Origin: Guptibacillus hwajinpoensis
GTDB lineage: Bacteria > Bacillota > Bacilli > Bacillales > Guptibacillaceae
Length of the DNA stretch: 64,000 nt
Assembly (NCBI RefSeq): GCF_020171785.1
Contig: NZ_JAIVAE010000003.1
Coordinates: forward strand, 186,001 to 250,000
Direction of reading: 5' to 3'
Shown: positions 1 to 64,000 of the stretch, piece by piece
Position numbering within the stretch: the first letter of the stretch is position 1
Layout: the number at the start of each line of letters is the position of its first letter
Notes under the pieces: model-generated
What the model was told of the DNA's origin: nothing
The model's input: the letters and a program-made list of their open reading frames with translations, nothing else
Database searches by the model: none
Position numbers and translations under genes: made by a program

Positions 1-1
1 C

Positions 2-664
2 GTTCTTTTGTTCTTTATTAAGGAGCCTTCTGGCAAAGTGAATATACCCGGAACTTCGATCGAGAATGTTTTGGAAGGTGTACGAGTGATCAAACAGGCA
101 CCGAGGCTTTTAGTTATGTTTTTGAATGTAACACTCGTCTTTATACCAACAGTTGCGGTTTTTCAAAAATTTGACCAACCTCTTATGATCGGTTCCGGAC
201 TTCCTGTATACTTTATCGGACCAGTTTACGCCGTAGGTGCTTTACTCGCATTCTTTTCTTCAAGAAGTATCGGTATGTTAAATAAAAAGCTTTCTTATTC
301 AGTTTTAATGTACACGTCCGGTCTTCTTTCTGCCTTCGGGCTGTCGTTGGCTGCTTTATGTCAAAATCAGCTATGGATAATCTTATTTCTAGTATTGTTT
401 TTAAGGTGGGTTGGTGCCATTCGCTATCCGATTTATTCCAAGTTAAGCAACGCCATCATTCCATCTCATGTAAGAGCGACAACGATCTCACTCTTATCTA
501 TACTTGACTCGTTATTTGACCTTGTAATTTTTTTGTTATTAATCTCTTTTGCTACGGAAGGTATTCAGGGTATTTTATTTGGTGGAGCAGCGGTAGCACT
601 AATTGGATCAGCACTTCCAATTCAGTCACGAGAGAAATTGCGTTCCAGCCCGATAAATCGGTAA
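2..664 (+). CDS. MFS-type transporter, C-terminal half (5' end outside window)
   Basis: The reading frame is open from the first bases of the window, so the gene begins upstream; the TTG at position 8 is probably an internal Leu. About 220 residues remain, with five or six hydrophobic segments separated by short basic loops, and the frame opens with a hydrophobic stretch followed by FIKEP. That is the pattern of the second half of a 12-helix major facilitator superfamily permease in the cytoplasmic membrane. No substrate-specific motif is visible. It ends in a basic tail (REKLRSSPINR) and is followed about 90 bases later by a stem-loop with a T run. It could be a drug efflux or a sugar/peptide type MFS; family placement is fairly sure, substrate unknown. 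Confidence 0.7.
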   Translation, partial: VLLFFIKEPSGKVNIPGTSIENVLEGVRVIKQAPRLLVMFLNVTLVFIPTVAVFQKFDQPLMIGSGLPVYFIGPVYAVGALLAFFSSRSIGMLNKKLSYSVLMYTSGLLSAFGLSLAALCQNQLWIILFLVLFLRWVGAIRYPIYSKLSNAIIPSHVRATTISLLSILDSLFDLVIFLLLISFATEGIQGILFGGAAVALIGSALPIQSREKLRSSPINR

Positions 665-756
665 ATAAATTTCCAGAATGGTTTGCAATTTAGAAGAGCC
701 GGTGCTATTATATATTTAAACCATTTTACTATTAATATATTTAGGATTTAAATTAG

Positions 757-814
757 CTGTAGCTTCGAAAGAGGGTAACAAAGTTAAATCCTCTTCCACA
801 AGCTGCAGTTTTTT
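757..814 (+). terminator. Imperfect stem-loop with T run upstream of the cold shock gene
   Basis: CTGTAGCTT (757-765) and AGAGG (770-774) can pair with CCTCT (790-794) and AAGCTGCAG (800-808), followed by six T. It fits a terminator for the MFS gene. It could also be part of the long leader of the cold shock mRNA, where folding changes with temperature. Confidence 0.45.
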
Positions 815-889
815 AATGTAAACGTATGACAATGGTAAATGGTGAATTTTAAATTATGTACGATGAGGTACATTAGGAGGCAATTTTTT

Positions 890-1090
890 ATGCAAAACGG
901 TAAAGTAAAATGGTTCAACGCTGAAAAAGGTTTCGGTTTCATCGAAGTTGAAGGTGGAGACGACGTATTCGTACACTTCTCTGCAATCAACGGCGAAGGT
1001 TTCAAAACACTTGACGAAGGCCAAGAAGTTAACTTCGAAATCGTAGAAGGTAACCGCGGACCACAAGCAGCTAACGTAACAAAAGCATAA
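890..1090 (+). CDS. cspD: Cold shock protein, CspD-like
   Basis: This 66-residue protein is a single cold shock domain, an OB-fold RNA/ssDNA chaperone that melts mRNA secondary structure in the cytoplasm. RNP1 (KGFGFIEV, residues about 14-21) and RNP2 (DVFVHFSAI, about 26-34) are intact and the length is that of the family. The start chosen is ATG 890, preceded by AGGAGG at 875-880 with a nine-base spacer; a longer open frame upstream would add residues no Csp has. The start [10 protein letters not shown] resembles Bacillus CspD more than CspB. It is monocistronic with a strong terminator behind it. Long 5' leaders are usual in this family and the bases before it may be transcribed. Confidence 0.95.
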
Positions 1091-1100
1091 ATCGCTTTAC

Positions 1101-1138
1101 AAGCCCCCGACGAAACTTTCGTCAGGGGCTTGTTTATT
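1101..1138 (+). terminator. Rho-independent terminator of the cold shock gene
   Basis: AAGCCCCCGACGAAA (1101-1115) pairs almost perfectly with TTTCGTCAGGGGCTT (1117-1131), followed by a T-rich tail. Confidence 0.9.
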
Positions 1139-1166
1139 TACTATAAATATTGAGTGTCGAACTCTT

Positions 1167-1588
1167 CTAAGTGTTCATAACATCGGATAACGGTAGACAA
1201 TGATAAAGGTGAAACATCGTTTGTCCATCTTTGTTTAGGACGTGTGCTTCGCTAATAGTATAACAACCATGAACAGCTTGAATATTTTGAAACCACACAA
1301 GGACGTCCTGAGACGTTACATGATAATAGCCATAGCTATTGAGTGAAGAAAGAAACTCCCTCTCTTTCACCAACGTTTTGGTATATGATTGAGCCCTATC
1401 TCCTCGCCAACTTGTAAAGAAGACGATGAAACGAAATTCCTTGAAATCATTTCTAACAATTTAAATCTGAATGATAGCCCACCCTTATACATTAAACAAC
1501 AACGATCCAAAATAGCTACAGTGGCTGGATCGGATTCGAGGATTAGGAGATCTTTATACTTTAAATAATAACCTCGCCCGTATTCCAT
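1167..1588 (-). pseudogene. Two overlapping reading frames, probably one frameshifted small gene
   Basis: On the minus strand a frame starts at ATG 1588 with a good ribosome site (AAAGGAAG) 33 bases after the GNAT gene and runs 73 residues to a TGA at 1367-1369. The next frame is open from about 1440 down to 1167 and could start only at a poor TTG (1373). Read through, the two frames would give a protein of about 138 residues; the shift would lie near 1430-1450. I do not recognise the protein. The first part is basic/hydrophobic (LILESDPATVAILDRCCL), the second has aromatic patches (SYGYYHV, LVWFQNIQ). Either a true frameshift mutation, a sequencing error, or two separate short ORFs. Confidence 0.4.
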
Positions 1589-1621
1589 TTCTTCCTTTCG
1601 CCTCTTGTTAATGCGTACTTT

Positions 1622-2635
1622 TCAATAAGTGGAAAGCTTTTTATAAAGAATTAGCTCATCATGAATCGGAATGTTTTGCTCTCCAATTAGCGGAATTTCA
1701 GGCTTTGCTTGTCGAGCTTGATCGACTGCACCTGGAATAACTTCTTTTATCCGATAGCCCTTTCGTTGATAGAAGTTTAAAGCACTCATATTATCATTTG
1801 TGGTAATCACTCTAATGAGCGGATATTGATATTCTACTGCGATTAACTCTACCATCATCATTAATCGTGAGCCTATCCCCTGATTTTCTAAAACACTATC
1901 AAGAGAAATAATTTCAATAACACGATCATGACGCTTAAATGTGACAGCGCCAATTATTTTTCCGGTTGAACTGCAGGCTGCAAATCCCTCTAATTCGTGA
2001 AGTTTGTATGTGCCTGTCGAGATGACCATTACTGAACTTCCCCACGATTCAGTAAAGAATTTTGTTACTTGTTTTTCATACATACAAGAGAGCGGCTGAA
2101 TTCGATATGTAGCAAAGTCATTTACCATCAAGAAACAGTCATTCCACTTACCTTCGTGGTATTCATGATTCGGAAGAACACCTACCTTTGTAAACCCAGC
2201 ATGTTCATAACAGCGAATTGCTCTTTCATTCCATTTTTGTGGGTCCATTACAATCATAGATCCTTTTAAAGTCGTTTCAATATAATAACCGACCGATTGA
2301 ACCAGATTTTTCCCAATGCCTTGATTCCAATACGACGTTTCTCCTATAAACTGATCCATACCATAAGTGCTTGTAGGAAGTGCGATTCCCTCAACCTCTA
2401 CCATTAAATAAAATTGGATATAGCCAATTGGAGTATTCTTAAACAGCACCAGGCATCTTGTTTCATCGTCATCTAAAAAGAAATCTTCTAAAACTTTTTC
2501 GTACGTATACGGACGATCTTTCCCTTCATAATAAGTTAATACCGCAGGATCTGTTAACCACTTTAAAAGGTAATTCTCATCTCCGTCTTTTAGATAACGG
2601 ATACTCACATCTCCTTTTTTAACAATAGGATGCAT
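1622..2635 (-). CDS. Tandem GNAT acetyltransferase (AAC(6')-like domain fused to a second GNAT domain)
   Basis: The 337-residue cytoplasmic protein contains two complete GNAT folds. Domain 1 (about 1-172) looks like the AAC(6')/siderophore acetyltransferase group: IRYLKDGDENYLLKWLTDP at the start, acetyl-CoA loop NQGIGKNLV and then NERAIRCYEHAGF. Domain 2 (about 175-335) has its own NQGIGSRLM loop and NMSALNFYQRKGY. Single-domain relatives are about 150-180 residues, so this is a fusion. The start is ATG 2635 with AGGAGG nine bases upstream. The acceptor is unknown; domain 1 alone would commonly be auto-annotated as aminoglycoside 6'-N-acetyltransferase, but chromosomal homologues of this group mostly have unproven substrates. 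A broken small ORF follows at 33 bases. Confidence 0.85.
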   Translation of the reverse strand: MHPIVKKGDVSIRYLKDGDENYLLKWLTDPAVLTYYEGKDRPYTYEKVLEDFFLDDDETRCLVLFKNTPIGYIQFYLMVEVEGIALPTSTYGMDQFIGETSYWNQGIGKNLVQSVGYYIETTLKGSMIVMDPQKWNERAIRCYEHAGFTKVGVLPNHEYHEGKWNDCFLMVNDFATYRIQPLSCMYEKQVTKFFTESWGSSVMVISTGTYKLHELEGFAACSSTGKIIGAVTFKRHDRVIEIISLDSVLENQGIGSRLMMMVELIAVEYQYPLIRVITTNDNMSALNFYQRKGYRIKEVIPGAVDQARQAKPEIPLIGEQNIPIHDELILYKKLSTY

Positions 2636-2777
2636 TTAGATCCTCCTAACAAATTTATCTTCTATAACTCCTTTTTACTTTATCGGAATAGCCTTACATG
2701 AATATAAATGAAAGCTGGAAAATTTTTTTAGAAAAAATACACAATAATAGTAATAATATTATTCTATTTCGGGTATA

Positions 2778-2839
2778 CTAATAAGTTTAGGATATATCAA
2801 TGTGAACATTAGTATGTTACACTAGGAGAAACTTATTAG
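2778..2839. repeat. Nested inverted repeats upstream of a small gene
   Basis: CTAATAAGTTT (2778-2788) and AAACTTATTAG (2829-2839) form a perfect 11-bp inverted repeat about 20 bases before the next start codon. Inside its 40-base interval lies a second inverted repeat, AACAT-TAGT-ATGTT (about 2805-2818). A TATACT/GGGTAT box (2771-2779) touches the left arm. It could be a stem-loop in the mRNA leader or paired operator half-sites. Confidence 0.6.
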
Positions 2840-2861
2840 AGATGGGATATGATAAATATAT

Positions 2862-3092
2862 ATGGGAAAATACATGATTGACCACCAAAAACAAATTGTC
2901 CATAGGACAGCTTACGCTGGTGATGAATGTCATTTACCCGATACTCCGATTAAAGACCGAACTGAAGCCAATCATGAACAAGAATTGCTTGTTTACTTAA
3001 GGCAAAAAGGATACAGTAAATGTGCTTCATGCTTTTTTGGCTCAACCTTTGAAGAATCTTATCAATTCGAGAATCCACATAGACATGCATAA
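2862..3092 (+). CDS. Small hypothetical protein, 76 residues
   Basis: I do not recognise this protein. It is hydrophilic with no membrane segment or signal peptide. It has three cysteines, two of them in a CxxC (KCASCFFG, residues about 54-57) that could bind a metal or be redox active, and a His-rich end (PHRHA). The start may be ATG 2862 or ATG 2874 (MIDHQKQ); neither has a strong ribosome site. The nested inverted repeat in front and the good terminator behind suggest a real, separately regulated gene. The opposite-strand ORF overlapping it has no comparable signals. Confidence 0.6.
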   Translation: MGKYMIDHQKQIVHRTAYAGDECHLPDTPIKDRTEANHEQELLVYLRQKGYSKCASCFFGSTFEESYQFENPHRHA

Positions 3093-3132
3093 ATATGGAT
3101 GAAGATAAAATAAATGAGAATAAACTTATTCT

Positions 3133-3167
3133 AGAGGCGAGGATGCCGCATCCTTGCCTCTTTTCTT
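3133..3167 (+). terminator. Rho-independent terminator after the 76-residue gene
   Basis: AGAGGCGAGGATG (3133-3145) pairs with CATCCTTGCCTCT (3149-3161) with one mismatch, followed by TTTTCTTT. Confidence 0.9.
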
Positions 3168-3454
3168 TACTTATCAACCTTAACTAACTGAATAACAACT
3201 TGATGTGATTCACGTCGATAATAGTCGGTTTGTTTACTATTGATCACCTTCCATCTTTAATAACTTCTTTAATTGTTAGCGATTTCACGATATAATGCAA
3301 TTGGTCGCTTTTTTCTGAACACTTTTTTTATTCAAGAGTTTGTATTTTCATGTTACATAAAAGGAGTTGATATGTTATATTCATAACTATGTTTTTATAA
3401 AAATACGTTTGGTTTGATAGAAAATCCGTTGCGAAACGACAGAGGTGACACTAC
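3168..3454. other. Intergenic stretch before the YjiH-type gene
   Basis: About 290 AT-rich bases without a convincing ORF. A promoter for the YjiH-type gene is expected in the last 120 bases, but no -35/-10 pair with good spacing stands out. No riboswitch-like or other strong fold was recognised. Confidence 0.4.
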
Positions 3455-4822
3455 GTGAACAGCACTCATCAAAGAAAAGTAACTTCAGAAGGTTTATTAA
3501 AATTCATAATTCCATCTCTCATTGGTATTTTCTTATTCATGATTCCAATCCCCAATGATGAAGGTGTTACCATTCCAATAGCGAAAATGGCTGGTTGGTT
3601 ACAAGGCTTATTTGGAACAACCATTCCTTTTTCTCTATCCGCTCTTATGACGATCATTATTACGATAACTGCTTTACTAAGTGCCTATGCAGTTATCACA
3701 AAACCCAATTGGATTACGAAACGTCCATTTCTCACCAGTCTTCTTCAAGTATCATGGGTCTGGGTAATCGCTCGAGTTCTGGGCATGGCTTTTGCCATCT
3801 TAACTCTTTATCAGGTTGGTCCTGAATGGATTTGGTCAGATGCCACTGGTGGTTTGTTACTAAATGATCTTATTCCAATTCTCTTTTCTGTATTTTTATT
3901 TGCAGGGCTGTTTTTACCACTGCTCTTAAATTTCGGACTGTTAGAATTTTGCGGTACGCTTCTTACAAAGATAATGAGACCGATCTTCACACTCCCTGGT
4001 CGCTCTTCGATCGATTGCCTTGCATCATGGATGGGCGATGGAACGATTGGTGTATTATTAACAAGCAAACAGTATGAAGAAGGCTATTATACAAAACGTG
4101 AAGCAGCGGTTATTGGGACGACCTTCTCAGTTGTTTCGATTACGTTTAGTATTGTCGTACTTCAACAAATGAAGCTTGAGCAATATTTCATTCCCTACTA
4201 TTTAACGATCGTACTAGCAGGCGTTGTAGCAGCGGTTATTATGCCTAGAATACCGCCTTTATCGCGTAAGCCAGATACTACTTATGAAACTGCGGCTGAA
4301 GCACCGGATGACACGATTCCAGAGGGGCACTCGCGTTTTCAATGGGGCGTCCTTCAAGCAACAAAGACTGCTGAAGATAATCGCGCTTCAAATGTCATTA
4401 AAGGCGGCGTTCAAAATGTACTCGACATGTGGATGGGTGTAATTCCAATCGTAATGGCTATTGGAACAGTTGCTTTAATTATTGCTGAAACCACGCCACT
4501 ATTTAGTTATCTTGGTGCTCCATTCGTTCCGATTCTTAATTTAATGCAGGTCCCAGAAGCAGCTGAAGCAGCTCAAACTATGGTAATTGGATTTGCAGAT
4601 ATGTTTTTACCAGCGATTATCGGTGCAGATATTGAAAGTGATTTAACCCGCTTTGTAATTGCCAGTCTTTCAGTTTCCCAGCTCATCTATATGTCTGAAG
4701 TTGGTGGTTTATTGCTAGGTTCTAAAGTACCTGTTCGATTTATTGATTTATTTATTATTTTTCTAGAACGTACGATTATTTCACTACCCATAATCGTAGT
4801 AATGGCACATATTATTTTTTAA
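3455..4822 (+). CDS. YjiH family membrane protein with nucleoside-recognition (Gate) domain
   Basis: The 455-residue polytopic membrane protein has about ten hydrophobic segments. The order and motifs fit the YjiH/nucleoside-recognition Gate family: GLLKFIIPSLIGIFLFMIPIP near the N-terminus, a conserved central stretch with LASWMGDGTIGVLLTSKQYEEGYYTKREAAVIGTTFS, and a second Gate-like half (VLDMWMGVIPIVMAIGTVALI) ending with GFADMFLPAII and SVSQLIYMSEVGGLLLGSKVP. The family is predicted to transport or sense small solutes, but no substrate is settled; in other bacteria relatives are found near histidine or amino acid genes. The start is GTG 3455 with AGAGGTGA upstream. The gene stands alone between terminators. 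Confidence 0.85.
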   Translation: MNSTHQRKVTSEGLLKFIIPSLIGIFLFMIPIPNDEGVTIPIAKMAGWLQGLFGTTIPFSLSALMTIIITITALLSAYAVITKPNWITKRPFLTSLLQVSWVWVIARVLGMAFAILTLYQVGPEWIWSDATGGLLLNDLIPILFSVFLFAGLFLPLLLNFGLLEFCGTLLTKIMRPIFTLPGRSSIDCLASWMGDGTIGVLLTSKQYEEGYYTKREAAVIGTTFSVVSITFSIVVLQQMKLEQYFIPYYLTIVLAGVVAAVIMPRIPPLSRKPDTTYETAAEAPDDTIPEGHSRFQWGVLQATKTAEDNRASNVIKGGVQNVLDMWMGVIPIVMAIGTVALIIAETTPLFSYLGAPFVPILNLMQVPEAAEAAQTMVIGFADMFLPAIIGADIESDLTRFVIASLSVSQLIYMSEVGGLLLGSKVPVRFIDLFIIFLERTIISLPIIVVMAHIIF

Positions 4823-4827
4823 CGGGA

Positions 4828-4862
4828 AAAACCGGGACAAATTTGTTCCGGTTTTTTTATTT
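4828..4862 (+). terminator. Rho-independent terminator of the YjiH-type gene
   Basis: AAACCGGGACAAATTTGTTC-type hairpin: AACCGGGACAAA pairs with TTTGTTCCGGTT (to about 4854) followed by seven T. Confidence 0.9.
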
Positions 4863-4949
4863 TTTCTTTTGATTGTTTTATAGTTTTTTAACTAATGTTC
4901 TTAAAATATTTTATATCTAGTACGGTATATGAAATTTTATGAACCATAA

Positions 4950-4980
4950 AATAAAACAGCGGCAGTTAAGCCGCTGTTTC
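4950..4980 (-). terminator. Rho-independent terminator of the NADP-dependent oxidoreductase gene
   Basis: AAACAGCGGC (4954-4963) and GCCGCTGTTT (4970-4979) form a perfect 10-bp stem with a six-base loop; on the minus strand it is followed by TATTTTAT just after the stop of the oxidoreductase gene. Confidence 0.85.
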
Positions 4981-4983
4981 GTT

Positions 4984-5922
4984 TTACTTATTAAAATTAA
5001 TAACAATTTTTCCTTTCGCATGATGCGATTCGCTTAGCTCGTGTGCTTTTTGAATACCTTCTTGACTGAACGGAAAACGATGACCAATTGTTGCTTTAAT
5101 ATGACCATTTTCCATCAAAGATGCGATCTCTTTCAACTGCTCTCCATTTGGCTCAAGCCATACATTCCCAGATCTAACGCCTTTTTCTTTTGCTTTCTCC
5201 TGGTCAGGTTCTCCTACGATTGAAACAAGGCGACCTCCACCACGCAAAACATTAAAACTTTTTTCTTGTATGTCTCCTCCCATTGTATCAAGGACGACAT
5301 CATACTCTTCTAATTCTTCCGAGAAATCTTGCTCCCGATAATTAATAACTTTGTCAGCGCCAAGTGATTTTAAATAATCTTCATTCTTACCACTTGCAGT
5401 AGTAGCTACATAGGCACCCTTATATTTTGCAAGCTGAATGGCAAAGCTTCCTACACCACCAGCACCAGCATGGATCAATACTTTTTCACCCTTTTGAATA
5501 TCAGCAAAATCAATTAAACATTGCCACGCGGTTAATCCTACAAGTGGTACAGATGCTGCTTCTTCATAAGAAATACGATCAGGAATATGGGCAAGCAAAT
5601 GATCATCTACGACAACTTCCTCTGCATATGTACCATTTGCTGTTGTTGCCGGTCTGGCAAATACTCGGTCGCCTTCTTTGAACCCTTCAACAGATGAACC
5701 GACTTCTTTAATCACGCCAGAAATATCCCACCCAAGAATAATAGGAAAGTTAAAAGGAAGCATCTCTTTTAAATAACCTTCTCTTAATTTCCAATCAATC
5801 GGGTTAATTGAAGTTGCATAGCTCGTTACCACAACCTGATTTTTGTCCGGCGTTGGTGATGCCACCTCTTTTTCAACTAACTCATCTTTACCGCCATATT
5901 GTTCGATTACAACTGCTTTCAT
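4984..5922 (-). CDS. Zinc-independent NADP-dependent alcohol dehydrogenase/quinone oxidoreductase
   Basis: The 312-residue protein is a medium-chain dehydrogenase/reductase of the quinone oxidoreductase group, which reduces quinones or enones with NADPH in the cytoplasm. It begins MKAVVIEQYGGKDELVEKEV, has the GroES-like catalytic domain (about 1-120, NPIDWKLREG) and a Rossmann domain with HAGAGGVGSFAIQLAKYKGA (about 148-167). The zinc ligands of true alcohol dehydrogenases are absent. The C-terminal GHRFPFSQEGIQKAHELSESHHAKGKIVI is typical. Length is normal. The start has a good ribosome site (GAAAGGAG). It is monocistronic with its own terminator. Confidence 0.9.
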   Translation of the reverse strand: MKAVVIEQYGGKDELVEKEVASPTPDKNQVVVTSYATSINPIDWKLREGYLKEMLPFNFPIILGWDISGVIKEVGSSVEGFKEGDRVFARPATTANGTYAEEVVVDDHLLAHIPDRISYEEAASVPLVGLTAWQCLIDFADIQKGEKVLIHAGAGGVGSFAIQLAKYKGAYVATTASGKNEDYLKSLGADKVINYREQDFSEELEEYDVVLDTMGGDIQEKSFNVLRGGGRLVSIVGEPDQEKAKEKGVRSGNVWLEPNGEQLKEIASLMENGHIKATIGHRFPFSQEGIQKAHELSESHHAKGKIVINFNK

Positions 5923-5980
5923 AGTAGAAAACTCCTTTCAATCAATGTCTCTCTACTATGTTCCCTTTCTTTCCTCTTTT

Positions 5981-6883
5981 CTAAACAGTCGAACTGTCGA
6001 TACGATCAAATTTAGATAAAGTAATCAAGTTTTGGACAGTTAGTATTCCCTGCCATTCTTTTTTAGCAATTTCCCAATGATTTTCAAATTGTCCCCATGC
6101 CCAGGTTGGTTCCCACCTTCCATTCTCATGCTGACTTTCAATTAAATAATCTAAATTCACATTCAATTCCTGATTAAGTTCTTTAGCAAAAGGCGATTGG
6201 ACAGAGTCCACCAGGAAAAGAGGCTGAACTCCATATTGATCCCATTTTTCTGGACGATCCACAATGTATGATAATTTCTTTTCAATCTGCTTATGAATCT
6301 CTTTCTGGACATCTACGCCTGCTAGCCTTCCTAATCGTAGATAACATTGCACCTCATGAATTTCATATTCACTTAATTGACTAAGATGATCCATTACCTT
6401 ATATAACATCTCTTTTGAGACATGATGGTCCACGTTATAGTGGAGGAGATATCCAACGATCTCAGCGTCAGGATTAGCAAAATAGGGGGATTCCTTTTCC
6501 GATACATGCCACCACGGTGCATGCGGAACATCATTCACAAGATTAGGTACCGACTGCCAATCTTTCCTATCCTCTCGAAAAGTTTTTAGGAAATAGTTCG
6601 TACCGTCAACAATAAATGGGTGGTCAGCGTTTACTCCAAGTTCGTTGAGATATTGAAATGCTACCGTTGTGGCTAAGGGAGATGATTCTTGCAAACGAAA
6701 ATCAGGCTCAATATAATTCCCAAAACCACCATCTTCATTTCTGAAAGCTTCAAGTTCGTGAAGAACTCTCTCTTTGTCACCATTCCCTCTCCAGTATGCG
6801 AAATACTCCCGGTCGAGCGGTCTTGCATGTAGCTCTATAAATTGACTTGCTTTTTCATACTGTTCCTCTGATAAGATTTTCAT
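5981..6883 (-). CDS. Alpha/alpha-toroid (prenyltransferase/terpenoid cyclase-like) protein of unknown function
   Basis: The protein of about 300 residues is soluble and has features of alpha/alpha-toroid repeat proteins: LEAFRNEDGGFGNYIEPDFRL, SPLATTVAFQYLNELG, YLIESQHENGRWEPTW. The QxxDGGFG/QxENGRW blocks recall terpene cyclase and prenyltransferase repeats, but the DxDD and DDxxD catalytic motifs are missing, so cyclase activity is unlikely. The start ATG 6883 is preferred because GAAAGGA lies eight to twelve bases before it; the ATG ten codons upstream lacks this. The gene stands divergent from the reductase gene at 7019. Function unknown; it may be a structural or carbohydrate-related scaffold. 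Confidence 0.75.
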   Translation of the reverse strand: MKILSEEQYEKASQFIELHARPLDREYFAYWRGNGDKERVLHELEAFRNEDGGFGNYIEPDFRLQESSPLATTVAFQYLNELGVNADHPFIVDGTNYFLKTFREDRKDWQSVPNLVNDVPHAPWWHVSEKESPYFANPDAEIVGYLLHYNVDHHVSKEMLYKVMDHLSQLSEYEIHEVQCYLRLGRLAGVDVQKEIHKQIEKKLSYIVDRPEKWDQYGVQPLFLVDSVQSPFAKELNQELNVNLDYLIESQHENGRWEPTWAWGQFENHWEIAKKEWQGILTVQNLITLSKFDRIDSSTV

Positions 6884-7018
6884 ATTTATCAATCCTTTCA
6901 ATCTTTTCCTCACTTAAGCTATTTCTGGACGATATTTTTATCTCCTGCCTTCTTGAAATTATGACACTAAATAAGTAGAGTAATAGAAAGAAAGCGATTT
7001 CGAAAAAGGAGGATGTTT

Positions 7019-7939
7019 ATGAATATCATTATCATGGGAGCAGGTGCACTTGGTACATATTTTGGATCCAGATGGATAGAAAGCGGTGCGAACGTGTCGT
7101 TTTTTGTACGTGAAGGAAGAAAAAAACAAATAGAACGTGAAGGATTACAGGTTACAAGTGTAAAAGGTGACACAAGAATCTCATCTCCTACACTTTTGAC
7201 AAACCCTTCTCAAGCTTCTTCACCTGATTTAGTATTGTTAGGAGTAAAAGGATACCACCTTGGTGAAACAATTCCAGTACTTAAAGAATTTGTAGCAAAA
7301 GGAGCAAAGGTACTTCCCATTCTAAATGGTATTGAACATATTTCCATTCTAAAAGAAGAGCTTGGGGAAGAAGTCGTTTTAGGTGGATTATCTTATATTA
7401 TTGCAACGCTTGATAACCGCGGGTATGTCAATCATACAAGCGAACTCCATGAATTGATATTTGGTCCACTCCATCCATCACAAAAAGAAATTTGTGCAAC
7501 ATTAAACGAAATAAATGAACGTGCGAATTTCAACTCACAATTAACTTCTACCATCGAAGAAGAAATGTGGAAAAAGTATATGTTTATTTCAGCTATGTCT
7601 GGTATAACCACAGCTGGAGATATACATACAGGAACAATTCGTGCTATACCTGAAACGCTAAAACTTGTTGAGAATGTGATGATGGAAATCAAAACTCTTG
7701 CTTCCTACTACGATGTTCACATTAATCAGGAAGATATCGATCGTCGTATGAAATCATTTCACTCCCTACGGTACGAAGCAACATCGTCAATGCATCAAGA
7801 TAAAAGAAAAAAAAATAACCTTGAAGTTGAACACCTTCAAGGTGGTGCGTTACGTCTTGCGGAAAAGGTAGAGTTGAAACTTCCTTATACGGAAACGCTC
7901 TACGGATTAATAAAGCCTTTTGAAACGCAAAACATTTAA
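7019..7939 (+). CDS. Ketopantoate reductase (PanE/ApbA) family protein
   Basis: The 306-residue cytoplasmic NADPH-dependent reductase begins MNIIIMGAGALGTYFGSR, the GxGxxG nucleotide-binding loop. The family catalytic Lys sits in LLGVKGYHL (about residue 74), NGIEH is the conserved Asn-Gly block, and the C-terminal helical domain has EEMWKKYMFISAMSG with the second conserved Lys, and SMHQD. Family members reduce 2-ketopantoate in pantothenate synthesis, but many Bacillus paralogues act on other 2-ketoacids, and no panB/panC genes are near. The start is ATG 7019, not 7013, because AAAGGAGG (7005-7012) abuts the earlier ATG and is six bases from the later one. Confidence 0.85.
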   Translation: MNIIIMGAGALGTYFGSRWIESGANVSFFVREGRKKQIEREGLQVTSVKGDTRISSPTLLTNPSQASSPDLVLLGVKGYHLGETIPVLKEFVAKGAKVLPILNGIEHISILKEELGEEVVLGGLSYIIATLDNRGYVNHTSELHELIFGPLHPSQKEICATLNEINERANFNSQLTSTIEEEMWKKYMFISAMSGITTAGDIHTGTIRAIPETLKLVENVMMEIKTLASYYDVHINQEDIDRRMKSFHSLRYEATSSMHQDKRKKNNLEVEHLQGGALRLAEKVELKLPYTETLYGLIKPFETQNI

Positions 7940-7943
7940 AGCC

Positions 7944-7975
7944 AAAAAGCGAGGAGAACCCTCGCTTTTTTTACG
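7944..7975. terminator. Bidirectional terminator between convergent genes
   Basis: AAAAGCGAGG and CCTCGCTTTT (7946-7970) form a perfect stem with runs of T on the plus side and A on the other, so it can end the reductase gene and, read the other way, the large minus-strand catabolic operon ending at 7971. Confidence 0.9.
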
Positions 7976-8969
7976 CTTTCACACTAGATTTTGATAAAAA
8001 TAGCTTTTTCGGATTTTCTTCAAATAAAATAGCTATCGTTTCTTCCGATATACCCGCCGTCTTCAATTTAGGAATTATCTCTTCAAAAAGATACACCGGC
8101 TGCCAGTTTGCCATGATTTTTTCGACTTGTTCCGGTAGAACAGGGGGACGTCCCATCCAGTAGTTAACGGTATCATGTGAAAGCATAATTTGTTTTTCAT
8201 ATCCGCTATTCAGTAATCCAATTAACGTAATGAGACGCTCTTTATCGTAAGGCGCGCCGACGAGTCCCTGTATCCCAAAACGATCGAACCCGATGTTCAC
8301 TCCCCATTCTAATGTTTTTAAATGGTATGCGGCATCTGTATTGCCACACATATGACCGATGATAATGGACTGTGGATTTACGCCATCTTCCACAAGCAGC
8401 TTTGCTTGGTCAGGACCCATTGTCCCTTCCTGAGTGTGGGTTAATATTGAAATACCGGTTTTTTTATGAACTCGAGCAGCCGCTTTAAAAAACATCTTCT
8501 CATAATCCGTTATCTGATCTTTACTGGACGCTAACTTGATAATACCTGGTTTAATTCCAGTCGTTCCAATGCCGTCTGTTATTTCTTTTATAAACATTTC
8601 GTAAATATCTTCTTCCGCTGTACCAAGACCTTGCCTAAATTTGAAATAAGGCGTTGCTCCTTCTCCTTCATAGTAGTAACCTGTCGCACAAATAATTTGA
8701 AGACCAGTCTCTGTTGATATTTTCTGAAGAAGCTCTGGATTTCGCCCACATTCATTTGGTGTTGGATCTACAACGGTTTTCACACCATGTGCCATAACAT
8801 TTTCAGCCACTGAAATCCCAACTCGAAGCGCCTCCTGAAAATCAAAAGCACCAAGTGAAATATCCCCACTAAATCCAGGATAACCAAAAGCAAAATGTTC
8901 GTGAACTAGTGTTTTTCCCAGCTGATCAATCGCGATTGGTCCAGTAACCGTTTCGACTGTTTCCCCCAC
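7971..8969 (-). CDS. Phosphotriesterase-like metal-dependent hydrolase, probable lactonase
   Basis: The 332-residue amidohydrolase-superfamily enzyme has the binuclear metal set of the phosphotriesterase/PLL lactonase family: H23 and H25 in LVHEHF, K145 in the IIKLASS strand (carboxylated Lys bridge), H178 in LTHTQ, H206 in GHMCG and D266 in SHDTV. TVTGPIAIDQLGKTLVHEH is the typical start. Members mostly hydrolyse lactones, sometimes organophosphates as a side reaction. It is the last gene of the catabolic cluster; its GTG start lies one base after the stop of the CoA ligase gene, so it is probably translated by coupling. A lactonase beside a CoA ligase suggests it opens a lactone to a hydroxy acid before CoA activation. 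Confidence 0.85.
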   Translation of the reverse strand: MGETVETVTGPIAIDQLGKTLVHEHFAFGYPGFSGDISLGAFDFQEALRVGISVAENVMAHGVKTVVDPTPNECGRNPELLQKISTETGLQIICATGYYYEGEGATPYFKFRQGLGTAEEDIYEMFIKEITDGIGTTGIKPGIIKLASSKDQITDYEKMFFKAAARVHKKTGISILTHTQEGTMGPDQAKLLVEDGVNPQSIIIGHMCGNTDAAYHLKTLEWGVNIGFDRFGIQGLVGAPYDKERLITLIGLLNSGYEKQIMLSHDTVNYWMGRPPVLPEQVEKIMANWQPVYLFEEIIPKLKTAGISEETIAILFEENPKKLFLSKSSVKA

Positions 8970-8970
8970 C

Positions 8971-10638
8971 TTACTTCACTCCCTCTGCTTTTTGACGTTC
9001 GTTATCCTGTAGCTTTCTCCATAAAATCTTACCACTACTCGTTGTTGGAAAAGCGTCCATAAACTCAATCATTCTTGGGTATTTATAAGCAGCCATCTGC
9101 TCTTTAGACCATTCGATAATCTCTTCTTCTGTCACTTTTCCTTTATCATCTTCATTCAAAATGACGAAAGCTTTCACTGTTTCGCCGCGCCTTGGATCCG
9201 GTACACCAACGACACAAGCTTGTTGAACTGCTGGATGCTTATATAAAATTGATTCTACTTCTGTTGGCCAAACTTTAAAGCCTGAGGCATTGACCATGCG
9301 TTTCACACGATCAATCATAAAGAAGTATCCCTCTTCATCATAGCGACCGATATCTCCTGTTCGGAAAAAAGACTTTCCATCAAGTTCAATGAACGAACTG
9401 CGGTTTTCATCGTCACGATTGTAATAGCCATCAAACACCTGTGGACCGTTCACAATGATTTCGCCAGGCTCACCTGGACCGAGCTCCTTCATTGTATTTG
9501 GATCGATGACACGTGCATCTACATCGAACGACGGTACACCAAGACACTGAAGTTTAGGAAAATCTGGTGGGTTGAAATGCGTATGAGAAATCGTTTCAGA
9601 TAACCCGTATCCTTCAATAAATCGTAATCCAGTTAAGTTGTATAATTTCTCTCCAACCGCCGCTGGTAAAGGCGCGCCTCCCCCAGCTAGTATTTTTAAT
9701 GATGAAATGGAGTAGTTTGGTAGATTTGGATTCGAAAGAAAATCGATTAGCATCGTACTAATATTCACCCAATTAGCAACTTCGTAGTGTTCAATGTATT
9801 TCGCAGCCAAATTGCGATCCCAACGCGTCATAATAACCATTGGTGCCCCGCTATAAATCGGTGCATGCATACTATGAAGCATTCCGGTTACGTGAAACAA
9901 TGGAAGCGTTACAAGGTGCATGCCATCCGCGGTAATATTCATCCACTGAGATGCGCCTACCGCATTCGCTTGTAAGGTGCGATTCGGATGGATACACCCT
10001 TTTGGTAAACCTGTTGTACCAGAAGTATAGGGCATAACCGCAACGTCATCGATCGTACGTACATATTCTCCAGGTACATTCGAATGATGAATCGCATCTT
10101 CCCACGTATAGTGGTTCGGTTTATCTACTCTTTTTGCCTCTAACGCCACTTCCGCAGGCATATCACTTTCATTACCAGCATAGTGAGAATAGGCTGCCGT
10201 AATCACATTAGTAAGAGTTGTTGTGTTTACTAAAGGCTCTACTTTCTCATATAACTCCTGACCCACAATAGCAGTTTTAATTTCGCAATCTTTAATATAA
10301 AAAGATAGCTCTTCTGCTGTTAACATAGGATTAATTGGGACAACGACGGCGTTAGCTCTTAAAATTGCATAGTAGCTAATTATGAACTGTGCTGAATTTT
10401 GCATAAAAAGAAGAACATTTTCTCCTTCTTTTACCTGCAACTGTTCAAGAAAGGCTGCAGTCTGATCGACTTCATGAAGTAACTCTTTATACGTCATCTT
10501 TGCTCCATAATAAAGAATCGCTTCTTTATTAGGATAACGTTTAGCAGATACGGTGAGGTTATCATAAATGGTTGTTTCAGGAATGGTTAGTGAATAGGGT
10601 ACTCGTTTTGGCCAGAATTGAAAATGATTTGTTTGCAT
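8971..10638 (-). CDS. AMP-forming acyl-CoA ligase (paralogue 1)
   Basis: The 555-residue enzyme belongs to the ANL superfamily, which activates a carboxylic acid with ATP and then CoA. Motif A5/P-loop YTSGTTGLPKGC is near residue 204, EGYGLSE (A5) about 341, FRTGDIG (A7) about 425, and the C-terminal SGKILWRKL with the catalytic Lys near 540. A flexible N-terminus (FWPKRVPYSLTIPETTIYDNL) is shared with the ligase at 30636. It sits between the solute-binding lipoprotein gene and the lactonase-like gene, so its substrate is probably the acid imported by the ABC transporter. Chain length or class of the acid cannot be read from sequence. Start ATG 10638 follows a GAAAGGGG site. Confidence 0.93.
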   Translation of the reverse strand: MQTNHFQFWPKRVPYSLTIPETTIYDNLTVSAKRYPNKEAILYYGAKMTYKELLHEVDQTAAFLEQLQVKEGENVLLFMQNSAQFIISYYAILRANAVVVPINPMLTAEELSFYIKDCEIKTAIVGQELYEKVEPLVNTTTLTNVITAAYSHYAGNESDMPAEVALEAKRVDKPNHYTWEDAIHHSNVPGEYVRTIDDVAVMPYTSGTTGLPKGCIHPNRTLQANAVGASQWMNITADGMHLVTLPLFHVTGMLHSMHAPIYSGAPMVIMTRWDRNLAAKYIEHYEVANWVNISTMLIDFLSNPNLPNYSISSLKILAGGGAPLPAAVGEKLYNLTGLRFIEGYGLSETISHTHFNPPDFPKLQCLGVPSFDVDARVIDPNTMKELGPGEPGEIIVNGPQVFDGYYNRDDENRSSFIELDGKSFFRTGDIGRYDEEGYFFMIDRVKRMVNASGFKVWPTEVESILYKHPAVQQACVVGVPDPRRGETVKAFVILNEDDKGKVTEEEIIEWSKEQMAAYKYPRMIEFMDAFPTTSSGKILWRKLQDNERQKAEGVK

Positions 10639-10664
10639 CTTGTTAGATCCCCTTTCAATTTCTC

Positions 10665-11900
10665 TTAATTTTCCACCTTCACAACTTTTCCATCTTCAAC
10701 TGCTCCAATAGCAGGTTTCCAGTCAAATGCACCACCATTATAAATACCTGTTAAGTGCCAAACCATCTTTTCATCAGGTAGTGATTGGATAGCGGCATCC
10801 ATACTCTCCATAATCTTCGTTGGATCTTCCACCGAACCTGATTCAGACATGGCATTGACAATGACATGCATCGCTTGATAGTTAAATGCACCTTCAGCAG
10901 TTGGAATTCGATCAAAACGTTCTTTGTATTGGCTTATAAACTCTTCTGCACCTGGCGCATCGCTATCAATAATTGGTAGTGCTCCAATTGTTCCCTCTAA
11001 CTGATCAAGTCCACCTAGTACCGGCTCAATTTCCTCAATTTTTGCTTGGTCCATCAGCATAAATCCACCTTCAAAGCCTAATTCTCTAGCTTGTTTAATA
11101 ACGAGGGCTGTTGGCTGTGATGGTCCCCCTACAAAAAGCACGTCAGGATTGTTGCTTAATGCTTTTGTGACAATTGAGAAAAAGTCAGTATCTTTACTAA
11201 AATCAATGGACCCTTCAAAAACGACTTCCCCACCATTCTCTTCCCAAACTGGTTTTAGTGCTTCTGTCCAGTCTTTTCCGTACTGAGATGAGGTTGGTAG
11301 CATTGCAATTTTCTTACCATACCGTTCCATTTGATAGTTTGTAAAAGCTTCAGGATATGCGCTGTACGCAGGGGGAATTCCTAAAGTAAGTGAATTATCC
11401 TGTTCCATAATTTTGGGTTCACTTGTATAGGCTGCGATTAAAAATTCTTCTTGTTCATTAAATACTTGGGTTGCGAAAACACCACCGCTATGTGGAACAA
11501 AAACAATCGGCGTATCATTTTCTTGAACAAGCCTTCTTGCGTTCGTTCCTGTTTCATTAGGCAAATACTGATCATCAAGCGTTACGAGGTTAACCCCGTA
11601 TTTTTCGCCATCCACTTCAAAGCCTTCCTTGTTAATTTCATCTACAGCCATCTCTAAACCACTCAACGTATTCTCTCCATAGTAAGCTGCTGGTCCACTT
11701 AAAGGGCCACTAAATCCAATATTTACAGTATTTTCGAATGTCGTATCTGCACTTGTATCCTTGCTCGTATCTTTCGGTTCGCTTGTATTTGAAGCCCCTT
11801 CATTGCTAGAGTTACTAACAGAATCTGCCGCACATCCCGCCACTACGACCATGCCGATCAACATCACCATGTAAACAAAAAGCTTTATCCCGATTCTCAT
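10665..11900 (-). CDS. livJ: ABC importer substrate-binding lipoprotein, LivJ/Peripla_BP_6 type
   Basis: The 411-residue protein is the extracellular ligand-binding part of a branched-chain-amino-acid-type (HAAT) ABC importer. It begins MRIGIKLFVYMVMLIGMVVVAGC, a lipoprotein signal peptide with lipobox VAGC, then an acidic Ser/Thr linker, then a type I periplasmic-binding fold (NIGFSGPLSGPAAYYGENTLSG, GGVFATQVF, AMLPTSSQYGKDW). The longer open frame upstream is rejected: ATG 11900 has GGGGGA nine bases before it and only this start gives the signal peptide. HAAT binding proteins also bind aromatic acids, amides and other organic acids; the catabolic context favours an organic acid here. Confidence 0.9.
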   Translation of the reverse strand: MRIGIKLFVYMVMLIGMVVVAGCAADSVSNSSNEGASNTSEPKDTSKDTSADTTFENTVNIGFSGPLSGPAAYYGENTLSGLEMAVDEINKEGFEVDGEKYGVNLVTLDDQYLPNETGTNARRLVQENDTPIVFVPHSGGVFATQVFNEQEEFLIAAYTSEPKIMEQDNSLTLGIPPAYSAYPEAFTNYQMERYGKKIAMLPTSSQYGKDWTEALKPVWEENGGEVVFEGSIDFSKDTDFFSIVTKALSNNPDVLFVGGPSQPTALVIKQARELGFEGGFMLMDQAKIEEIEPVLGGLDQLEGTIGALPIIDSDAPGAEEFISQYKERFDRIPTAEGAFNYQAMHVIVNAMSESGSVEDPTKIMESMDAAIQSLPDEKMVWHLTGIYNGGAFDWKPAIGAVEDGKVVKVEN

Positions 11901-11931
11901 TGTTTTCCCCCTATTCAAATCGATTCCGTTT

Positions 11932-12639
11932 TTATGCCCCAATATAAGCTTTTCGAATTTGATCATTAGACAAAAGTTCCTCTTTACTTCCTTGAAGAAC
12001 AATCTTGCCACTTTCAATCACATAGCCACGGTTAGAAATTTGTAGTGCAGCATTGGCGTTTTGCTCAGCTAGAAGAATTGTTGTTCCCTGCTCATTGATA
12101 TCCTCAATAATATGAAACATTTGCTCTACAATGAGGGGGGCAAGTCCTAATGAAGGTTCATCTAGTAAAAGAACTTTCGGTTTGGCCATTAATGCTCGTC
12201 CAATCGCTAACATCTGCTGTTGACCACCACTTAAAGAACCTGCTGCCTCATGCCGCTTATCATATAAAATAGGAAAAAGGGAATACACCTCCTTTAAGCT
12301 CTGTTCCACTTCCTTACGATGTTTCCGATGAACAAAACTGCCCATTTTCAAATTTTCATAAACAGACATTTGTGGAAATAACTTTCTACCTTCAGGACAT
12401 TGCACGATCCCTTCTTTCACTAAAGTGTGAGGCGATTTTCCAGTTAACTTACGATCCATAAACATCACATCACCAGAAGCTGGTTTCATTAAACCACTGA
12501 TCGTACGAAAGATTGTACTTTTTCCAGCTCCATTTGCACCAAGTAACACCACTGTTTCACCTTTTTTTACTTCGAGTGAAATATGATGAAGTACGGAAGA
12601 AGCGCCATAATTCACATTAATATTGTTTAACTGGAGCAT
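11932..12639 (-). CDS. livF: ABC importer ATP-binding protein, LivF type
   Basis: This 235-residue cytoplasmic ATPase drives the HAAT importer with LivG. Walker A is GANGAGKST (about 36-44), the ABC signature is LSGGQQQML, Walker B LLLDEPSLGLAP. The start at ATG 12639 has GGAGGTGAAGCGC upstream; the longer open frame would add 28 residues unlike the family. It overlaps the end of livG by 23 bases, so it is translationally coupled. Length is that of LivF. Confidence 0.93.
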   Translation of the reverse strand: MLQLNNINVNYGASSVLHHISLEVKKGETVVLLGANGAGKSTIFRTISGLMKPASGDVMFMDRKLTGKSPHTLVKEGIVQCPEGRKLFPQMSVYENLKMGSFVHRKHRKEVEQSLKEVYSLFPILYDKRHEAAGSLSGGQQQMLAIGRALMAKPKVLLLDEPSLGLAPLIVEQMFHIIEDINEQGTTILLAEQNANAALQISNRGYVIESGKIVLQGSKEELLSNDQIRKAYIGA

Positions 12640-13396
12640 GCGCTTCACCTCCGAGATAGGCTTGAATAACCGCTTCATTTTGACGAATTTCATCAGGTCG
12701 CCCTTCTGCAATTTTCTTCCCATGATTTAAGACAACGATTTGATCAGCAAGGCTCATGATCATTGGCATCTTATGTTCAATTAAACAGACAGTAATCCCG
12801 TGATCTGCCATTTTTCTCATTAAATACGCTAGCCCATCCGTCTCGTCAGGATTAACTCCAGCGGCCGGTTCATCAAGAAGAACCAGTTCTGGATCGGTTG
12901 CTAATGCAAGAGCAAAGGCAAGTCTCTTCTTCTCTTCCTGCGTAATAAGTGAGACAGGATGTTCAACAACATGCATCATTTCAACAAATTCCAGTGCGTC
13001 GAGTGCTGTTTGATAAGACTTTTTTTCTTCCTCTTTTTCTCTTTTCGTTCGAAAAATCGCATCCCATATCCCTGATTTTGTGCGCAATCTATGTCCGATT
13101 AGAACATTATCTAGAACGGTCGATTGCTCAAACAAGTTAGTCGTTTGAAACGTTCTTCCGATTCCTAGACGTGCAATTTGCTGTGGGGGCATTTTTGTAA
13201 TATCACGATCTTTAAAAAGAATTTTCCCTGAAGAAAGTGGGTGGATTCCACTAATTAGATTAAAAAAGGTAGATTTCCCGGCACCATTTGGACCGATAAT
13301 GGCCGTGATCGTTCCTTTCTCAACCGATACACTCACATCTTCAACCGCTGCTAATCCCCCGAAACGTTTTGTAATCCCCTGTGTAGAAAAGAACAT
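12617..13396 (-). CDS. livG: ABC importer ATP-binding protein, LivG type
   Basis: The 259-residue cytoplasmic ATPase starts MFFSTQGITKRFGGLAAVED. Walker A is GPNGAGKST (about 34-42), Walker B LVLLDEPAAGVNP and the H-loop CLIEHKMP. The signature motif is unusual: instead of LSYGQQR the sequence reads LITQEEKKRLAFALA. In the assembled importer the signature of one subunit acts on the ATP bound by the other, so one composite site may be degenerate. Its start codon overlaps the stop of livM by one base. Confidence 0.92.
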   Translation of the reverse strand: MFFSTQGITKRFGGLAAVEDVSVSVEKGTITAIIGPNGAGKSTFFNLISGIHPLSSGKILFKDRDITKMPPQQIARLGIGRTFQTTNLFEQSTVLDNVLIGHRLRTKSGIWDAIFRTKREKEEEKKSYQTALDALEFVEMMHVVEHPVSLITQEEKKRLAFALALATDPELVLLDEPAAGVNPDETDGLAYLMRKMADHGITVCLIEHKMPMIMSLADQIVVLNHGKKIAEGRPDEIRQNEAVIQAYLGGEAHAPVKQY

Positions 13397-14403
13397 TATC
13401 CAGCCTCACCTACTTTCCTTTTCACTTCATGTTCTTCATTCGCAATCTTTACTCTTTGCTGTTTCTTTCTTTGCACATAGCCGTTTATACTTCCAGTGAT
13501 TCCACGCGGGTAGTATAGAACTAATAGAACTACAACCGGACCAAAAATAAGCATCCGATATTCTTCAAGAAACTGTAATGATTGAGTAAGTGAAATAACA
13601 ATAAGTGTTCCGACAAGAGGACCTGCAAGCGTTCCAATGCCCCCCACTAGAAGATACATCAGCATTTCAAATGTTACGGTAATCGCTGATATTTGCGGAC
13701 CGATAAAACGGATAAATGAAGCATATAACGCACCTGAAAGACCAGCAAATAAAGCAGATAAGGTAAAAGCTAACAGTTGGTTTTTCATAATGGAGATCCC
13801 AATTGTTTTGGCCAGTTCTTCACTGTTTCTTATCGCAATAAACGTTCGTCCTAGTAAAGAATGAACAATGCGGTAACAAAGAAAAACTGTAAGGATTAGA
13901 AAGAACAAAGCAAGGTAATATTGAGAGGTTAATGTATCAAACGTAATGGGCCCTATATTGCTTGGTGCTGGTATCCCGATTAATCCACGAACTCCCCCCG
14001 TTAAGCTATCCCACTTGTCTATTAAAAGATAGACAATGACACCTACACACATGGTGTAAATAGCAAAAAAATGAGATTTTGTTCGAAGAGCAATCACTCC
14101 AACTAGAGCCCCGGCAATAGAAGTGATAAGAACTGCCAGAAGGAGAGATAGCCAATAAGACATGCCTGCTTTGGTTGTTAATAGACCAAGTCCATATGCT
14201 CCAATTGCAAAAAAACCAGCATGTGCGAGAGACAGATACCCTACGTACCCTGAAATAATATTAAATCCGTAAACCGCGATCGACCAAATAAACACAAGCG
14301 TAAGTAATTGGAGAACATACATATTTGGAAAAACGAGAGGAAATAAAACAGCAGCGACGGCAATGATACCGATTAGCACTCGCTTCGATAAGACATTCAG
14401 CAT
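13396..14403 (-). CDS. livM: ABC importer permease, LivM type
   Basis: The 335-residue polytopic membrane protein has about nine or ten hydrophobic helices. GYVGYLSLAHAGFFAIGAYGLGLL (about 52-75) and GVRGLIGIPAP are typical of LivM, as is RTFIAIRNSEELAKTIGISIMKNQLLAF, the cytoplasmic loop that couples to the ATPase. It forms the membrane channel with LivH. It ends in a basic tail. One-base overlaps join it to livH before and livG after, so the order livH-livM-livG-livF-livJ is one transcript. Confidence 0.93.
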   Translation of the reverse strand: MLNVLSKRVLIGIIAVAAVLFPLVFPNMYVLQLLTLVFIWSIAVYGFNIISGYVGYLSLAHAGFFAIGAYGLGLLTTKAGMSYWLSLLLAVLITSIAGALVGVIALRTKSHFFAIYTMCVGVIVYLLIDKWDSLTGGVRGLIGIPAPSNIGPITFDTLTSQYYLALFFLILTVFLCYRIVHSLLGRTFIAIRNSEELAKTIGISIMKNQLLAFTLSALFAGLSGALYASFIRFIGPQISAITVTFEMLMYLLVGGIGTLAGPLVGTLIVISLTQSLQFLEEYRMLIFGPVVVLLVLYYPRGITGSINGYVQRKKQQRVKIANEEHEVKRKVGEAG

Positions 14404-15266
14404 TACTGAACCCCCTTCGTAAATAACCCAGTTGGCTTGGCTGTTAGAATGACTACGAGTAGAAGAAACGCAATAACGTCTTTATAATCAGATGATATGT
14501 ACGTTGCTCCAATGCTTTCGGTAAGGCCAAGCAAATAACCACCAAGAATTGCTCCGGGGATACTTCCCATTCCACCGATAATGATGATAACGAAAGCTTT
14601 CATAATGACCAGGTTTCCCATAGTCGGAAAGACAAGATTAATAGGGGATGCTAATGATGCGGCTGCAGCTGCTAATCCACCGGCAATCGCAAAGGTAAGC
14701 CAAGCCACCTGATTTGCATTAATACCTACCAGGAACGCACCCTCTCGATTTTGAGCCATTGCGACAATCGCTGCTCCGATCATTGTTTTCGTTAAGAAAA
14801 AATGTAATGCAAGCATAAGGATGACAGCAGCAACTATAATTAGAAGACGTTGTAACGTTACAGTTAGACCGAATAAATTAACGACCGACCCATAAGGAGT
14901 GTCCATTCTGTGGTATTCCGTACCCCACATAAATTGACCAAATGCTTCTAGAAAAAGGAGAATCCCGATGGCAGCAACCATCATTCTCATACCATCTGCG
15001 CCTTCTAACTTTTTAAATATTAGCTGCTGTGTGACAACTCCAAGAAGAGCAACAACAGCCACTGAAGCAATAATGGCGATCCAATAATGAAAACCAAAAC
15101 CAACCATCATCATTAAAGTAATATAAGCACCAACCATATAAAAAGCACCGTGTGCAAAATTGGGAACATGTAAAATGCCAAAAACAAGTGTTAGACCAAG
15201 GGCGACAAGTGTGTAAACGCTTCCAATTGTAAGTCCGTTAAAAATCTGCTGGATAAGGAGCTCCAT
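14403..15266 (-). CDS. livH: ABC importer permease, LivH type
   Basis: The 287-residue membrane protein begins MELLIQQIFNGLTIGSVYTLVALGLTLVFG and has HVPNFAHGAFYMVGAY, both typical of LivH. About eight helices are visible and the coupling loop is MIGAAIVAMAQNREGAFLVGINANQVAWL. ATG 15266 is preferred over ATG 15269 because AGGAGG is six bases from it. It is the first importer gene; the gap before it holds a strong stem-loop that could separate or reduce transcription from the upstream beta-oxidation genes. Confidence 0.92.
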   Translation of the reverse strand: MELLIQQIFNGLTIGSVYTLVALGLTLVFGILHVPNFAHGAFYMVGAYITLMMMVGFGFHYWIAIIASVAVVALLGVVTQQLIFKKLEGADGMRMMVAAIGILLFLEAFGQFMWGTEYHRMDTPYGSVVNLFGLTVTLQRLLIIVAAVILMLALHFFLTKTMIGAAIVAMAQNREGAFLVGINANQVAWLTFAIAGGLAAAAASLASPINLVFPTMGNLVIMKAFVIIIIGGMGSIPGAILGGYLLGLTESIGATYISSDYKDVIAFLLLVVILTAKPTGLFTKGVQ

Positions 15267-15344
15267 CATCTTCCTCCTTTTATTAAATTAGATCCAGACT
15301 AGGGAGACGGCGGACTTATGAAGGGGATTCAAGATGTAGGAATA

Positions 15345-15374
15345 AATCTGGATTGAAAAACTTCAATCCAGATT
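15345..15374 (-). terminator. Perfect stem-loop between enoyl-CoA hydratase and livH
   Basis: AATCTGGATTGAA (15345-15357) pairs perfectly with TTCAATCCAGATT (15362-15374), loop AAAAC. On the minus strand it lies just after the hydratase stop, but only a weak T run (TTTATT) follows. It could be a leaky terminator or an mRNA-stabilising hairpin inside one long operon. Confidence 0.6.
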
Positions 15375-15381
15375 CAAAAAG

Positions 15382-16173
15382 TTATTTACCTTTAAATTGT
15401 GGCGCGCGTTTTTCTTTAAATGCATTTGCTCCTTCTTTGTGGTCGTCTGTCGTTACCATTAGCGCTTGTGTAATGCGCTCTTGTTCAAGTACTTCAGACA
15501 AAGAAGAGGTTAGCGAAGCATCTGCAATTTTCTTAATAAACCCATAGGCTTTACCCGGACCTTTAGAAAGCTTCTCAGCATATGCCATCGCTTCTTCTTC
15601 AAGACTAGCTATCGGATAAGTTCGGTTTACAATATTCAACTCTTTCGCTTCTTTTGCTGAAATGGGTTGAGCTGAGAAGAATAGCTCTTTCGCCTTATAA
15701 GGACCTATTAAGCGAGGAAGAAACGAAAGGCCCCCGCCATCTGAAATTAATCCAACCTGAGAAAAGCTTAATACAAAACTACTATCTTCAGCTGCCAAAA
15801 TAATGTCACTCGCAAGTGCTAGATTAAAGCCTGCACCAGCAGCAAAACCATGAATCACTGAAATGATTGGTTTCTCAAGATCTCTCATAGCAAGGACCAG
15901 CTCATTTAACTTACCTATGTGTTCATAAACTTCAGTTGAGGTTGTATCCCCCATTGTTTTAACATCCCCACCTGCGCTAAAGGAACGTCCTGCACCTGAG
16001 AGCATCACTACTCGTATCTCATCGTTCTCCTTAGCATCTTGAATAGCTTTCGTCAGCCCTAAGATCATCTCAGGGCTAAACGCATTTAGTGCCTCAGGGC
16101 GATTAAGCGTAAGATGAAGCACAGCACCATGTACATTTACTTTTAGATGTTCCGTTTTTACAGTCGTTTCCAT
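15382..16173 (-). CDS. Enoyl-CoA hydratase/isomerase (crotonase fold), paralogue 1
   Basis: The 263-residue protein is a crotonase. It has HLTLNRPEALNAFSPEM, the oxyanion-hole segment SGAGRSFSAGGDVKTM (about 59-74) and the second one HGFAAGAGFNLALASDIILA (about 108-127). In true hydratases two Glu residues catalyse water addition; here the second position region reads SQVGLISDGGGLSFLP, where Glu is replaced by Asp, as in several isomerase-type relatives, so hydratase activity is not certain. It ends KEKRAPQFKGK, like PaaG/EchA proteins. It lies between an SDR and the importer genes in the catabolic operon. Confidence 0.9.
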   Translation of the reverse strand: METTVKTEHLKVNVHGAVLHLTLNRPEALNAFSPEMILGLTKAIQDAKENDEIRVVMLSGAGRSFSAGGDVKTMGDTTSTEVYEHIGKLNELVLAMRDLEKPIISVIHGFAAGAGFNLALASDIILAAEDSSFVLSFSQVGLISDGGGLSFLPRLIGPYKAKELFFSAQPISAKEAKELNIVNRTYPIASLEEEAMAYAEKLSKGPGKAYGFIKKIADASLTSSLSEVLEQERITQALMVTTDDHKEGANAFKEKRAPQFKGK

Positions 16174-16195
16174 TTTTAAACACTCTCCTTTTTTT

Positions 16196-16963
16196 TTATA
16201 CGATGAGCCAGCCGCCGTCGACTAATAAATCTGAACCAGTCATATAACTCGCTTCAGATGAAGCCGCAAATGAAATCACGTTTGCTATTTCCTCAGCTTG
16301 CCCCACTCGTTTTAATGCTGTATTCCGTTTAATGGACGCCTCGAACTTTTCATTTTTCAAACCTTCTTCCGTTAATGGTGTTTCAATAAACCCTGGCGAG
16401 ACTGAATTTACTCGAACGTATGGTGATAGTTCAACTGCAAGTGCCCTTGTGAAATTGATGACCGCTGCTTTCGCTGCACTATAATGAGGAATTTTTGCCC
16501 CTGCTTTGTGACCAGAGAGGGAAGCAACATTCACGATAGAAAAGTCCATTTGATCTTCTTTCTTGGCACTTTCTAACATCAGTTTACCGAGAGCTTTCGA
16601 GACGAGAAAAACACTTTTTAAGTTTGCATTTTGCGCATGATCCCAGTTTTCTTCAGTCATCTCTAAAATCGGCGAACCTTGAGATCCTCCAGCATTATTA
16701 ATTAAGACGTGAACGGTTCCGGTCTTTTCTTTAATAAAAGAGGACAATTGATCAACCTGCTCTTGACTCGTTACGTCTGCAACAAAAGTAAGAACATCAC
16801 CTTCTAATTCTTTAAGATCATCTCTCGTTTGCATTAACTTTGATTCAGTCCGACCAACAAGGATAACTGTTCCACCTTCCGATGCGATTCGTTTAGCTGT
16901 CATAGCACCGATACCACTTCCGCCACCAGTTATCACTGCTGTTTTTCCTGAAAATCTATTCAT
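16196..16963 (-). CDS. Short-chain dehydrogenase/reductase, paralogue 1
   Basis: The 255-residue SDR has the nucleotide loop GGGSGIGAMTAKR (about 13-25), the NNAGG motif, the catalytic Ser in NVASLSGHKAG and the YxxxK pair in HYSAAKAA (about 158-165). It uses NAD(H) or NADP(H) to interconvert a hydroxyl and a keto group. In beta-oxidation clusters such SDRs act as 3-hydroxyacyl-CoA dehydrogenases or 2,4-dienoyl-CoA reductases; DVTSQEQVDQLSSFIKEKTG resembles the FadH/dienoyl reductase type. It follows the acyl-CoA dehydrogenase gene by 14 bases. Confidence 0.9.
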   Translation of the reverse strand: MNRFSGKTAVITGGGSGIGAMTAKRIASEGGTVILVGRTESKLMQTRDDLKELEGDVLTFVADVTSQEQVDQLSSFIKEKTGTVHVLINNAGGSQGSPILEMTEENWDHAQNANLKSVFLVSKALGKLMLESAKKEDQMDFSIVNVASLSGHKAGAKIPHYSAAKAAVINFTRALAVELSPYVRVNSVSPGFIETPLTEEGLKNEKFEASIKRNTALKRVGQAEEIANVISFAASSEASYMTGSDLLVDGGWLIV

Positions 16964-16977
16964 TTTCTCACCGCTTC

Positions 16978-18726
16978 CTAAACTTCATACTTCAAATTGT
17001 TGTAGCTGTGCTTCGCAATTTCCCGATTTCGTTCAAGTGAACTTCCAAAATCGTAACTTGAAAGTTCTCGAATAATTAGATTTAAAACCTCACTTTTTTC
17101 TCGAGTAGGAAGCAAACTCATGATTAATTTACGAGCTGACGCTTCCACTTGTAAGAGTGCTTCTTCAAGGAATGTTCTCGTTAATGCTGTTTTAATATGG
17201 TGATCTCTCTGTGTATGTTTTACGGCACGTAATACGGAAGATTCAGCTGCGTATAGCATGATGGCTATATTAGCAAGTTTTATCACTGATTCCTGGTGCT
17301 TCATTAGTTCCTCACCATGCTTTTCAAACGCAACTCCGACACACAATAAAAATACGTTTCGTATGCTTCTTATCGCATCTTCTTCTGTTAATGAATCTTT
17401 TCCTTTTGAAGATAACTCTCTTTTCGCTTTTTCAACAAGCTCCTCTAAAGCTACCTCGCCTTTCAACGCTTTTTTGAGTAAATTACCTGGAATCAATAAG
17501 CGATTCACTTCATTTGTTCCTTCGAATATCCGATTAATGCGTGAATCCCGGTACATTTGTTCAATTGGATATTCTTGAATAAAACCTGCGCCACCATGTA
17601 ACTGAAGTGATTCATCAACAACTTGATCCAGTGTTTCAGATCCAAAAACTTTACAAATCGCACATTCGACTGCATATTCCATCATTTGTTTCCCTACGAT
17701 TCGATGGTCCTCTTCATCGTACAAATCTTTCATCGCTTCTTCTAAAAGGGATGCTGTGCGATATTGGAGCGATTCTGAAGCGTAGATTCGAGCCATCATG
17801 ACTGCTACCTTTTCTTGAGTAGCCGTAAAACTTGCAATGGTTTGGCCGAATTGTTTGCGTTCATTTGTGTGTTGTAACGCTAAGTTTAGCGCGTGCTTTG
17901 CTCCTCCAGTACAAGCTGAGCCCAGGTTGAATCGTCCCAGATTCAGAACATTAAGTGCAATAACGTGTCCTTTTCCTACTTCTCCTAGAAGGTGATCAAT
18001 TGGAACCTGGCAATCTTCTAAAATGACCGACCGTGTGGAAGATCCTTTGATTCCCATCTTTTTTTCTTCAGGTCCTAGAGATAGCCCTGGAAAGTCCTTT
18101 TCTACAATAAACGCTGAAAAATGCTTTCCATCAATTTTGGCATAAACGATGAACGTATCAGAAAATACCGCATTCGTAATATACAACTTCGTTCCGTTTA
18201 AAATATAATGAGTGCCTTCGCTATTTAATACAGCCGTTGTTTGAGATGCTAGCGCATCAGATCCTGCATTGGGCTCCGTTAAACAATAAGCGCCCAAATA
18301 TTCACCCGAAGCCAGTTTAGGTAGGTATTTATCCTTTTGTTCATTTGATCCAAAGTGCGTGATTGGAAGCGTTGCGATACACGTATGATTGGATTGGGCA
18401 ACACCGTATCCACTCGTCCTCCCAACAACTTCTCCCACAATCCCTTTTGATATCTTATCTAGCCCAAGACCACCGTACTTTTCTGGAATACTGTGGCCAA
18501 GCAATCCAAGTTCTCCTGCTTTTTTTAATAAAGTCACTACCCTATCAAAATCTTGATTTTCAATAGTTTCTCTATGAGCTTCAACTTCCTTTGTAACAAA
18601 TTGATGAGCTGTTTTTGCGATCATCTTATGCTCATCCGTAAAATCTTCTGGTGTAAAAATATCTTCAGGAACAGAAGACTGATACAAGAAATCGGCTCCC
18701 GATCGACTAGATCTGGTTTGTGTCAT
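16978..18726 (-). CDS. Acyl-CoA dehydrogenase, FadE-like (long form)
   Basis: The 582-residue FAD enzyme introduces the alpha,beta double bond in acyl-CoA. It is longer than the usual 380 residues and resembles the Bacillus FadE/VLCAD group, with a helical C-terminal extension of about 180 residues (about 400-582). Signature blocks: GAYCLTEPNAGSDALASQTTA, GMKGSSTRSV-like KMGIKGSSTRSVILEDC, and the C-terminal IFEGTNEVNR with the motif that contacts FAD. ATG 18726 is chosen because GGAGG is seven bases upstream; it overlaps the phosphatase gene by 20 bases, so the two are coupled. Confidence 0.93.
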   Translation of the reverse strand: MTQTRSSRSGADFLYQSSVPEDIFTPEDFTDEHKMIAKTAHQFVTKEVEAHRETIENQDFDRVVTLLKKAGELGLLGHSIPEKYGGLGLDKISKGIVGEVVGRTSGYGVAQSNHTCIATLPITHFGSNEQKDKYLPKLASGEYLGAYCLTEPNAGSDALASQTTAVLNSEGTHYILNGTKLYITNAVFSDTFIVYAKIDGKHFSAFIVEKDFPGLSLGPEEKKMGIKGSSTRSVILEDCQVPIDHLLGEVGKGHVIALNVLNLGRFNLGSACTGGAKHALNLALQHTNERKQFGQTIASFTATQEKVAVMMARIYASESLQYRTASLLEEAMKDLYDEEDHRIVGKQMMEYAVECAICKVFGSETLDQVVDESLQLHGGAGFIQEYPIEQMYRDSRINRIFEGTNEVNRLLIPGNLLKKALKGEVALEELVEKAKRELSSKGKDSLTEEDAIRSIRNVFLLCVGVAFEKHGEELMKHQESVIKLANIAIMLYAAESSVLRAVKHTQRDHHIKTALTRTFLEEALLQVEASARKLIMSLLPTREKSEVLNLIIRELSSYDFGSSLERNREIAKHSYNNLKYEV

Positions 18727-19462
18727 AATGAACCTCCTCTCGAACGACTGTTTTTTGACCTTTAACGTAAGGAACAATCGAAAAAATCCCTTCTGAAGCA
18801 ACGAAACTTACTTCATCCTGAAAACCATACTTTTTAATCATTTGACCGACACGTGATGAAAGCAAAACTTCTTCTCCACCATTGACGCTGCCTGAATAAA
18901 AAGTAAGAGCAGCGCGTGCAGAATCTGTTAACTCCCATTTAGTTTCGGAAGAAAGCATTTGATCAATAAGATAGCCAGCTCCATAGAAATCTTCCAGCGC
19001 GAACTCCCCAGAAGAGCCTGAACAAACAATTACAATCGTTTCGTCAAAGTGATGATCATTGAGCTTTCTGGCAACTGCCTGACCATTAAGTAAAGAAGCA
19101 ACATACACTTGTTTAGCTTCACTTGTTCGCTTAATCGCTACCGTTCCATTCGTTGTTGATAGAATGAGCGTTTTTCCTTTGACCGATTTTTTTAATTGCA
19201 ATGGATTGGGATCAAGGAAGCCTTCTATCGTCCGACCTTCATATTCTCCTGAAAGCAAATAACTTCCTTCAGGTAACGTTTTCGCTACATGCATTGCCTC
19301 ATGTTGATCGAGAACAGGGATAACCTGTTCTGCACCAAACTCAAGTGCAGACGTAATCGTAGACGTTGCTAGCAGAATATCAAGAACAACCGCAATTTTA
19401 TCTTCACTTATTTTTGCCTGATCAATGTCTTCCTTTTTCAAAACTACATGTATTTTCCCCAT
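18707..19462 (-). CDS. 2-phosphosulfolactate phosphatase family protein (ComB-like)
   Basis: The 251-residue protein matches the ComB fold, a Mg-dependent phosphatase known in archaea for coenzyme M synthesis and found as an uncharacterised protein in Bacillus. Visible blocks are VVLDILLATSTITSALEFGA, GRTIEGFLDPNPLQL, LSTTNGTVAIKR, VCSGSSGEFALEDFYGAG and SRVGQMIKKYGFQDEV. In the first block the family usually has an Arg before ATTT; here it is Leu. No sulfolactate genes lie nearby. It sits directly behind the ACAD10/11-type kinase gene (eight-base gap) and overlaps the acyl-CoA dehydrogenase gene, so it may remove phosphate from an intermediate of this pathway. Confidence 0.85.
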   Translation of the reverse strand: MGKIHVVLKKEDIDQAKISEDKIAVVLDILLATSTITSALEFGAEQVIPVLDQHEAMHVAKTLPEGSYLLSGEYEGRTIEGFLDPNPLQLKKSVKGKTLILSTTNGTVAIKRTSEAKQVYVASLLNGQAVARKLNDHHFDETIVIVCSGSSGEFALEDFYGAGYLIDQMLSSETKWELTDSARAALTFYSGSVNGGEEVLLSSRVGQMIKKYGFQDEVSFVASEGIFSIVPYVKGQKTVVREEVHYDTNQI

Positions 19463-19470
19463 ATACTCTC

Positions 19471-20535
19471 CTAACGCTTTACTCTGGCATTGTCACGCGC
19501 GTGTGCAATTAAGCTAGCGACAAACTGATTAAGATGTCGGAACCGTTCGTCAGTTGTTTGGCCCATTTTCCATCGATAATAGATTTGTTGGCAAATGACA
19601 GCGAGCTTAAAATAGGCAAATGTTAAGTAAAAATTCATTTGCGAGACGTCCCGCCCCGATTTATTCGCATATGACTGAATAAATTCATCCCTCGACATAA
19701 AACCTGGCATGACAGTAACAGGTGCTTTCCCCATACCAGCTTTCAAAATCTCCGGGTCATCATGTTGTAACCAGTAACCCATCGCTGCCCCTAAGTCTGC
19801 AAGCGGGTCGCCTACCGTCGTCATTTCCCAATCAAATAATCCAACAATTTCACTGTAGTCATCATGAGCGAACATCGCATTGTTTAATTTGTAATCATAA
19901 TGAATCACGGTAGGACTTTGAGATTGAGGTATATTTGACGCCATCCATTTTGTAAGTTCATCAATACCTGAAAGATCGTCTGTTTTTGATCGATTGTATC
20001 GTTTAATCCAGCCGTGTACTTGCCGTTCCATAAACCCATCTGGATGCGTAACATCCGCTAAGTTCGTCTTTTTATAATCAATGCTGTGCAGGTCAACTAA
20101 CGTATCTACCATCGTTTCGGAAATGCGTCGACACAAATCTTCTGTCGGTTGTACGCCTTCAGGAAATGATGTATCAAGAACTATACCTCTTCTTCTCTCC
20201 ATAAGAAAAAATGGAACATCAAGCAAAGTCTCATTGTAGAGATACGGTTTTGGTGCTAGTGGAAAAATAGGATTTAATTCTTTTAATATTGTAAACTCTC
20301 GCTGCATGTCATGAGCTTTCGGTGCTACTGGTCCAAGTGGTGGTTTACGTAGCACCGCTTCCCAATCGCCAATTGATAGTTGATAAGTTAAATTGGAGTG
20401 CCCAGTACCGAACTGTTCAACGAGTAAAGGATCATCACTCAGATCATCAATGTTTTTCTTGATAAATTGCTCAAGTTTTTGTTTATCGAGCTCCTCTCCG
20501 TCTCGGACAGGGATCGTATCGTGTGAATAAGCCAT
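19471..20535 (-). CDS. APH-fold kinase, ACAD10/ACAD11 N-terminal type (probable 4-hydroxyacyl-CoA kinase)
   Basis: The 354-residue cytoplasmic protein has an aminoglycoside-phosphotransferase kinase fold. Visible are the nucleotide loop FGTGHSNLTYQL (about 42-53), LRKPP with the ATP Lys (about 62-66), PKAHDMQREF, the Brenner motif HYDYKLNN (H212, D214, N219) and the metal motif GLFDWE (D235). The order LRKPPxG-PKAH-REF is that of the kinase half of animal ACAD10/11 and of LvaA-type kinases, which phosphorylate the 4-hydroxyl of 4-hydroxyacyl-CoA; it is not that of antibiotic resistance enzymes. Start ATG 20535 has AGGAG eight bases upstream. The matching dehydrogenase half is encoded at 27771. 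Confidence 0.9.
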   Translation of the reverse strand: MAYSHDTIPVRDGEELDKQKLEQFIKKNIDDLSDDPLLVEQFGTGHSNLTYQLSIGDWEAVLRKPPLGPVAPKAHDMQREFTILKELNPIFPLAPKPYLYNETLLDVPFFLMERRRGIVLDTSFPEGVQPTEDLCRRISETMVDTLVDLHSIDYKKTNLADVTHPDGFMERQVHGWIKRYNRSKTDDLSGIDELTKWMASNIPQSQSPTVIHYDYKLNNAMFAHDDYSEIVGLFDWEMTTVGDPLADLGAAMGYWLQHDDPEILKAGMGKAPVTVMPGFMSRDEFIQSYANKSGRDVSQMNFYLTFAYFKLAVICQQIYYRWKMGQTTDERFRHLNQFVASLIAHARDNARVKR

Positions 20536-20587
20536 ATGCCACACTCCTGATTACATAATATTCAGTCATCAACCCTTAGAAAAAAAG

Positions 20588-20992
20588 TTAGAGGAGCTGA
20601 TAAGATTCTTCAAGTTTTAACCGTAAGTCTTCTGGGATCACTTCACTCGCTTGTTTTTTGAAATCAAAATAAACGACTGTTGCTTCTCCCTCTGCTACAA
20701 CGGTATCACTTGCTGTATCTTTTATATGATGCATAAGGGTAAAACTCTTTGTTCCAATACGTTTCACAGTCGTTTCAACTTGTAAAGACTGTTTAAAATA
20801 GGCCTGTTTCAAAAAATCGCATTTTGTAGAAACGAGAATAAACGGCCAATCGTCTGTCCCAGATCGTTTACCAAGATAATCAAAAAACTGGACTCGCGCT
20901 TCTTCTAAGTAAATAAAATAACTTGTATTATTCACATGTCCGAGCGCATCCGTCTCACAAAATCGTACTCTTACACTTGTATGCACACTCAT
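20588..20992 (-). CDS. Acyl-CoA thioesterase, hot-dog fold (4HBT/YbgC-like)
   Basis: The 134-residue protein is a single hot-dog domain. VRFCETDALGHVNNTSYFIYLEEAR carries the catalytic Asp of the 4-hydroxybenzoyl-CoA thioesterase type (D15) and the hydrophobic helix that covers the acyl chain. It hydrolyses acyl-CoA to free CoA and acid, probably as a release valve for accumulating intermediates. The start has GAGGAAG. It lies between the enoyl-CoA hydratase and kinase genes of the operon. Confidence 0.9.
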   Translation of the reverse strand: MSVHTSVRVRFCETDALGHVNNTSYFIYLEEARVQFFDYLGKRSGTDDWPFILVSTKCDFLKQAYFKQSLQVETTVKRIGTKSFTLMHHIKDTASDTVVAEGEATVVYFDFKKQASEVIPEDLRLKLEESYQLL

Positions 20993-21010
20993 TAAACTTC
21001 CTCTTTTCTA

Positions 21011-21787
21011 TTACCTGTGAGTAAAGGCAGGCTTTCTTTTTTCCATAAATGCTTGTACACCTTCTTTAATATCTTCTGTTTGAAAAACTTCTTCAAACAA
21101 TTCTGCTTCAAGTTCAACGGCAGATTCAATTGGAAGGTGCGCACCATTGTTCACTGCTTTTTTGATTCGGGATAAAGCCTGCAGAGATTGACCAGTTATT
21201 TTTGAAGCGAGTCCCTGAGCATAAGCCATGCCTTGTCCGGATGGTACCACGTGGTTTACAAGACCGTACCGATCTGCCTCTTCAGCTGAAATCGGTTCAC
21301 CTGTAAACATCATTTCTTTTGCTTTGGCTTCTCCAATAAGTCTAGGAAGACGCTGCGTTCCTCCACCACCTGGGAAAAGTCCTAACTTTATTTCAGGAAG
21401 TCCAAGCTGAGCATGTTCTTCTGCAATTCGCATATCACACGTCATTGCAAGTTCACAACCGCCACCGAATGTTAGTCCATTAAGCACAGCAATTGTTGGT
21501 TTTGGAAAATGATCTAAATAATTCAATACTTGGTGAGTTTCCATTACGATATTTTTAAAACCAGACTGTCCAATCCAATCTGGAAACTCTTTAATATCTG
21601 CACCAGCCATAAAGGCTTTGTTTCCAGCACCCGTTAAAATAACTGCGACAGCATCTTGATTCGCTTCTAACTCTGTAAAAACCTCAAAAAGTTCAGTTGA
21701 TACTTGTTTGCTCATCACATTTAAAGGGGGATTATTAATCGTAACGATAGCCGTCTTTTCATGAATGTCATACGTCACCATTTTCAT
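21011..21787 (-). CDS. Enoyl-CoA hydratase, paralogue 2
   Basis: The 258-residue crotonase-fold enzyme hydrates enoyl-CoA to 3-hydroxyacyl-CoA. Blocks: IVTINNPPLNVMS, oxyanion segment GAGNKAFMAGADIKEF (about 51-66), GLTFGGGCELAMTCDMRIAEE (about 105-125) with the first catalytic Glu in GGGCELA, and LPEIKLGLFPGGGGTQRLPRLIG with the second Glu. Both catalytic Glu are present, unlike paralogue 1. It starts one base inside the stop of the dehydrogenase gene (TAATG overlap), so the hydratase and dehydrogenase are coupled and act in sequence. Confidence 0.94.
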   Translation of the reverse strand: MKMVTYDIHEKTAIVTINNPPLNVMSKQVSTELFEVFTELEANQDAVAVILTGAGNKAFMAGADIKEFPDWIGQSGFKNIVMETHQVLNYLDHFPKPTIAVLNGLTFGGGCELAMTCDMRIAEEHAQLGLPEIKLGLFPGGGGTQRLPRLIGEAKAKEMMFTGEPISAEEADRYGLVNHVVPSGQGMAYAQGLASKITGQSLQALSRIKKAVNNGAHLPIESAVELEAELFEEVFQTEDIKEGVQAFMEKRKPAFTHR

Positions 21788-22671
21788 TAATTTTTCACTC
21801 CTTCTTTTGTATAGTCATACCAGCCTTTTCCTGTTTTTCTTCCTAATGTTCCAGCTTTCACTTTATCCTCAATGGCTTTCGAGGGCTTGTCTTCTGGATT
21901 TCCCGTTTCGTTATAACGTTGCTGCATCACGTAATACCCAACATCGATTCCAGATAGATCCATTAATTCGAATGGCCCAATCGGGTGATTTAGAGCTTTG
22001 CGACAAATCAAGTCAATATCTTGGAAATCTGCAATTCCTTCTTCGTACAGATACATCGCTTCTTTTTGCAATGCACCTAGAATCCGATTTGCAACGAATC
22101 CTGAAATTTCTTTTTTTAGTAATACCCCTGTTCGATTAATACGCTCGCAAACCGCCATCGTAAGCTGGGCCGTTTCTTCAGAAGTTTCTTCACTCATCAC
22201 CACTTCCACACAGTCCATAACTAGAGGTGGGAAGAAGAAGTGCATGTTTACGACTTTTTCTTTACGATTCGTTGCGGATGCAATTAATGAGTTCACAATT
22301 GTAGAACTATTAGTTGCTAGAATCGTATTTGGATCTGCTAATTGATCGAGCTTTTCAAACACTTCACGCTTCACATCTAATTTCTCAACTATGGCTTCAA
22401 TAATGAAGTCAGCTCTCACCGCTGCTTCTTCAAGATTTGTTGAAAATTGAAGTCTTCCAAATGCTGCTGTTTTTTGATCCTCAGTAATTTTACCTTTCTT
22501 AACCCACTTTGACATTATTCCTTCAAGCTTTTCACCTGCATCTTTTAGAGCAGCTTCATTGATATCCTGGATCATGGTTTCATACCCACCAAGTGCACAA
22601 AGCATCCCAATCTGATGGCCCATAGAGCCAGCTCCGAGTACTGTTATCGTTTTGATTTCTTCTACATTCAT
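21787..22671 (-). CDS. 3-hydroxyacyl-CoA dehydrogenase (3-hydroxybutyryl-CoA dehydrogenase type)
   Basis: The 294-residue NAD-dependent enzyme oxidises 3-hydroxyacyl-CoA to 3-ketoacyl-CoA. The Rossmann domain begins VLGAGSMGHQIGMLCA (about 11-26); the catalytic region has NSSTIVNSLIAS and HFFFPPLVMDCVEVV, and the C-terminal domain has KEISGFVANRILGALQKEA and NHPIGPFELMDLSGIDVGYYVMQ. Length is that of MmgB/PaaH single-function enzymes. It is the first gene of the largest operon; its promoter region holds a TetR-type palindrome and a cre-like site. Confidence 0.95.
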   Translation of the reverse strand: MNVEEIKTITVLGAGSMGHQIGMLCALGGYETMIQDINEAALKDAGEKLEGIMSKWVKKGKITEDQKTAAFGRLQFSTNLEEAAVRADFIIEAIVEKLDVKREVFEKLDQLADPNTILATNSSTIVNSLIASATNRKEKVVNMHFFFPPLVMDCVEVVMSEETSEETAQLTMAVCERINRTGVLLKKEISGFVANRILGALQKEAMYLYEEGIADFQDIDLICRKALNHPIGPFELMDLSGIDVGYYVMQQRYNETGNPEDKPSKAIEDKVKAGTLGRKTGKGWYDYTKEGVKN

Positions 22672-22692
22672 TCTAATTCCTCCTTAAAGTAA

Positions 22693-22704
22693 CTAACCGG
22701 TTAG
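22693..22704. promoter_or_regulatory. Probable TetR operator 1 (palindrome)
   Basis: CTAACCGGTTAG is a perfect 12-base palindrome 22 bases before the 3-hydroxyacyl-CoA dehydrogenase start. Flanks AA and GATG resemble those of the copies at 29011 and 32278. Confidence 0.75.
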
Positions 22705-22715
22705 GATGTAAAATT

Positions 22716-22729
22716 CGTAAACGCTTTCA
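22716..22729 (-). promoter_or_regulatory. cre-like site
   Basis: TGAAAGCGTTTACG on the minus strand matches the CcpA cre consensus TGWNANCGNTNWCA except for the last base. Upstream of a beta-oxidation operon, carbon catabolite repression would be expected. Confidence 0.5.
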
Positions 22730-22750
22730 TATTTCTAGTAAAAGGAAAGC

Positions 22751-23320
22751 TTATCTGCTTTCCTCAATCCCATTTAAAACCATATCAACAAAAATACTTG
22801 CTACTTCTTTATCAGACACTGGACCGTTCGGCTTGTACCACTGATAGGTCCAATTTGTAATACCTAGAATGGCAAACGTTACAATATCAATATTGAGATC
22901 TTTTCTAAACTCTCCATTTTTGACACCTTGTTTTAGTAAATCCTGAAAGTAATAGCGGATTTGATCACGCTTTGGAAGGATTTCAGCGAGATTTTCTTCT
23001 TTTAGATTCTTCATTTCTCGAAAGAAAACTCGCGCACTGTGCCCTTCTAATTCAACGTTATGGATGAGCATATACACCATATCATAGAGTTTTTCTTTAC
23101 AACTCTTAGACGCATCTTCTAAAATATCTTTCTGTTGCTTAATCATGCCATCGATATAAGAAGAATGGATGTCCATTAACAATGCTTCTTTACTCTTAAA
23201 ATAATAGTAGAACGTTCCTTTTGTTACGCCGATTGCATCCACAATATCTTGAATCGACGTTTCACTAAATCCATTTTTTTCAAATAGCTCAATACTTTTA
23301 ACAGTTAGTTTGTGTTTCAT
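22751..23320 (-). CDS. TetR-family transcriptional regulator of the catabolic cluster
   Basis: The 189-residue protein has an N-terminal TetR helix-turn-helix: GFSETSIQDIVDAIGVTKGTFYYYFKSKEALL (about 17-48), then an all-helical ligand-binding domain (about 60-189), as in FadR/FabR-like repressors that respond to acyl-CoA. It stands between the two main catabolic operons. Palindromes CTAACCGGTTAG (22693) and relatives at 29011 and 32278 lie at the promoters of the neighbouring operons and are the likely binding sites. Its own start is preceded by an ATCAAT-N4-ATTGAT inverted repeat. Acyl-CoA sensing is inferred from family and context. Confidence 0.92.
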   Translation of the reverse strand: MKHKLTVKSIELFEKNGFSETSIQDIVDAIGVTKGTFYYYFKSKEALLMDIHSSYIDGMIKQQKDILEDASKSCKEKLYDMVYMLIHNVELEGHSARVFFREMKNLKEENLAEILPKRDQIRYYFQDLLKQGVKNGEFRKDLNIDIVTFAILGITNWTYQWYKPNGPVSDKEVASIFVDMVLNGIEESR

Positions 23321-23339
23321 GCTAGTACCCTCTCAATCT

Positions 23340-23355
23340 ATCAATCTACATTGAT
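23340..23355. promoter_or_regulatory. Inverted repeat upstream of the TetR gene
   Basis: ATCAATCTACATTGAT has 6-bp perfect arms 20 bases before the TetR start. It is unlike the AACCGGTT palindromes, so it may bind another regulator or be incidental. Confidence 0.35.
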
Positions 23356-23395
23356 TAAGATTATATCATATGGAGGTTACTTCAAAGCATTTAAC

Positions 23396-25009
23396 CTATA
23401 CCTGACGTGCTTCATCACGGATGGAACGTCTTAAAATTTTCCCTACACTCGTTTTAGGAAGCTCATTACGAAATTCTATAATCTTCGGAACCTTGTAAGG
23501 CGCCATTTCATCCTGACAGTAAGAAGTAACCTCCTCCTCAGTCAAAGTTGCTCCTGGTTTCTTCACAATGACTGCCTTCACAGTCTCACCGCGATAAGGA
23601 TCTGGGACACCTACAATGACTGCCTCCATAATACTTGGATGTTCATAAAGAACCTCTTCAATATCGCGTGGGTAAATGTTGTAGCCGCTAGCAATAATTA
23701 GATCTTTCTTTCGATCAATGATGGAAACATAACCATCCGCATCCATTTTTGCGATATCTCCTGTAAACAACCATCCGTCACGCAACGTGTTCGCTGTTTC
23801 TTCTGGCAAATTCCAATACCCTTTCATCACCTGTGGCCCTTTAATAATAAGCTCACCGGATTCACCAAACGGCACCTCTATTTTCCCTTCACCTAGATCA
23901 ACAATTTTGTACTCTGTCGAAGGAAAGCCAATGCCGACACTCCCAGGCTTACGCTCACCAAAAGGTGGATTAACATGCGTCGTCGGAGAAGCTTCACTTA
24001 AGCCGTATCCTTCAAGAATTTTAGCTCCAGTTTTTCGTTCAAACTCTTTCATTAATCCAACCGGCATCGGTGCGCTTCCACTATTACACGTTCGGATGCT
24101 TCCAAGATTATACTTTTCCGCATCTGGATGATTCGTTAAAGCGACATACATTGTTGGAACACCAGGAAACATGGTTGGTTTTTGTGTTTCAATTGTACTT
24201 AATACTTCATTAACATCGAATTTAGGTAAAATGATGCTCTCTGCCCCAATTCGAATCGATAAATTCATACATGATGTCATTCCAAAAACGTGAAACAAAG
24301 GAATAACGGTTAAACATTTTTCTTCACCAAACGTGAATTCATCTTTAAAGAATTCGAGACATTGCTCAACATTTGCAATCAAATTACGGTGAGTTAGCAT
24401 AGCTCCTTTCGATCTTCCAGTCGTTCCGCCTGTGTACTGCAGAACAGCAATCTCTTCTTTAGGATCGATTGAAACTTCTTTTAACGTCATAGACGTACTT
24501 TGCATAAATTCATCGAAAGTAAAATCAGGAGCGAAATTCGCTTCAGAAGGCTGAAGAGAAACAACAATTACATTCTTCACGTTTGTTTCGTTCTGTATGG
24601 CTTTCAACCTTGGGTAAAGAGCATCATAGATAACGATCGTTTCTGCTCCAGAATCAGCTAATATGTACTGAAGTTCACGTTCTACAAGCATCGGATTGAT
24701 CTGGGTAATCGTACCTCCCGCTTTTAACACCCCATAATAACTAATCGCAAACTGAGGACAATTTGGTAACATAAGAGCAACGCGATCCTTTGGTTGCATT
24801 TCACAAGTATGCTGAAGGGCTGATCCGAAAAGGGATGAAAGATGTCCAAGTTCTTGATACGTTATTTTTTTATGATAAAAAGAGAGTGCGACCTGATCTG
24901 GATAGTCTTTTACTGTTTTCGATAACATGTCTTGTAGCGATACATTCGGGATATCAATTGTACTAGAAATGGAGTCAGGGTAATGCTTTGTCCAACTTTT
25001 TTCGTTCAT
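23396..25009 (-). CDS. AMP-forming long-chain acyl-CoA ligase (paralogue 2)
   Basis: The 537-residue ANL enzyme activates fatty acids to acyl-CoA. P-loop YTGGTTGRSKGAML (about 192-205), EGYGLSEASP (about 332-341), WLFTGDIAKMDADGYVSIIDRKKDLIIASGYNIYPRDIEEVL (about 412-453; the FACS signature) and catalytic Lys in SVGKILRRSIRDEA. GGTTG with a second Gly and the long FACS signature fit fatty acyl-CoA ligase LcfA/LcfB better than the other two ligases in the cluster. It is the last gene of the operon that starts at 28979; start ATG has GGAGGTG upstream. Confidence 0.94.
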   Translation of the reverse strand: MNEKSWTKHYPDSISSTIDIPNVSLQDMLSKTVKDYPDQVALSFYHKKITYQELGHLSSLFGSALQHTCEMQPKDRVALMLPNCPQFAISYYGVLKAGGTITQINPMLVERELQYILADSGAETIVIYDALYPRLKAIQNETNVKNVIVVSLQPSEANFAPDFTFDEFMQSTSMTLKEVSIDPKEEIAVLQYTGGTTGRSKGAMLTHRNLIANVEQCLEFFKDEFTFGEEKCLTVIPLFHVFGMTSCMNLSIRIGAESIILPKFDVNEVLSTIETQKPTMFPGVPTMYVALTNHPDAEKYNLGSIRTCNSGSAPMPVGLMKEFERKTGAKILEGYGLSEASPTTHVNPPFGERKPGSVGIGFPSTEYKIVDLGEGKIEVPFGESGELIIKGPQVMKGYWNLPEETANTLRDGWLFTGDIAKMDADGYVSIIDRKKDLIIASGYNIYPRDIEEVLYEHPSIMEAVIVGVPDPYRGETVKAVIVKKPGATLTEEEVTSYCQDEMAPYKVPKIIEFRNELPKTSVGKILRRSIRDEARQV

Positions 25010-25027
25010 GCTTGCACCTCCGAGTAA

Positions 25028-25780
25028 TTAAAACGTTAATCCGCCTCCGTCAACAAGAAGACTTGTTCCTGTAACGTAAGAAGCTTCATCCGAGACTAGG
25101 AATAACACGGCGTTTGCAATTTCCTCTGGTTGTCCTACCCTTTTAAGCGCATTGGCTTTTGAAATAATGGGCCATTTACGTTCATCTTCTCTCCATGGTG
25201 TCACAATGTTTGTATCAATTACTCCAGGACAAACGGCATTCACTCGAATATTCTTGCTTCCGTATTCGAGTGCAGCATTTTTTGTTAATGTAATAACCCC
25301 ACCTTTGGATGCGTTATAAGGGGCCATATATTTTTTCCCTTTAAAACCCAATAGACTTGAAGTGTTAACGATGGCGCCACCATTTCTCTTTTCCATCAAT
25401 GGAATACTAAATTTCATTCCAAGGAAAACACCCTTCAAATTTATCGACACTACACGGTCCCATTCCTCAACAGGAACCTCCGCTAATTTCACTTCTTCGT
25501 TACTAACACCTGCATTATTAAAAAGAATGTCGAGGCCACCATAGTGCTGTTCACACTCTTCTACAAGCGCTTTCATTTCTCCTTCATTTGCCGTGTCCGT
25601 TTTTACAAATATAGCATCTCCACCCATTTTACGAACTTGTTCGACAGTTTCTTCACCAGATTCTGCGTGAATATCAGAGACGACTACTTTTGCCCCTTCA
25701 TCAGCAAAGCGAAGTGCGGTTGCTCGACCGATTCCTCCACCGCCTCCAGTTACAATTGCAACTTTATCCTGCAGCCTCAT
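25028..25780 (-). CDS. Short-chain dehydrogenase/reductase, paralogue 2
   Basis: The 250-residue SDR begins MRLQDKVAIVTGGGGGIGRATALRFADEGAKVVVSD; Asp after the second strand favours NAD. It has NNAGVSNEE, the Ser in NTSSLLGFKGKKYMAPYNASKGG with catalytic YxxxK, and VCPGVIDTNIV. The start ATG 25780 has AAGGAGG upstream; the longer open frame would overlap the thiolase gene and add 20 basic residues. It lies between thiolase and CoA ligase genes. Likely substrate is a hydroxyacyl-CoA or hydroxy acid of the pathway. Confidence 0.9.
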   Translation of the reverse strand: MRLQDKVAIVTGGGGGIGRATALRFADEGAKVVVSDIHAESGEETVEQVRKMGGDAIFVKTDTANEGEMKALVEECEQHYGGLDILFNNAGVSNEEVKLAEVPVEEWDRVVSINLKGVFLGMKFSIPLMEKRNGGAIVNTSSLLGFKGKKYMAPYNASKGGVITLTKNAALEYGSKNIRVNAVCPGVIDTNIVTPWREDERKWPIISKANALKRVGQPEEIANAVLFLVSDEASYVTGTSLLVDGGGLTF

Positions 25781-25791
25781 TTCATCCCTCC

Positions 25792-26961
25792 TTATTCTCG
25801 CTCTAAAACGGTTGCTATTCCTTGACCTCCACCAATACAAGCAGTAATCAGTGCATATCTTCCTTCTCGACGATCAAGCTCATAAATCGCTTTTGTTGCT
25901 AGAATTGCTCCAGTTGCACCTAATGGATGACCATGTGCAATCGCTCCACCGTTAACGTTCACAACATTTTCATTCATTTTCAATTCACGATCACAAGCAA
26001 GTACCTGGGCGGCAAAAGCTTCATTAATCTCAATCAGATCCATTTCCTCGAGAGATAATCCGGTTTGTTTCAATAATTTTTGCGTAGCTGGAACAGGACC
26101 GATTCCCATTATATTCGGATCGACTCCGCTAACCGCGTATCCTCTCACTACCGCAAGTGGTTTTAATCCAAGACTTTCAGCTTTTTCGCGGGACATCACA
26201 ATAAGAGCAGACGCCGCATCATTTAAGCCAGAGCTAGACCCAGCTGTAACGCTTCCGCCTTTTTTAAATACGGCAGGTAATAAAGCAAGACGTTCAATCG
26301 TTGTTTCAGGCCTTGGATGTTCATCCTTTGTTACTTTAATCGGGTCGCCTTTACGCACAGGTACATGAACAGGAGCAATTTGGGAGTCAAAATAACCTTC
26401 AGCCATCGCTTTGCCCATTCGCTCCTGACTCCTTTGTGCAAAAGCATCCTGTTCTTCACGCGTAATCTCATATTTTTCTGCTAAGTTCTCTGCAGTAATC
26501 CCCATTGGAGGATCGCCAATTTCATCAGGGGAAAGACGTGACTTCATGAATCGGGGTGGCATCGTACTGTATGGTTTAGAAGGCTTCTCCATCAAATAAG
26601 GCGCCTGGCTCATGCTTTCCGCTCCCCCAACGACATAAACATCCCCATCTCCAGATTTAATGGCTTGTGCAGCAAGATTTATCGCATTCAATCCTGATCC
26701 ACACTGACGGTCAATTGTTAGTCCAGGAATTGAAAGAGGAAGACCGGCCTGCAAAGCTGTTAGCCTTGCAATATTCCCTCCACCACCAATAACATTTCCG
26801 AAGATCACATCATCGATTGATTCAACATCTAATTTGATACGTGCTACTGCTTCTTTAAGTGCGATTGCGCCAAGCTCATGTGCTGAAATCGTTGCAAACG
26901 CTCCACCCTGTCTTCCAATTGGTGTTCGAACACTTGAGACAATTACTGGATCACGATTCAT
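25792..26961 (-). CDS. Acetyl-CoA acyltransferase (thiolase)
   Basis: The 389-residue thiolase cleaves 3-ketoacyl-CoA with CoA to give acetyl-CoA (or propionyl-CoA) and a shortened acyl-CoA. The nucleophilic Cys is in IDRQCGSGLNAINLA (about 83-97), the His in GGAIAHGHPLGATGA (about 343-357) and the second Cys in LITACIGGGQGIA. Length is standard. The start at ATG 26961 (MNRDPVIVSSVRTPIGR) is preferred because a GGAGG site lies upstream inside the longer frame. It is the terminal beta-oxidation step for the cluster. Confidence 0.95.
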   Translation of the reverse strand: MNRDPVIVSSVRTPIGRQGGAFATISAHELGAIALKEAVARIKLDVESIDDVIFGNVIGGGGNIARLTALQAGLPLSIPGLTIDRQCGSGLNAINLAAQAIKSGDGDVYVVGGAESMSQAPYLMEKPSKPYSTMPPRFMKSRLSPDEIGDPPMGITAENLAEKYEITREEQDAFAQRSQERMGKAMAEGYFDSQIAPVHVPVRKGDPIKVTKDEHPRPETTIERLALLPAVFKKGGSVTAGSSSGLNDAASALIVMSREKAESLGLKPLAVVRGYAVSGVDPNIMGIGPVPATQKLLKQTGLSLEEMDLIEINEAFAAQVLACDRELKMNENVVNVNGGAIAHGHPLGATGAILATKAIYELDRREGRYALITACIGGGQGIATVLERE

Positions 26962-26981
26962 ATCATGATTCTCCTCCTTCA

Positions 26982-27755
26982 TTACATTGCATGCTGTCCA
27001 CCATCGACAATTAGAATATCACCAGTCACATAATTCGAAGCATTTGATGCCAAAAACAGTGCTGCCCCTTTGAGATCATCGTCTGTTCCAAAGCGATTCA
27101 GTGGCGTTGTTTCTAGCATCCTCTCACCACCCGCTTCAATTAACCCTTTAGACATTTTTGTAGGGAAAAAGCCAGGTGCAATCGCATTAACATTTATATT
27201 GTAGCTCCCCCACTTTACAGCAAGGTCTTTCGTAAAGGTAATCACTGCACCTTTACTCGTGTTATAACCGATTGCATCCATATAGCGAGGGTCAGCGCCA
27301 CCAAGACCTGCAACAGAAGCAATGTTAATAATTTTCCCACTTTTTTGTTTGATCATTTCTTTCCCAACAGCCTGAGCAAATAAGAACGTACCGGTGACAT
27401 TAACCTCCATTACTTTGTGCCAGGCTTGAAGAGGCATTTCCACTACGGGTGCCCCCCATGAAGCGCCGCTGTTGTTAACGAGAATATCGATACGACCAAA
27501 TTCTTTCATTGTTTCATCAACGACATGTTGAACTTGTTCTTGGTTTGTTACATCACATTCAAAAGCTAATGATTTGACTCCAGCTGCTTTTAGCTCCTCA
27601 CTAACAGCTTCACAAGCTTCTCGTTTTCTTGAACAAATTACAACGTTTGCTCCTGCCTCTGCAAATCCTTCAGCAATTTGCTTGCCTAACCCTCTTCCTC
27701 CTCCTGTTACGATTGCTGTCTTTCCTGTTAAGTCAAATAATTGCATCACATTCAT
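26982..27755 (-). CDS. Short-chain dehydrogenase/reductase, paralogue 3 (gluconate 5-dehydrogenase-like)
   Basis: The 257-residue SDR has GGGRGLGKQIAEGFAEAGANVVICSRKREAC: the basic residues after strand 2 favour NADP(H). NNSGASWGAPV, NIASVAGLGG and YNTSKGAVITFTKDLA carry the Ser-Tyr-Lys triad, and VTGDILIVDGGQ is the usual end. Gene order dehydrogenase-SDR-thiolase suggests it acts on the product of the ACAD11-like enzyme, for example as a 3-hydroxyacyl-CoA dehydrogenase. Confidence 0.9.
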   Translation of the reverse strand: MNVMQLFDLTGKTAIVTGGGRGLGKQIAEGFAEAGANVVICSRKREACEAVSEELKAAGVKSLAFECDVTNQEQVQHVVDETMKEFGRIDILVNNSGASWGAPVVEMPLQAWHKVMEVNVTGTFLFAQAVGKEMIKQKSGKIINIASVAGLGGADPRYMDAIGYNTSKGAVITFTKDLAVKWGSYNINVNAIAPGFFPTKMSKGLIEAGGERMLETTPLNRFGTDDDLKGAALFLASNASNYVTGDILIVDGGQHAM

Positions 27756-27770
27756 ATCTTATCCCCCTCA

Positions 27771-28979
27771 TTAACGGTATTTCTTCAATTCCTGTCTTGC
27801 GACTGCACTGCGATGTACTTCGTCAGGACCGTCAGCTAATCGAAGCGTTCTCGCGTTAGCCCAGTGAGCTGCTAATGTATAATCATCACTTACCCCAGCG
27901 CCTCCAAATGCTTGAATGGCTCGGTCAATCACGCGAAGAGCCATATTCGGTGCAACTACTTTAATCATGGCAATTTCTGCTTTAGCTTCTTTATTTCCAA
28001 CGGTATCCATCATATAAGCTGCTTTTAACGTAAGCAGTCTCGCCTGTTCAATTTCGATGCGAGAATCGGCAATCCATTCTCGAACGACGCCTTGCTCAGA
28101 GATTTTCTTTCCAAAAGCTTCGCGACTTTGTACGCGCTTACATAAATCTTCAAGCGCTCGTTCTGCCGTTCCGATTAACCTCATGCAATGGTGAATTCGC
28201 CCTGGACCAAGTCTCCCTTGAGCTATCGCAAAACCTTTTCCTTCTTCCCAAAGCATATTTGAAGCTGGCACCCTGACATCTTTGTACTCGATTTCTGCAT
28301 GTCCGTGTGGGGCATGATCATAACCAAAAACGGGTAGCACTCGCTTTATCGTGACGCCTTTTGTATCAAGTGGTACGAGAATCATGGACTGCTGTTCATG
28401 TTTAGCTGCGTCTGGATCATTTTTACCCATAACAATGGCAATCTTACATCTCGGATCTCCTGCACCAGAAGACCACCATTTCGTTCCGTTAATAACGTAT
28501 TCATCGCCTTCGCGTTCGATACGAGCTTGAATATTAGTAGCATCAGAAGAAGCCACATCCGGTTCTGTCATTGAGAAACAAGAGCGTATTTCTCCAGAGA
28601 GGAGGGGTTCTAGCCACTGTTTCTTTTGTTCGTCTGTCCCGTAACGGACTAATACTTCCATATTTCCAGTATCAGGGGCGGCGCAGTTAAATACTTCAGG
28701 TCCAATCATGGATCGTCCCATCACTTCGCAAAGAGGAGCATACTCAGCATTTGTTAGTCCAGCGCCATATTCACTTTCTGGAAGAAAAAGATTCCACAAT
28801 CCCGCCTCTTTCGCTTTCTTTTTCAATTCTTCCATGATCGGAGGAATACTTGACCACCTGCTCTCCTGTTCTGAAAGCTGTTCTTCATACACTTTTTCAT
28901 TTGGGTATACATATTCATCCATAAATGTTGTTAATTTTTCAAGATACGATTGGCTACGCTCGGAATAATCGAAATTCAT
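27771..28979 (-). CDS. Acyl-CoA dehydrogenase, ACAD10/ACAD11 C-terminal type
   Basis: The 402-residue FAD enzyme is close to the dehydrogenase half of ACAD10/ACAD11: [24 protein letters not shown]-type start region, [74 protein letters not shown] and [10 protein letters not shown]. In animals this half is fused to a kinase and works with it on 4-phosphoryl-acyl-CoA; here the kinase is a separate gene at 19471. It heads an operon with SDR, thiolase, SDR and CoA ligase, and its promoter carries a TetR-type palindrome just downstream of the start point. Confidence 0.95.
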
Positions 28980-29008
28980 CTATTGTTCGCTCCTTTTAAC
29001 CGATATCT

Positions 29009-29026
29009 AACTAACCGGTTGGTATG
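29009..29026. promoter_or_regulatory. Probable TetR operator 2
   Basis: AACTAACCGGTTGGTATG contains the AACCGGTT core with flanks like sites 1 and 3. It lies a few bases downstream of the predicted transcription start of the ACAD11-like operon, where a bound repressor would block elongation or initiation. Confidence 0.75.
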
Positions 29027-29037
29027 TTCTTACAAAC

Positions 29038-29066
29038 AGTATAAATTTATTATTCTCAATATTCAA
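29038..29066 (-). promoter_or_regulatory. Sigma-A promoter of the ACAD11-like operon
   Basis: On the minus strand TTGAAT (29061-29066), 17-base spacer, TATACT (29038-29043). Start point expected near 29031. Confidence 0.75.
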
Positions 29067-29082
29067 TACATTTTAATAAAAT

Positions 29083-30624
29083 TTAAAAACCAGTTGGCCA
29101 ATTTGCTAGCTTTCTTTCACTAATTGAACCTTTTTTATAACATGCCAGTTCTAGCGTTTTAGCAAGAAACTGCCTCGTTTCTCCTGGATCAATCACATCA
29201 TCAATTAAATGTTTTGCAGCTGCTTTATAAGGTGAACTATCAAAACTCCATTTTTCTAAGAGCTTTTCTCGGTCCTCTTTTGGATTTTCAGATAACATCA
29301 ATTCTCTTCCATAAACGACATTGATCCCAACTTCTGGCCCTGTAAAATTGATTTCAGCAGATGGCCAGGCAACGACAAAGTCGGCGCCCATCGTTGGACC
29401 ACACATATTTCCATAAGCTGCTCCCACGCTTTTCCTAATGACCACTGATACTTTAGGAACTGTCGATTGTGCAAGAGCTTGATTCCACATCATAATTTTA
29501 GTAGGAATTTTCCCTTTCTCTGCTTCAGAGCTAACTCGAAAACCGGGGATGTCGTGAAGAAAGATTAAGGGAATATGAAACGAATCGCACATACAAATAA
29601 AATCTGTCGCCTTTTCGCATTCTTGAACACCTGCCGCACCAGCATATTTCATCGGTTGATTTGCGATAATTCCGACAGATCGCCCATCGATTCTTGTTAA
29701 AACAGTTAGAAGTGCAGGGCCGAATTCTGGTTTTATCTCAAAAAAGTTTCCATCGTCAACGATCGTAGCGATCACTTTTTTCATATTGTAAGCACGATTT
29801 CGTTTTTCAGGAACAACAGTTTGCAACTGATCTACCCTTCTTTCTACAGAATCATCATTTAGAAAAAGAGGCGGTTCTTCTTCGCTATGTGATGGAAGAA
29901 AACTTAAGAACCTCTTCACTTGAGCAATACAGTCTTCTTCGGTCTCAGCTGATTGATCAATTTGTCCCGTAAAGTCATGATGAACTCTAACGCCGCCTAG
30001 TTGTTCTTCTCCTATTTTTTCACCAGTAGCCATTTCAAGCATTCGAGGTCCAGCAACTCCCATACACGTTCCATTTAGTTGGGTAACAAAATCAGAAGAT
30101 ACCGCAAGCCACGTCGGTCCACCAAAGCTATCACCAAGAATGGCCGTTACCATTGGAACTTCACGATGATGCGTTAACATTTCTTGAGGAAAAAGCTTAT
30201 CACTAATGCCATCAGAACCCATTCCATCTGGCATTCGAAGCCCTCCACCTTCACTTAAATTAACTAAAGGCAACCCTCTTTTTAATGCATAAGCATGGGC
30301 AGCTTTCGTTTTTCGAATATGAACGGCACCCTCTGTACCCGCAAACACCGTTTTATCACCTGCCTGAACAACGACTGGACGACCATCTACACGTCCTACC
30401 CCACAAATAATCCCATCTCCAGAACTCTTTTCTTCTTGTCCAGGAATTTCAGAGGTGTTTAATTTCCCAAACTCAAGGAATGATCCTTCGTCAATGAGGA
30501 GCGCAATTCGTTCACGTGCCGTCTTTTTTCCTATCGCATGAAGCGCATCGATTTTGTGTTGGCCGCCCATTCGTTCCGCACGTAGTCTACGATTCTTCAA
30601 ATCTTCTACATATGATTCCATCAT
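29083..30624 (-). CDS. Acyl-CoA carboxylase carboxyltransferase (beta) subunit
   Basis: The 513-residue protein belongs to the propionyl-/methylcrotonyl-CoA carboxylase beta family, which moves CO2 from carboxybiotin to an acyl-CoA. It has two crotonase-like domains: N-terminal (AERMGGQHKIDALHAIGK, GRPVVVQAGDKTVFAG, LVNLSEGGGLRMPDG) and C-terminal (GPALLTVLTRIDGRSVGIIANQP, FLHDIPGFRVSSEAEKG, RKSVGAAYGNMCGPTMGADFVVAWPSAEI). No biotin carboxylase or biotin carrier gene is in the window. ATG 30624 is chosen because GGGAG lies upstream; the GTG at 30639 overlaps the previous stop. It is the second gene after the CoA ligase at 30636. Confidence 0.92.
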   Translation of the reverse strand: MMESYVEDLKNRRLRAERMGGQHKIDALHAIGKKTARERIALLIDEGSFLEFGKLNTSEIPGQEEKSSGDGIICGVGRVDGRPVVVQAGDKTVFAGTEGAVHIRKTKAAHAYALKRGLPLVNLSEGGGLRMPDGMGSDGISDKLFPQEMLTHHREVPMVTAILGDSFGGPTWLAVSSDFVTQLNGTCMGVAGPRMLEMATGEKIGEEQLGGVRVHHDFTGQIDQSAETEEDCIAQVKRFLSFLPSHSEEEPPLFLNDDSVERRVDQLQTVVPEKRNRAYNMKKVIATIVDDGNFFEIKPEFGPALLTVLTRIDGRSVGIIANQPMKYAGAAGVQECEKATDFICMCDSFHIPLIFLHDIPGFRVSSEAEKGKIPTKIMMWNQALAQSTVPKVSVVIRKSVGAAYGNMCGPTMGADFVVAWPSAEINFTGPEVGINVVYGRELMLSENPKEDREKLLEKWSFDSSPYKAAAKHLIDDVIDPGETRQFLAKTLELACYKKGSISERKLANWPTGF

Positions 30625-30635
30625 TCCACTCCCTT

Positions 30636-32264
30636 TCACTTCTTTAATAACCTTCTTAATACTTTACCTGAAGATGTAGCAGGTAGACTTTCACGAATTT
30701 CAATTATTTTAGGTGCTTTATAAGCAGCCATATGGTCTCTAGACCACCCCATTAACTCTTCAATTGTTGTGTTAGAATGATTAGGATGTAAGACGACGAC
30801 TGCCTTAATGATTTCTCCTTTTTGTTCATCGGGTATACCGATAACCGCTGTTTGCTTAATAGCTGGATGTTCATTCATTAATGCTTCAACGTCCTCTGGA
30901 AACACGCTATAACCTGAGCTTTTAACCATCTCTTTCAAACGCCCTCGAAAATATAAGTAGCCTTCATCATCAAGATAACCGATGTCCCCAGTGTATACCC
31001 ACCCATTCTTTAGAGAAGCAGCTGTCTCATCAGGACGATTGTAATATCCCTTAAAAACTCCTGGGCTCTTAATTACGATTTCTCCCTCTTTAAGTGGACC
31101 AACTTCTTCGCTATCCGTATTTATTATTTTCAGGTTTGTCTTATGAATAGGAATGCCGCAGCTTCCAAACTTCACATGTTCAGTTGGCATAAACGTGTCA
31201 CATGTATGCGTCTCACTTAAGCCATAGGAAGCTTCATATAGTAGACAGCCATTCGTTGCTTTCTTCCATTGATCTGCGAGATTTCTAGTTACTTGCACGC
31301 CAAAGCTTGTCGCTAAATTAAGTCGAAGAGATGTTAAATCTCGTTCGTTAAGATCAGGCATTTGCAAAATAGCCACGTTCATAGGGGCGATACTGTACCA
31401 CATTGTAATGCGATGATCCTCAATGGCTGATACGACCGTTTCTGCATCAAACCGACTCAGCAGCACAGTTTCATTACCGCTATAGACAGGTAAGTTAACT
31501 CCCATTACCATTCCAGCAATATGACATAATGGGGCGATCGCTAACAATTTGTCTTCCTGTTTAATTCGATTGCATGTCACCGTAGCAGCAGTTTTAAATA
31601 AAGCATTTTCATAAGTAAGCATTGCTGCTTTAGGTCTCCCCGTTGTTCCTGATGTAAACACCATTAAGCACACATCATCTAATCTCACAGGGACAGGTTG
31701 AAATGAAACTTCTTCTGTATCATAAAGAGACTCTAGAGTGGTAAATCTTGAAGATTTGATAGGGGATTTTATTTCAGATGGCACACGATTGGATTGCTCA
31801 GCGGAAAGAATCGACGTATAAGAAACCGTTACGATAAAGGAAAGAGCTTCCTCAATTTTTGCTAACATTGGTAAAAGTTCTATTCCACATATGATTCCTT
31901 TCATGTCTGCTTCTTGAATTAAGTAAGTAAGCTCAGAGGTTTTATACATGGGATTTAACGGAACGACAACTGCTCCAATCTTTTGAATGGCATAATGAGC
32001 AATAAGATATTGTGGACAATTTTGCATAAACAAAGCGATATGATCGCCTTGTTTGACACCAATCCGCTCTAAATAGTTTGCTAGTTGATTTGAGTGTTCA
32101 TTCCATTTTTTCCATGTTAATTGATAACCATAATAATGAATGGCAATTGCGTTTGGTTTTCGCTCCGCTTGAATGGAGAGATATTCATGGAGGGGTCTTT
32201 CTCCATATTGATAAATTAATGTAGAAGGAACTGCTTCTGGCCAAAATGATGTAAGCTTTTCCAC
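30636..32264 (-). CDS. AMP-forming acyl-CoA ligase (paralogue 3)
   Basis: The 542-residue ANL enzyme has P-loop FTSGTTGRPKAAML (about 205-218), YEASYGLSETHTC, VYTGDIGYLDDEGYLYFRGRLKEMVKSSGYSVFPEDVEALM and the C-terminal Lys in SSGKVLRRLLKK. Its N-terminus (FWPEAVPSTLIYQYGERPLHEYL) is like that of paralogue 1, so those two may have come from one ancestor. Start is GTG 32264 with GGGTGG five bases upstream. It is the first gene of a two-gene operon with the carboxyltransferase, so its product may be the acyl-CoA that is carboxylated. Confidence 0.93.
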   Translation of the reverse strand: MEKLTSFWPEAVPSTLIYQYGERPLHEYLSIQAERKPNAIAIHYYGYQLTWKKWNEHSNQLANYLERIGVKQGDHIALFMQNCPQYLIAHYAIQKIGAVVVPLNPMYKTSELTYLIQEADMKGIICGIELLPMLAKIEEALSFIVTVSYTSILSAEQSNRVPSEIKSPIKSSRFTTLESLYDTEEVSFQPVPVRLDDVCLMVFTSGTTGRPKAAMLTYENALFKTAATVTCNRIKQEDKLLAIAPLCHIAGMVMGVNLPVYSGNETVLLSRFDAETVVSAIEDHRITMWYSIAPMNVAILQMPDLNERDLTSLRLNLATSFGVQVTRNLADQWKKATNGCLLYEASYGLSETHTCDTFMPTEHVKFGSCGIPIHKTNLKIINTDSEEVGPLKEGEIVIKSPGVFKGYYNRPDETAASLKNGWVYTGDIGYLDDEGYLYFRGRLKEMVKSSGYSVFPEDVEALMNEHPAIKQTAVIGIPDEQKGEIIKAVVVLHPNHSNTTIEELMGWSRDHMAAYKAPKIIEIRESLPATSSGKVLRRLLKK

Positions 32265-32277
32265 TTTACCACCCTTT

Positions 32278-32297
32278 CATACTAACCGTTTAGTATG
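32278..32297. promoter_or_regulatory. Probable TetR operator 3
   Basis: CATACTAACCGTTTAGTATG has perfect 8-bp arms around CCGT. It lies between the predicted promoter and the GTG start of the CoA ligase gene at 32264. Confidence 0.75.
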
Positions 32298-32307
32298 TTC
32301 TGCTTTT

Positions 32308-32337
32308 ATCTTACAACTACTGATCATCTTATTTCAA
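32308..32337 (-). promoter_or_regulatory. Sigma-A promoter of the ligase-carboxyltransferase operon
   Basis: On the minus strand TTGAAA (32332-32337), 18-base spacer, TAAGAT (32308-32313). Confidence 0.55.
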
Positions 32338-32409
32338 CAGAAATTTCATGTTTTAACATATTAAAATTGGGAAATATAGTTTTTATTCATATTTGAAAGG
32401 ATGAGCATC

Positions 32410-32856
32410 ATGAATCAAAACTTATACCAGCTTACGCGTGAATATGAAAAATTCACGGATGAATGCGAAGGGCAAAACGTACCGGAATTTGTAGAAAATT
32501 TCATTTATGGATCAATGGACTATAACGAGGAAAACCTCCCTAAACTAACGGAGGAAATGGGGAAACAGGCTCAAGGACAGGATCCAGATAATTTCAAAAA
32601 AGCTTTTGATGAAATGCTTCTTTATCTTAGAGATCGCTTTGTTGCTCTCGACCCCGACAAGGAATATTGGCCGCTTCATTACCGTGAAGGTGTTAGCGCC
32701 TTCGTTGCGATGATCGATGGGTTAATCGTACAGTATTTCTCCGGACTCTATTCAGTGGAAGATTTAAAGGAACGAACCCCTCTATTTGCTGCAATTATTC
32801 TTAATGGATTTGTGGGAGTTAATGAAAATGAATATGATACGTTATCTACTGACTAA
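32410..32856 (+). CDS. Hypothetical helical protein, resembles a TetR ligand-binding domain without HTH
   Basis: The 148-residue acidic protein is predicted all-helical. The C-terminal half (YWPLHYREGVSAFVAMIDGLIVQYF, then LKERTPLFAAIILNGF) has the look of the last helices of TetR-family effector domains, but there is no helix-turn-helix. Start ATG 32410 is preferred because AAAGG (32396-32400) directly abuts the ATG at 32401. The gene is divergent from the ligase-carboxyltransferase operon and shares its short promoter region. The resemblance is weak; it may be an unrelated hypothetical protein. Confidence 0.65.
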   Translation: MNQNLYQLTREYEKFTDECEGQNVPEFVENFIYGSMDYNEENLPKLTEEMGKQAQGQDPDNFKKAFDEMLLYLRDRFVALDPDKEYWPLHYREGVSAFVAMIDGLIVQYFSGLYSVEDLKERTPLFAAIILNGFVGVNENEYDTLSTD

Positions 32857-32861
32857 AAAAT

Positions 32862-32888
32862 AAAAATCCTGCCATTGGCAGGATTTTT
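32862..32888. terminator. Bidirectional terminator
   Basis: AAAATCCTGCC and GGCAGGATTTTT form a perfect stem with a three-base loop between the convergent 148-residue protein gene and carboxypeptidase gene. Confidence 0.92.
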
Positions 32889-32891
32889 GAA

Positions 32892-34424
32892 TTATTTACT
32901 TTGTAAACGGTAAACGCTAGAATACTTCTCTTCAAGGTATTGAATCAAATATTCAGCATTCAAGCCCTCTCCAGTTATATCTTTAATAATTTCAATTGGC
33001 TCCTTAAGTTTACCATATTGGTGAATATTTTCAGTAAGCCACTCTTTTATAGGTAGTAAATTCCCTTGTTCTAAAAGTTCATCAAACTGAGGAAGATCTT
33101 TCAGCATCGCATTCTTTAATTGTGCTGCATAAATGTAACCTAACGCATACGAAGGGAAGTAACCAAATGAGCCACCTGACCAGTGCACATCCTGAAGAAC
33201 GCCTACTGCGTCGTCATCTGGCGTGATCCCCAAATACTCCTCCATTTTCTCGTTCCAGATGGTTGGTAGGTCTTTCACTTCAATGTCTCCATTAATTAAC
33301 CCTTTTTCAATTTCGTAACGAACCATAATATGCAGCGCATACGTCATTTCATCTGCTTCAATTCGAATTAACGACGGACCCGCAACATTAATGGCACGGT
33401 AATAGTCTTCTAACGAAACATCATCAAACTGTCCAGTGGAATAGCTTTTAAGCTTTTCATAATTATTTTTCCAAAATGACTGATGGCGCCCAACAAAGTT
33501 TTCCCAGAAAAGAGACTGGGATTCATGAATACCCATTGACGTCCCGGTACATAAAGGCGTACCGATTAATTTAGGTGATAAATTTTGTTCATAAAGAGCA
33601 TGTCCACCTTCATGAATTGTCCCGAAGACTGCTGTGCGGAAGTCCTTTTCGTCATACTTAGTTGTAACACGAACATCACCAGGATTTAGCCCTGTTGCGA
33701 ATGGATGCACCGTTTTATCTAGGCGACCTGCCTCGAAATCATAACCCATTTTTTTTAATATATCCATACTAAATGCCTGCTGCTTATCTTCTGGAAAATG
33801 TTCAAACAAAAAGTCGGTTTTCGGCTGATCACTCGCTTGAACAACTTGTTGCACAAGCGGAACAATATGCTCTCTAAGTTGATTGAATACGCGATCAATC
33901 ACCTTAACCGTTACCCCTGGCTCATACATATCAAGAAGCGTATCATATTTATTTTCTTCATAGCCCCAATATTCGACAAATTTTTGGTTGAACGCCACTA
34001 ATTTTTCAAGGTAAGGTCTGAACAACTCAAAGTCAGCTTTTTCCTTCGCTTCCTCCCAAACCGTTTCTGCTTTTGAACATAAGACCACGTACTCAGAATA
34101 TTCTTCTGCTGGAATTTTAATATTGCGCTCATAATCTTTGCGACACTCTTCCACTGTTTTACGGGTGATTTCACTTAAATCTGCTTGAACGTCTTCTCTT
34201 GTTAGGTGATCAAGAAGCCCTTTCATTTCAGAGGAAACCGACATTTCAAAAACTTCAGAAGACATCATGCCAATAACTTCAGAACGCTGTTCAGCGCCTT
34301 TTTTTGGTGCGCCAGTACGTAGGTCCCAATACATGACGCCAATGGCTTCATTAAAGCTCATCATTTTTTTAACATATGTTAAAAATTGCTCTTCTACTTG
34401 CTTCAGTTCGGTCGTCATTTTCAT
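32892..34424 (-). CDS. Carboxypeptidase Taq, M32 metallopeptidase
   Basis: The 510-residue cytoplasmic zinc carboxypeptidase removes C-terminal residues from peptides, with broad specificity. The M32 zinc motif is HEGGHALYEQ (H271, E272, H275) and the third ligand Glu is in GIHESQSLFWENFVGR. GVRVTTKYDEKDF-like DVRVTTKYDEKDFRTAVFG and SGGSFGYFPSYALGYIYAAQL are typical. Length is standard (about 500). It stands alone, convergent with the gene before it and divergent from the yppF-like gene. Confidence 0.95.
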   Translation of the reverse strand: MKMTTELKQVEEQFLTYVKKMMSFNEAIGVMYWDLRTGAPKKGAEQRSEVIGMMSSEVFEMSVSSEMKGLLDHLTREDVQADLSEITRKTVEECRKDYERNIKIPAEEYSEYVVLCSKAETVWEEAKEKADFELFRPYLEKLVAFNQKFVEYWGYEENKYDTLLDMYEPGVTVKVIDRVFNQLREHIVPLVQQVVQASDQPKTDFLFEHFPEDKQQAFSMDILKKMGYDFEAGRLDKTVHPFATGLNPGDVRVTTKYDEKDFRTAVFGTIHEGGHALYEQNLSPKLIGTPLCTGTSMGIHESQSLFWENFVGRHQSFWKNNYEKLKSYSTGQFDDVSLEDYYRAINVAGPSLIRIEADEMTYALHIMVRYEIEKGLINGDIEVKDLPTIWNEKMEEYLGITPDDDAVGVLQDVHWSGGSFGYFPSYALGYIYAAQLKNAMLKDLPQFDELLEQGNLLPIKEWLTENIHQYGKLKEPIEIIKDITGEGLNAEYLIQYLEEKYSSVYRLQSK

Positions 34425-34581
34425 ATTCCCCTTTTTTAATAGTATGTTACTTTACCGTAAATTCGACACATCTCGCTTCATTATGTAAGGATTTGTCGGA
34501 AGTTAAAAAATTCTAAAATAATCGATCTGTACATTCTCATGTTATCCTTTTGGTAAGCAAATAGTTCAAGGAGGGATTCAG

Positions 34582-34788
34582 ATGTCTATTCAGAATCTGA
34601 TACACACATTCGATCAGGTAAAAGGAAGAAAACCAGCTACCGCAGACGAATTACTAGACTTTATCCAGGTGAATTATTTACAAGGTTCGCTCTCGTTAAA
34701 CGAGTATCAAATCTACTTTAAAGAACTTCATGCACAAGGTGCTAAGAAACCTGAATACTTCACGCATGAAGAGATGAAAGCCTTTTAA
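34582..34788 (+). CDS. yppF: YppF-like small protein
   Basis: The 68-residue soluble protein reads MSIQNLIHTFDQVKGRKP-ATADELLDFIQ then NYLQGSLSLNEYQIYFKELHAQGAKKPEYF, which I take for the YppF family of Bacillus, of unknown function. Its place near the yprA/ypsA region fits the B. subtilis ypp-ypr-yps neighbourhood. It has AAGGAGGGA eight bases before ATG 34582. Confidence 0.65.
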   Translation: MSIQNLIHTFDQVKGRKPATADELLDFIQVNYLQGSLSLNEYQIYFKELHAQGAKKPEYFTHEEMKAF

Positions 34789-34871
34789 TCCCTCTTGTTC
34801 TATCCTACCATAAGTTACTCATGATACGTATAGGAAAAGGCATTCATCCCTTTTCCTATACGTTTTCCATT

Positions 34872-35180
34872 TCAATCGATCTTTTTTATTTTTTCGATGT
34901 TCTTCTTATTAATGTAGAATGAATCAAACATCCCGATGGCTACTATTTCTTTATTATTCCATAATTTTGTTCGATAAATGGAGAAAAAATATGCTTCCGT
35001 TCGTGATGTTTGATCTCTTACATAGGGAACAACGGCAAGATCTACGCCTAACTCAATCAGTACATTTTGATCTTTCTTTAACTGCTTCCCAACCCATCTA
35101 CTGTAATCATCCTGACTTGGATTCGTAAGGAACATTATGACGGCTACCGAAATAATCATACCCAAAATCGCTTTTTTCAT
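34872..35180 (-). CDS. DUF4359-like membrane-anchored or secreted small protein
   Basis: The 102-residue protein begins with a positively charged then hydrophobic segment (MKKAILGMIISVAVIMFLTNPS), a signal anchor or signal peptide without a lipobox. NPSQDDYSRWVGKQL after the segment and the C-terminal IGMFDSFYI resemble DUF4359 proteins, whose function is unknown. The start has AGGGGTG nearby. It stands alone. Confidence 0.7.
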   Translation of the reverse strand: MKKAILGMIISVAVIMFLTNPSQDDYSRWVGKQLKKDQNVLIELGVDLAVVPYVRDQTSRTEAYFFSIYRTKLWNNKEIVAIGMFDSFYINKKNIEKIKKID

Positions 35181-35339
35181 AAATGCACCCCTTCACAGTC
35201 CCACTCTTCTTACTCTATGAAACAAACTTCCTTCAAATGATTCATGTACATCGTGATATTTTCCACAATATTCCGTTCAAAGCCGATAATCACGTGGTAA
35301 CAAAAAAGTAAATCAAATTTTTGGAAAGGGGATTTTTTC

Positions 35340-35579
35340 ATGAGACAGCATCGAGTCAATACGTTAAAACCTGGTGAGCACTATAAAGCAAAAGAACTCG
35401 ACAGCTTTGTATCGTCAAACGATATTGTGCTGTTAGCAAGTAACGCTTCACAACTTTTTTCTGATCCAGAGCGAGAGTTCAAAGTGGTTCATGAAGTTGA
35501 AGGGTTTTTTGAACATTCGGCTGACGACGGTGAGAAATATTTCCGTGATAAGCGCGCGTATGTAGTTGAAAAAGTTTAA
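35340..35579 (+). CDS. Small hypothetical protein, 79 residues
   Basis: I do not recognise it. It is soluble, mixed charge, with SSNDIVLLASNASQLFSDPE in the middle. AAAGGGG seven bases before ATG 35340 and a strong terminator behind it show it is a real gene. No cysteines or membrane segment. Confidence 0.65.
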   Translation: MRQHRVNTLKPGEHYKAKELDSFVSSNDIVLLASNASQLFSDPEREFKVVHEVEGFFEHSADDGEKYFRDKRAYVVEKV

Positions 35580-35602
35580 TGAAATGTTTTATTTATAAAG
35601 AC

Positions 35603-35640
35603 AAAAGCACCTCTCCATAAAAGGAGAGGTGCTTTTGTTT
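35603..35640. terminator. Bidirectional terminator
   Basis: AAAAGCACCTCTCC and GGAGAGGTGCTTTT form a perfect 14-bp stem with loop ATAAAA, between convergent genes (79-residue protein and ypsC). Confidence 0.95.
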
Positions 35641-35645
35641 AAAAA

Positions 35646-36785
35646 TTATTTTTTTGGGGGTCTTGGTCCAAAGAACTGATAGTAATGCGTTTTGATATCA
35701 CCATTGTATAGCTTACGATTTTTCGTCGCTCGCTTTCCGTAAACTTCTTGGAAACGAGGATGAGAAGTTAGAATGTACACAGACCAGGTATTAAGTCGCT
35801 CACGGAACGCTTTTCCCATCTTCCGATACATCTCTTCTACTTCTTCACGTTCACCGAGGCGCTCGCCATACGGTGGGTTACCAATAAGGGTTCCATACTC
35901 AAACCTTGAGCTAACGTCCGTTACTTGCATTTGCTTGAATTGAATCATATCTCCGAATCCTGCTTCTAAAGCATTGTTTTTTGAAAGATCAACCATTTTT
36001 GGGTCAAGATCGCTACCAAAGATGTGAAGAGGCTGATCATATTTTGCAAGATCTTCCGCTTCAATCATAGCTTCTTCCCAGCGTTTCTTTCCAATCCATG
36101 CCCAATCTTCAGATGCAAATTCCCGATTAAATCCTGGTGCGATATTTTGACCAATCATCGCTGCTTCGATCGGAAGTGTACCTGAGCCACAAAATGGATC
36201 CATGAAAGGTTTATCGGCATTCCAATTCGTTAGCATTACCATAGCAGCCGCCATGGTCTCTTTTAGCGGTGCAGCACTATGAAGGTAACGGTAGCCTCTA
36301 CGATGAAGCCCCTTCCCACTAGTATCAATTGTAAGAATAGCTGTATCTTTATGAATGGCAACTTCTATTTTGAACAATGGTCCATCCTCTTCAAACCAGG
36401 AAACATTGTACTTTTCTTTTAAACTTTCAACGATCGCTTTTTTCACAATCGCCTGACAATCCGGTACGCTGTATAACGTTGATTTAACAGAACGTCCACT
36501 AACAGGAAATTCTGCATTTTCAGGTAAAAGCTCTCCCCAAGGTAGTGCCTTCGTCGCTTCAAAAAGCTCGTCAAACGATGTCACTTTAAATTCGCCAACT
36601 TTTAGTTTTACACGATCTGCTGTTCTTAGCCAGTAGTTCGAACGACAAATCCCAATTTCATCACTCTCATAAGTAACTTTGCCATTTTCTACGCGCACAT
36701 TTTCAAAACCTAGATCCTTTACTTCACGAGCAACCAATGATTCGAGCCCCATGGTGGCCGTTGCAATTAATTCGTATTTCGCCAT
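35646..36785 (-). CDS. ypsC: YpsC/RlmL-type rRNA N2-guanine methyltransferase
   Basis: The 379-residue protein has an N-terminal ferredoxin-like/THUMP RNA-binding part (about 1-155, YELIATATMGLESLVAREVKDLG) and a class I SAM methyltransferase domain: DPFCGSGTLPIEAAMIG (motif I region, about 193-209), GSDLDPKMVDLSKNNALEAGF and the catalytic GNPPYGER (about 300-307) of N6-adenine/N2-guanine methylases. Family members modify 23S rRNA. Start ATG 36785 is preferred; GGAG is eight bases upstream and the GTG three codons earlier overlaps this site. In Bacillus it lies next to rnpB and gpsB, as here. Confidence 0.92.
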   Translation of the reverse strand: MAKYELIATATMGLESLVAREVKDLGFENVRVENGKVTYESDEIGICRSNYWLRTADRVKLKVGEFKVTSFDELFEATKALPWGELLPENAEFPVSGRSVKSTLYSVPDCQAIVKKAIVESLKEKYNVSWFEEDGPLFKIEVAIHKDTAILTIDTSGKGLHRRGYRYLHSAAPLKETMAAAMVMLTNWNADKPFMDPFCGSGTLPIEAAMIGQNIAPGFNREFASEDWAWIGKKRWEEAMIEAEDLAKYDQPLHIFGSDLDPKMVDLSKNNALEAGFGDMIQFKQMQVTDVSSRFEYGTLIGNPPYGERLGEREEVEEMYRKMGKAFRERLNTWSVYILTSHPRFQEVYGKRATKNRKLYNGDIKTHYYQFFGPRPPKK

Positions 36786-36952
36786 CTTTTCCACTCCAAT
36801 CTTTTTCGCTCTTCTATGTAAATAGTCGTTGTCTTAGTAATCATACAAAAAATGAATATGTTATGTTAGTCCTATTTGTATTTAATGAGTTATTGCTTAA
36901 CACGAACTCCTCTTAGGTTTTCCATTCAAACACTATTATAGCCCAAACGTAC

Positions 36953-36976
36953 AAAAAAGCCCCATAAGGGCTTTTC
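36953..36976 (-). terminator. Terminator of rnpB
   Basis: On the minus strand AAAAGCCC-TTAT-GGGGCTTTTTT follows the 3' end of the RNase P RNA. Confidence 0.9.
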
Positions 36977-36980
36977 ATCA

Positions 36981-37400
36981 AAGATGATAACGTTCTGTAA
37001 GCCATGTTCTGTTCTATCGTACTGCGAACGGGTCTCCCCTCGTACTCAAGTGGTAATCATCTATCTCCAGACGCGTCCTCACCGCCTGGCTTTCTCTCCG
37101 TTTAATTCCTTCGAGAAAGCTCCCCTACCATAATTTGGGTTTCTCGCTCGTGGGGTTTACCTCGTTCCACTCTTAATGTTTCCATTAAGACTTCGTCACT
37201 GTGGCACTTTCAGAGTATTCGGGCCTTATCCGTTAAGGACTTAGGCCGTTTCCCCGCCGTTAGCCCGAAATGGACTACCCTGACTTATTGTTTCATCAGG
37301 CACGAACACTACGATCATCTCAGACCGTGCGAGCATGGACTTTCCTCTATATGCCACTTAATGTGTGACATACAGCGATCACCCGAACGTTATCATTGTT
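36981..37400 (-). ncRNA. rnpB: RNase P RNA, Bacillus-type (class B)
   Basis: The catalytic RNA of ribonuclease P, which matures tRNA 5' ends. Helix P1 is formed by ATGATAACGTTC (36984-36995 on the plus strand) and GAACGTTATCAT (37385-37396). On the minus strand the conserved core reads GAGGAAAGTCCATGCTCGCA near the 5' end (CR-I) and, further on, GAAAGTGCCACAGTGACGAA, AGAGTGGAACGAGGTAAACC and CAGAACATGGCTTACAGAAC (CR-V) near the 3' end. The arrangement is the class B form of low-GC Firmicutes. Length about 415 bases is normal. Ends are estimated from P1 and the promoter and terminator. Confidence 0.97.
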
Positions 37401-37415
37401 AGGACAGCAAAAGCA

Positions 37416-37444
37416 ATTATATCTTATATTCTGCTTATATGCAA
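37416..37444 (-). promoter_or_regulatory. Sigma-A promoter of rnpB
   Basis: On the minus strand TTGCAT (37439-37444), 17-base spacer, TATAAT (37416-37421). Confidence 0.85.
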
Positions 37445-37518
37445 GGTTGCTTAGTGAAATGTTTTGTTTCGTTATTTATAGTATAGTACGGTAAATGAAA
37501 TTTTTCAAGTCCTAAAAA

Positions 37519-37544
37519 AATAAACCACCAATCGGCGGTTTATT
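37519..37544 (-). terminator. Terminator of gpsB
   Basis: AATAAACC and GGTTTATT flank CACC/GGCG around the gpsB stop; on the minus strand it runs into TTTTTTAGG. Confidence 0.65.
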
Positions 37545-37860
37545 CATACAACTTACTTCCAAAAACATGTTTTTCTAAATTAGAAAGTCGCTTTAAAATA
37601 TCATAGTTCGTATTTCCTGGTTGCGTCTGAGAGCGCGTCTGCTGTCGCTTTTGCTGTTCGGACAGTCGATCCATTTCTCTTCTTAAACGCGTATTTTCTT
37701 GACGTAGTTGTTCGATATCGTTCTCAAAACGCTCATAATCTTTAATCACGACATCTAGAAACTTATCAACGTCGTCCTGGTCATATCCGCGAAAGCCGCT
37801 TTTAAAATCTTTTTCAAGAATATCCTTAGCTGTTAATTGAGTCGGTTGTTGCTCGGCCAT
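37540..37860 (-). CDS. gpsB: Cell division protein GpsB
   Basis: The 106-residue coiled-coil protein is a DivIVA paralogue that moves between septum and side wall and brings penicillin-binding protein 1 to the right place. N-terminal membrane-binding domain [34 protein letters not shown] (about 8-41) is typical, followed by a coiled coil (about 42-65), a Gln/Arg-rich linker and the C-terminal trimer motif [19 protein letters not shown]. Neighbours ypsA upstream and rnpB downstream are the Bacillus order. Confidence 0.97.
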
Positions 37861-37950
37861 TTTATCACCTCTGTATGTATGCGATTATTGTCTTTATTTT
37901 ATTCTTCCAAAAGAGTTCCCTCTTGTCAATTGGAATCTCTCCAATTCGCC

Positions 37951-38526
37951 TTATTGCTTGTAAAAATCTGGATCACTTTCACGTAAATCCTGTTCTAGTA
38001 ATTCAAGATCAATCGGCGTGATTGTAAAAACTTCGTACCCTTCATCCGTTCTCTGTCTGTTCTTCGCTTCTTTTAAGTAATAATCTGGAGAACCTGGCGT
38101 TTCTTCGTCATATAAAACGAGCATTGCGTGACTTTTACGCACTAAAAATTCATTCTTCGCTTTTAACTGCCCAGGATTTTCATAGGGACGACTTGTAATC
38201 GACTCAACAAAATCAGCTTCCGCGAGTATCATATTATAAAAATCTTGCGTCTGTTCTTTCCATTTGCTTTCTTGTTCCAAAAATGGCGTCAAGACAGCAA
38301 GCTTTAAATCAGGATAAAGCTCTCTCAAATCAAGTGCCACTTCACCCGCCCAGAGTTCCACCCCAGTCTGTCCACTTATTAAAATCCATTCCACATCTTT
38401 TTCTTCAATTAACTGCGCCATTCTTCCTTGCAAAGCCGCCTTTATAATTGGAAGACCTGGATGATCATCATTAAATATTCCTAGCTCGTGTGCTTTATAA
38501 CCAGTAACAAGCAATACGTTTGCCAC
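37951..38526 (-). CDS. ypsA: YpsA, SLOG-fold protein (DUF1273)
   Basis: The 191-residue cytoplasmic protein has a SLOG/TIR-like nucleotide-binding fold: VTGYKAHELGIFNDDHPGL at the start, WILISGQTGVELWAGEVALDL (about 63-83) with the Gly-rich loop, and HAMLVLYDEETPGSPDYYLKEA (about 133-154). In B. subtilis YpsA works with GpsB in cell division and affects cell shape; the two are adjacent here too. The first step is unknown biochemically. It has GGAGGTG upstream. Confidence 0.95.
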   Translation of the reverse strand: MANVLLVTGYKAHELGIFNDDHPGLPIIKAALQGRMAQLIEEKDVEWILISGQTGVELWAGEVALDLRELYPDLKLAVLTPFLEQESKWKEQTQDFYNMILAEADFVESITSRPYENPGQLKAKNEFLVRKSHAMLVLYDEETPGSPDYYLKEAKNRQRTDEGYEVFTITPIDLELLEQDLRESDPDFYKQ

Positions 38527-38545
38527 TTACACACCTCCTATGTAA

Positions 38546-38571
38546 AAACGAACTGGAAGCCCAGTTCGTTT
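38546..38571 (-). terminator. Terminator of the cotD-like gene
   Basis: AAACGAACTGG and CCAGTTCGTTT flank a short loop; on the minus strand TTTTTAC follows. Confidence 0.88.
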
Positions 38572-38581
38572 CAATATTTCA

Positions 38582-39112
38582 TTATTTTCTTCTCTTTTGA
38601 GCCGGACTTACTTGACCGTTCATACCATTACCATTCGGCCCCTGCATAGCCCCTGCCACTTGAGATGGACTTGTAGGTGCGTATCCTGCCGGCATGGCAC
38701 CCGTTGGACGTGGTGGTGGATAATTATTCATATGTGATGCTAACACTTCATCTGACTCCGTTAAAGGATAACTATGATTGTGCTCATACATATGATGATG
38801 AACATTTTTAATATGGGTAGGATGAATATGATCAACGTTGTGCTTATAGTAATGATTCTTCACACAACATTTTGTCGGATATACTACAGGACTTGTTGGA
38901 CATGGACCTCCAGGACCTTGCATGGCTGGACTTACCTGACCTGGCATTCCGCCTTTCATAGCAGGGCTTACTTGATTCGGCATATTCGCATTTGGTCCCT
39001 GCATAGCTGGACTCACTTGATTTGGCATATTCGCATTCGGTCCCTGCATAGCTGGACTCACCTGATTTGGCATATTTCCATTTGGTCCCATGCGATGATG
39101 TCTATGAAACAT
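38582..39112 (-). CDS. cotD: CotD-like spore coat protein with tandem NQVSPAMQ repeats
   Basis: The 176-residue protein is probably an inner spore coat protein made in the mother cell. The middle (about 72-118; YPTKCCVKNHYYKHNVDHIHPTH then NVHHHMYEHNHSYP) is the His/Cys-rich CotD signature. The N-terminal part (about 9-65) is three 15-residue repeats of GPNxNMPNQVSPAMQ plus a shorter one (GGMPGQVSPAMQ), and the C-terminus has a further copy (MQGPNGNGMNGQVSPAQ). B. subtilis CotD is about 75 residues and lacks the repeats, so this is a much extended form. It ends in a basic KRRK. It lies next to ypsA, near cotD of the yprB neighbourhood. Confidence 0.88.
   Translation of the reverse strand: MFHRHHRMGPNGNMPNQVSPAMQGPNANMPNQVSPAMQGPNANMPNQVSPAMKGGMPGQVSPAMQGPGGPCPTSPVVYPTKCCVKNHYYKHNVDHIHPTHIKNVHHHMYEHNHSYPLTESDEVLASHMNNYPPPRPTGAMPAGYAPTSPSQVAGAMQGPNGNGMNGQVSPAQKRRK
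38918..39088. repeat. Tandem 45-bp coding repeats in the cotD-like gene
   Basis: Three 45-bp units and one partial unit encode GPNxNMPNQVSPAMQ. The units are nearly identical in DNA, which suggests recent duplication. Confidence 0.85.
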
Positions 39113-39226
39113 AGTGTAGGTTCCCCCTTCTTAATTTGGTGATTTCCCTACTAGCCTATGTTCATTGCGATGTACATGTACTGTGTATTCGTCCTTATTT
39201 CCACATTCTTCCCCTGAAATTCACGC

Positions 39227-39361
39227 CTATTTTTGAACAATGACCTCATTGTCACTGTAATTCTGAGCTGAATCACTAATTTGACTCATTACAACAACTG
39301 TTAACGCAATTACGATAAAGAACATAACCATGATTACCTGCTTCAATTTCCATCTCTCCAT
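39227..39361 (-). CDS. Small single-pass membrane protein, 44 residues
   Basis: Below the usual length cut-off, an open frame on the minus strand starts MERWKLKQVIMVMFFIVIAL and continues with TVVVMSQISDSAQNYSDNEV before a TAG at 39227. It has a positively charged start, a 17- to 20-residue hydrophobic helix and an acidic tail, as expected of a small bitopic membrane protein. The ribosome site is weak. I do not recognise a family. It occupies the middle of the 420-base gap between the cotD-like gene and the exonuclease gene; the rest of the gap (39362-39530 and 39113-39226) shows nothing else. Confidence 0.45.
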   Translation of the reverse strand: MERWKLKQVIMVMFFIVIALTVVVMSQISDSAQNYSDNEVIVQK

Positions 39362-39530
39362 TACATTCAATCTGAACTATTTCTAAAAAAACTCAGAAAC
39401 TTCAATATACTACTCAAAGTTACAACAAGAGACGACAATTGTAAACGGTGTTTCAACAAGTTTCCTAAAAGAAATCGTCGAAAGAATGCCCTTTATGCGC
39501 TTGCCCGGGGAATAATGAAAAGAAATAAAG

Positions 39531-40253
39531 CTATTTCCTACCAAATACGAGATTTTCCCTCGCAATTCGCTGTCTTATTTCCTCATCATGACCGTCGTTC
39601 ATGTCCAATTTGTGAAACATTACTAATAAAAGTTCAGCAGTCATTTTGGCGTCATTTAGAGCATGATGGCGTTCATGACGATCAATATTAAGTTTCCTTA
39701 TTAACGAGTCAAGCTGAGGATTACTTCGTGGAAATAATTCCTTAGCTAGTCCTTCAGAATCTAAATAAGGCGGCAAGTAGTCTGGTAATCCCCATCTTTG
39801 GATAAGGTTTTGTAGAAAATAAACGTCAAATTTAACAGGATGAGCAACAAGCGTTGTTCCCTTACTAAAGGATAAAAACTCCTCAAAAGCTTCAATAAAC
39901 GTCCACCCTGCACGAATTTCTTCAATTGATAAGCCAGTTAATTGCCTAACAAACCGCGGGACTTTTTTAATAGGACGTACGATTCGATAAAAAGACTCAT
40001 CCAGAATACGACCTTCAATAAGATCAACTTTTACTGCACCAATTGAAATCACTTCATCTCCTATTGCGGGATAGAAGCCTGTCGTTTCAAGATCAAACAC
40101 CGTAAAATAGCGACTACTTGATTCTTGATATAATAATAATGAATCATGTAACCGGTCATATACCGGTAATGATTTGTCTGCTCTTATTTTTTTTTGCCAT
40201 TTTACCCGATCAAAAAGATAATAACGCAATAATTTAAAACCTATGGACGACAT
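39531..40253 (-). CDS. DnaQ-like 3'-5' exonuclease (DEDDh family)
   Basis: The 240-residue protein has a DEDDh exonuclease domain like PolC/DnaQ epsilon: FTVFDLETTGFYPAIGDEVISIGAVKV (ExoI, D and E, about 52-78), TLVAHPVKFDVYFL (ExoII, D; about 134-147) and HHALNDAKMTAELL (ExoIII, H and D; about 196-209). The N-terminal 45 residues are basic. Start lies two bases after the stop of the DUF294 gene, so they are one operon. The pair exonuclease plus DUF294 nucleotidyltransferase/CBS protein recurs in many bacteria; the substrate is unproven. Confidence 0.9.
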   Translation of the reverse strand: MSSIGFKLLRYYLFDRVKWQKKIRADKSLPVYDRLHDSLLLYQESSSRYFTVFDLETTGFYPAIGDEVISIGAVKVDLIEGRILDESFYRIVRPIKKVPRFVRQLTGLSIEEIRAGWTFIEAFEEFLSFSKGTTLVAHPVKFDVYFLQNLIQRWGLPDYLPPYLDSEGLAKELFPRSNPQLDSLIRKLNIDRHERHHALNDAKMTAELLLVMFHKLDMNDGHDEEIRQRIARENLVFGRK

Positions 40254-40255
40254 TT

Positions 40256-42160
40256 TTAAATACTCCGATTCCTACGGAAGCTCAATTCACTTACTTGCTG
40301 CATTCTTTTCGCAACTAGTAACGCTTCCCTCATTTTCCTTCTCTCTTCTTTCTCCCATTCGATCGGTCTCACTAAATTAGAAATCTCAGACCCCTTCTCC
40401 AATTGATACAAATTTTGTCTTACTCGAAAGGTATACAAATAATGAAGCGATGTTTCAATATTAATGACATCACGATGGTGAAAAATTTCTTTCTTCTTTA
40501 ATTCGTGTAATCGTTTAATCGTATTTACTTCCTCTACACCATATTTCATTGCAAAGATTCGGATCCCGTTCACAATTTGCATAATGGCTGCTTTCTTAAG
40601 ATCAAGCGTTTTTTCTTTTCCTCGAAGCTGTAATTTCCCAAGAGGATTAAGCGGAACACGAAATCGAATTGTATCTTTCATTAACAGCATTTGCAGCGTA
40701 TGTGCTTTTCGAATTCGTTCTGTTATACGACTTCTGAGTGCTCGTGCCAAATCAAAGTCACCATACACTGGGCGAAAGTCCATAAAGATCGTAAAGTTAC
40801 GGATTTCTTCAGCATCTGTTTCCGTAATCCACCGATTCACTTCTGTTTGCCAATTTGAGAGAGACCGTCTCCACTTCTCATTTTTGGCCATAATTCCGCC
40901 ATCACATTCTGGCAAACCGCATGTTGTAAGCATGGCATTGATTTTCTCTGCAAACACTTTAAAAAACGTTTCGATTTCTGTTTTATGTTCAAGATGTTCA
41001 TAATCATCAATAATTAGACCGTTATCCTGATCTGTGCTGAAAGCCTGTTCTTTTCTTCCTTCACTTCCCATCACAATAAAACAGTAGTTCACAGGTGCTC
41101 TTCCGTATCCTTCTCTTATCATTTCCTTTTCAGCCAGTAAAATAATGCGACGGTGCATTTCATCATTATAATTGGACATCATTTCACATATCTCATATCC
41201 CAATGTATTGGCATCGAGTAATTCTTGAATAAAGGCACGAAACTCTTCATGAATAGGAGGAGAAAGATTCATTATTTCATCAAGTTCTTTTGCTCTTGAA
41301 AGACGATAAGATAAATCAAGATAGGCTGACTCTTGAATACCGAGGAAAGATTTCGCAGACACCATCCCCACGATTCGATCTCGCTTCACTACCGGTAGTA
41401 GTGATACCTTATGAAATTTCAAATAAGCAAGGGCTTCATAACTAAAGGTATCTTCTTCAACGAGATTTGGTTTTTGATACATCCATTTATGAATAGGATC
41501 TTGAAATTGTCCCATCGTCAGAGCATTGATAATTTCAAGAGGAGTGACCGTTCCTAATACACTCTCACGGTCTTCACTCACGATTACACCATCATAATTT
41601 TTCGTTCGAAACAAATCCGCTGTTTCTAGTACCGTATAAGTAGGAGGAATTGTTACCTTGGAATCCATAATGGCACTGACTCTCGTTCGATAAAGAGCGA
41701 TGTTTTCTCCATCTGATTCGCGATCACGCTCCTGCTTAATTTCATCATACAGACTACGCATCCGTTCCCCAATTGTATCAAGAACATTATGCGAAAAAGC
41801 AGGATTTTCCGTCATTATCTTTAACATTACTTCTTTTTTGATTTGAATGACCTGACAATCTTCATTAGCTTGAACTGAAAATGTCATCGATTCATCCGTT
41901 AACATAATCATTAACCCTACCAGGTCGCCCGGGTAGTAGAATCGCATCGTAGCCTGCTGACCATTTGCTTTATGAACGATGTTTTTTGCAATACCAGTAA
42001 CCAGGAGATAAAGAGTATTGGCATCTTCATCTTCATGATACAAAAATTCACCTTTCTGATAAGTAGAGAACTTGGCAGATGCCATTAAATTCTCAATCTC
42101 TTCATCGCTCAGTGAATGGAAAGGTTCCTTTTTCTTAAGTACATCATAGAAATCCTGCAT
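40256..42160 (-). CDS. cNMP-binding, CBS-domain, DUF294 nucleotidyltransferase
   Basis: The 634-residue cytoplasmic protein has four parts: a CRP-like cyclic-nucleotide-binding domain (about 10-130, FLYHEDEDANTLYLLVTGIA, RFYYPGDLVGL), a CBS pair (about 155-275), a DUF294 nucleotidyltransferase domain with GSEGRKEQAFSTDQDNGLII (about 358-377; GS and DxD motif) and a C-terminal helical DUF294_C domain. It is predicted to transfer a nucleotide or signal in response to nucleotide levels. Start ATG 42160 is preferred over the GTG/ATG four codons earlier because GGAGG is six bases upstream. Confidence 0.9.
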   Translation of the reverse strand: MQDFYDVLKKKEPFHSLSDEEIENLMASAKFSTYQKGEFLYHEDEDANTLYLLVTGIAKNIVHKANGQQATMRFYYPGDLVGLMIMLTDESMTFSVQANEDCQVIQIKKEVMLKIMTENPAFSHNVLDTIGERMRSLYDEIKQERDRESDGENIALYRTRVSAIMDSKVTIPPTYTVLETADLFRTKNYDGVIVSEDRESVLGTVTPLEIINALTMGQFQDPIHKWMYQKPNLVEEDTFSYEALAYLKFHKVSLLPVVKRDRIVGMVSAKSFLGIQESAYLDLSYRLSRAKELDEIMNLSPPIHEEFRAFIQELLDANTLGYEICEMMSNYNDEMHRRIILLAEKEMIREGYGRAPVNYCFIVMGSEGRKEQAFSTDQDNGLIIDDYEHLEHKTEIETFFKVFAEKINAMLTTCGLPECDGGIMAKNEKWRRSLSNWQTEVNRWITETDAEEIRNFTIFMDFRPVYGDFDLARALRSRITERIRKAHTLQMLLMKDTIRFRVPLNPLGKLQLRGKEKTLDLKKAAIMQIVNGIRIFAMKYGVEEVNTIKRLHELKKKEIFHHRDVINIETSLHYLYTFRVRQNLYQLEKGSEISNLVRPIEWEKEERRKMREALLVAKRMQQVSELSFRRNRSI

Positions 42161-42175
42161 AACAACCTCCAATCG

Positions 42176-43417
42176 TTAACGGGCTTCCTTTTGCTCAAGC
42201 CGTTCAATTCTCTTCATATACAACAATCGCTCATTCTCTTCTTTGTCTTTTAGTATCCTCTTCTTTTCTTTCCATTTTTGATAGGCGGATAAAGAATAAT
42301 GTAATGCTTTTTCATAGTCTTTCACTTTATGCTCGTAATATTTCGCCAGTTCAATATCACATTCTTCATCATTCGTTTCCTGTGATAAAGAAAGCCAGAT
42401 CTCAATCGATTTATGAATCTGACCTTGCTTTTTGTAGATACGCGCAAGGGCTTTTTTCGCTTCTTTCTCGTGCCGGCCAGTTGTTTTTTCATAAAGCAAC
42501 GCTGCATGCTCTTCTTCGCCTACCGCTTCCCACCAACGAGCAGATTGATACTGCTCTCCGGCGGTTAACGACTTCCCTTCCATGTCGAGCAATAGGTGAG
42601 ACATTCGAATATAAAGCGTAATTAACGACAAAATATCTTCCTCGTTATGCTTCAATACACCTTCAATGAGTTCTGGATCAGGATCCTTCACGAATTCGAA
42701 ATAAAGCATTGGAGCTAAATAGCCTGGAATGTCTTCCTTTCGTTCAAAACCTAACTGCTGTTCTTCTACATTCGCGAGTCTAACAGATTCCATTTCATTT
42801 TTCCAAAAACGTCTTGCCCCGTGCAAAAGATCAAAGTGGCCAAATTGAGGTAACTTCGGTACTTGCTCGCGTATTAACGTGTGACGCGTTTTCACCTGCG
42901 GCCAATCAAATGCTTTGCCATTGTACGTTACAAGGTTCTTCATTTCGTTCACATCATCAAGAAAAGCCTTGTACATCGGCACCTCCGCACCTGGACCAGG
43001 CAGAAAATACTGATTAACGGATATTCCATTTTCTGTATACTGGCTATAGCCGAGTAAAAAGATCGTATTGCCAACGCCACCACCAAGACCTGTCGTTTCT
43101 GTATCAAAAAACAGTAAATCAGAAGGGGTAAGATGCTTAGATGAAAGCGGATGTACCCGGTGGCGATTATTCCACCGCTCCACGACGTTTTCAAGCTCCT
43201 GAAACACATAACGACCATGTTGATAGTTAGTGGGATAGTGCTTTTTTCTAACAAGTGCATAGTCTCCGTCCAGAAAATAGGGATGCGCATGAAGCTCTTT
43301 CCATTTTTGAAGGTGAGGAACATCGACAGTAGGCTGCTCCACTTTCGCTTCAACGTCATCCGCTTCGCTCAGGTTCATATGCTTTTTCATTCGATTTAAT
43401 TTAGCTTTCAGTGACAT
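42176..43417 (-). CDS. yprB: YprB, ribonuclease H-like domain protein
   Basis: The protein of 413 residues (MSLKAKLNRMKKHMNLSEAD) has an RNase H-like exonuclease domain of the YprB type: LFFDTETTGLGGGVGNTIFLLGY (about 104-126), GPGAEVPMYKAFLDDV, LVTYNGKAFDWPQVKTRHTLI and GVLKHNEEDILSLITLY. A TPR-like helical part follows (about 280-413, WWEAVGEEEHAALLYEKTTG, LARIYKKQGQIHKSIEIWL). ATG 43417 is preferred over GTG 43429 since AGAGGTG lies nine bases upstream. It overlaps the end of yprA, the helicase gene, by 17 bases; the pair is conserved in Bacillus. Confidence 0.93.
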   Translation of the reverse strand: MSLKAKLNRMKKHMNLSEADDVEAKVEQPTVDVPHLQKWKELHAHPYFLDGDYALVRKKHYPTNYQHGRYVFQELENVVERWNNRHRVHPLSSKHLTPSDLLFFDTETTGLGGGVGNTIFLLGYSQYTENGISVNQYFLPGPGAEVPMYKAFLDDVNEMKNLVTYNGKAFDWPQVKTRHTLIREQVPKLPQFGHFDLLHGARRFWKNEMESVRLANVEEQQLGFERKEDIPGYLAPMLYFEFVKDPDPELIEGVLKHNEEDILSLITLYIRMSHLLLDMEGKSLTAGEQYQSARWWEAVGEEEHAALLYEKTTGRHEKEAKKALARIYKKQGQIHKSIEIWLSLSQETNDEECDIELAKYYEHKVKDYEKALHYSLSAYQKWKEKKRILKDKEENERLLYMKRIERLEQKEAR

Positions 43418-45698
43418 GAGAATGTTCACCTCTTAAATATTCAAGTAAATAGATGGCGGTTTGCTTACTATTTTCGCCCGTTTCACCTGATACTCCTACA
43501 CAGGATGGGCAGCCACTTTCACATTCACAATTCACGACAATCGATTCCGCTTCCTTTAAAATAAAACCAAGTTCTTTATAGACTCTTTCCGATAATCCGA
43601 TTCCTCCTGGGTAACGATCATAGAAAAATACGGTCGGCTTGTTTGAATGAACAGCTTTAATTTGAGGTGTCACATGTAGGTCAGACACATCGCACATGAC
43701 GAAGAGAGGAGCAACGTTCCGAAGGACATTCCCAAGACCGAGTAAGCCTTCCTCCAACCGATTCTCTCCCATTGTTTGGACAAAGCTTTCCGGGAAATCA
43801 AACCAGCATGCGTTCGTATGGAGCTCTTCTTCAGGAAGATGAATCGGACCAGATCCGATATTTTCATGCGTCTCAAATTTGATCTTCTTAAATATCGTTG
43901 CCATTGCGTTGACCATCACTTCTCCATAAGTAGCTGTTGTATGTGGCAGTGGTTCATGCTTGTCTTCTTCCAATACTTTCAACTGCACAGCAAGATTAGC
44001 ATCCGTATAGTAATCGACATCCACTTCTCGGACCCACGCCTTTTTTTCATCATAGTCGAGCAGTTCCACTTGATATTGCACACCCTGATGAAGATAAATC
44101 GCTTCTTCATGAAGCAATGTCATGGCACTAAACCGATCCATTTCTCCAATCACTTTTACATTCGAAGCTGTCGTTTGATCAATAATCACAACATTTTCCT
44201 GAGACGCAGAGCGAAGACTTACGTTGTGAGCTGGGAAGGCATCGTTCATCCAAAACCACCGATTTGCCCGATGGTGAAGGAGTTGTTCATCCGTTAAAAA
44301 CTCCAACACGTCTTCAATGTTTTCTCCACCAAACGTATCTCCTTGTTGAAAAGGAAGCTCATATGCGGCACATTTTACGTGATCAACAAGAATAATTAAA
44401 TTATTAGGGTTTACTCGAGCTTCTTCCGGGTTTCGTTCAAAAAAGTAATCCGGATGAGTGATCATATATTGATCAAGTGGACTTGAGCTCGCAACAACAA
44501 ACACAACAGATTCATCCTGACGACGACCTGCACGCCCGGCTTGCTGCCAGGTGCTTGCAATGGTGCCTGGATACCCTGTTAAAACACACGCCTGAAGTTG
44601 ACCAATGTCAACACCGAGCTCGAGCGCATTCGTACTAACAACACCTTTTATATCTCCATTACGAAGACCGCTTTCAATCTCTCGTCTTTGTTTAGGTAAA
44701 TAACCTCCACGATACCCCATAATGGAGCGTGGCCCTAATTCTCGCTGTTCCAACTGCTGCAAGTAGGTGAGGAGAATCTCAACACGAACACGACTCCGTG
44801 CAAAAACGATTGTTTGAATGTTATTTTTCAACAATTCTGCTGCTAAATTTCTTGCTTCAAGCGTAGCGGAACGCCTGATATTAAGCGCCTGATTGACAAC
44901 GGGGGGATTATAAAGAACAAAGTGTTTCCGGCCGGTAGGCGCGCCATTGTTATTAATCAATGTAATTTGTTCTCCGGTTAGCTCTTCGGCAAGCTCTTTC
45001 GGATTCGCAATCGTTGCTGATGTACAAATAAAAATAGGGTTACTTCCATAAAATTGGCAAATGCGCTTCAATCTTCGAATCACGTTCGCAACATGGCTTC
45101 CAAATACACCACGATACGTATGAAGCTCATCAATCACTATCACTTTAAGATTTTCAAATAGTGAAACCCACTTTGTATGGTGAGGAAGAATAGCAGAATG
45201 CAACATGTCTGGATTCGTCATAACAATGTGTCCTGCTTTACGAACGATTTGTCTAATCGTTGGAGACGTATCTCCATCGTACGTATACCCTTTTAAATCA
45301 ACTTCCATCTCATCAATTAATTCATTGATCTCACTCTTTTGATCCTGCGCAAGGGCTTTTGTTGGAAACAAATAAAGAGCCCGACTTGAAGAATCTTTCA
45401 ATATCGTATCTAAAACAGGCAAATTATAGCACAATGTTTTTCCTGAAGCGGTCGGTGTAACAGCTACGAAGCTGTTTCCTTTTGATGCCTCATCATAGGC
45501 TGTTGCCTGATGCGTGTATAATTGTTCCACACCTCTTTCTTCAAGAGCTTTCTGAAGCTCTGGCTGAAGCCCTTGTGGAAAAGGCGCTGTTTTCGCTTCC
45601 TTCGGTTCAATCGTTTTCCAGGTTACGATATTAGACCGATACTTTTCCTCCTGCTGAAACATCTCCAGAAGCTCTGGCAGTTTCTTTTTTCTTTCCAT
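43401..45698 (-). CDS. yprA: YprA, DEAD/DEAH-box DNA helicase with C-terminal zinc domain
   Basis: The 765-residue protein is a superfamily 2 helicase. Motif Q/I region is VTPTASGKTLCYNLPVL (about 79-95), motif II is DELH (about 189-192), motif III SATIANP, helicase C motif VI QQAGRAGRRQDE (about 384-395). The C-terminal DUF1998 domain ends with a zinc cluster, CECESGCPSCVG (about 735-746). This is the Hrq1/MrfA type; the B. subtilis protein is the MrfA repair helicase, working with the nuclease YprB/MrfB on mitomycin-type damage. The pair is joined by overlap here. Length is standard. Confidence 0.95.
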   Translation of the reverse strand: MERKKKLPELLEMFQQEEKYRSNIVTWKTIEPKEAKTAPFPQGLQPELQKALEERGVEQLYTHQATAYDEASKGNSFVAVTPTASGKTLCYNLPVLDTILKDSSSRALYLFPTKALAQDQKSEINELIDEMEVDLKGYTYDGDTSPTIRQIVRKAGHIVMTNPDMLHSAILPHHTKWVSLFENLKVIVIDELHTYRGVFGSHVANVIRRLKRICQFYGSNPIFICTSATIANPKELAEELTGEQITLINNNGAPTGRKHFVLYNPPVVNQALNIRRSATLEARNLAAELLKNNIQTIVFARSRVRVEILLTYLQQLEQRELGPRSIMGYRGGYLPKQRREIESGLRNGDIKGVVSTNALELGVDIGQLQACVLTGYPGTIASTWQQAGRAGRRQDESVVFVVASSSPLDQYMITHPDYFFERNPEEARVNPNNLIILVDHVKCAAYELPFQQGDTFGGENIEDVLEFLTDEQLLHHRANRWFWMNDAFPAHNVSLRSASQENVVIIDQTTASNVKVIGEMDRFSAMTLLHEEAIYLHQGVQYQVELLDYDEKKAWVREVDVDYYTDANLAVQLKVLEEDKHEPLPHTTATYGEVMVNAMATIFKKIKFETHENIGSGPIHLPEEELHTNACWFDFPESFVQTMGENRLEEGLLGLGNVLRNVAPLFVMCDVSDLHVTPQIKAVHSNKPTVFFYDRYPGGIGLSERVYKELGFILKEAESIVVNCECESGCPSCVGVSGETGENSKQTAIYLLEYLRGEHSHVTES

Positions 45699-45784
45699 CC
45701 GATCACCTCAAAAATTATTCTATGTCTATTGTAGCGAATACGCGTTCGAATGGATACCGTTTTGATTGGTAAGTTCCCTTTCCA

Positions 45785-46510
45785 TTACCTTCTAACGATC
45801 GATCGAAATACACAATCAATCCTATTTTGATCCATTACACGCCTTTCTTTTAAGAGCCGAGCTTTTTTCTCTAATAGATTTAACTCTTCTTCAAGATTGA
45901 CTATTAAGTGCTCTGGATTACTAAGCGTTTCTCTTCTGAATAAAGCCTTTCCCTGTATTTTTATATGATCATTAAGCGATGAATCTTGGAGAAGTTGAGG
46001 GAGAGTTGACCGAGGAAGGCTTTCATTCTCCAAGATCCACCTTCCAAAAAGAATCGATTTTAAAACATAAAGCATCCCTTTTTGGTCGGATCGTTCTTCC
46101 TGTGCTTTTAAATTTGTTATTCCCATATTAATATAATGAAACAATAATGGTTTTACCGAAAAACAATCCGTGCTTAATTCCCTAAGCATTTTCACTTCTT
46201 CCGTTTCCTTGTAAATAGTCGGTGAAATGAACCACTCCAGAATGGAAGGATTCGATTTACCTATTAAATAGAGTGCCTTTTTTATATCCCATCCATGGAA
46301 TTCAACTTTCCCGCTGTTAACTTCCAAAACATCCGTCTGAGGAAATACCGTTAAATACCAGTCTAGATCGTGCGTGTAAATAAACCGTATATCATGATCA
46401 CTGTTCTTATTCTCATAACCGAAAGCGCGACTCCCCGCTTCACATGCAAATAAAATCGTAATTTTATTCTTTTTTTCGATCTCAATAAGCTTTGCTGTAA
46501 TCGTGCTCAT
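45785..46510 (-). CDS. YcgL/RlaP-type predicted nucleotidyltransferase
   Basis: The 241-residue protein is a DNA polymerase beta-like nucleotidyltransferase. The catalytic motif is ILFACEAGSRAFGYENKNSDHDIRFIY (about 19-45): GS then DxD is seen as SDHDIR. VLEVNSGKVEFHGWDIKKAL and LLFHYINMGITNLKAQ are family features. Relatives act with RNA ligases in RNA repair in some bacteria (RlaP), but no ligase is near here. It stands alone. Confidence 0.85.
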   Translation of the reverse strand: MSTITAKLIEIEKKNKITILFACEAGSRAFGYENKNSDHDIRFIYTHDLDWYLTVFPQTDVLEVNSGKVEFHGWDIKKALYLIGKSNPSILEWFISPTIYKETEEVKMLRELSTDCFSVKPLLFHYINMGITNLKAQEERSDQKGMLYVLKSILFGRWILENESLPRSTLPQLLQDSSLNDHIKIQGKALFRRETLSNPEHLIVNLEEELNLLEKKARLLKERRVMDQNRIDCVFRSIVRR

Positions 46511-46529
46511 GACCTAACCTCTTTATCGA

Positions 46530-46564
46530 CAAAAAGCTACCAGGTTTAGCCCGGTAGCTTTTTC
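46530..46564 (-). terminator. Terminator of yyaL
   Basis: AAAAAGCTACC and GGTAGCTTTTT enclose a further short pairing (GGTTTAGCC); on the minus strand it follows yyaL stop. Confidence 0.85.
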
Positions 46565-46566
46565 GT

Positions 46567-48627
46567 TTATTTTTCTAATTCTTTCATAACTTTATCCACG
46601 TCCCTCTCAGGAAGCGAACAGCTGAAATTCTCACAAATGTATATGGTCGTTTCGCTTGTCTTCTCAAAGTTAGCAGCAAATGGTGCTGCTTCGGTTAGTT
46701 CCGTCGGATCTTCGACGCTCACTACGGTTAGTTCAGGTAAAAAGTTTTGCTGTAGAAACTGTATCAATCTTTCTTTATTGCGATCTTGGTTTGAACCGAC
46801 GATAACCACTTCTTTAGAAGAAGATCGTGCATAGAGCTTACTCATTAAGAAATAAGCATGACCACTTGAATACGATGAGACATCACCTGAAAAAGCGGTA
46901 AACATCCGATTAGCCCACTCATCGTATTTCATTTCGCCTGTTAACTTCGATAAACGGAGCAACTGAAGAACAGCAACGCTGTTTCCAGATGGGAGAGCGC
47001 CATCGTGAACATCTTTCGGTCTTGCGATCAATCGATCAGCATCATGGCCATATAAGTAGAATCCTCCAGAACTCTCATCCCAAAACAATTCGTGCATATC
47101 ATCAGAGATTATTTTTGCTTTAACAAGATATTGGGAGTCATACGTTGCTTCATACAATTCATTTAACGCCCAGAGTCCATATGCATAATCGTCATGATAC
47201 GCTTTAAATTTCACTTCTCCATCGCGATAACGAGCCATTAAACGTCCATCGACCACCATGTTTTCTTCAATAAACCGATACGACTTTTCAGCTAATTGAG
47301 TGTATTCAATTTGTTGAAACGCCGTTCCCGCTTTCGCAAATGCCGCAATCATTAACATGTTCCAACTCGTTAAAATTTTATCATCTTTATAGGGATGAAC
47401 GCGTTTTTCTCTCTCGACATAAAGTTTCTTTCTTGCTGTCTCCAGTTGAGTTTGGATGTCTTCTTCTGTCAGGTTGAATGATTTAGCAATCTTTGAAAGA
47501 TCTGTTTTGATTAAGTTAGGGATGTTTTTCCCTTCGAAATTTCCACTCGCTGTAATGTCATACACTTCAGCGTACAGAGAGCCAAGTTCTTCACCTAAGA
47601 TTGTGTGAACTTCTTCTTTTGTCCACACATAAAACTTGCCTTCTTCCCCTTCAGAATCAGCATCTTCTGCGGAATAAAACCCTCCATCATTTCCTGTCAT
47701 ATCACGTTGTACATATTCGAGTATCTCACAAGCAACTCGTTTGTAGCGTTCGTTCCCAGTAACTTGAAATGCTTCGGTATAGGTAAGCGCAAGCATGGCG
47801 TTATCATACAGCATTTTTTCGAAATGGGGCACAAGCCATTCCTGATCGACAGCATACCTCGCAAAACCAAACCCTACGTGGTCATAAATGCCACCATTTG
47901 CCATAGCATCAAGCGTTCTCGTCACCATCGTCAAGGCTAGATCTTGATTATAGTGGCGATAATACCGTAGCAAATACATGAGCATATGAGGGGATGGAAA
48001 TTTCGGGGACTGACCGAAACCACCAAATATTGTATCAAAGGAATTTTGCATTTGACCAAATGCTTTATGTAACGGCTCTTCTGTTAGTTCTCCACCTTCC
48101 GCATTCATTCGTTCTTGCAAAGACGCGGTTATTTTATCGCCAATTCCTGCAATCCGCTCAGGATTTTCCTTGTATTGCTGATAAAGCTGCATGATCGCAT
48201 CTTTAAAACCGGGTAGATTGTATCTGCTTTCTTTCGGAAAATAAGTCCCCGCATAAAATGGTTTTTGATCAGGCGTAACAAAAACATTCAGCGGCCATCC
48301 CCCCTGACCAGTCAATCCCTGACACACCTTCATGTAAATGGAATCTATATCAGGACGTTCTTCCCGATCGACCTTTATCGCTACAAAGCGATCATTTAGA
48401 AGCCTTGCCGTTTCCTCATCCTCAAAGCTTTCTCTTTCCATTACATGACACCAATGACAAGTCGAATACCCAATCGAAACAAGTACAGGCTTGTTTTCTC
48501 GTTTCGCTTTCTCAAACGCTTCTTCTCCCCACGGATACCAGTCGACTGGATTGTGTGCGTGCTGGAGCAAATAGGGCGATTTTTCATGAATTAACTTATT
48601 TTCGTGTGGTTGATTGATATTGTTCAC
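46567..48627 (-). CDS. yyaL: YyaL, thioredoxin-domain/glucosidase-like protein (SPATA20 family)
   Basis: The 686-residue cytoplasmic protein has an N-terminal thioredoxin-like domain (about 1-165): [22 protein letters not shown] and [16 protein letters not shown] with the CxxC, then an alpha/alpha-toroid part similar to N-acylglucosamine epimerases ([39 protein letters not shown]-like [27 protein letters not shown]). Function is not settled. Start GTG 48627 is chosen: GGAGGGTG lies six bases upstream and inside the longer frame. It is a single-gene unit with its own terminator. Confidence 0.92.
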
Positions 48628-48701
48628 TTTGTCACCCTCCATTTCTCGGTATTAGTCTTTTTTCAGTGTACCAAATTGTAGGGTATAATCCTAAACACAA
48701 A

Positions 48702-48724
48702 AATAAGCGGAATCACCGCTTATC
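48702..48724 (-). terminator. Terminator overlapping the stop of the DUF6241-like gene
   Basis: AATAAGCGG and CCGCTTAT pair around AATCA, followed on the minus strand by TTTTTGTG; the gene stop codon is in the hairpin. Confidence 0.8.
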
Positions 48725-49252
48725 GTAAGTTTTATCAATATAGGCTTGTTCTTCTTCTGTTGTCATTAACCTTTTCGCTTTTCCAACCGTTCCACCATTT
48801 AAATTCCATATGTAGTTATGGACGTCCACGGCATTGTTAAAGTTTCCTTTGTCCCATTCTGTTAAAGCTTCCGTATAAAAATCCTGGTACTTATACTCTT
48901 CTGGCGTTCCTTTTACTTGATCTAGCACCTCGAGCATATTGTCAATCCGCTCCTCAGAAATTTGATAGATTCCCCACTTATCTTCAGCAATAACTTTTTG
49001 ATGGGTCATTCCATGCATATAATCCTGAAATTTACTTTCACTTGGTATACCATCTGCCGTTATGGATTCTTCACCTTCATCCACGTAACGCTCTGGATCA
49101 ACAGATGAACCCTCTTCATTACTTATCGCTTCAGCTTCTTGCGTATTTTCTTTTAAACTCCAATCCAAATCTGAAATAAACCAGTACGTAAGTCCAAGGA
49201 TAAGGATTACCATGGAAGAAATTGAAATAACTAAGGTTTTTGTTGAAGGCAT
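48713..49252 (-). CDS. Membrane-anchored DUF6241-like protein
   Basis: The 179-residue protein begins with one hydrophobic helix (MPSTKTLVISISSMVILILGLTYWFISDL, 1-29), then an acidic linker (about 30-70) and a helical domain (about 75-179) with YMHGMTHQKVIAEDKWG, FYTEALTEWDKGNFNNAVDVHNYIW and NLNGGTVGKAKRL. This resembles DUF6241 proteins of Bacillaceae, of unknown function. The domain end (HNYIWNLNGG) recalls the pattern HRYFHDLDxxLN in the two proteins at 58907 and 59570. It probably lies outside the membrane with the N-terminus inside. Confidence 0.75.
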   Translation of the reverse strand: MPSTKTLVISISSMVILILGLTYWFISDLDWSLKENTQEAEAISNEEGSSVDPERYVDEGEESITADGIPSESKFQDYMHGMTHQKVIAEDKWGIYQISEERIDNMLEVLDQVKGTPEEYKYQDFYTEALTEWDKGNFNNAVDVHNYIWNLNGGTVGKAKRLMTTEEEQAYIDKTYDKR

Positions 49253-49498
49253 TGAATACGACAGCTCCTTACTTCTAATTCCACCTGTGTGACCGAAAGC
49301 GTTTAATGCTGTTCCTCTCTCAATCTATCAAAGGATATTAATACCTATTTTTACATACATTTGTATAAAAACAAGGGAGTTAACCTTATTTTCTGAATGT
49401 TTATCAAAAAAATAATGAATTGATAGTTTTAACTAGGCGAATGGATAAGCATGTCCGATACCTTCTACATAAAGTATTGATAGATAGGAGGTGGTAAT

Positions 49499-49753
49499 AT
49501 GGGAAGTCGTCGAAGTGCTAATAACCGAAGAGCTAACATTAAGCGAAACCGTACTGAAGGTGAAGCAAGAGGTCGTTGTGGCTGTAGAGATAATGACACT
49601 GCCGGTCGCGAAACTGCTCCTAGCTGCTCTCGCTATTGCTCCAACGTTTGTCGCCGTTTATTTCCTTTAGACTTTACACGTTGCTTTAACGATTGTGTAT
49701 CATGTCAGGAAGATGTTCTTTTTGAAACGGATCACGAGTTTTACGAAGATTAA
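49499..49753 (+). CDS. Small Cys- and Arg-rich protein, 84 residues
   Basis: I do not recognise it. The N-terminal third is basic (MGSRRSANNRRANIKRNRTE), the middle has eight cysteines (RCGCRD, SCSRYCSNVCRR, RCFNDCVSCQED) and the end is acidic (FETDHEFYED). Eight cysteines in 84 residues suggest metal binding or disulfide cross-linking, as in spore coat or crust proteins. It has a strong AGGAGG site 7 bases before ATG 49499 and a terminator behind. CATAAAGTA (49468-49476) 22 bases upstream matches the sigma-K -10 pattern CATANNNTA, though no clear -35 is seen. Function unknown. Confidence 0.7.
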   Translation: MGSRRSANNRRANIKRNRTEGEARGRCGCRDNDTAGRETAPSCSRYCSNVCRRLFPLDFTRCFNDCVSCQEDVLFETDHEFYED

Positions 49754-49763
49754 TCGCTAAACA

Positions 49764-49804
49764 GAAAGGACAATCCCTTTTTTACAGGAATTGTCCTTTT
49801 TCCT
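49764..49804. terminator. Bidirectional terminator
   Basis: AAAGGACAAT and ATTGTCCTTTTT enclose a loop of about 16 bases; it can end both the Cys-rich gene and hutH. Confidence 0.85.
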
Positions 49805-49816
49805 TCCCCAAACGTA

Positions 49817-51334
49817 TTAACCCAGTATAAATTGACCGTGAATATTCCATTGAAATTGATCTGCACGTAACCACGTTGAAAGAGCTTCAATATCATCTGA
49901 AAAGACGCGATCTTCCTCAATCGAGGATACGATAGTTCGTCCTTTCTCATATAACTTCTGCGCAGATGTAGAGGCTAAAGTGATGCCCCGGATTTCTAAT
50001 GCTTGCATCGCACATATCATTTCAATCGCGGCAACTGTTTGGGTATTTAGGATGATTTGATAAGCATGACGAGCACCAATTGTTCCCATACTAACGTGAT
50101 CTTCCTGATTCGCGGATGAAGGAATACTATCCACACTTGCTGGATGGGCAAGCGTTTTGTTCTCTGATACGAGTGATGCAGCCGCATATTGCATAATCAT
50201 ACCACCAGACTGGAGACCAGGATCCGGGCTTAAAAATGCCGGTAAATCATTTAACTGAGGATTAACGAGCCGTTCCACTCTCCGTTCTGATATATTAGCC
50301 ATTTCGGCTACAGCGATTTTGAGAAAGTCCATCGCAATGGCAATAGGTTGACCGTGAAAATTCCCACCAGAGACGACCGTTTTGCCGTTTTCTAAAATAA
50401 GAGGATTATCTGTAGCAGCATTCATTTCAATCTCAAGCTTTTCTTTTATATAAGCTAGACTTTGTCTTGAAGCCCCGTGAACTTGTGGCATGCATCGGAG
50501 GGAGTAAGCGTCCTGCACGCGTTTATCTCCTTGATGTGTCACGAGTTTACTATCACTCGTTAACTTTCTTATTCGTTTGGCAACCTCCATTTGCTCAGGG
50601 TATCCTCGTGCTTCATGTATCGCTGGATGAAAGGCGTCAATAATTCCTTCCAGTGCTTCAAATGTCATCGCTCCGATCCAATCACACTGATCCATTAAAC
50701 GCTCTGCTTCAATATAGTTGATCACTCCCATCGCCGTCATCGCTTGTGTCCCATTAATAAGGGCAAGACCTTCTTTTGCCTTTAAGGTGAGTGGGGAAAT
50801 ACCTCGTTCATCGTAAACCCCTTTTGTTGGTACAATTCTCCCCTGGTAATGAACTTTTCCTTCTCCTACAAGAACTAACGCAAGGTGAGAGAGCGGCGCT
50901 AGATCCCCGGAGGCTCCAAGAGAGCCTTGACTTGGAATTACAGGAATTATTTCTTCATTTGCTAGATCACAAAGACGTTCGACAACACATGGGCGAACGC
51001 CGGAATACCCTTTTATTAACGCATTAAGTCGTAATACGACCATGGCTTTACTGACTGGTTCTGGAAAGTATTCCCCTACCCCACAGGCATGAGAACGTAT
51101 AAGGTGAAGTTGAAGAGTATCGACATCTTTATCTTGAATCCGAACGTCGCTGAATTTACCGAAACCTGTATTAATACCATACACAGTCTCCCCACTTGCC
51201 ACGATCTTCTCAACTGCTAACCTGCTTTTCATAACCTTTTCCATACTTAGCGGATCAATCGCAATTTCTTCTCCTTCGTAAATGACACGTTTCATTTCCA
51301 TTAAAGTTAACGTAGAGCCATTTAAATGAACCAT
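49817..51334 (-). CDS. hutH: Histidine ammonia-lyase HutH
   Basis: The 505-residue cytoplasmic enzyme converts histidine to urocanate and ammonia, the first step of histidine use. The MIO cofactor triad Ala-Ser-Gly is at 141-143 in [14 protein letters not shown]. Other family blocks: [10 protein letters not shown] (about 52-61), [17 protein letters not shown] and [14 protein letters not shown]. Length is standard. It is separated from hutP by about 110 bases holding a HutP-type antiterminator stem. ATG 51334 has GAAGGCGATA upstream. Confidence 0.97.
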
Positions 51335-51370
51335 ATATATCGCCTTCTCTCATTCAAATTGATCGTCTTA

Positions 51371-51433
51371 AAACAAAAAGAGGCGGCAATAGAACATACT
51401 GTTCCATTGCCGCCTCCTCATCACTCATTACTT
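51371..51433 (-). promoter_or_regulatory. HutP-dependent antiterminator/terminator before hutH
   Basis: On the minus strand three NAG triplets spaced by four bases (AAG, GAG, GAG at 51431-51433, 51424-51426 and 51417-51419) directly precede a 17-bp stem: GAGGCGGCAATGGAACA pairs with TGTTCTATTGCCGCCTC (51380-51416; one G-U pair, three-base loop), followed by CTTTTTGTTTT. HutP with histidine and Mg binds NAG triplets of this spacing in B. subtilis and lets polymerase read into hutH. Confidence 0.9.
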
Positions 51434-51443
51434 TAGGCAGCAT

Positions 51444-51884
51444 TTATCCTATATGATTAATTCCAAGACCAAACGTTTCATGTTCAAGTCCTTTTACTGG
51501 AGCGCCAATTGTTCCATAAAAAGCAACAGCAATCCATTCTCCTTCATCATAATGCTCATAAGGTGAGCCACGGACAATCGCAAAACGTAAGCCCACGGTT
51601 CGCATCATGTCTCCTGCACCTATCTGGCCACGCATAACCCCTTCTAATGCCTCTAATATGGCATGATATAAGGCATGTGTCTCTCGATAAAGCTCTTCTG
51701 AAATAATCTTATTCCTTTTAGCAGATGTTTCAACAGCTGAAATGACTTTCTGCATACTCATTGATCCAGACTTTCCCTGACAATAATCCACATCTTTCAG
51801 CTGATGAGAAAATGGTTCTAGCTCTTCAGGAGTTAAGGACGCTACGAGCATCGCTAATTTACCAATCAATATCTTTTGTGTCAT
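51444..51884 (-). CDS. hutP: HutP, histidine-responsive antiterminator protein
   Basis: The protein of 146 residues binds histidine and Mg and then the NAG triplets in hut mRNA. Conserved parts: [18 protein letters not shown] (about 39-56), [20 protein letters not shown] with the metal His residues (about 65-84), [15 protein letters not shown] and the C-terminal [21 protein letters not shown], nearly as in B. subtilis. Start ATG 51884 is preferred over GTG 51893, which overlaps the ribosome site AGGTGAGAG. It lies before hutH, but after hutG, unlike B. subtilis where hutP is first in the operon. Confidence 0.96.
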
Positions 51885-51910
51885 TTCTCTCACCTGTCCA
51901 CGTTTCTACT

Positions 51911-51924
51911 AGTTACTAGTAACT
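51911..51924. promoter_or_regulatory. Perfect palindrome at the hutP start point
   Basis: AGTTACTAGTAACT is a perfect 14-base palindrome just downstream of the hutP -10, near the expected transcription start. Confidence 0.5.
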
Positions 51925-51930
51925 CTCTTT

Positions 51931-51960
51931 ATTGTAAGCGCTATCAACCTTAGTGGTCAA
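51931..51960 (-). promoter_or_regulatory. Sigma-A promoter of hutPH
   Basis: On the minus strand TTGACC (51955-51960), 18-base spacer, TACAAT (51931-51936). The -35 overlaps the last codons of hutG. Confidence 0.75.
51933..51946. promoter_or_regulatory. cre site over the hutPH -10
   Basis: TGTAAGCGCTATCA is a full match to the CcpA consensus TGWNANCGNTNWCA and covers the -10 of the hutPH promoter, so CcpA binding would block it when preferred sugars are present. Confidence 0.75.
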
Positions 51961-52966
51961 GACGTTCCCTTCCTATAATCTTTCGTTTACAAACTCCCGT
52001 TAAAAAGGAAAGCATTGTATGAACAGCACTTTTCACCCCGATCTCACCGACATCTTTTCTAGGATCAAGGCAAACGATGTCCATTGCCTTTACTTTCGAA
52101 TGCTCTCCCGCTAACTGGACAGCTTCAAACAACTCATCCGTTCTCATTCCACCAGGAGTTGCTGCGGGCGCAGCTGGATTACAAGAAATATCAAGGACAT
52201 CCATGTCGACCGTTAAGTAAATCGTGTCAACGGTTTTTTCAAGTTGAGCTAAGGCATCTTGAACGACATGATGGATGCCCTTTTTCCTTACTGTTTTCAT
52301 CGTCGTGTAGTGAACGCCATGTTCATCAGCGTAGTTTTTTAAATCTAAACTATTAAAAAAACCGTGAAGTCCGATATTATGCACATGCTTTCCTTCAACT
52401 GTATGGCTTTCTATTACCTGCCTTATGGGCGTTCCATTTGCGGGGCCAAAATCTGCTAAGTCTCGCAAATCAAAATGTGTATCTAATTGCAAAATGCCGA
52501 TCGTCTCAGTTTGATGCACCAGCTTCCAGCCTTTAATCAACATAGCCGTTATCGAGTGATCCCCGCCCATCGTTAAAGGTATTGTATGGGGGTGCTGTTT
52601 TCTCATCGCTACCATGGCCTGTTGAATTTGGTCATGCGTATACCGTATATCTGTCGCATGCTGTTTGACATCACCAAGATCAATCGTTTTTAAACGAGCT
52701 AGATCAATATCTTCATCTAGATTATACGTACGAAAGGAACGCCATGCTCTTCGCATCGCATCAGGATTCTCACTTGCTGCGGATGTACTAATCGAAGACT
52801 TTGATAAGGGAACACCGAGAATGGTAATGTCGTAGTCTTCCCAATTTGGCGTTGATTCACCTATTGTTTCAATCCATTCATTCACCGTAAGATCAAATTG
52901 TTCATCCGTTTGCTTTGACCAAACCATGGTTGGACGATTTAACATTGGGTATGGATATCCCCTCAT
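51950..52966 (-). CDS. hutG: Formimidoylglutamase HutG
   Basis: The 338-residue binuclear Mn enzyme of the arginase family hydrolyses N-formimidoyl-glutamate to glutamate and formamide, the last step of the pathway. Metal motifs: GGDHSITAML (about 134-143), LDTHFDLRDL (about 159-168; most family members have DAH) and TVDMDVLDISCNPA (about 248-261). It overlaps the end of hutI by four bases (ATGA), so they are translationally coupled. Length is a little above B. subtilis HutG. Confidence 0.94.
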   Translation of the reverse strand: MRGYPYPMLNRPTMVWSKQTDEQFDLTVNEWIETIGESTPNWEDYDITILGVPLSKSSISTSAASENPDAMRRAWRSFRTYNLDEDIDLARLKTIDLGDVKQHATDIRYTHDQIQQAMVAMRKQHPHTIPLTMGGDHSITAMLIKGWKLVHQTETIGILQLDTHFDLRDLADFGPANGTPIRQVIESHTVEGKHVHNIGLHGFFNSLDLKNYADEHGVHYTTMKTVRKKGIHHVVQDALAQLEKTVDTIYLTVDMDVLDISCNPAAPAATPGGMRTDELFEAVQLAGEHSKVKAMDIVCLDPRKDVGEIGVKSAVHTMLSFLTGVCKRKIIGRERLDH

Positions 52967-54237
52967 AAAAGGTGGCCTCCTACGACCAGCGTTACGCCTC
53001 CTTTAATCACAGTATCGACATGATTCATTCCATATTGATAGGAAAGAGTAAGGTAATTCGGTACATCAAAGATTGTGATATCTGCTTTTTTTCCAGCTTC
53101 AAGACTTCCTGTAACATCCGCACAGCCAATTGCATGAGCAGCATTAATCGTTGTCGCAGTTACTACCTCTTCAGGCGTCATCCCCATTTTCAAGCAGCCA
53201 AGATTCATGATAAATGGAAGAGAGAGTGTAGGAGAAGAACCAGGATTTGCATCCGTAGATAGTGCAACACCTACTCCAGCATCTATCATCTTTCTACTTT
53301 GAGCAAAATCAGCCATTAGGAAAAATGCCGTTCCTGGAAGTAAAACACCCATTACACCTGCATCGGCCATATCTTGTATCCCCTGATCTGATGCTCTAAG
53401 AAGATGATCTGCCGAAATTGCGCCTACTTCCGCTGCCAGCTCCGCTCCTGCATAAGGTTCAATCTCATCCGCGTGAATTTTAGGAATGAGTCCGTATTCT
53501 TTACCAGCTTCTAGTATGCGCTTTGATTGATCTGGTGTGAAAACACCCCGTTCACAAAAAACGTCATTAAATGTGGCGAGCTTCCGCTTGGCTACTTCTG
53601 GAATCATTTCAGAAATCACTTTCGATACAAACGTTTCGGGGTTTCTCTTTTCTGATATAGGAATGGCATGAGCGCCCATAAACGTGGAAATGACATCAAT
53701 AGGATGAGATTCATGGAGTTGTTTCGCAACTTCTAATTGTTTTATTTCATGTTCTAACGTGAGACCGTAACCGCTTTTCGCTTCTACTGTTGTCACACCG
53801 TGCAATAAAAATTGGTTCAGACGTTTTCTCGACTGTTCGAACAATTCTTCATAACTTGCTTTTTGTGTCGCACGCGTAGTGGCATGAATGCCGCCACCAG
53901 CTTCCATAATTTCCATATATGTCTTCCCTTGTAACCGCATCGCGTATTCATTTTCTCTCGTACCAGCATGAACAAGGTGCGTATGGGGATCGATTAACCC
54001 TGGAGTTACCACTTTCCCCGCGGCATCAATTTGCTCTGTAAGGGCCACTGAATCTTTGTATTTTGCTACCATTTCGTTCGATGATCCAACTTCAACAATG
54101 ATTCCATCTTCTATATAGACAGCGCCATTTTCAATTAGTCCTATTTTCGACATTTTCTTTTTTAATGCTGGACGGTCCGAGTATCCTGACATTGTGATCA
54201 GCTGTGCAGCATTTTTTATTAATAGTCTTGCAGTCAT
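52963..54237 (-). CDS. hutI: Imidazolonepropionase HutI
   Basis: The 424-residue amidohydrolase opens imidazolone propionate to N-formimidoyl-glutamate, step three. Zinc ligands: DPHTHLVHAGTRENEY (HxH, about 84-99), KIHADEIEPYAGAELAAE (about 246-263) and LSTDANPGSSPTLSLPF (Asp, about 322-338). Length is standard. It follows hutU by 13 bases and overlaps hutG by four. Confidence 0.96.
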   Translation of the reverse strand: MTARLLIKNAAQLITMSGYSDRPALKKKMSKIGLIENGAVYIEDGIIVEVGSSNEMVAKYKDSVALTEQIDAAGKVVTPGLIDPHTHLVHAGTRENEYAMRLQGKTYMEIMEAGGGIHATTRATQKASYEELFEQSRKRLNQFLLHGVTTVEAKSGYGLTLEHEIKQLEVAKQLHESHPIDVISTFMGAHAIPISEKRNPETFVSKVISEMIPEVAKRKLATFNDVFCERGVFTPDQSKRILEAGKEYGLIPKIHADEIEPYAGAELAAEVGAISADHLLRASDQGIQDMADAGVMGVLLPGTAFFLMADFAQSRKMIDAGVGVALSTDANPGSSPTLSLPFIMNLGCLKMGMTPEEVVTATTINAAHAIGCADVTGSLEAGKKADITIFDVPNYLTLSYQYGMNHVDTVIKGGVTLVVGGHLL

Positions 54238-54250
54238 ATCGCTCTACCTC

Positions 54251-55918
54251 CTATTTCTTTCGTAGCATCGGAACATGAATGCCTTTCTCCTCTGCCGTTT
54301 TCTTCGCTAAATCATAGCCTGCGTCAACATGACGAACAACACCCATTCCAGGATCTGTTGTTAAAACACGTTCAATTCGCTGCTCCGCCTCTTTCGTCCC
54401 GTCTGCGACAATAACCATACCTGCGTGGAGCGAATAGCCCATACCAACACCACCGCCATGGTGAACGCTAACCCAACTTGCCCCACCAACACTATTAATC
54501 ATCGCATTTAAAATCGGCCAGTCAGCAACTGCATCACTTCCATCTTTCATTGCTTCGGTCTCTCGATTCGGTGAAGCGACGGAGCCAGAGTCAAGATGAT
54601 CACGCCCGATCACAATCGGAGCACTTAATTCACCTTTTGCGACCATGTTATTAATGATTTTCCCAAATTTCGCACGTTCTCCGTACCCAAGCCAACAAAT
54701 TCGAGAAGGAAGTCCTTGAAAACGAATTTTCTCTCGCGCCATACGAATCCAATGACATAGGTGTTCGTTGTCACTAAACTCATTTAATATCACTTCATCT
54801 GTTTTATAAATATCTTTTGGGTCTCCAGATAAGGCTACCCAACGAAAAGGGCCCTTCCCTTCGCAAAACTGCGGTCGGATATAAGCCGGTACAAATCCCG
54901 GGAAATCAAATGCGTGTTCAACGCCTTCGTCTTTCGCAACCTGGCGAATGTTATTTCCGTAATCGAATGTTACAGATCCATGCTTCTGCATCTCAAGCAT
55001 GGCCTGAACGTGCAAGGCGATACTTCGTTTTGCTAATTTACTATACTGATCTGGACTCTCTTTTCGGAGTTTCTCTGCAGCTCTTATTTCTAGGTTTATA
55101 GGATAATAGCCGTTTAAAGGGTCATGAGCAGAAGTTTGATCCGTTAAAATGTCAGGGATAAACTGATGATCGATCATTTTAGGTAAAATTTCTGCCGCAT
55201 TCCCTAGTAAACCAATGGAAAGAGCTTCTCCTTTATTTCGAGCTTTCTTTGCCAACTCAATTGCATGCTCAAGACTAGCAGTTGACGTATCAAGATACTT
55301 TGTATCGATTCGACGTTGAATCCGTTTAGCATCCATTTCGATTGCAATACAAACGCCTCCGTTAAGAGTGACGGCAAGTGGTTGCGCCCCGCCCATTCCG
55401 CCTAAGCCTGCTGTTAACGTAATGGTATTGCTTAAACTACCATTAAAATGCTGCTTCCCACATTCAGCAAATGTCTCATACGTTCCCTGTACAATCCCTT
55501 GACTGCCAATGTAAATCCAGCTCCCAGCTGTCATTTGTCCATACATCATCAACCCTTTACGGTCGAGTTCATGAAAGTGGTCCCAATTTGCCCAGGCAGG
55601 CACCAAATTTGAATTAGCGATCAGTACTTTAGGCGCATCCTTGTGAGTCTTAAAAACAGCTACTGGCTTGCCAGATTGGATCAAAAGTGTTTCATCATCC
55701 TCTAGTTCCTTAAGTGAACGAACAATCGCTTCATAGCACTCCCAATTCCTCGCCGCTTTCCCGATTCCACCGTAGACTACGAGATCCTCTGGATTCTCAG
55801 CGACGTCAGGATGCAAATTATTATTGAGCATTCGTAAAGCAGCTTCCTGAATCCATCCTTTTGTGTGGAGAACTGTGCCTCGATACTGCTCTACTTTGGT
55901 TGCTTTTGTATCCGCCAT
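54251..55918 (-). CDS. hutU: Urocanate hydratase HutU
   Basis: The 555-residue NAD-containing enzyme adds water to urocanate to give imidazolone propionate, step two. NAD-binding part: [36 protein letters not shown] (about 165-190); the conserved Cys is in [18 protein letters not shown] (about 396-413) and the end has [20 protein letters not shown]. Start ATG 55918 with AAAGGGTG upstream; GTG 55927 overlaps that site. It heads the hutUIG unit, with a promoter near 56050-56080. Confidence 0.96.
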
Positions 55919-55927
55919 CTTCGTCAC

Positions 55928-56314
55928 CCTTTCAGAATCATTTCCTAATAAAAGCGTAGCACCTGATGCAGAAGTGATATAGATAACCAGATTTTGATTA
56001 ATAGGAAATACTTTATAAACAAGAAGACCATTTCGATAAACAACAAATAATTTATAGTATTTTTTTTAGAAAAGTCAATTAAACTATTTATCTCTTATGA
56101 TTTAAGATAGCGAATCGTGGGTAATATCAATGAGTGATCTTTAAAGGAAAAATCATACTCTATGTAAGCTCATGACCTGATTAAATTGCGATGATTTTCT
56201 TAAACAGCAATCCTTGATAAATCCATAGAAAATTTGGTGTTAATTATGATGGAATAATGGGAAGAGTATAGATGGTTGCATGATGAAGTTTAGAATTAAA
56301 AGGAGTGGAAAAAC
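55928..56314. other. Divergent gap between hutU and the aldolase gene
   Basis: About 390 AT-rich bases holding the hutU promoter and the aldolase promoter. No cre, CodY-box, antiterminator stem or small ORF of note was seen, in contrast to the hutP side. Confidence 0.5.
56051..56078 (-). promoter_or_regulatory. Probable sigma-A promoter of hutUIG
   Basis: On the minus strand TTGACT (56073-56078), 16-base spacer, TATAAA (56051-56056), about 130 bases before hutU. Confidence 0.55.
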
Positions 56315-57205
56315 ATGAACAACAATCAATTCGACAAAATCAAGAATGGAACAGGATTTATTGCAGCGCTTGATCAGAGTGGTGGAAGTACACCTAAGGC
56401 CTTAGCAGAATACGGTGTTCCTGAAGATTCCTACTCTAATGAAGACGAAATGTTTGATCGTGTTCATCAGATGCGAACAAGAATCATTACATCACCTGCT
56501 TTCAGTGGAGAGAAAATTCTTGGCGCTATCCTATTTGAACAAACGATGGATCGTGAAATCGAAGGCAAGTATACAGCTGACTATCTTGCAGATAAGGGGA
56601 TTGTCCCTTTCCTAAAAGTAGACAAAGGACTAGCCGAACAAGAAAATGGCGTTCAGCTTATGAAACCAATTCATGATTTAGATGAAACGCTTGGTCGCGC
56701 AAGTGAACGTAAAATTTTCGGTACGAAAATGCGCTCTGTGATTCATGAACCAAACGAAAGCAGTATCAAGGCAGTTGTTGAACAGCAGTTTGACATCGGA
56801 AAGCGAATTCTTGCCGCTGACCTAATGCCAATTATTGAACCAGAAGTAAACATCCACAGTGAAGACAAAGAGAAATCAGAAGAAATTTTACGTGAAGAAA
56901 TCCTAAAACAGCTTAATGATTTGTCAGACGATCAAAATGTGATGCTTAAACTTTCAATTCCTACAAGAGCGAATGCGTATAAACAATTAATTGAGCATCC
57001 TCGTGTGTTACGTGTTGTTGCGCTATCTGGAGGATATTCACGTGATGAAGCGAACGAAAAGTTAAAAGAAAACGATGGTCTTATTGCCAGCTTCTCTAGA
57101 GCACTTGCTGCTGATTTAAATGCGAATCAGTCTGAACAAGAATTTAACGATGCTCTACAGAGCGCAGTGGACTCTATTTACGACGCTTCCGTAAATAAAA
57201 AATAA
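56315..57205 (+). CDS. fda: Fructose-bisphosphate aldolase, class I
   Basis: The 296-residue class I aldolase forms a Schiff base with lysine and splits fructose 1,6-bisphosphate. Family blocks: [21 protein letters not shown] (about 14-34), [54 protein letters not shown] and VMLKLSIP with the active Lys (about 206-213). It matches the bacterial class I form (Fda/FbaB-like of Gram-positives), not the zinc class II enzyme. ATG 56315 with AGGAGTGG upstream. Single gene with strong terminator. Confidence 0.94.
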
Positions 57206-57218
57206 TAAGCGCTAAATG

Positions 57219-57257
57219 GAATGGGTGAGGATACAACAAGGTATCCTCACCCATTCT
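57219..57257. terminator. Bidirectional terminator
   Basis: GAATGGGTGAGGATAC and GTATCCTCACCCATTC (57219-57256) form a perfect 16-bp stem with a six-base loop, between convergent genes. Confidence 0.95.
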
Positions 57258-57263
57258 TCATAT

Positions 57264-58727
57264 TCACTTGCCCACTTTTCGATATTCGCCAGGTGTTTTG
57301 CCAGTGAATTCTTTAAAAACCCGGCTAAAGTAATTCGGGCTCTTGAAACCTACATGACTTGCAATGGACTGAACGGATTCTTTTGTTGAGATGAGAAGCT
57401 CTTTTGCTTTGTAGATACGTGTCGTATTTAGTATTTCACGAAACGATTGACCATAATTTTGAGTTAATGTGTGACTTAAGTAAGCTGGATTACGAAGCAC
57501 ATGATCCGCTACTTCATTCAAGGTAAGAGCGGAATCATGATAATGATCATCAATGTATGTTAAGGTTTCTTCGATGACATTTCTTTTTAAAGTAGGACGA
57601 GCGTCAACTGAATCATGTAGAAGATTCGTAAGAAATAGGATTAAATCTTGAACGATGCGATAAAGAATAGGACTATATAAAATCGATTCAAATACCTCTT
57701 TATATAAGGCTTCACTTCGCTGATCGGTCATTCCTTTACGAATCATAAATCGTCTGATTTGAGCAAGGATACTCGTTAAACGCGTTCGCAAAAGACCCGG
57801 CTCTGGATAAGGAGATGCCATGCCATAAAAGTGCTCGTACATCCACTTTTTCAATTCTTCGATTCGACTTTCCTCAAGCATAGTAACCCAATGACGCTGT
57901 TCTGTTAACGTTAGAAATGGGTCGATATCATGCCACTCCTCGTCTTGATTAGAATGAAGAACTTGTTGATAGCCAGTAAAAAAAGATATTTCCATCACCT
58001 TTTGTAATTTCATATAAATTTGATGCAAGGAATGGTCGGTCATTCCTTGATGCACTGCTATGACAATAGACCCTCCATTCATCTGTTCCCATTCACGCAA
58101 AAACCTTTGCGCCTGATGAATAGGTTCATGTATCAGTTGGTCAAAAACAAGGACAATTCGATCCGTTGTTGAGAAAACATGTGGCGTAGATGAAAAGTTA
58201 AACTGGTCAATAAATTGGCGTAACTCACTGAGGAAGATTCTTTCCTCCGTTTTCAATAAGTAAACCGGAGCGCGATAGGTCAATTGATCATCAATAAACA
58301 AGGAGTTATACCATAGTGTTTCGTGTAACTTTTCCCCTTTCTCTCTCCTTTTAAAATCCGCAACATTCCGAAAGGCTTTCTGTAAAGAGGTTTTTATTTC
58401 TAAGGGTGATAGCGGTTTCACGATCAAGTCTAAGGCGCCGATTTCAATCGCTTCAGTGGCTTTTTCAAAAGTTGGCTCAGCTGTTACTGCAATCACTTCT
58501 GTAGTATAACGATCAATAAACGTTTTCATAAGATTCCATTTATCCCGAGGGATCATGTCCAATTCAATGAAAAGGATATCAGGTAATTCTTTTTCCAAAA
58601 TCATCATAACCTCTGTCAACTGATTAACCGTTTCCACTGATGAAATAGGAAATGAATACTTTGAGATTAACCATTTCATTCCGATTAACTCCTGGGAATT
58701 ACGATCTCCAACCACTAGTTTGTACAT
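57264..58727 (-). CDS. Response regulator with AraC-type DNA-binding domain
   Basis: The 487-residue regulator has an N-terminal receiver-like domain (about 1-118), a long middle region of about 260 residues and a C-terminal AraC pair of HTH motifs (about 385-487): SALTLNEVADHVLRNPAYLSHTLTQNYGQSFREIL and SVQSIASHVGFKSPNYFSRVFKEFTGKTPGEYRK. It is of the YesN type. In the receiver the Thr (AVTAEP) and Lys (IVKPLS) are present but the usual phosphoacceptor stretch reads LFIELDMIPRDKW, with Leu at the position expected for Asp. No histidine kinase gene lies in the window. Target genes are unknown. Confidence 0.88.
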   Translation of the reverse strand: MYKLVVGDRNSQELIGMKWLISKYSFPISSVETVNQLTEVMMILEKELPDILFIELDMIPRDKWNLMKTFIDRYTTEVIAVTAEPTFEKATEAIEIGALDLIVKPLSPLEIKTSLQKAFRNVADFKRREKGEKLHETLWYNSLFIDDQLTYRAPVYLLKTEERIFLSELRQFIDQFNFSSTPHVFSTTDRIVLVFDQLIHEPIHQAQRFLREWEQMNGGSIVIAVHQGMTDHSLHQIYMKLQKVMEISFFTGYQQVLHSNQDEEWHDIDPFLTLTEQRHWVTMLEESRIEELKKWMYEHFYGMASPYPEPGLLRTRLTSILAQIRRFMIRKGMTDQRSEALYKEVFESILYSPILYRIVQDLILFLTNLLHDSVDARPTLKRNVIEETLTYIDDHYHDSALTLNEVADHVLRNPAYLSHTLTQNYGQSFREILNTTRIYKAKELLISTKESVQSIASHVGFKSPNYFSRVFKEFTGKTPGEYRKVGK

Positions 58728-58867
58728 AAGTCATTTGCCCCTGCTTCCTTATTGCATTTTCGTTCACGCAGAAGAGATTCTTTAGTTTCCTCCTCTATCC
58801 ACTTTTATTTTGTCAAAACAGATCAGAAACCTCAACATTTTTCCTTCCGTTCATTTACGTACCTAAA

Positions 58868-58904
58868 CAAAAAAAGGACTTGCTTTCAGCAATGATCCTT
58901 TTCT
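58868..58904 (-). terminator. Terminator after the 182-residue paralogue
   Basis: AAAAGGA-TTGCT pairs with AGCAA-TCCTTTT around TTC; on the minus strand it follows the 58907 stop with a T run. Confidence 0.75.
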
Positions 58905-58906
58905 CG

Positions 58907-59455
58907 TTAGCGAGTCTTCTCTCCATTACCAAGGACAGCTGTAACACCCCAAACCTTATCGTATGCCCCATATCCATTTAATCCAATATCGAGGTCATGG
59001 AAATAACGATGAAGTTTTTGAACATCTCGTGTAGTGCCATGTTCAATATAGTGTAAGGCAATGAATTTAATGTCCTGTAGGTCCTGATTGAGCTTGTCAT
59101 TTTCCTCTTTGGAATAAGTATTAATGACTGACACTAATTCAATCGCTTTATCAGTTTGATCCGTATGATTGAGCTTTGATATTTCACCAAATCCAGTCGT
59201 TTGATTGTAATACGCATGTGTCGAAGCAACAAAAGCATTTATATTGTCATATGTGAGATCATTCGAAATTGCTGACGCAATTTGTTCCATCTCCTCATCT
59301 CCATAATCTGGTCGATTCTCTATGGGAGAGGCAATCCATTCCTTACTAACAGAGAGAGCGCGTTCGTTGATTGAAAAAAGGACATAGATTGTAATGGCAA
59401 GACTCGCTATCGTCGCTAGACCAAGCAAAACGAATTTTGCTTTGGTAGTAATCAA
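58907..59455 (-). CDS. Single-pass membrane protein, paralogue A of the 59570 protein
   Basis: The protein of 182 residues has one N-terminal hydrophobic helix (FVLLGLATIASLAITIYVLF, about 8-27) and an outer helical domain. The domain has HAYYNQTTGFGEISKL, LQDIKFIALHYIE and LHRYFHDLDIGLNGYGAYDKVWGVT; the same pattern HAFYNRTTGYG, LHRYFHDLDKALNNYDH, FGVT occurs in the next gene. The start is probably TTG 59455, seven bases after GGGAGG; the longer frame overlaps that site. Function unknown. A 14-bp stem-loop separates it from its paralogue. Confidence 0.75.
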   Translation of the reverse strand: MITTKAKFVLLGLATIASLAITIYVLFSINERALSVSKEWIASPIENRPDYGDEEMEQIASAISNDLTYDNINAFVASTHAYYNQTTGFGEISKLNHTDQTDKAIELVSVINTYSKEENDKLNQDLQDIKFIALHYIEHGTTRDVQKLHRYFHDLDIGLNGYGAYDKVWGVTAVLGNGEKTR

Positions 59456-59501
59456 AACATCGCCTCCCTTCTTATATTGATAGAAACGTTGTCTTAACGC
59501 C

Positions 59502-59541
59502 ACAAAAGCGATATCTCATCTCTGAATGATATCGCTTTTGT
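59502..59541 (-). terminator. Perfect stem-loop between the two paralogues
   Basis: ACAAAAGCGATATC (59502-59515) pairs perfectly with GATATCGCTTTTGT (59528-59541), 12-base loop. On the minus strand a short T run follows; it may reduce transcription of paralogue A or protect the upstream mRNA. Confidence 0.7.
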
Positions 59542-59569
59542 TTATACATAATCAGAGAAGCTCCTCATC

Positions 59570-60058
59570 TTAATCATCCCCAAAGGTGTCGGTTACTCCG
59601 AACGTATCCTCATGATCATAGTTGTTCAGAGCTTTGTCGAGATCATGAAAGTACCGATGTAGTGCTCGTACCTCAGTTGTTGTAAGGGTTTGACTAGAAA
59701 GTTCCTTTATGGACATTAAGTCTTTTTTTAGGTCTTCATGAGCTACCCCGTTGTCTAAAAATACATCAATATAGGCTACGGAAGCAGTGGCTTGACGCTC
59801 CTGTGCTTCTAAATCCATAGGACGGTCAATCATCCCGTAGCCCGTTGTTCGATTGTAAAAAGCATGAAAATCCGCAACGAATTCTTCTACTTGCTCATAT
59901 TCTGCCGGGAAAGAAGCGGCAGATACTTGATACTCATTCTCCTTAATCTTCGTCCCATTTACCTCGGTGTGAAGTGAGAAAATATAAATATAGAGAGCCG
60001 CGAATGTTGCAGCAACGAGGAGACTGATTATGGAAAACATCACTTTCGCTTGATCCAT
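59570..60058 (-). CDS. Single-pass membrane protein, paralogue B
   Basis: The protein of 162 residues has an N-terminal hydrophobic helix (VMFSIISLLVAATFAALYIYIFSL, about 6-29) and a helical domain with FVADFHAFYNRTTGYGMIDRP, LTTTEVRALHRYFHDLDKALNNY and the end FGVTDTFGDD. It is clearly related to the 58907 protein. Start ATG 60058 has GGGGGAAG seven bases upstream; the ATG five codons earlier overlaps this site. It lies 40 bases after the HTH/coiled-coil gene, in one operon. Function unknown; the conserved HxFYNxTTGxG and LHRYFHDLD blocks may form a binding surface. Confidence 0.78.
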   Translation of the reverse strand: MDQAKVMFSIISLLVAATFAALYIYIFSLHTEVNGTKIKENEYQVSAASFPAEYEQVEEFVADFHAFYNRTTGYGMIDRPMDLEAQERQATASVAYIDVFLDNGVAHEDLKKDLMSIKELSSQTLTTTEVRALHRYFHDLDKALNNYDHEDTFGVTDTFGDD

Positions 60059-60098
60059 TTCATCTTCCCCCATTCGAATTTCTCTCTACTCTAATTCT

Positions 60099-60791
60099 TT
60101 ACTTCGCAAAACCGAAAATATTTTTGATTTTTGTAACGCCCCACTTCGGATCATGTGCTCTGCTTTCGTCCCGGAAACGATCCTGCACAACAGCCATTAG
60201 TCTTTCTTCTCGCGCAGACATTTGTTCATCAGCAATTTGTCTTTCTTTTGTTACTTCAAATTGATAGAATTCACGTTCATCGACTGAGACATCAGCTAAG
60301 TGATCGATTTTCTTACCAATCGCATTTAATTCCATTTGGTTAATGGATGCGTGCGCGTCTGAAGCAGTGGCGATTTCTTCATGAACAATTTCATGAACTT
60401 GATGAACGATATCTTTTTCTAAGCGCTTTACGGTTTCATCCATACTAAGAAGTTTTTTTACTTCTGCTGATTCTACAAAAGAAACGATTTTAGATAAGGA
60501 AGTCTGGATATCTACCTGATCAATAGGCTCGCTAGGCGGCGTTTTTTCTGCTTCCTTACCTTGTAGTTCTAACGTATTAATAATGACTTCATCAGCAGCA
60601 TGACTTTCTTTCATGTTTTTAATTAATTGAAGGACTTCAATATCGCCAATTGTATACGTACGGGCATTGTTTTCATCGCGTGGAATCGTTAGAAATGGCG
60701 CAAACTGTTCTTCCCATAATTTCAATGTATGACGAGACACATTCAACATGGAAGCTACCCTAGAAATCATCATTGTATTATTCATCTTCAT
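60099..60791 (-). CDS. MerR/RacA-like HTH protein with coiled coil
   Basis: The protein of 230 residues has an N-terminal MerR-type winged helix: MMISRVASMLNVSRHTLKLWEEQFAPFLTIPRDENNARTYTIGDIEVLQLI (about 7-58), then a linker, a long charged helical part (about 90-205) likely to form a coiled coil, and a basic, amphipathic end (PKWGVTKIKNIFGFAK). The layout is like RacA of Bacillus, which anchors chromosome origins at the pole, but sequence identity to RacA cannot be judged. The WGVT at the end is shared with the two downstream membrane proteins. GGGGAGGA lies upstream; ATG 60791 or 60785 are both possible starts. Confidence 0.78.
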   Translation of the reverse strand: MKMNNTMMISRVASMLNVSRHTLKLWEEQFAPFLTIPRDENNARTYTIGDIEVLQLIKNMKESHAADEVIINTLELQGKEAEKTPPSEPIDQVDIQTSLSKIVSFVESAEVKKLLSMDETVKRLEKDIVHQVHEIVHEEIATASDAHASINQMELNAIGKKIDHLADVSVDEREFYQFEVTKERQIADEQMSAREERLMAVVQDRFRDESRAHDPKWGVTKIKNIFGFAK

Positions 60792-61019
60792 CATTCCTCC
60801 CCGTTGATTTAATAAAGTTATTCCATGCCTATCTATCTATTTTCCTGCAAGGTGACAAAGGTTCTTAAAAACAGTCAGAGACTCTTAGGAAATAGCGTTA
60901 ATCTACAAAAGCGCTCGTTTGTTGTAATGTTTTGAAATGGATTATTCACTTTTCTCGAAATATGACGTGATCTAATCCAGCAGACTACTTGGTCTATTAG
61001 GAGGCATTCCCAACATTTC

Positions 61020-61033
61020 AGAAAGCGCTATCA
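61020..61033. promoter_or_regulatory. cre-like site before the penicillin acylase gene
   Basis: AGAAAGCGCTATCA differs from the cre consensus TGWNANCGNTNWCA only at the first base; 50 bases upstream of the start codon. Confidence 0.5.
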
Positions 61034-61083
61034 TCACGATGTATTATGGTAATATATAGATAAAATGAAATGGGAGGGAAGTT

Positions 61084-63468
61084 ATGAGTACGGTTGTTAC
61101 ACCTGTAAAACAGCCTAAGTTAAAGAAAAGAAAGTGGCCTTTTTACCTTACTGGAAGTATCTTATTACTAGTAATCCTCGCTTTATCCGTCAGTTTTTGG
61201 TTTGTGCAGAAAACAGCTCCTGAAACAAATGGGGAAATCACTTTATCAGGCTTAGAAGATTCTGTTTCCATTTATCGAGATCGTTCAGGCGTTCCTCACA
61301 TTGAAGCCTCATCTACAAAGGATCTGTTTATGGCTCAAGGATTTGTGACAGCTCAGGACCGCATGTTTCAAATGGACCTAAGTCGTCGTCAAGCTTCTGG
61401 AACACTGAGTGAAGTCATTGGTAAGTCCACGATCGACAATGACAAGTTTTTTCGTACGTTAGGCTTAAGAAGGGCTGCAGAAGATTCTTATAATGCCTAC
61501 TCTGATGAGGCAAAGCAAATACTCGAGTGGTATGCAGATGGTGTCAACGCCTATATGACACAAGCAAAAGCGGAGAATTCACTGCCAATTGAATTTACAC
61601 TTGCGGGTTATGAACCAAATGCATGGACACCACTTGACTCTCTTACAATTGGAAAGTATATGGCGTTTGATTTAGGCGGGCATTGGGAAGGTCAGGCATT
61701 TCGCTACTACCTTCTTCAGAATTTCTCAGAAGAAGAAGCAATGGATTTGTTTCCGAGTTACCCTGATGAAGGGTCTACTGTTATTCAAGAAATGAAAGAA
61801 AGTCAGTTAGACATCTCAAAAAGTTTTGCTAAAGCGGTTATCCCAGATCCATTTAACGGAAGTAATAATTGGGTCGTATCAGGCGAAAAAACCGCTTCCG
61901 GAAAGCCTCTTCTAGCCAACGATCCGCATCTTGGACTTGGTACGCCTCCTATCTGGTACGAAACGCATTTAAATTCTCCAGATTATCACGTTAGTGGCGT
62001 TATTTTTGCAGGCGTTCCTGGAATTATCGTGGGACGAAACGACTCAATCGCCTGGGGGGTTACAAATGTAGGACCAGATGTTCAGGATCTCTATATTGAA
62101 AAACGAAATCCTGATAACCCTACTGAATTTCAGTACAATGATAAATGGGAAACAGCAGAAGTTCTTGATGAAAGCATACCTGTAAAAAACAGTGAACCGA
62201 TACCATATGAAGTTGTCATTACTCGACATGGTCCTATTCTTTCTGAATTTGCCCATGACGATCAACCAGATACAGCTTTATCTCTCAGGTGGACTGCATT
62301 AGATCCTTCAACCGAATTGGAAGCTGTTCTTAAGATCGATCGAGCGTCTAACTGGGAAGAATTTAAGGAAGCACTCACTTCCTTTCATACGCCAGCTCAA
62401 AATTTTGTGTTTGCTTCCACTGACGGAACAATTGCTTACCGAGCAAATGGACTCATTCCAATTCGTAAAAATGGCGATAGCATGCTACCAGTCCCCGGTT
62501 GGAACGATGACTATGAATGGGACGGTTATATTCCCTGGGAAGAACTTCCGACAATCGTAAATCCGGATGAAGGATTCATTTCTACGGCAAATAATAAAAT
62601 TACAACAGATGACTACCCCTATCACATCACCCATACGTGGGCTCAACCTTATCGTCAGAATCGTATTCGAGAAGTATTAATTGACGGAAATAACCTTGAG
62701 ACTCAAGATATGATGAACCTTCAAAACGATTTCGTGAATTTACAGGGAAAAGAGCTCACTCCCCTATTAACAAAGGAACTTCACAGAGAAAACTTGACCT
62801 CAGTTGAAAAAGACGCTCTCTCGCTCCTTCAAGAGTGGAACTATATCGATGGTAGAGATGAAGCCGCTCCGCTTCTCTTTCATCTATGGATAGTGGAGAT
62901 GGAAAAGGTGCTGTTTGATGGAAAGATTGACAAAGAAATGATGCCCCTTTTTGATGGAAAGAGTCAAGTCATTGATCAGCTTATTAGACGAGCTGTCGAT
63001 GGAGAAGAAGGGCCATGGATGGAAAAGTCTGGAGGATTTCAATCTGTCGTAACGAAGTCCTATCAAGCTGCAGTTGATCGAGCTGCTTCCTTACAGGGGC
63101 ATGCACCAAAGAAATGGGCGTGGGGGACGTTCCATTCTGTACCATTTGAACATCCTCTTGGTGCGATAAAACCTTTGCATCTTCTCTTCAATCCAGAAGT
63201 GAACGCGATGGGCGGTAGCCGTGTAACAGTTGGTGCTGCAGGCTGGAATTCATCAACTGGTACAGTTAACCACGGAGCCCCATGGCGAGGGGTCACAGAT
63301 TTAGCCAATATGGAAACAAGCTATAACGTCATATCCCCTGGGCAATCTGGTTACGTGTTTAGTGAATGGTACGACAATCAAATCGATGATTGGGTAAATG
63401 GGCGTTACCACGAAACGAAGATGAGCGGCTATGAAGAAAATGCGAAGCATCTTATTCTGAAACCGTAA
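61084..63468 (+). CDS. Penicillin acylase family Ntn-hydrolase
   Basis: The 794-residue precursor has a basic N-terminus and one membrane helix (about 18-42, PFYLTGSILLLVILALSVSFWF), then an Ntn-hydrolase of the penicillin acylase family, exported or membrane-bound. The alpha-chain part starts SVSIYRDRSGVPHIEA; the self-cleavage site is Gly-Ser in FNGSNNWVVSG, giving Ser260 as the N-terminal nucleophile of the beta chain. ANDPHLGLGTPPIWYE, GRNDSIAWGVTNVGPDVQDLY and TANNKI are family blocks. Substrates in nature may be acyl-homoserine lactones or other amides; penicillin activity is not implied. ATG 61084 with GGGAGGG upstream. Confidence 0.92.
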   Translation: MSTVVTPVKQPKLKKRKWPFYLTGSILLLVILALSVSFWFVQKTAPETNGEITLSGLEDSVSIYRDRSGVPHIEASSTKDLFMAQGFVTAQDRMFQMDLSRRQASGTLSEVIGKSTIDNDKFFRTLGLRRAAEDSYNAYSDEAKQILEWYADGVNAYMTQAKAENSLPIEFTLAGYEPNAWTPLDSLTIGKYMAFDLGGHWEGQAFRYYLLQNFSEEEAMDLFPSYPDEGSTVIQEMKESQLDISKSFAKAVIPDPFNGSNNWVVSGEKTASGKPLLANDPHLGLGTPPIWYETHLNSPDYHVSGVIFAGVPGIIVGRNDSIAWGVTNVGPDVQDLYIEKRNPDNPTEFQYNDKWETAEVLDESIPVKNSEPIPYEVVITRHGPILSEFAHDDQPDTALSLRWTALDPSTELEAVLKIDRASNWEEFKEALTSFHTPAQNFVFASTDGTIAYRANGLIPIRKNGDSMLPVPGWNDDYEWDGYIPWEELPTIVNPDEGFISTANNKITTDDYPYHITHTWAQPYRQNRIREVLIDGNNLETQDMMNLQNDFVNLQGKELTPLLTKELHRENLTSVEKDALSLLQEWNYIDGRDEAAPLLFHLWIVEMEKVLFDGKIDKEMMPLFDGKSQVIDQLIRRAVDGEEGPWMEKSGGFQSVVTKSYQAAVDRAASLQGHAPKKWAWGTFHSVPFEHPLGAIKPLHLLFNPEVNAMGGSRVTVGAAGWNSSTGTVNHGAPWRGVTDLANMETSYNVISPGQSGYVFSEWYDNQIDDWVNGRYHETKMSGYEENAKHLILKP

Positions 63469-63469
63469 C

Positions 63470-63504
63470 AAAAGGCTCTCTCAAACGAATGAGAGAGCCT
63501 TTTA
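63470..63504. terminator. Bidirectional terminator
   Basis: AAAAGGCTCTCTC and GAGAGAGCCTTTT form a perfect 13-bp stem between convergent genes (penicillin acylase and ilvE). Confidence 0.95.
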
Positions 63505-63508
63505 CTTG

Positions 63509-64000
63509 CTATTTTACGGATACTGTCCAATTTTGTGTATCTTCTAACTTCCCTGTTTGGATCCCTGTAATGGTGTCATACAATTTCTGAGAAAGCTCTC
63601 CAATTTCATGATGATTAATAACCATTTTCTTACCTTGCCAGTTGAGTTCTCCTACTGGTGAAATGACTGCAGCCGTTCCAGTACCAAACGCTTCTTCAAG
63701 CTCTCCCTTTTGCGACAGCTCATACAGTTCTTCAATAGATACCTTTCTTTCAGTGACTCTAATATCCCATTTCTTTAACAATTCAATAACGGACATTCTT
63801 GTAATGCCGTGGAGAATGCTACCGTTTAATTCTGGCGTAACAACTTCTCCATTAATCTTAAAGAAGATATTCATGCTCCCCACTTCTTCAATATAGCGCT
63901 TTTCAACTCCGTCAAGCCAAAGAACATCTGCATTTCCGTCTTTATAGGCTTTTGCCTGCGCTTGATAAGCGGATGAATAGTTTCCGGCCGTTTTTGCCAT
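63509..64000 (-). CDS. ilvE: Branched-chain amino acid aminotransferase IlvE, C-terminal part (rest beyond window)
   Basis: The 163 residues seen are the C-terminal half of a PLP-dependent class IV aminotransferase; the frame is open to the window edge, so the first Met seen is not the real start. Blocks: [76 protein letters not shown], and [16 protein letters not shown] with the T/S residues that hold the cofactor phosphate. It converts Leu, Ile and Val to their 2-keto acids and back. Confidence 0.94.

Follow-up and report, generated by a model that had tools for sequence, protein, structure and literature searches.

A 24-kb gene cluster of Guptibacillus hwajinpoensis appears to be a TetR-controlled catabolic regulon that channels 4-hydroxy acids into beta-oxidation, with gamma-lactones as at least part of their source, and in which a ComB-family protein would act on a phosphorylated intermediate; we place the probability of this reading at about 70%. 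In the proposed pathway, a Liv-type importer would take up the acid or lactone, a phosphotriesterase (PTE)-like lactonase would open the lactone ring and a CoA ligase would form the 4-hydroxyacyl-CoA. An APH-fold kinase would then transfer phosphate onto the 4-hydroxyl, an LvaC-type acyl-CoA dehydrogenase (ACAD) would expel it through an internal FAD redox cycle to yield the 2-enoyl-CoA, and a hydratase, a 3-hydroxyacyl-CoA dehydrogenase and a thiolase would carry out the final steps. This is a known pathway in a Bacillales version, with a predicted substrate; the new part is the conserved partner of the kinase.

Cluster layout and shared operator

The window, the 64-kb stretch of DNA that was analysed, carries 23 genes between positions 7971 and 32264, all on the minus strand and either overlapping or separated by gaps of at most 112 bp (Table 1). 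HMM searches bore out the sequence-only reading of one 24-kb minus-strand cluster with CoA ligases, hydratases, dehydrogenases, thiolase, Liv-type importer and PTE-family lactonase. Genes for the ComB-family protein, a thioesterase, a TetR protein and a carboxyltransferase had not figured in that reading; no biotin carboxylase was found among the cluster genes. Across 80 loci carrying a homologue of the kinase, a copy of SDR3 (at least 55% identity) is present in 62 and adjoins the LvaC-type ACAD in 55, the thioesterase is present in 31, and the Liv-type importer is patchy (about 20). A P450 gene follows the kinase in Planococcus-type loci, which hints at other substrates.

The palindrome TACTAACCGGTTAGTA lies 15–29 bp upstream of three transcription units; the window holds exactly three copies, against 0.10 expected, and the whole genome four, these three included. 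It recurs in 77 of the 80 kinase loci, and 110 of 116 sites fall no more than 300 bp upstream of a cluster gene, whereas one shuffle gave 9. A TetR gene accompanies 57 of the 80 loci and, from this context, we presume that its product acts at the palindrome as a repressor. The promoter-like match TTGAAT-17-TATACT at 29066–29038, just upstream of the palindrome at 29009–29024, is regarded as a mere consensus match, because promoter and terminator scans yielded no more than shuffled sequences.

Table 1. Genes of the cluster and candidate operator sites, in window coordinates
Feature	Position	Strand	Evidence or remark
Phosphotriesterase-like lactonase (predicted)	7971..8969	-	PF02126; 3f4c 487 bits; DR0930 (3fdk) 407.5 bits
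Acyl-CoA ligase (CoAlig1), lactonase pair	8971..10638	-	PRK08314 852 bits, above cut-off
Importer substrate-binding protein	10665..12017	-	PF13458; real start probably within ORF
LivF-type ATPase	11932..12723	-	HMM; real start probably within ORF
LivG-type ATPase	12617..13396	-	HMM
LivM-type ABC permease	13396..14403	-	HMM
LivH-type ABC permease	14403..15269	-	HMM
Enoyl-CoA hydratase/isomerase (ECH1)	15382..16173	-	HMM
SDR dehydrogenase (SDR1)	16196..16963	-	HMM
FadE-type acyl-CoA dehydrogenase	16978..18726	-	NF058590 above cut-off; longer ORF to 18801
ComB/PF04029-family partner, L-type clade	18707..19462	-	DxLRATS conserved Arg = Leu
APH-fold 4-hydroxyacyl-CoA kinase, LvaA/ACAD10-11 kinase type (predicted)	19471..20544	-	phmmer, residue alignment
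4HBT-type acyl-CoA thioesterase	20588..20992	-	PF13279
Enoyl-CoA hydratase (ECH2)	21011..21787	-	HMM
3-hydroxyacyl-CoA dehydrogenase (HBD)	21787..22671	-	HMM
Candidate operator palindrome	22691..22706	.	19 bp upstream of HBD-ECH2-thioesterase-kinase-ComB unit; 2 mismatches
TetR-family regulator, presumed repressor	22751..23320	-	PF00440 + PF17932
Acyl-CoA ligase (CoAlig2)	23396..25009	-	HMM
SDR dehydrogenase (SDR2)	25028..25840	-	HMM
3-ketoacyl-CoA thiolase	25792..26982	-	TIGR01930 above cut-off
SDR dehydrogenase (SDR3)	26982..27755	-	NF006070 above cut-off
LvaC/ACAD10-11-type acyl-CoA dehydrogenase	27771..28979	-	4hr3 481 bits; ACAD11 8v3u 479 bits
Candidate operator palindrome	29009..29024	.	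29 bp upstream of ACAD gene; 2 mismatches
Acyl-CoA carboxyltransferase-like (MmdA-like)	29083..30639	-	TIGR01117 400 bits, under cut-off 999; PF01039
Acyl-CoA ligase (CoAlig3)	30636..32264	-	AMP-ligase families
Candidate operator palindrome	32280..32295	.	15 bp upstream of CoAlig3; 1 mismatch

Kinase and dehydrogenase

Both proteins match the two halves of animal ACAD10/ACAD11, as the sequence-only reading had proposed. That reading had the coordinates and motifs of the dehydrogenase right, as well as the ORF and quoted motifs of the kinase, but it began the kinase at 20535, an ATG, where the start is a GTG at 20544. In phmmer comparisons, no solved protein whose function is known scored higher with the kinase than ACAD11, at 158 bits; 9o56, an entry known by its database name alone, scored 504 bits, 3dxp 148 and the next 41. 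With the dehydrogenase, ACAD11 scored 479 bits and the best ACAD outside the LvaC/ACAD10-11 group 164, which rules out an ordinary fatty-acid ACAD.

Catalytic residues were mapped onto mouse ACAD11 as named in the available text of PMC12440821, where D220 and N225 are the catalytic Asp and Asn of the kinase, R86 and R176 contact CoA, R626, H634 and R637 (HCMR) form the phosphate site of the dehydrogenase, and a catalytic Asp replaces Glu. By count, the kinase equivalents of D220, N225 and R176 are identical residues; that of R86 was found through its description (an Arg beside the alphaC Glu), our own count placing this Arg at 84. All four are retained in 80 of 80 homologues. The equivalents of R626, R631, H634, R637 and D753 are likewise present in the ACAD and identical by count, and the catalytic Asp is retained in 66 of 66 LvaC-type ACADs, themselves selected through the motif RxGPGRxHHxMR. 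The genome encodes a single kinase of this kind (the second match has an E-value of 9e-4 across 71 residues) and one LvaC-type ACAD at E<=1e-100, about 7 kb from it. Among 61 genomes, the kinase is present in 35 and the LvaC-type ACAD in 33, all of which are among the 35.

The APH fold, the database label of aminoglycoside phosphotransferase and a weak ThiK match (27 bits vs. 299 required) would suit an ordinary phosphotransferase for a small molecule such as an aminoglycoside, homoserine, choline or thiamine, present in the cluster by chance. Nevertheless, the ACAD11 kinase family, and no unrelated phosphotransferase, gave the best alignments, the CoA-contact Arg equivalents are retained in all 80 homologues, and the kinase strictly co-occurs with the LvaC-type ACAD and shares its operator; on these grounds we consider that identity highly improbable and have discarded it. 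A 25-hydroxy steroid kinase (9fsg, 9ft5), which according to the entry titles also phosphorylates an alcohol with an APH fold, acts on a steroid and is just 19–20% identical. The data support membership of the kinase in the LvaA/ACAD10-11 family, with 4-phosphorylation predicted from homologues, and also support the homology-based prediction that the ACAD converts 4-phosphoacyl-CoA to enoyl-CoA with loss of phosphate. The two are separate genes, as the sequence-only reading had stated in calling the pair split; this is the ordinary bacterial arrangement, so that the split by itself is neither a special feature nor new.

A probable ComB-family partner of the kinase

The ComB-family (PF04029) protein seems to be a regular companion of the kinase, one that has attracted little attention. 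Its gene directly follows the kinase in 51 of the 80 loci; 27 have no ComB in the flank examined, and 15 of the 80 are truncated by contig ends. Outside the genus, both genes occur in 21 genomes, the kinase only in none, PF04029 only in one, and neither in 25 (p=2e-12). G003 has a sole, Arg-type ComB copy away from the kinase, G011 has none, and that of G017 is a 73-aa fragment. The kinase-linked copies form a single clade, and each of the 53 sequences taken from kinase loci has Leu, Met or Ile where the DxLRATS motif has its conserved Arg. The window protein, which has the PF04029 fold, carries Leu at this position, whereas the Arg is present in all three solved ComB-family members and in 30 of 30 PF04029 copies examined from kinase-free genomes. 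Only this Leu-type clade is tied to the kinase: among 249 Bacillota genomes PF04029 occurs in 138 and the kinase in 5, which rules out the whole Pfam family as its companion beyond Bacillales. Besides the window's own genome, the kinase-bearing members of that set are G228, where ComB adjoins the kinase, and G068, G115 and G154, where it is distant.

A second Arg (GER) is altered in 51 of the 53 linked copies; we dropped it as a mark of the clade since it is kept in the other two and altered in most of 14 further ComB copies compared. The core residues D28, E73, T104-N-G-T and E157-D158 are invariant in 29 aligned proteins, and we do not claim the Arg change as proof of lost catalysis. Unlike the 2-phosphosulfolactate phosphatase ComB (1vr0), the window protein belongs to a separate clade, has Leu for the family Arg and is encoded beside the kinase. 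Apart from it, the cluster genes include none named for coenzyme M or sulfolactate metabolism. In the literature titles and abstract openings covered, we recognised nothing tying ComB/PF04029 to the 4-hydroxyacyl-CoA pathway. Judging from context, the protein would most likely hydrolyse dead-end 4-phospho acids or CoA esters, whether of the wrong isomer or in surplus, and thereby keep CoA and phosphate from being trapped.

A more doubtful view is that the partner is a regulator rather than a working phosphatase, sensing the 4-phospho product and restraining the kinase as the HAD domain of ACAD10 does, with LvaB and histidine phosphatases in the equivalent slot elsewhere. The loss of the conserved Arg in all 53 linked copies is consistent with this, as are the histidine phosphatases, which fill the ComB slot in 18 of 26 plasmid records: 12 of 12 that were read keep RHG and have Ser where the second His of the SHGG motif would stand. 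DUF6285/PF19802, which we take to be the LvaB family, was detected in 0 of 61 genomes and in 2 of 14 control genomes, so an LvaB-like partner beside the kinase is absent. According to the available text, the ACAD10 HAD domain restrains the kinase despite negligible phosphatase activity (PMC11342911), and Pseudomonas citronellolis LA18T has a histidine phosphatase beside its LvaA homologue in an lva cluster where lvaB was not found (PMC6692424), much as ComB stands here. Against a regulator, retention of the remaining ComB core makes activity with a different specificity equally likely, and no physical interaction between kinase and partner is known. Further, the Ser is not exclusive to partners of the kinase: of the 12 histidine phosphatases that carry it, two (L163, L165) lack a kinase within 3 kb.

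We tentatively raise the possibility that 4-hydroxyacyl-CoA kinases of bacteria and animals have phosphatase-fold partners that were acquired on separate occasions and from folds without common origin: a ComB protein in Bacillales, a histidine phosphatase in Pseudomonadota, Actinomycetota and Deinococcota, and the HAD domain of ACAD10 in animals. Each would depart from the conserved residues of its family and police the phospho-intermediate, as a repair enzyme or a product-sensing brake on the kinase.

Probable lactone supply and related systems

The lactonase matches over its full length the solved PTE-like group members 3f4c and DR0930, which we take to be lactonases, and its ring-opening reaction is predicted from these homologues; the 4-hydroxy acids probably come from lactone opening. 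The gene lies 1 bp from CoAlig1 in the window, and the pair recurs at L118, L119, L137, L139 and L142 and in 4 of 8 kinase loci with a lactonase within 10 kb, with no such pair at L138, L140 and L141. Outside the genus, close homologues were found in nine genomes, all of them kinase-bearing (9/9; p=2e-4), out of 21 that are kinase-positive; inside the genus, the lactonase is missing from G003 and G011. The common operator precedes an unlinked lactonase in G020 and a lactonase-containing cluster in G014. The protein family and predicted chemistry, the 1-bp pairing, the 9/9 co-occurrence and these operators favour the 4-hydroxy acid/gamma-lactone pathway of the sequence-only reading; on the other side, the lactonase is a minority trait, with just 8 of the 80 loci having one within 10 kb of the kinase, and an operator of up to 3 mismatches was found near no more than 2 of the 9 lactonases outside the genus.

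PTE-like lactonases open acyl-homoserine lactones too. It is conceivable, if unlikely, that the lactonase has no part in the pathway or acts in quorum quenching, and that the substrates of the cluster are hydroxylated fatty acids or some other hydroxyacyl-CoA (branched, terpenoid or sterol side chains); the restriction of close lactonases outside the genus to kinase-bearing genomes, the operator shared with the lactonase in two of these and the lactonase-CoAlig1 pairing in several genera all argue against it.

Lactone use also features in the qsd operon of Rhodococcus erythropolis, where QsdA belongs to the PTE family. Like our cluster, this operon combines a lactonase (QsdA), an acyl-CoA ligase (QsdC) and a TetR-like regulator (QsdR), and QsdA and QsdC are required for gamma-caprolactone use; the available text names no kinase or LvaC-type ACAD (PMC6476934), whereas the later steps are encoded in the cluster here. 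In the levulinate (lva) operon of P. putida KT2440, the APH-fold kinase and the ACAD are likewise separate proteins and jointly convert 4-hydroxyacyl-CoA to enoyl-CoA, and a CoA ligase and an SDR are encoded alongside them, as here. That operon differs in having LvaB (DUF6285 family) instead of the ComB-family gene, and the window cluster adds the lactonase, the Liv importer and a full beta-oxidation set. Control differs as well, through sigma54-dependent LvaR there (PMC6692424) and a TetR gene with palindrome here. Mammalian ACAD10 and ACAD11 have both catalytic domains and the key residues in common with our proteins, per the available text (PMC12440821, PMC11342911); the domains are fused in animals and encoded by separate genes here, and in place of the HAD domain of ACAD10 the ComB-fold protein is a separate neighbour.

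With this cluster, a pathway whose assignment in mammals is recent reaches the Gram-positive bacteria, where its gene set is complete and regulated. Bacillus-type lactonases have mostly been studied as quorum quenchers, and the regulon offers them a native metabolic role. It also provides a predicted function for a ComB subfamily whose name misleads, and the recurrent phosphatase-fold partner bears on the role of the human ACAD10 HAD domain.

Gene content and a shared operator

HMM matches to 23 consecutive genes bear out the minus-strand catabolic cluster of the sequence-only reading, with its kinase, acyl-CoA dehydrogenase, ligases, hydratases, dehydrogenases, thiolase, importer and lactonase. 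They comprise three CoA ligases, a carboxyltransferase, one LvaC-type (ACAD) and one FadE-type acyl-CoA dehydrogenase, three SDRs, a thiolase, two crotonases, a 3-hydroxyacyl-CoA dehydrogenase (HBD), a 4HBT thioesterase, a TetR regulator, the APH-fold kinase, a ComB-family protein, a five-gene Liv-type importer and a PTE-family lactonase. The kinase is 95-96% identical to those of the closest named genomes, which come from two Pseudalkalibacillus and one Bacillus sp. The carboxyltransferase, behind the first operator, is methylmalonyl-CoA decarboxylase-alpha-like, and no biotin carboxylase was found among the cluster genes. A 151-aa ORF beside the cluster has no match in Pfam or NCBIfam.

Features of the cluster and its surroundings (window positions unless prefixed; G000, the window's own genome; L155, a sequence record)
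Feature	Position	Strand
Cluster	7971-32264	minus
Lactonase	7971-8969	minus
ComB (PF04029)	18707-19462	minus
Kinase	19471-20544	minus
HBD	21787-22671	minus
ACAD	27771-28979	minus
Carboxyltransferase	29083-30639	minus
ORF, 151 aa	32401-32856	plus
Fourth operator copy and following unit	L155:5117-7206 (G000:C3:91116 onward)	

A palindromic operator, TACTAACCGGTTAGTA, is common to the intergenic gaps upstream of three genes: the CoA ligase at 32264, ACAD and HBD. At up to three mismatches these are exactly its three sites in the window; 100 shuffles gave a mean of 0.10 sites and never three. Genome-wide, at up to two mismatches, there are four sites (reversed-pattern control, one per strand), the fourth lying ahead of a probable additional member of the regulon, a unit made up of an ordinary acyl-CoA dehydrogenase with a split pair of MaoC-type hydratases. 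The operator is present in 77 of the 80 kinase-homologue loci. Of its 116 sites there, 110 stand no more than 300 bp upstream of a cluster gene; a single mononucleotide shuffle yielded 9. It also precedes genes that left the cluster: a lone lactonase (genome G020; 20 bp, two mismatches), a lone ComB (G031; 11 bp, two mismatches) and, in G014, the thioesterase gene of a cluster containing the lactonase and its CoA ligase (one mismatch), with about 1 kb lacking annotation between the ligase and ECH1, an enoyl-CoA hydratase/isomerase. The TetR gene presumably encodes the operator-binding protein.

A putative route from lactones to beta-oxidation

Judged from homologues, the cluster would convert a lactone to the 4-hydroxy acid, its CoA ester, the 4-phosphate and a 2-enoyl-CoA entering beta-oxidation (overall probability about 0.72). 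The kinase and ACAD very likely share the chemistry of their homologues. The genome sample comprised 14 members of the genus and 47 others; of these 61, 35 carry the kinase and 33 the ACAD, all 33 being kinase-positive; outside the genus, 19 have both, 2 the kinase alone and 26 neither (p=3e-11). In the divergent loci L116, L117, L143 and L144, an ACAD with RLGPGRITHAMR and YDGPDEVH adjoins a kinase of 46-49% identity, possibly a sister subfamily with other substrates. In seven Planococcus/Planomicrobium loci (L032, L039, L040, L042, L056, L065, L086) the next gene downstream of the kinase encodes a cytochrome P450, assigned by PF00067 in L032 and by sequence likeness in the other six, which perhaps makes or uses the hydroxylated substrate. 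L067, titled Pseudomonas sp. ISL-84, resembles Cytobacillus loci and is probably misnamed.

That a lactone is a natural entry is a reading we favour with some reserve. Outside the genus, 9 of 47 genomes contain close lactonase relatives (E<=1e-90), and every one of the 9 belongs to the 21 that are kinase-positive (one-sided p 2e-4); when distant PTE relatives (E<=1e-20) are counted as well, the total is 15 genomes, four of them without the kinase. Within the genus 12 of 14 have the lactonase (not G003 and G011). Against the link, the limited stretches searched around the 9 lactonases showed an operator (up to three mismatches) for no more than 2 of them, and only 8 of 80 kinase loci hold a lactonase in the fetched flank; in the genus, the gene sits just outside that flank. 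The pairing of lactonase and CoA ligase is seen again in L118, L119, L137, L139 and L142, as well as in 4 of the 8 loci just mentioned. It parallels Rhodococcus QsdA/QsdC, described as required for gamma-caprolactone assimilation (PMC6476934).

Candidate phosphatase-fold partners of the kinase

ComB adjoins the kinase and in all probability belongs to the pathway. In 18 of 26 plasmid records with kinases at E<=1e-60 to that of Pseudoalteromonas, related records not being independent, a histidine phosphatase gene follows on the same strand, no more than 1 kb downstream (Deinococcus 8/14, others 10/12); Deinococcus radiodurans, which fell below the search threshold, is annotated with one. Starting from the phosphatase, 19 of the 29 records that carry it also encode a kinase meeting this cut-off, and a further one, from Caballeronia, a more distant kinase. 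The order is ACAD-SDR-kinase-phosphatase in Pseudoalteromonas, Ideonella and Rhodobacteraceae, with two SDRs in Streptomyces, no intervening SDR in Azospirillum and phosphatase-kinase-SDR-ACAD in Caballeronia. Inspected neighbourhoods in Deinococcus psychrotolerans, Deinococcus aetherius, Rhodococcus, Haladaptatus, Halomarina and Cytobacillus were negative. Two Acinetobacter baumannii "plasmid" records (NZ_CP104448.1, NZ_CP064203.1; ~4 Mb each) look like misfiled chromosomes. All 12 histidine phosphatases read, two of them not near a kinase, keep RHG and carry Ser at what we take to be the site of the second catalytic His.

PMC6692424 describes the same arrangement in P. citronellolis and suggests that phosphate is removed from the intermediate. 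According to PMC11342911, one Asp of DxD is missing from the HAD domain of ACAD10, which shows hardly any phosphatase activity and holds the kinase in check. Thus three unrelated phosphatase folds occur beside the kinase, each deviating from its own family's conserved residues, and such partners may serve repair or regulation. For ComB, hydrolysis of dead-end phospho-compounds has about an even chance; restraint of the kinase, as by the HAD domain, is a more doubtful task. A literature search, largely outside subscription journals, found no paper linking ComB to the pathway. The kinase and ACAD are additional members of known families; what is new here is the gene set leading from lactonase to enoyl-CoA, together with its operator and the ComB clade.
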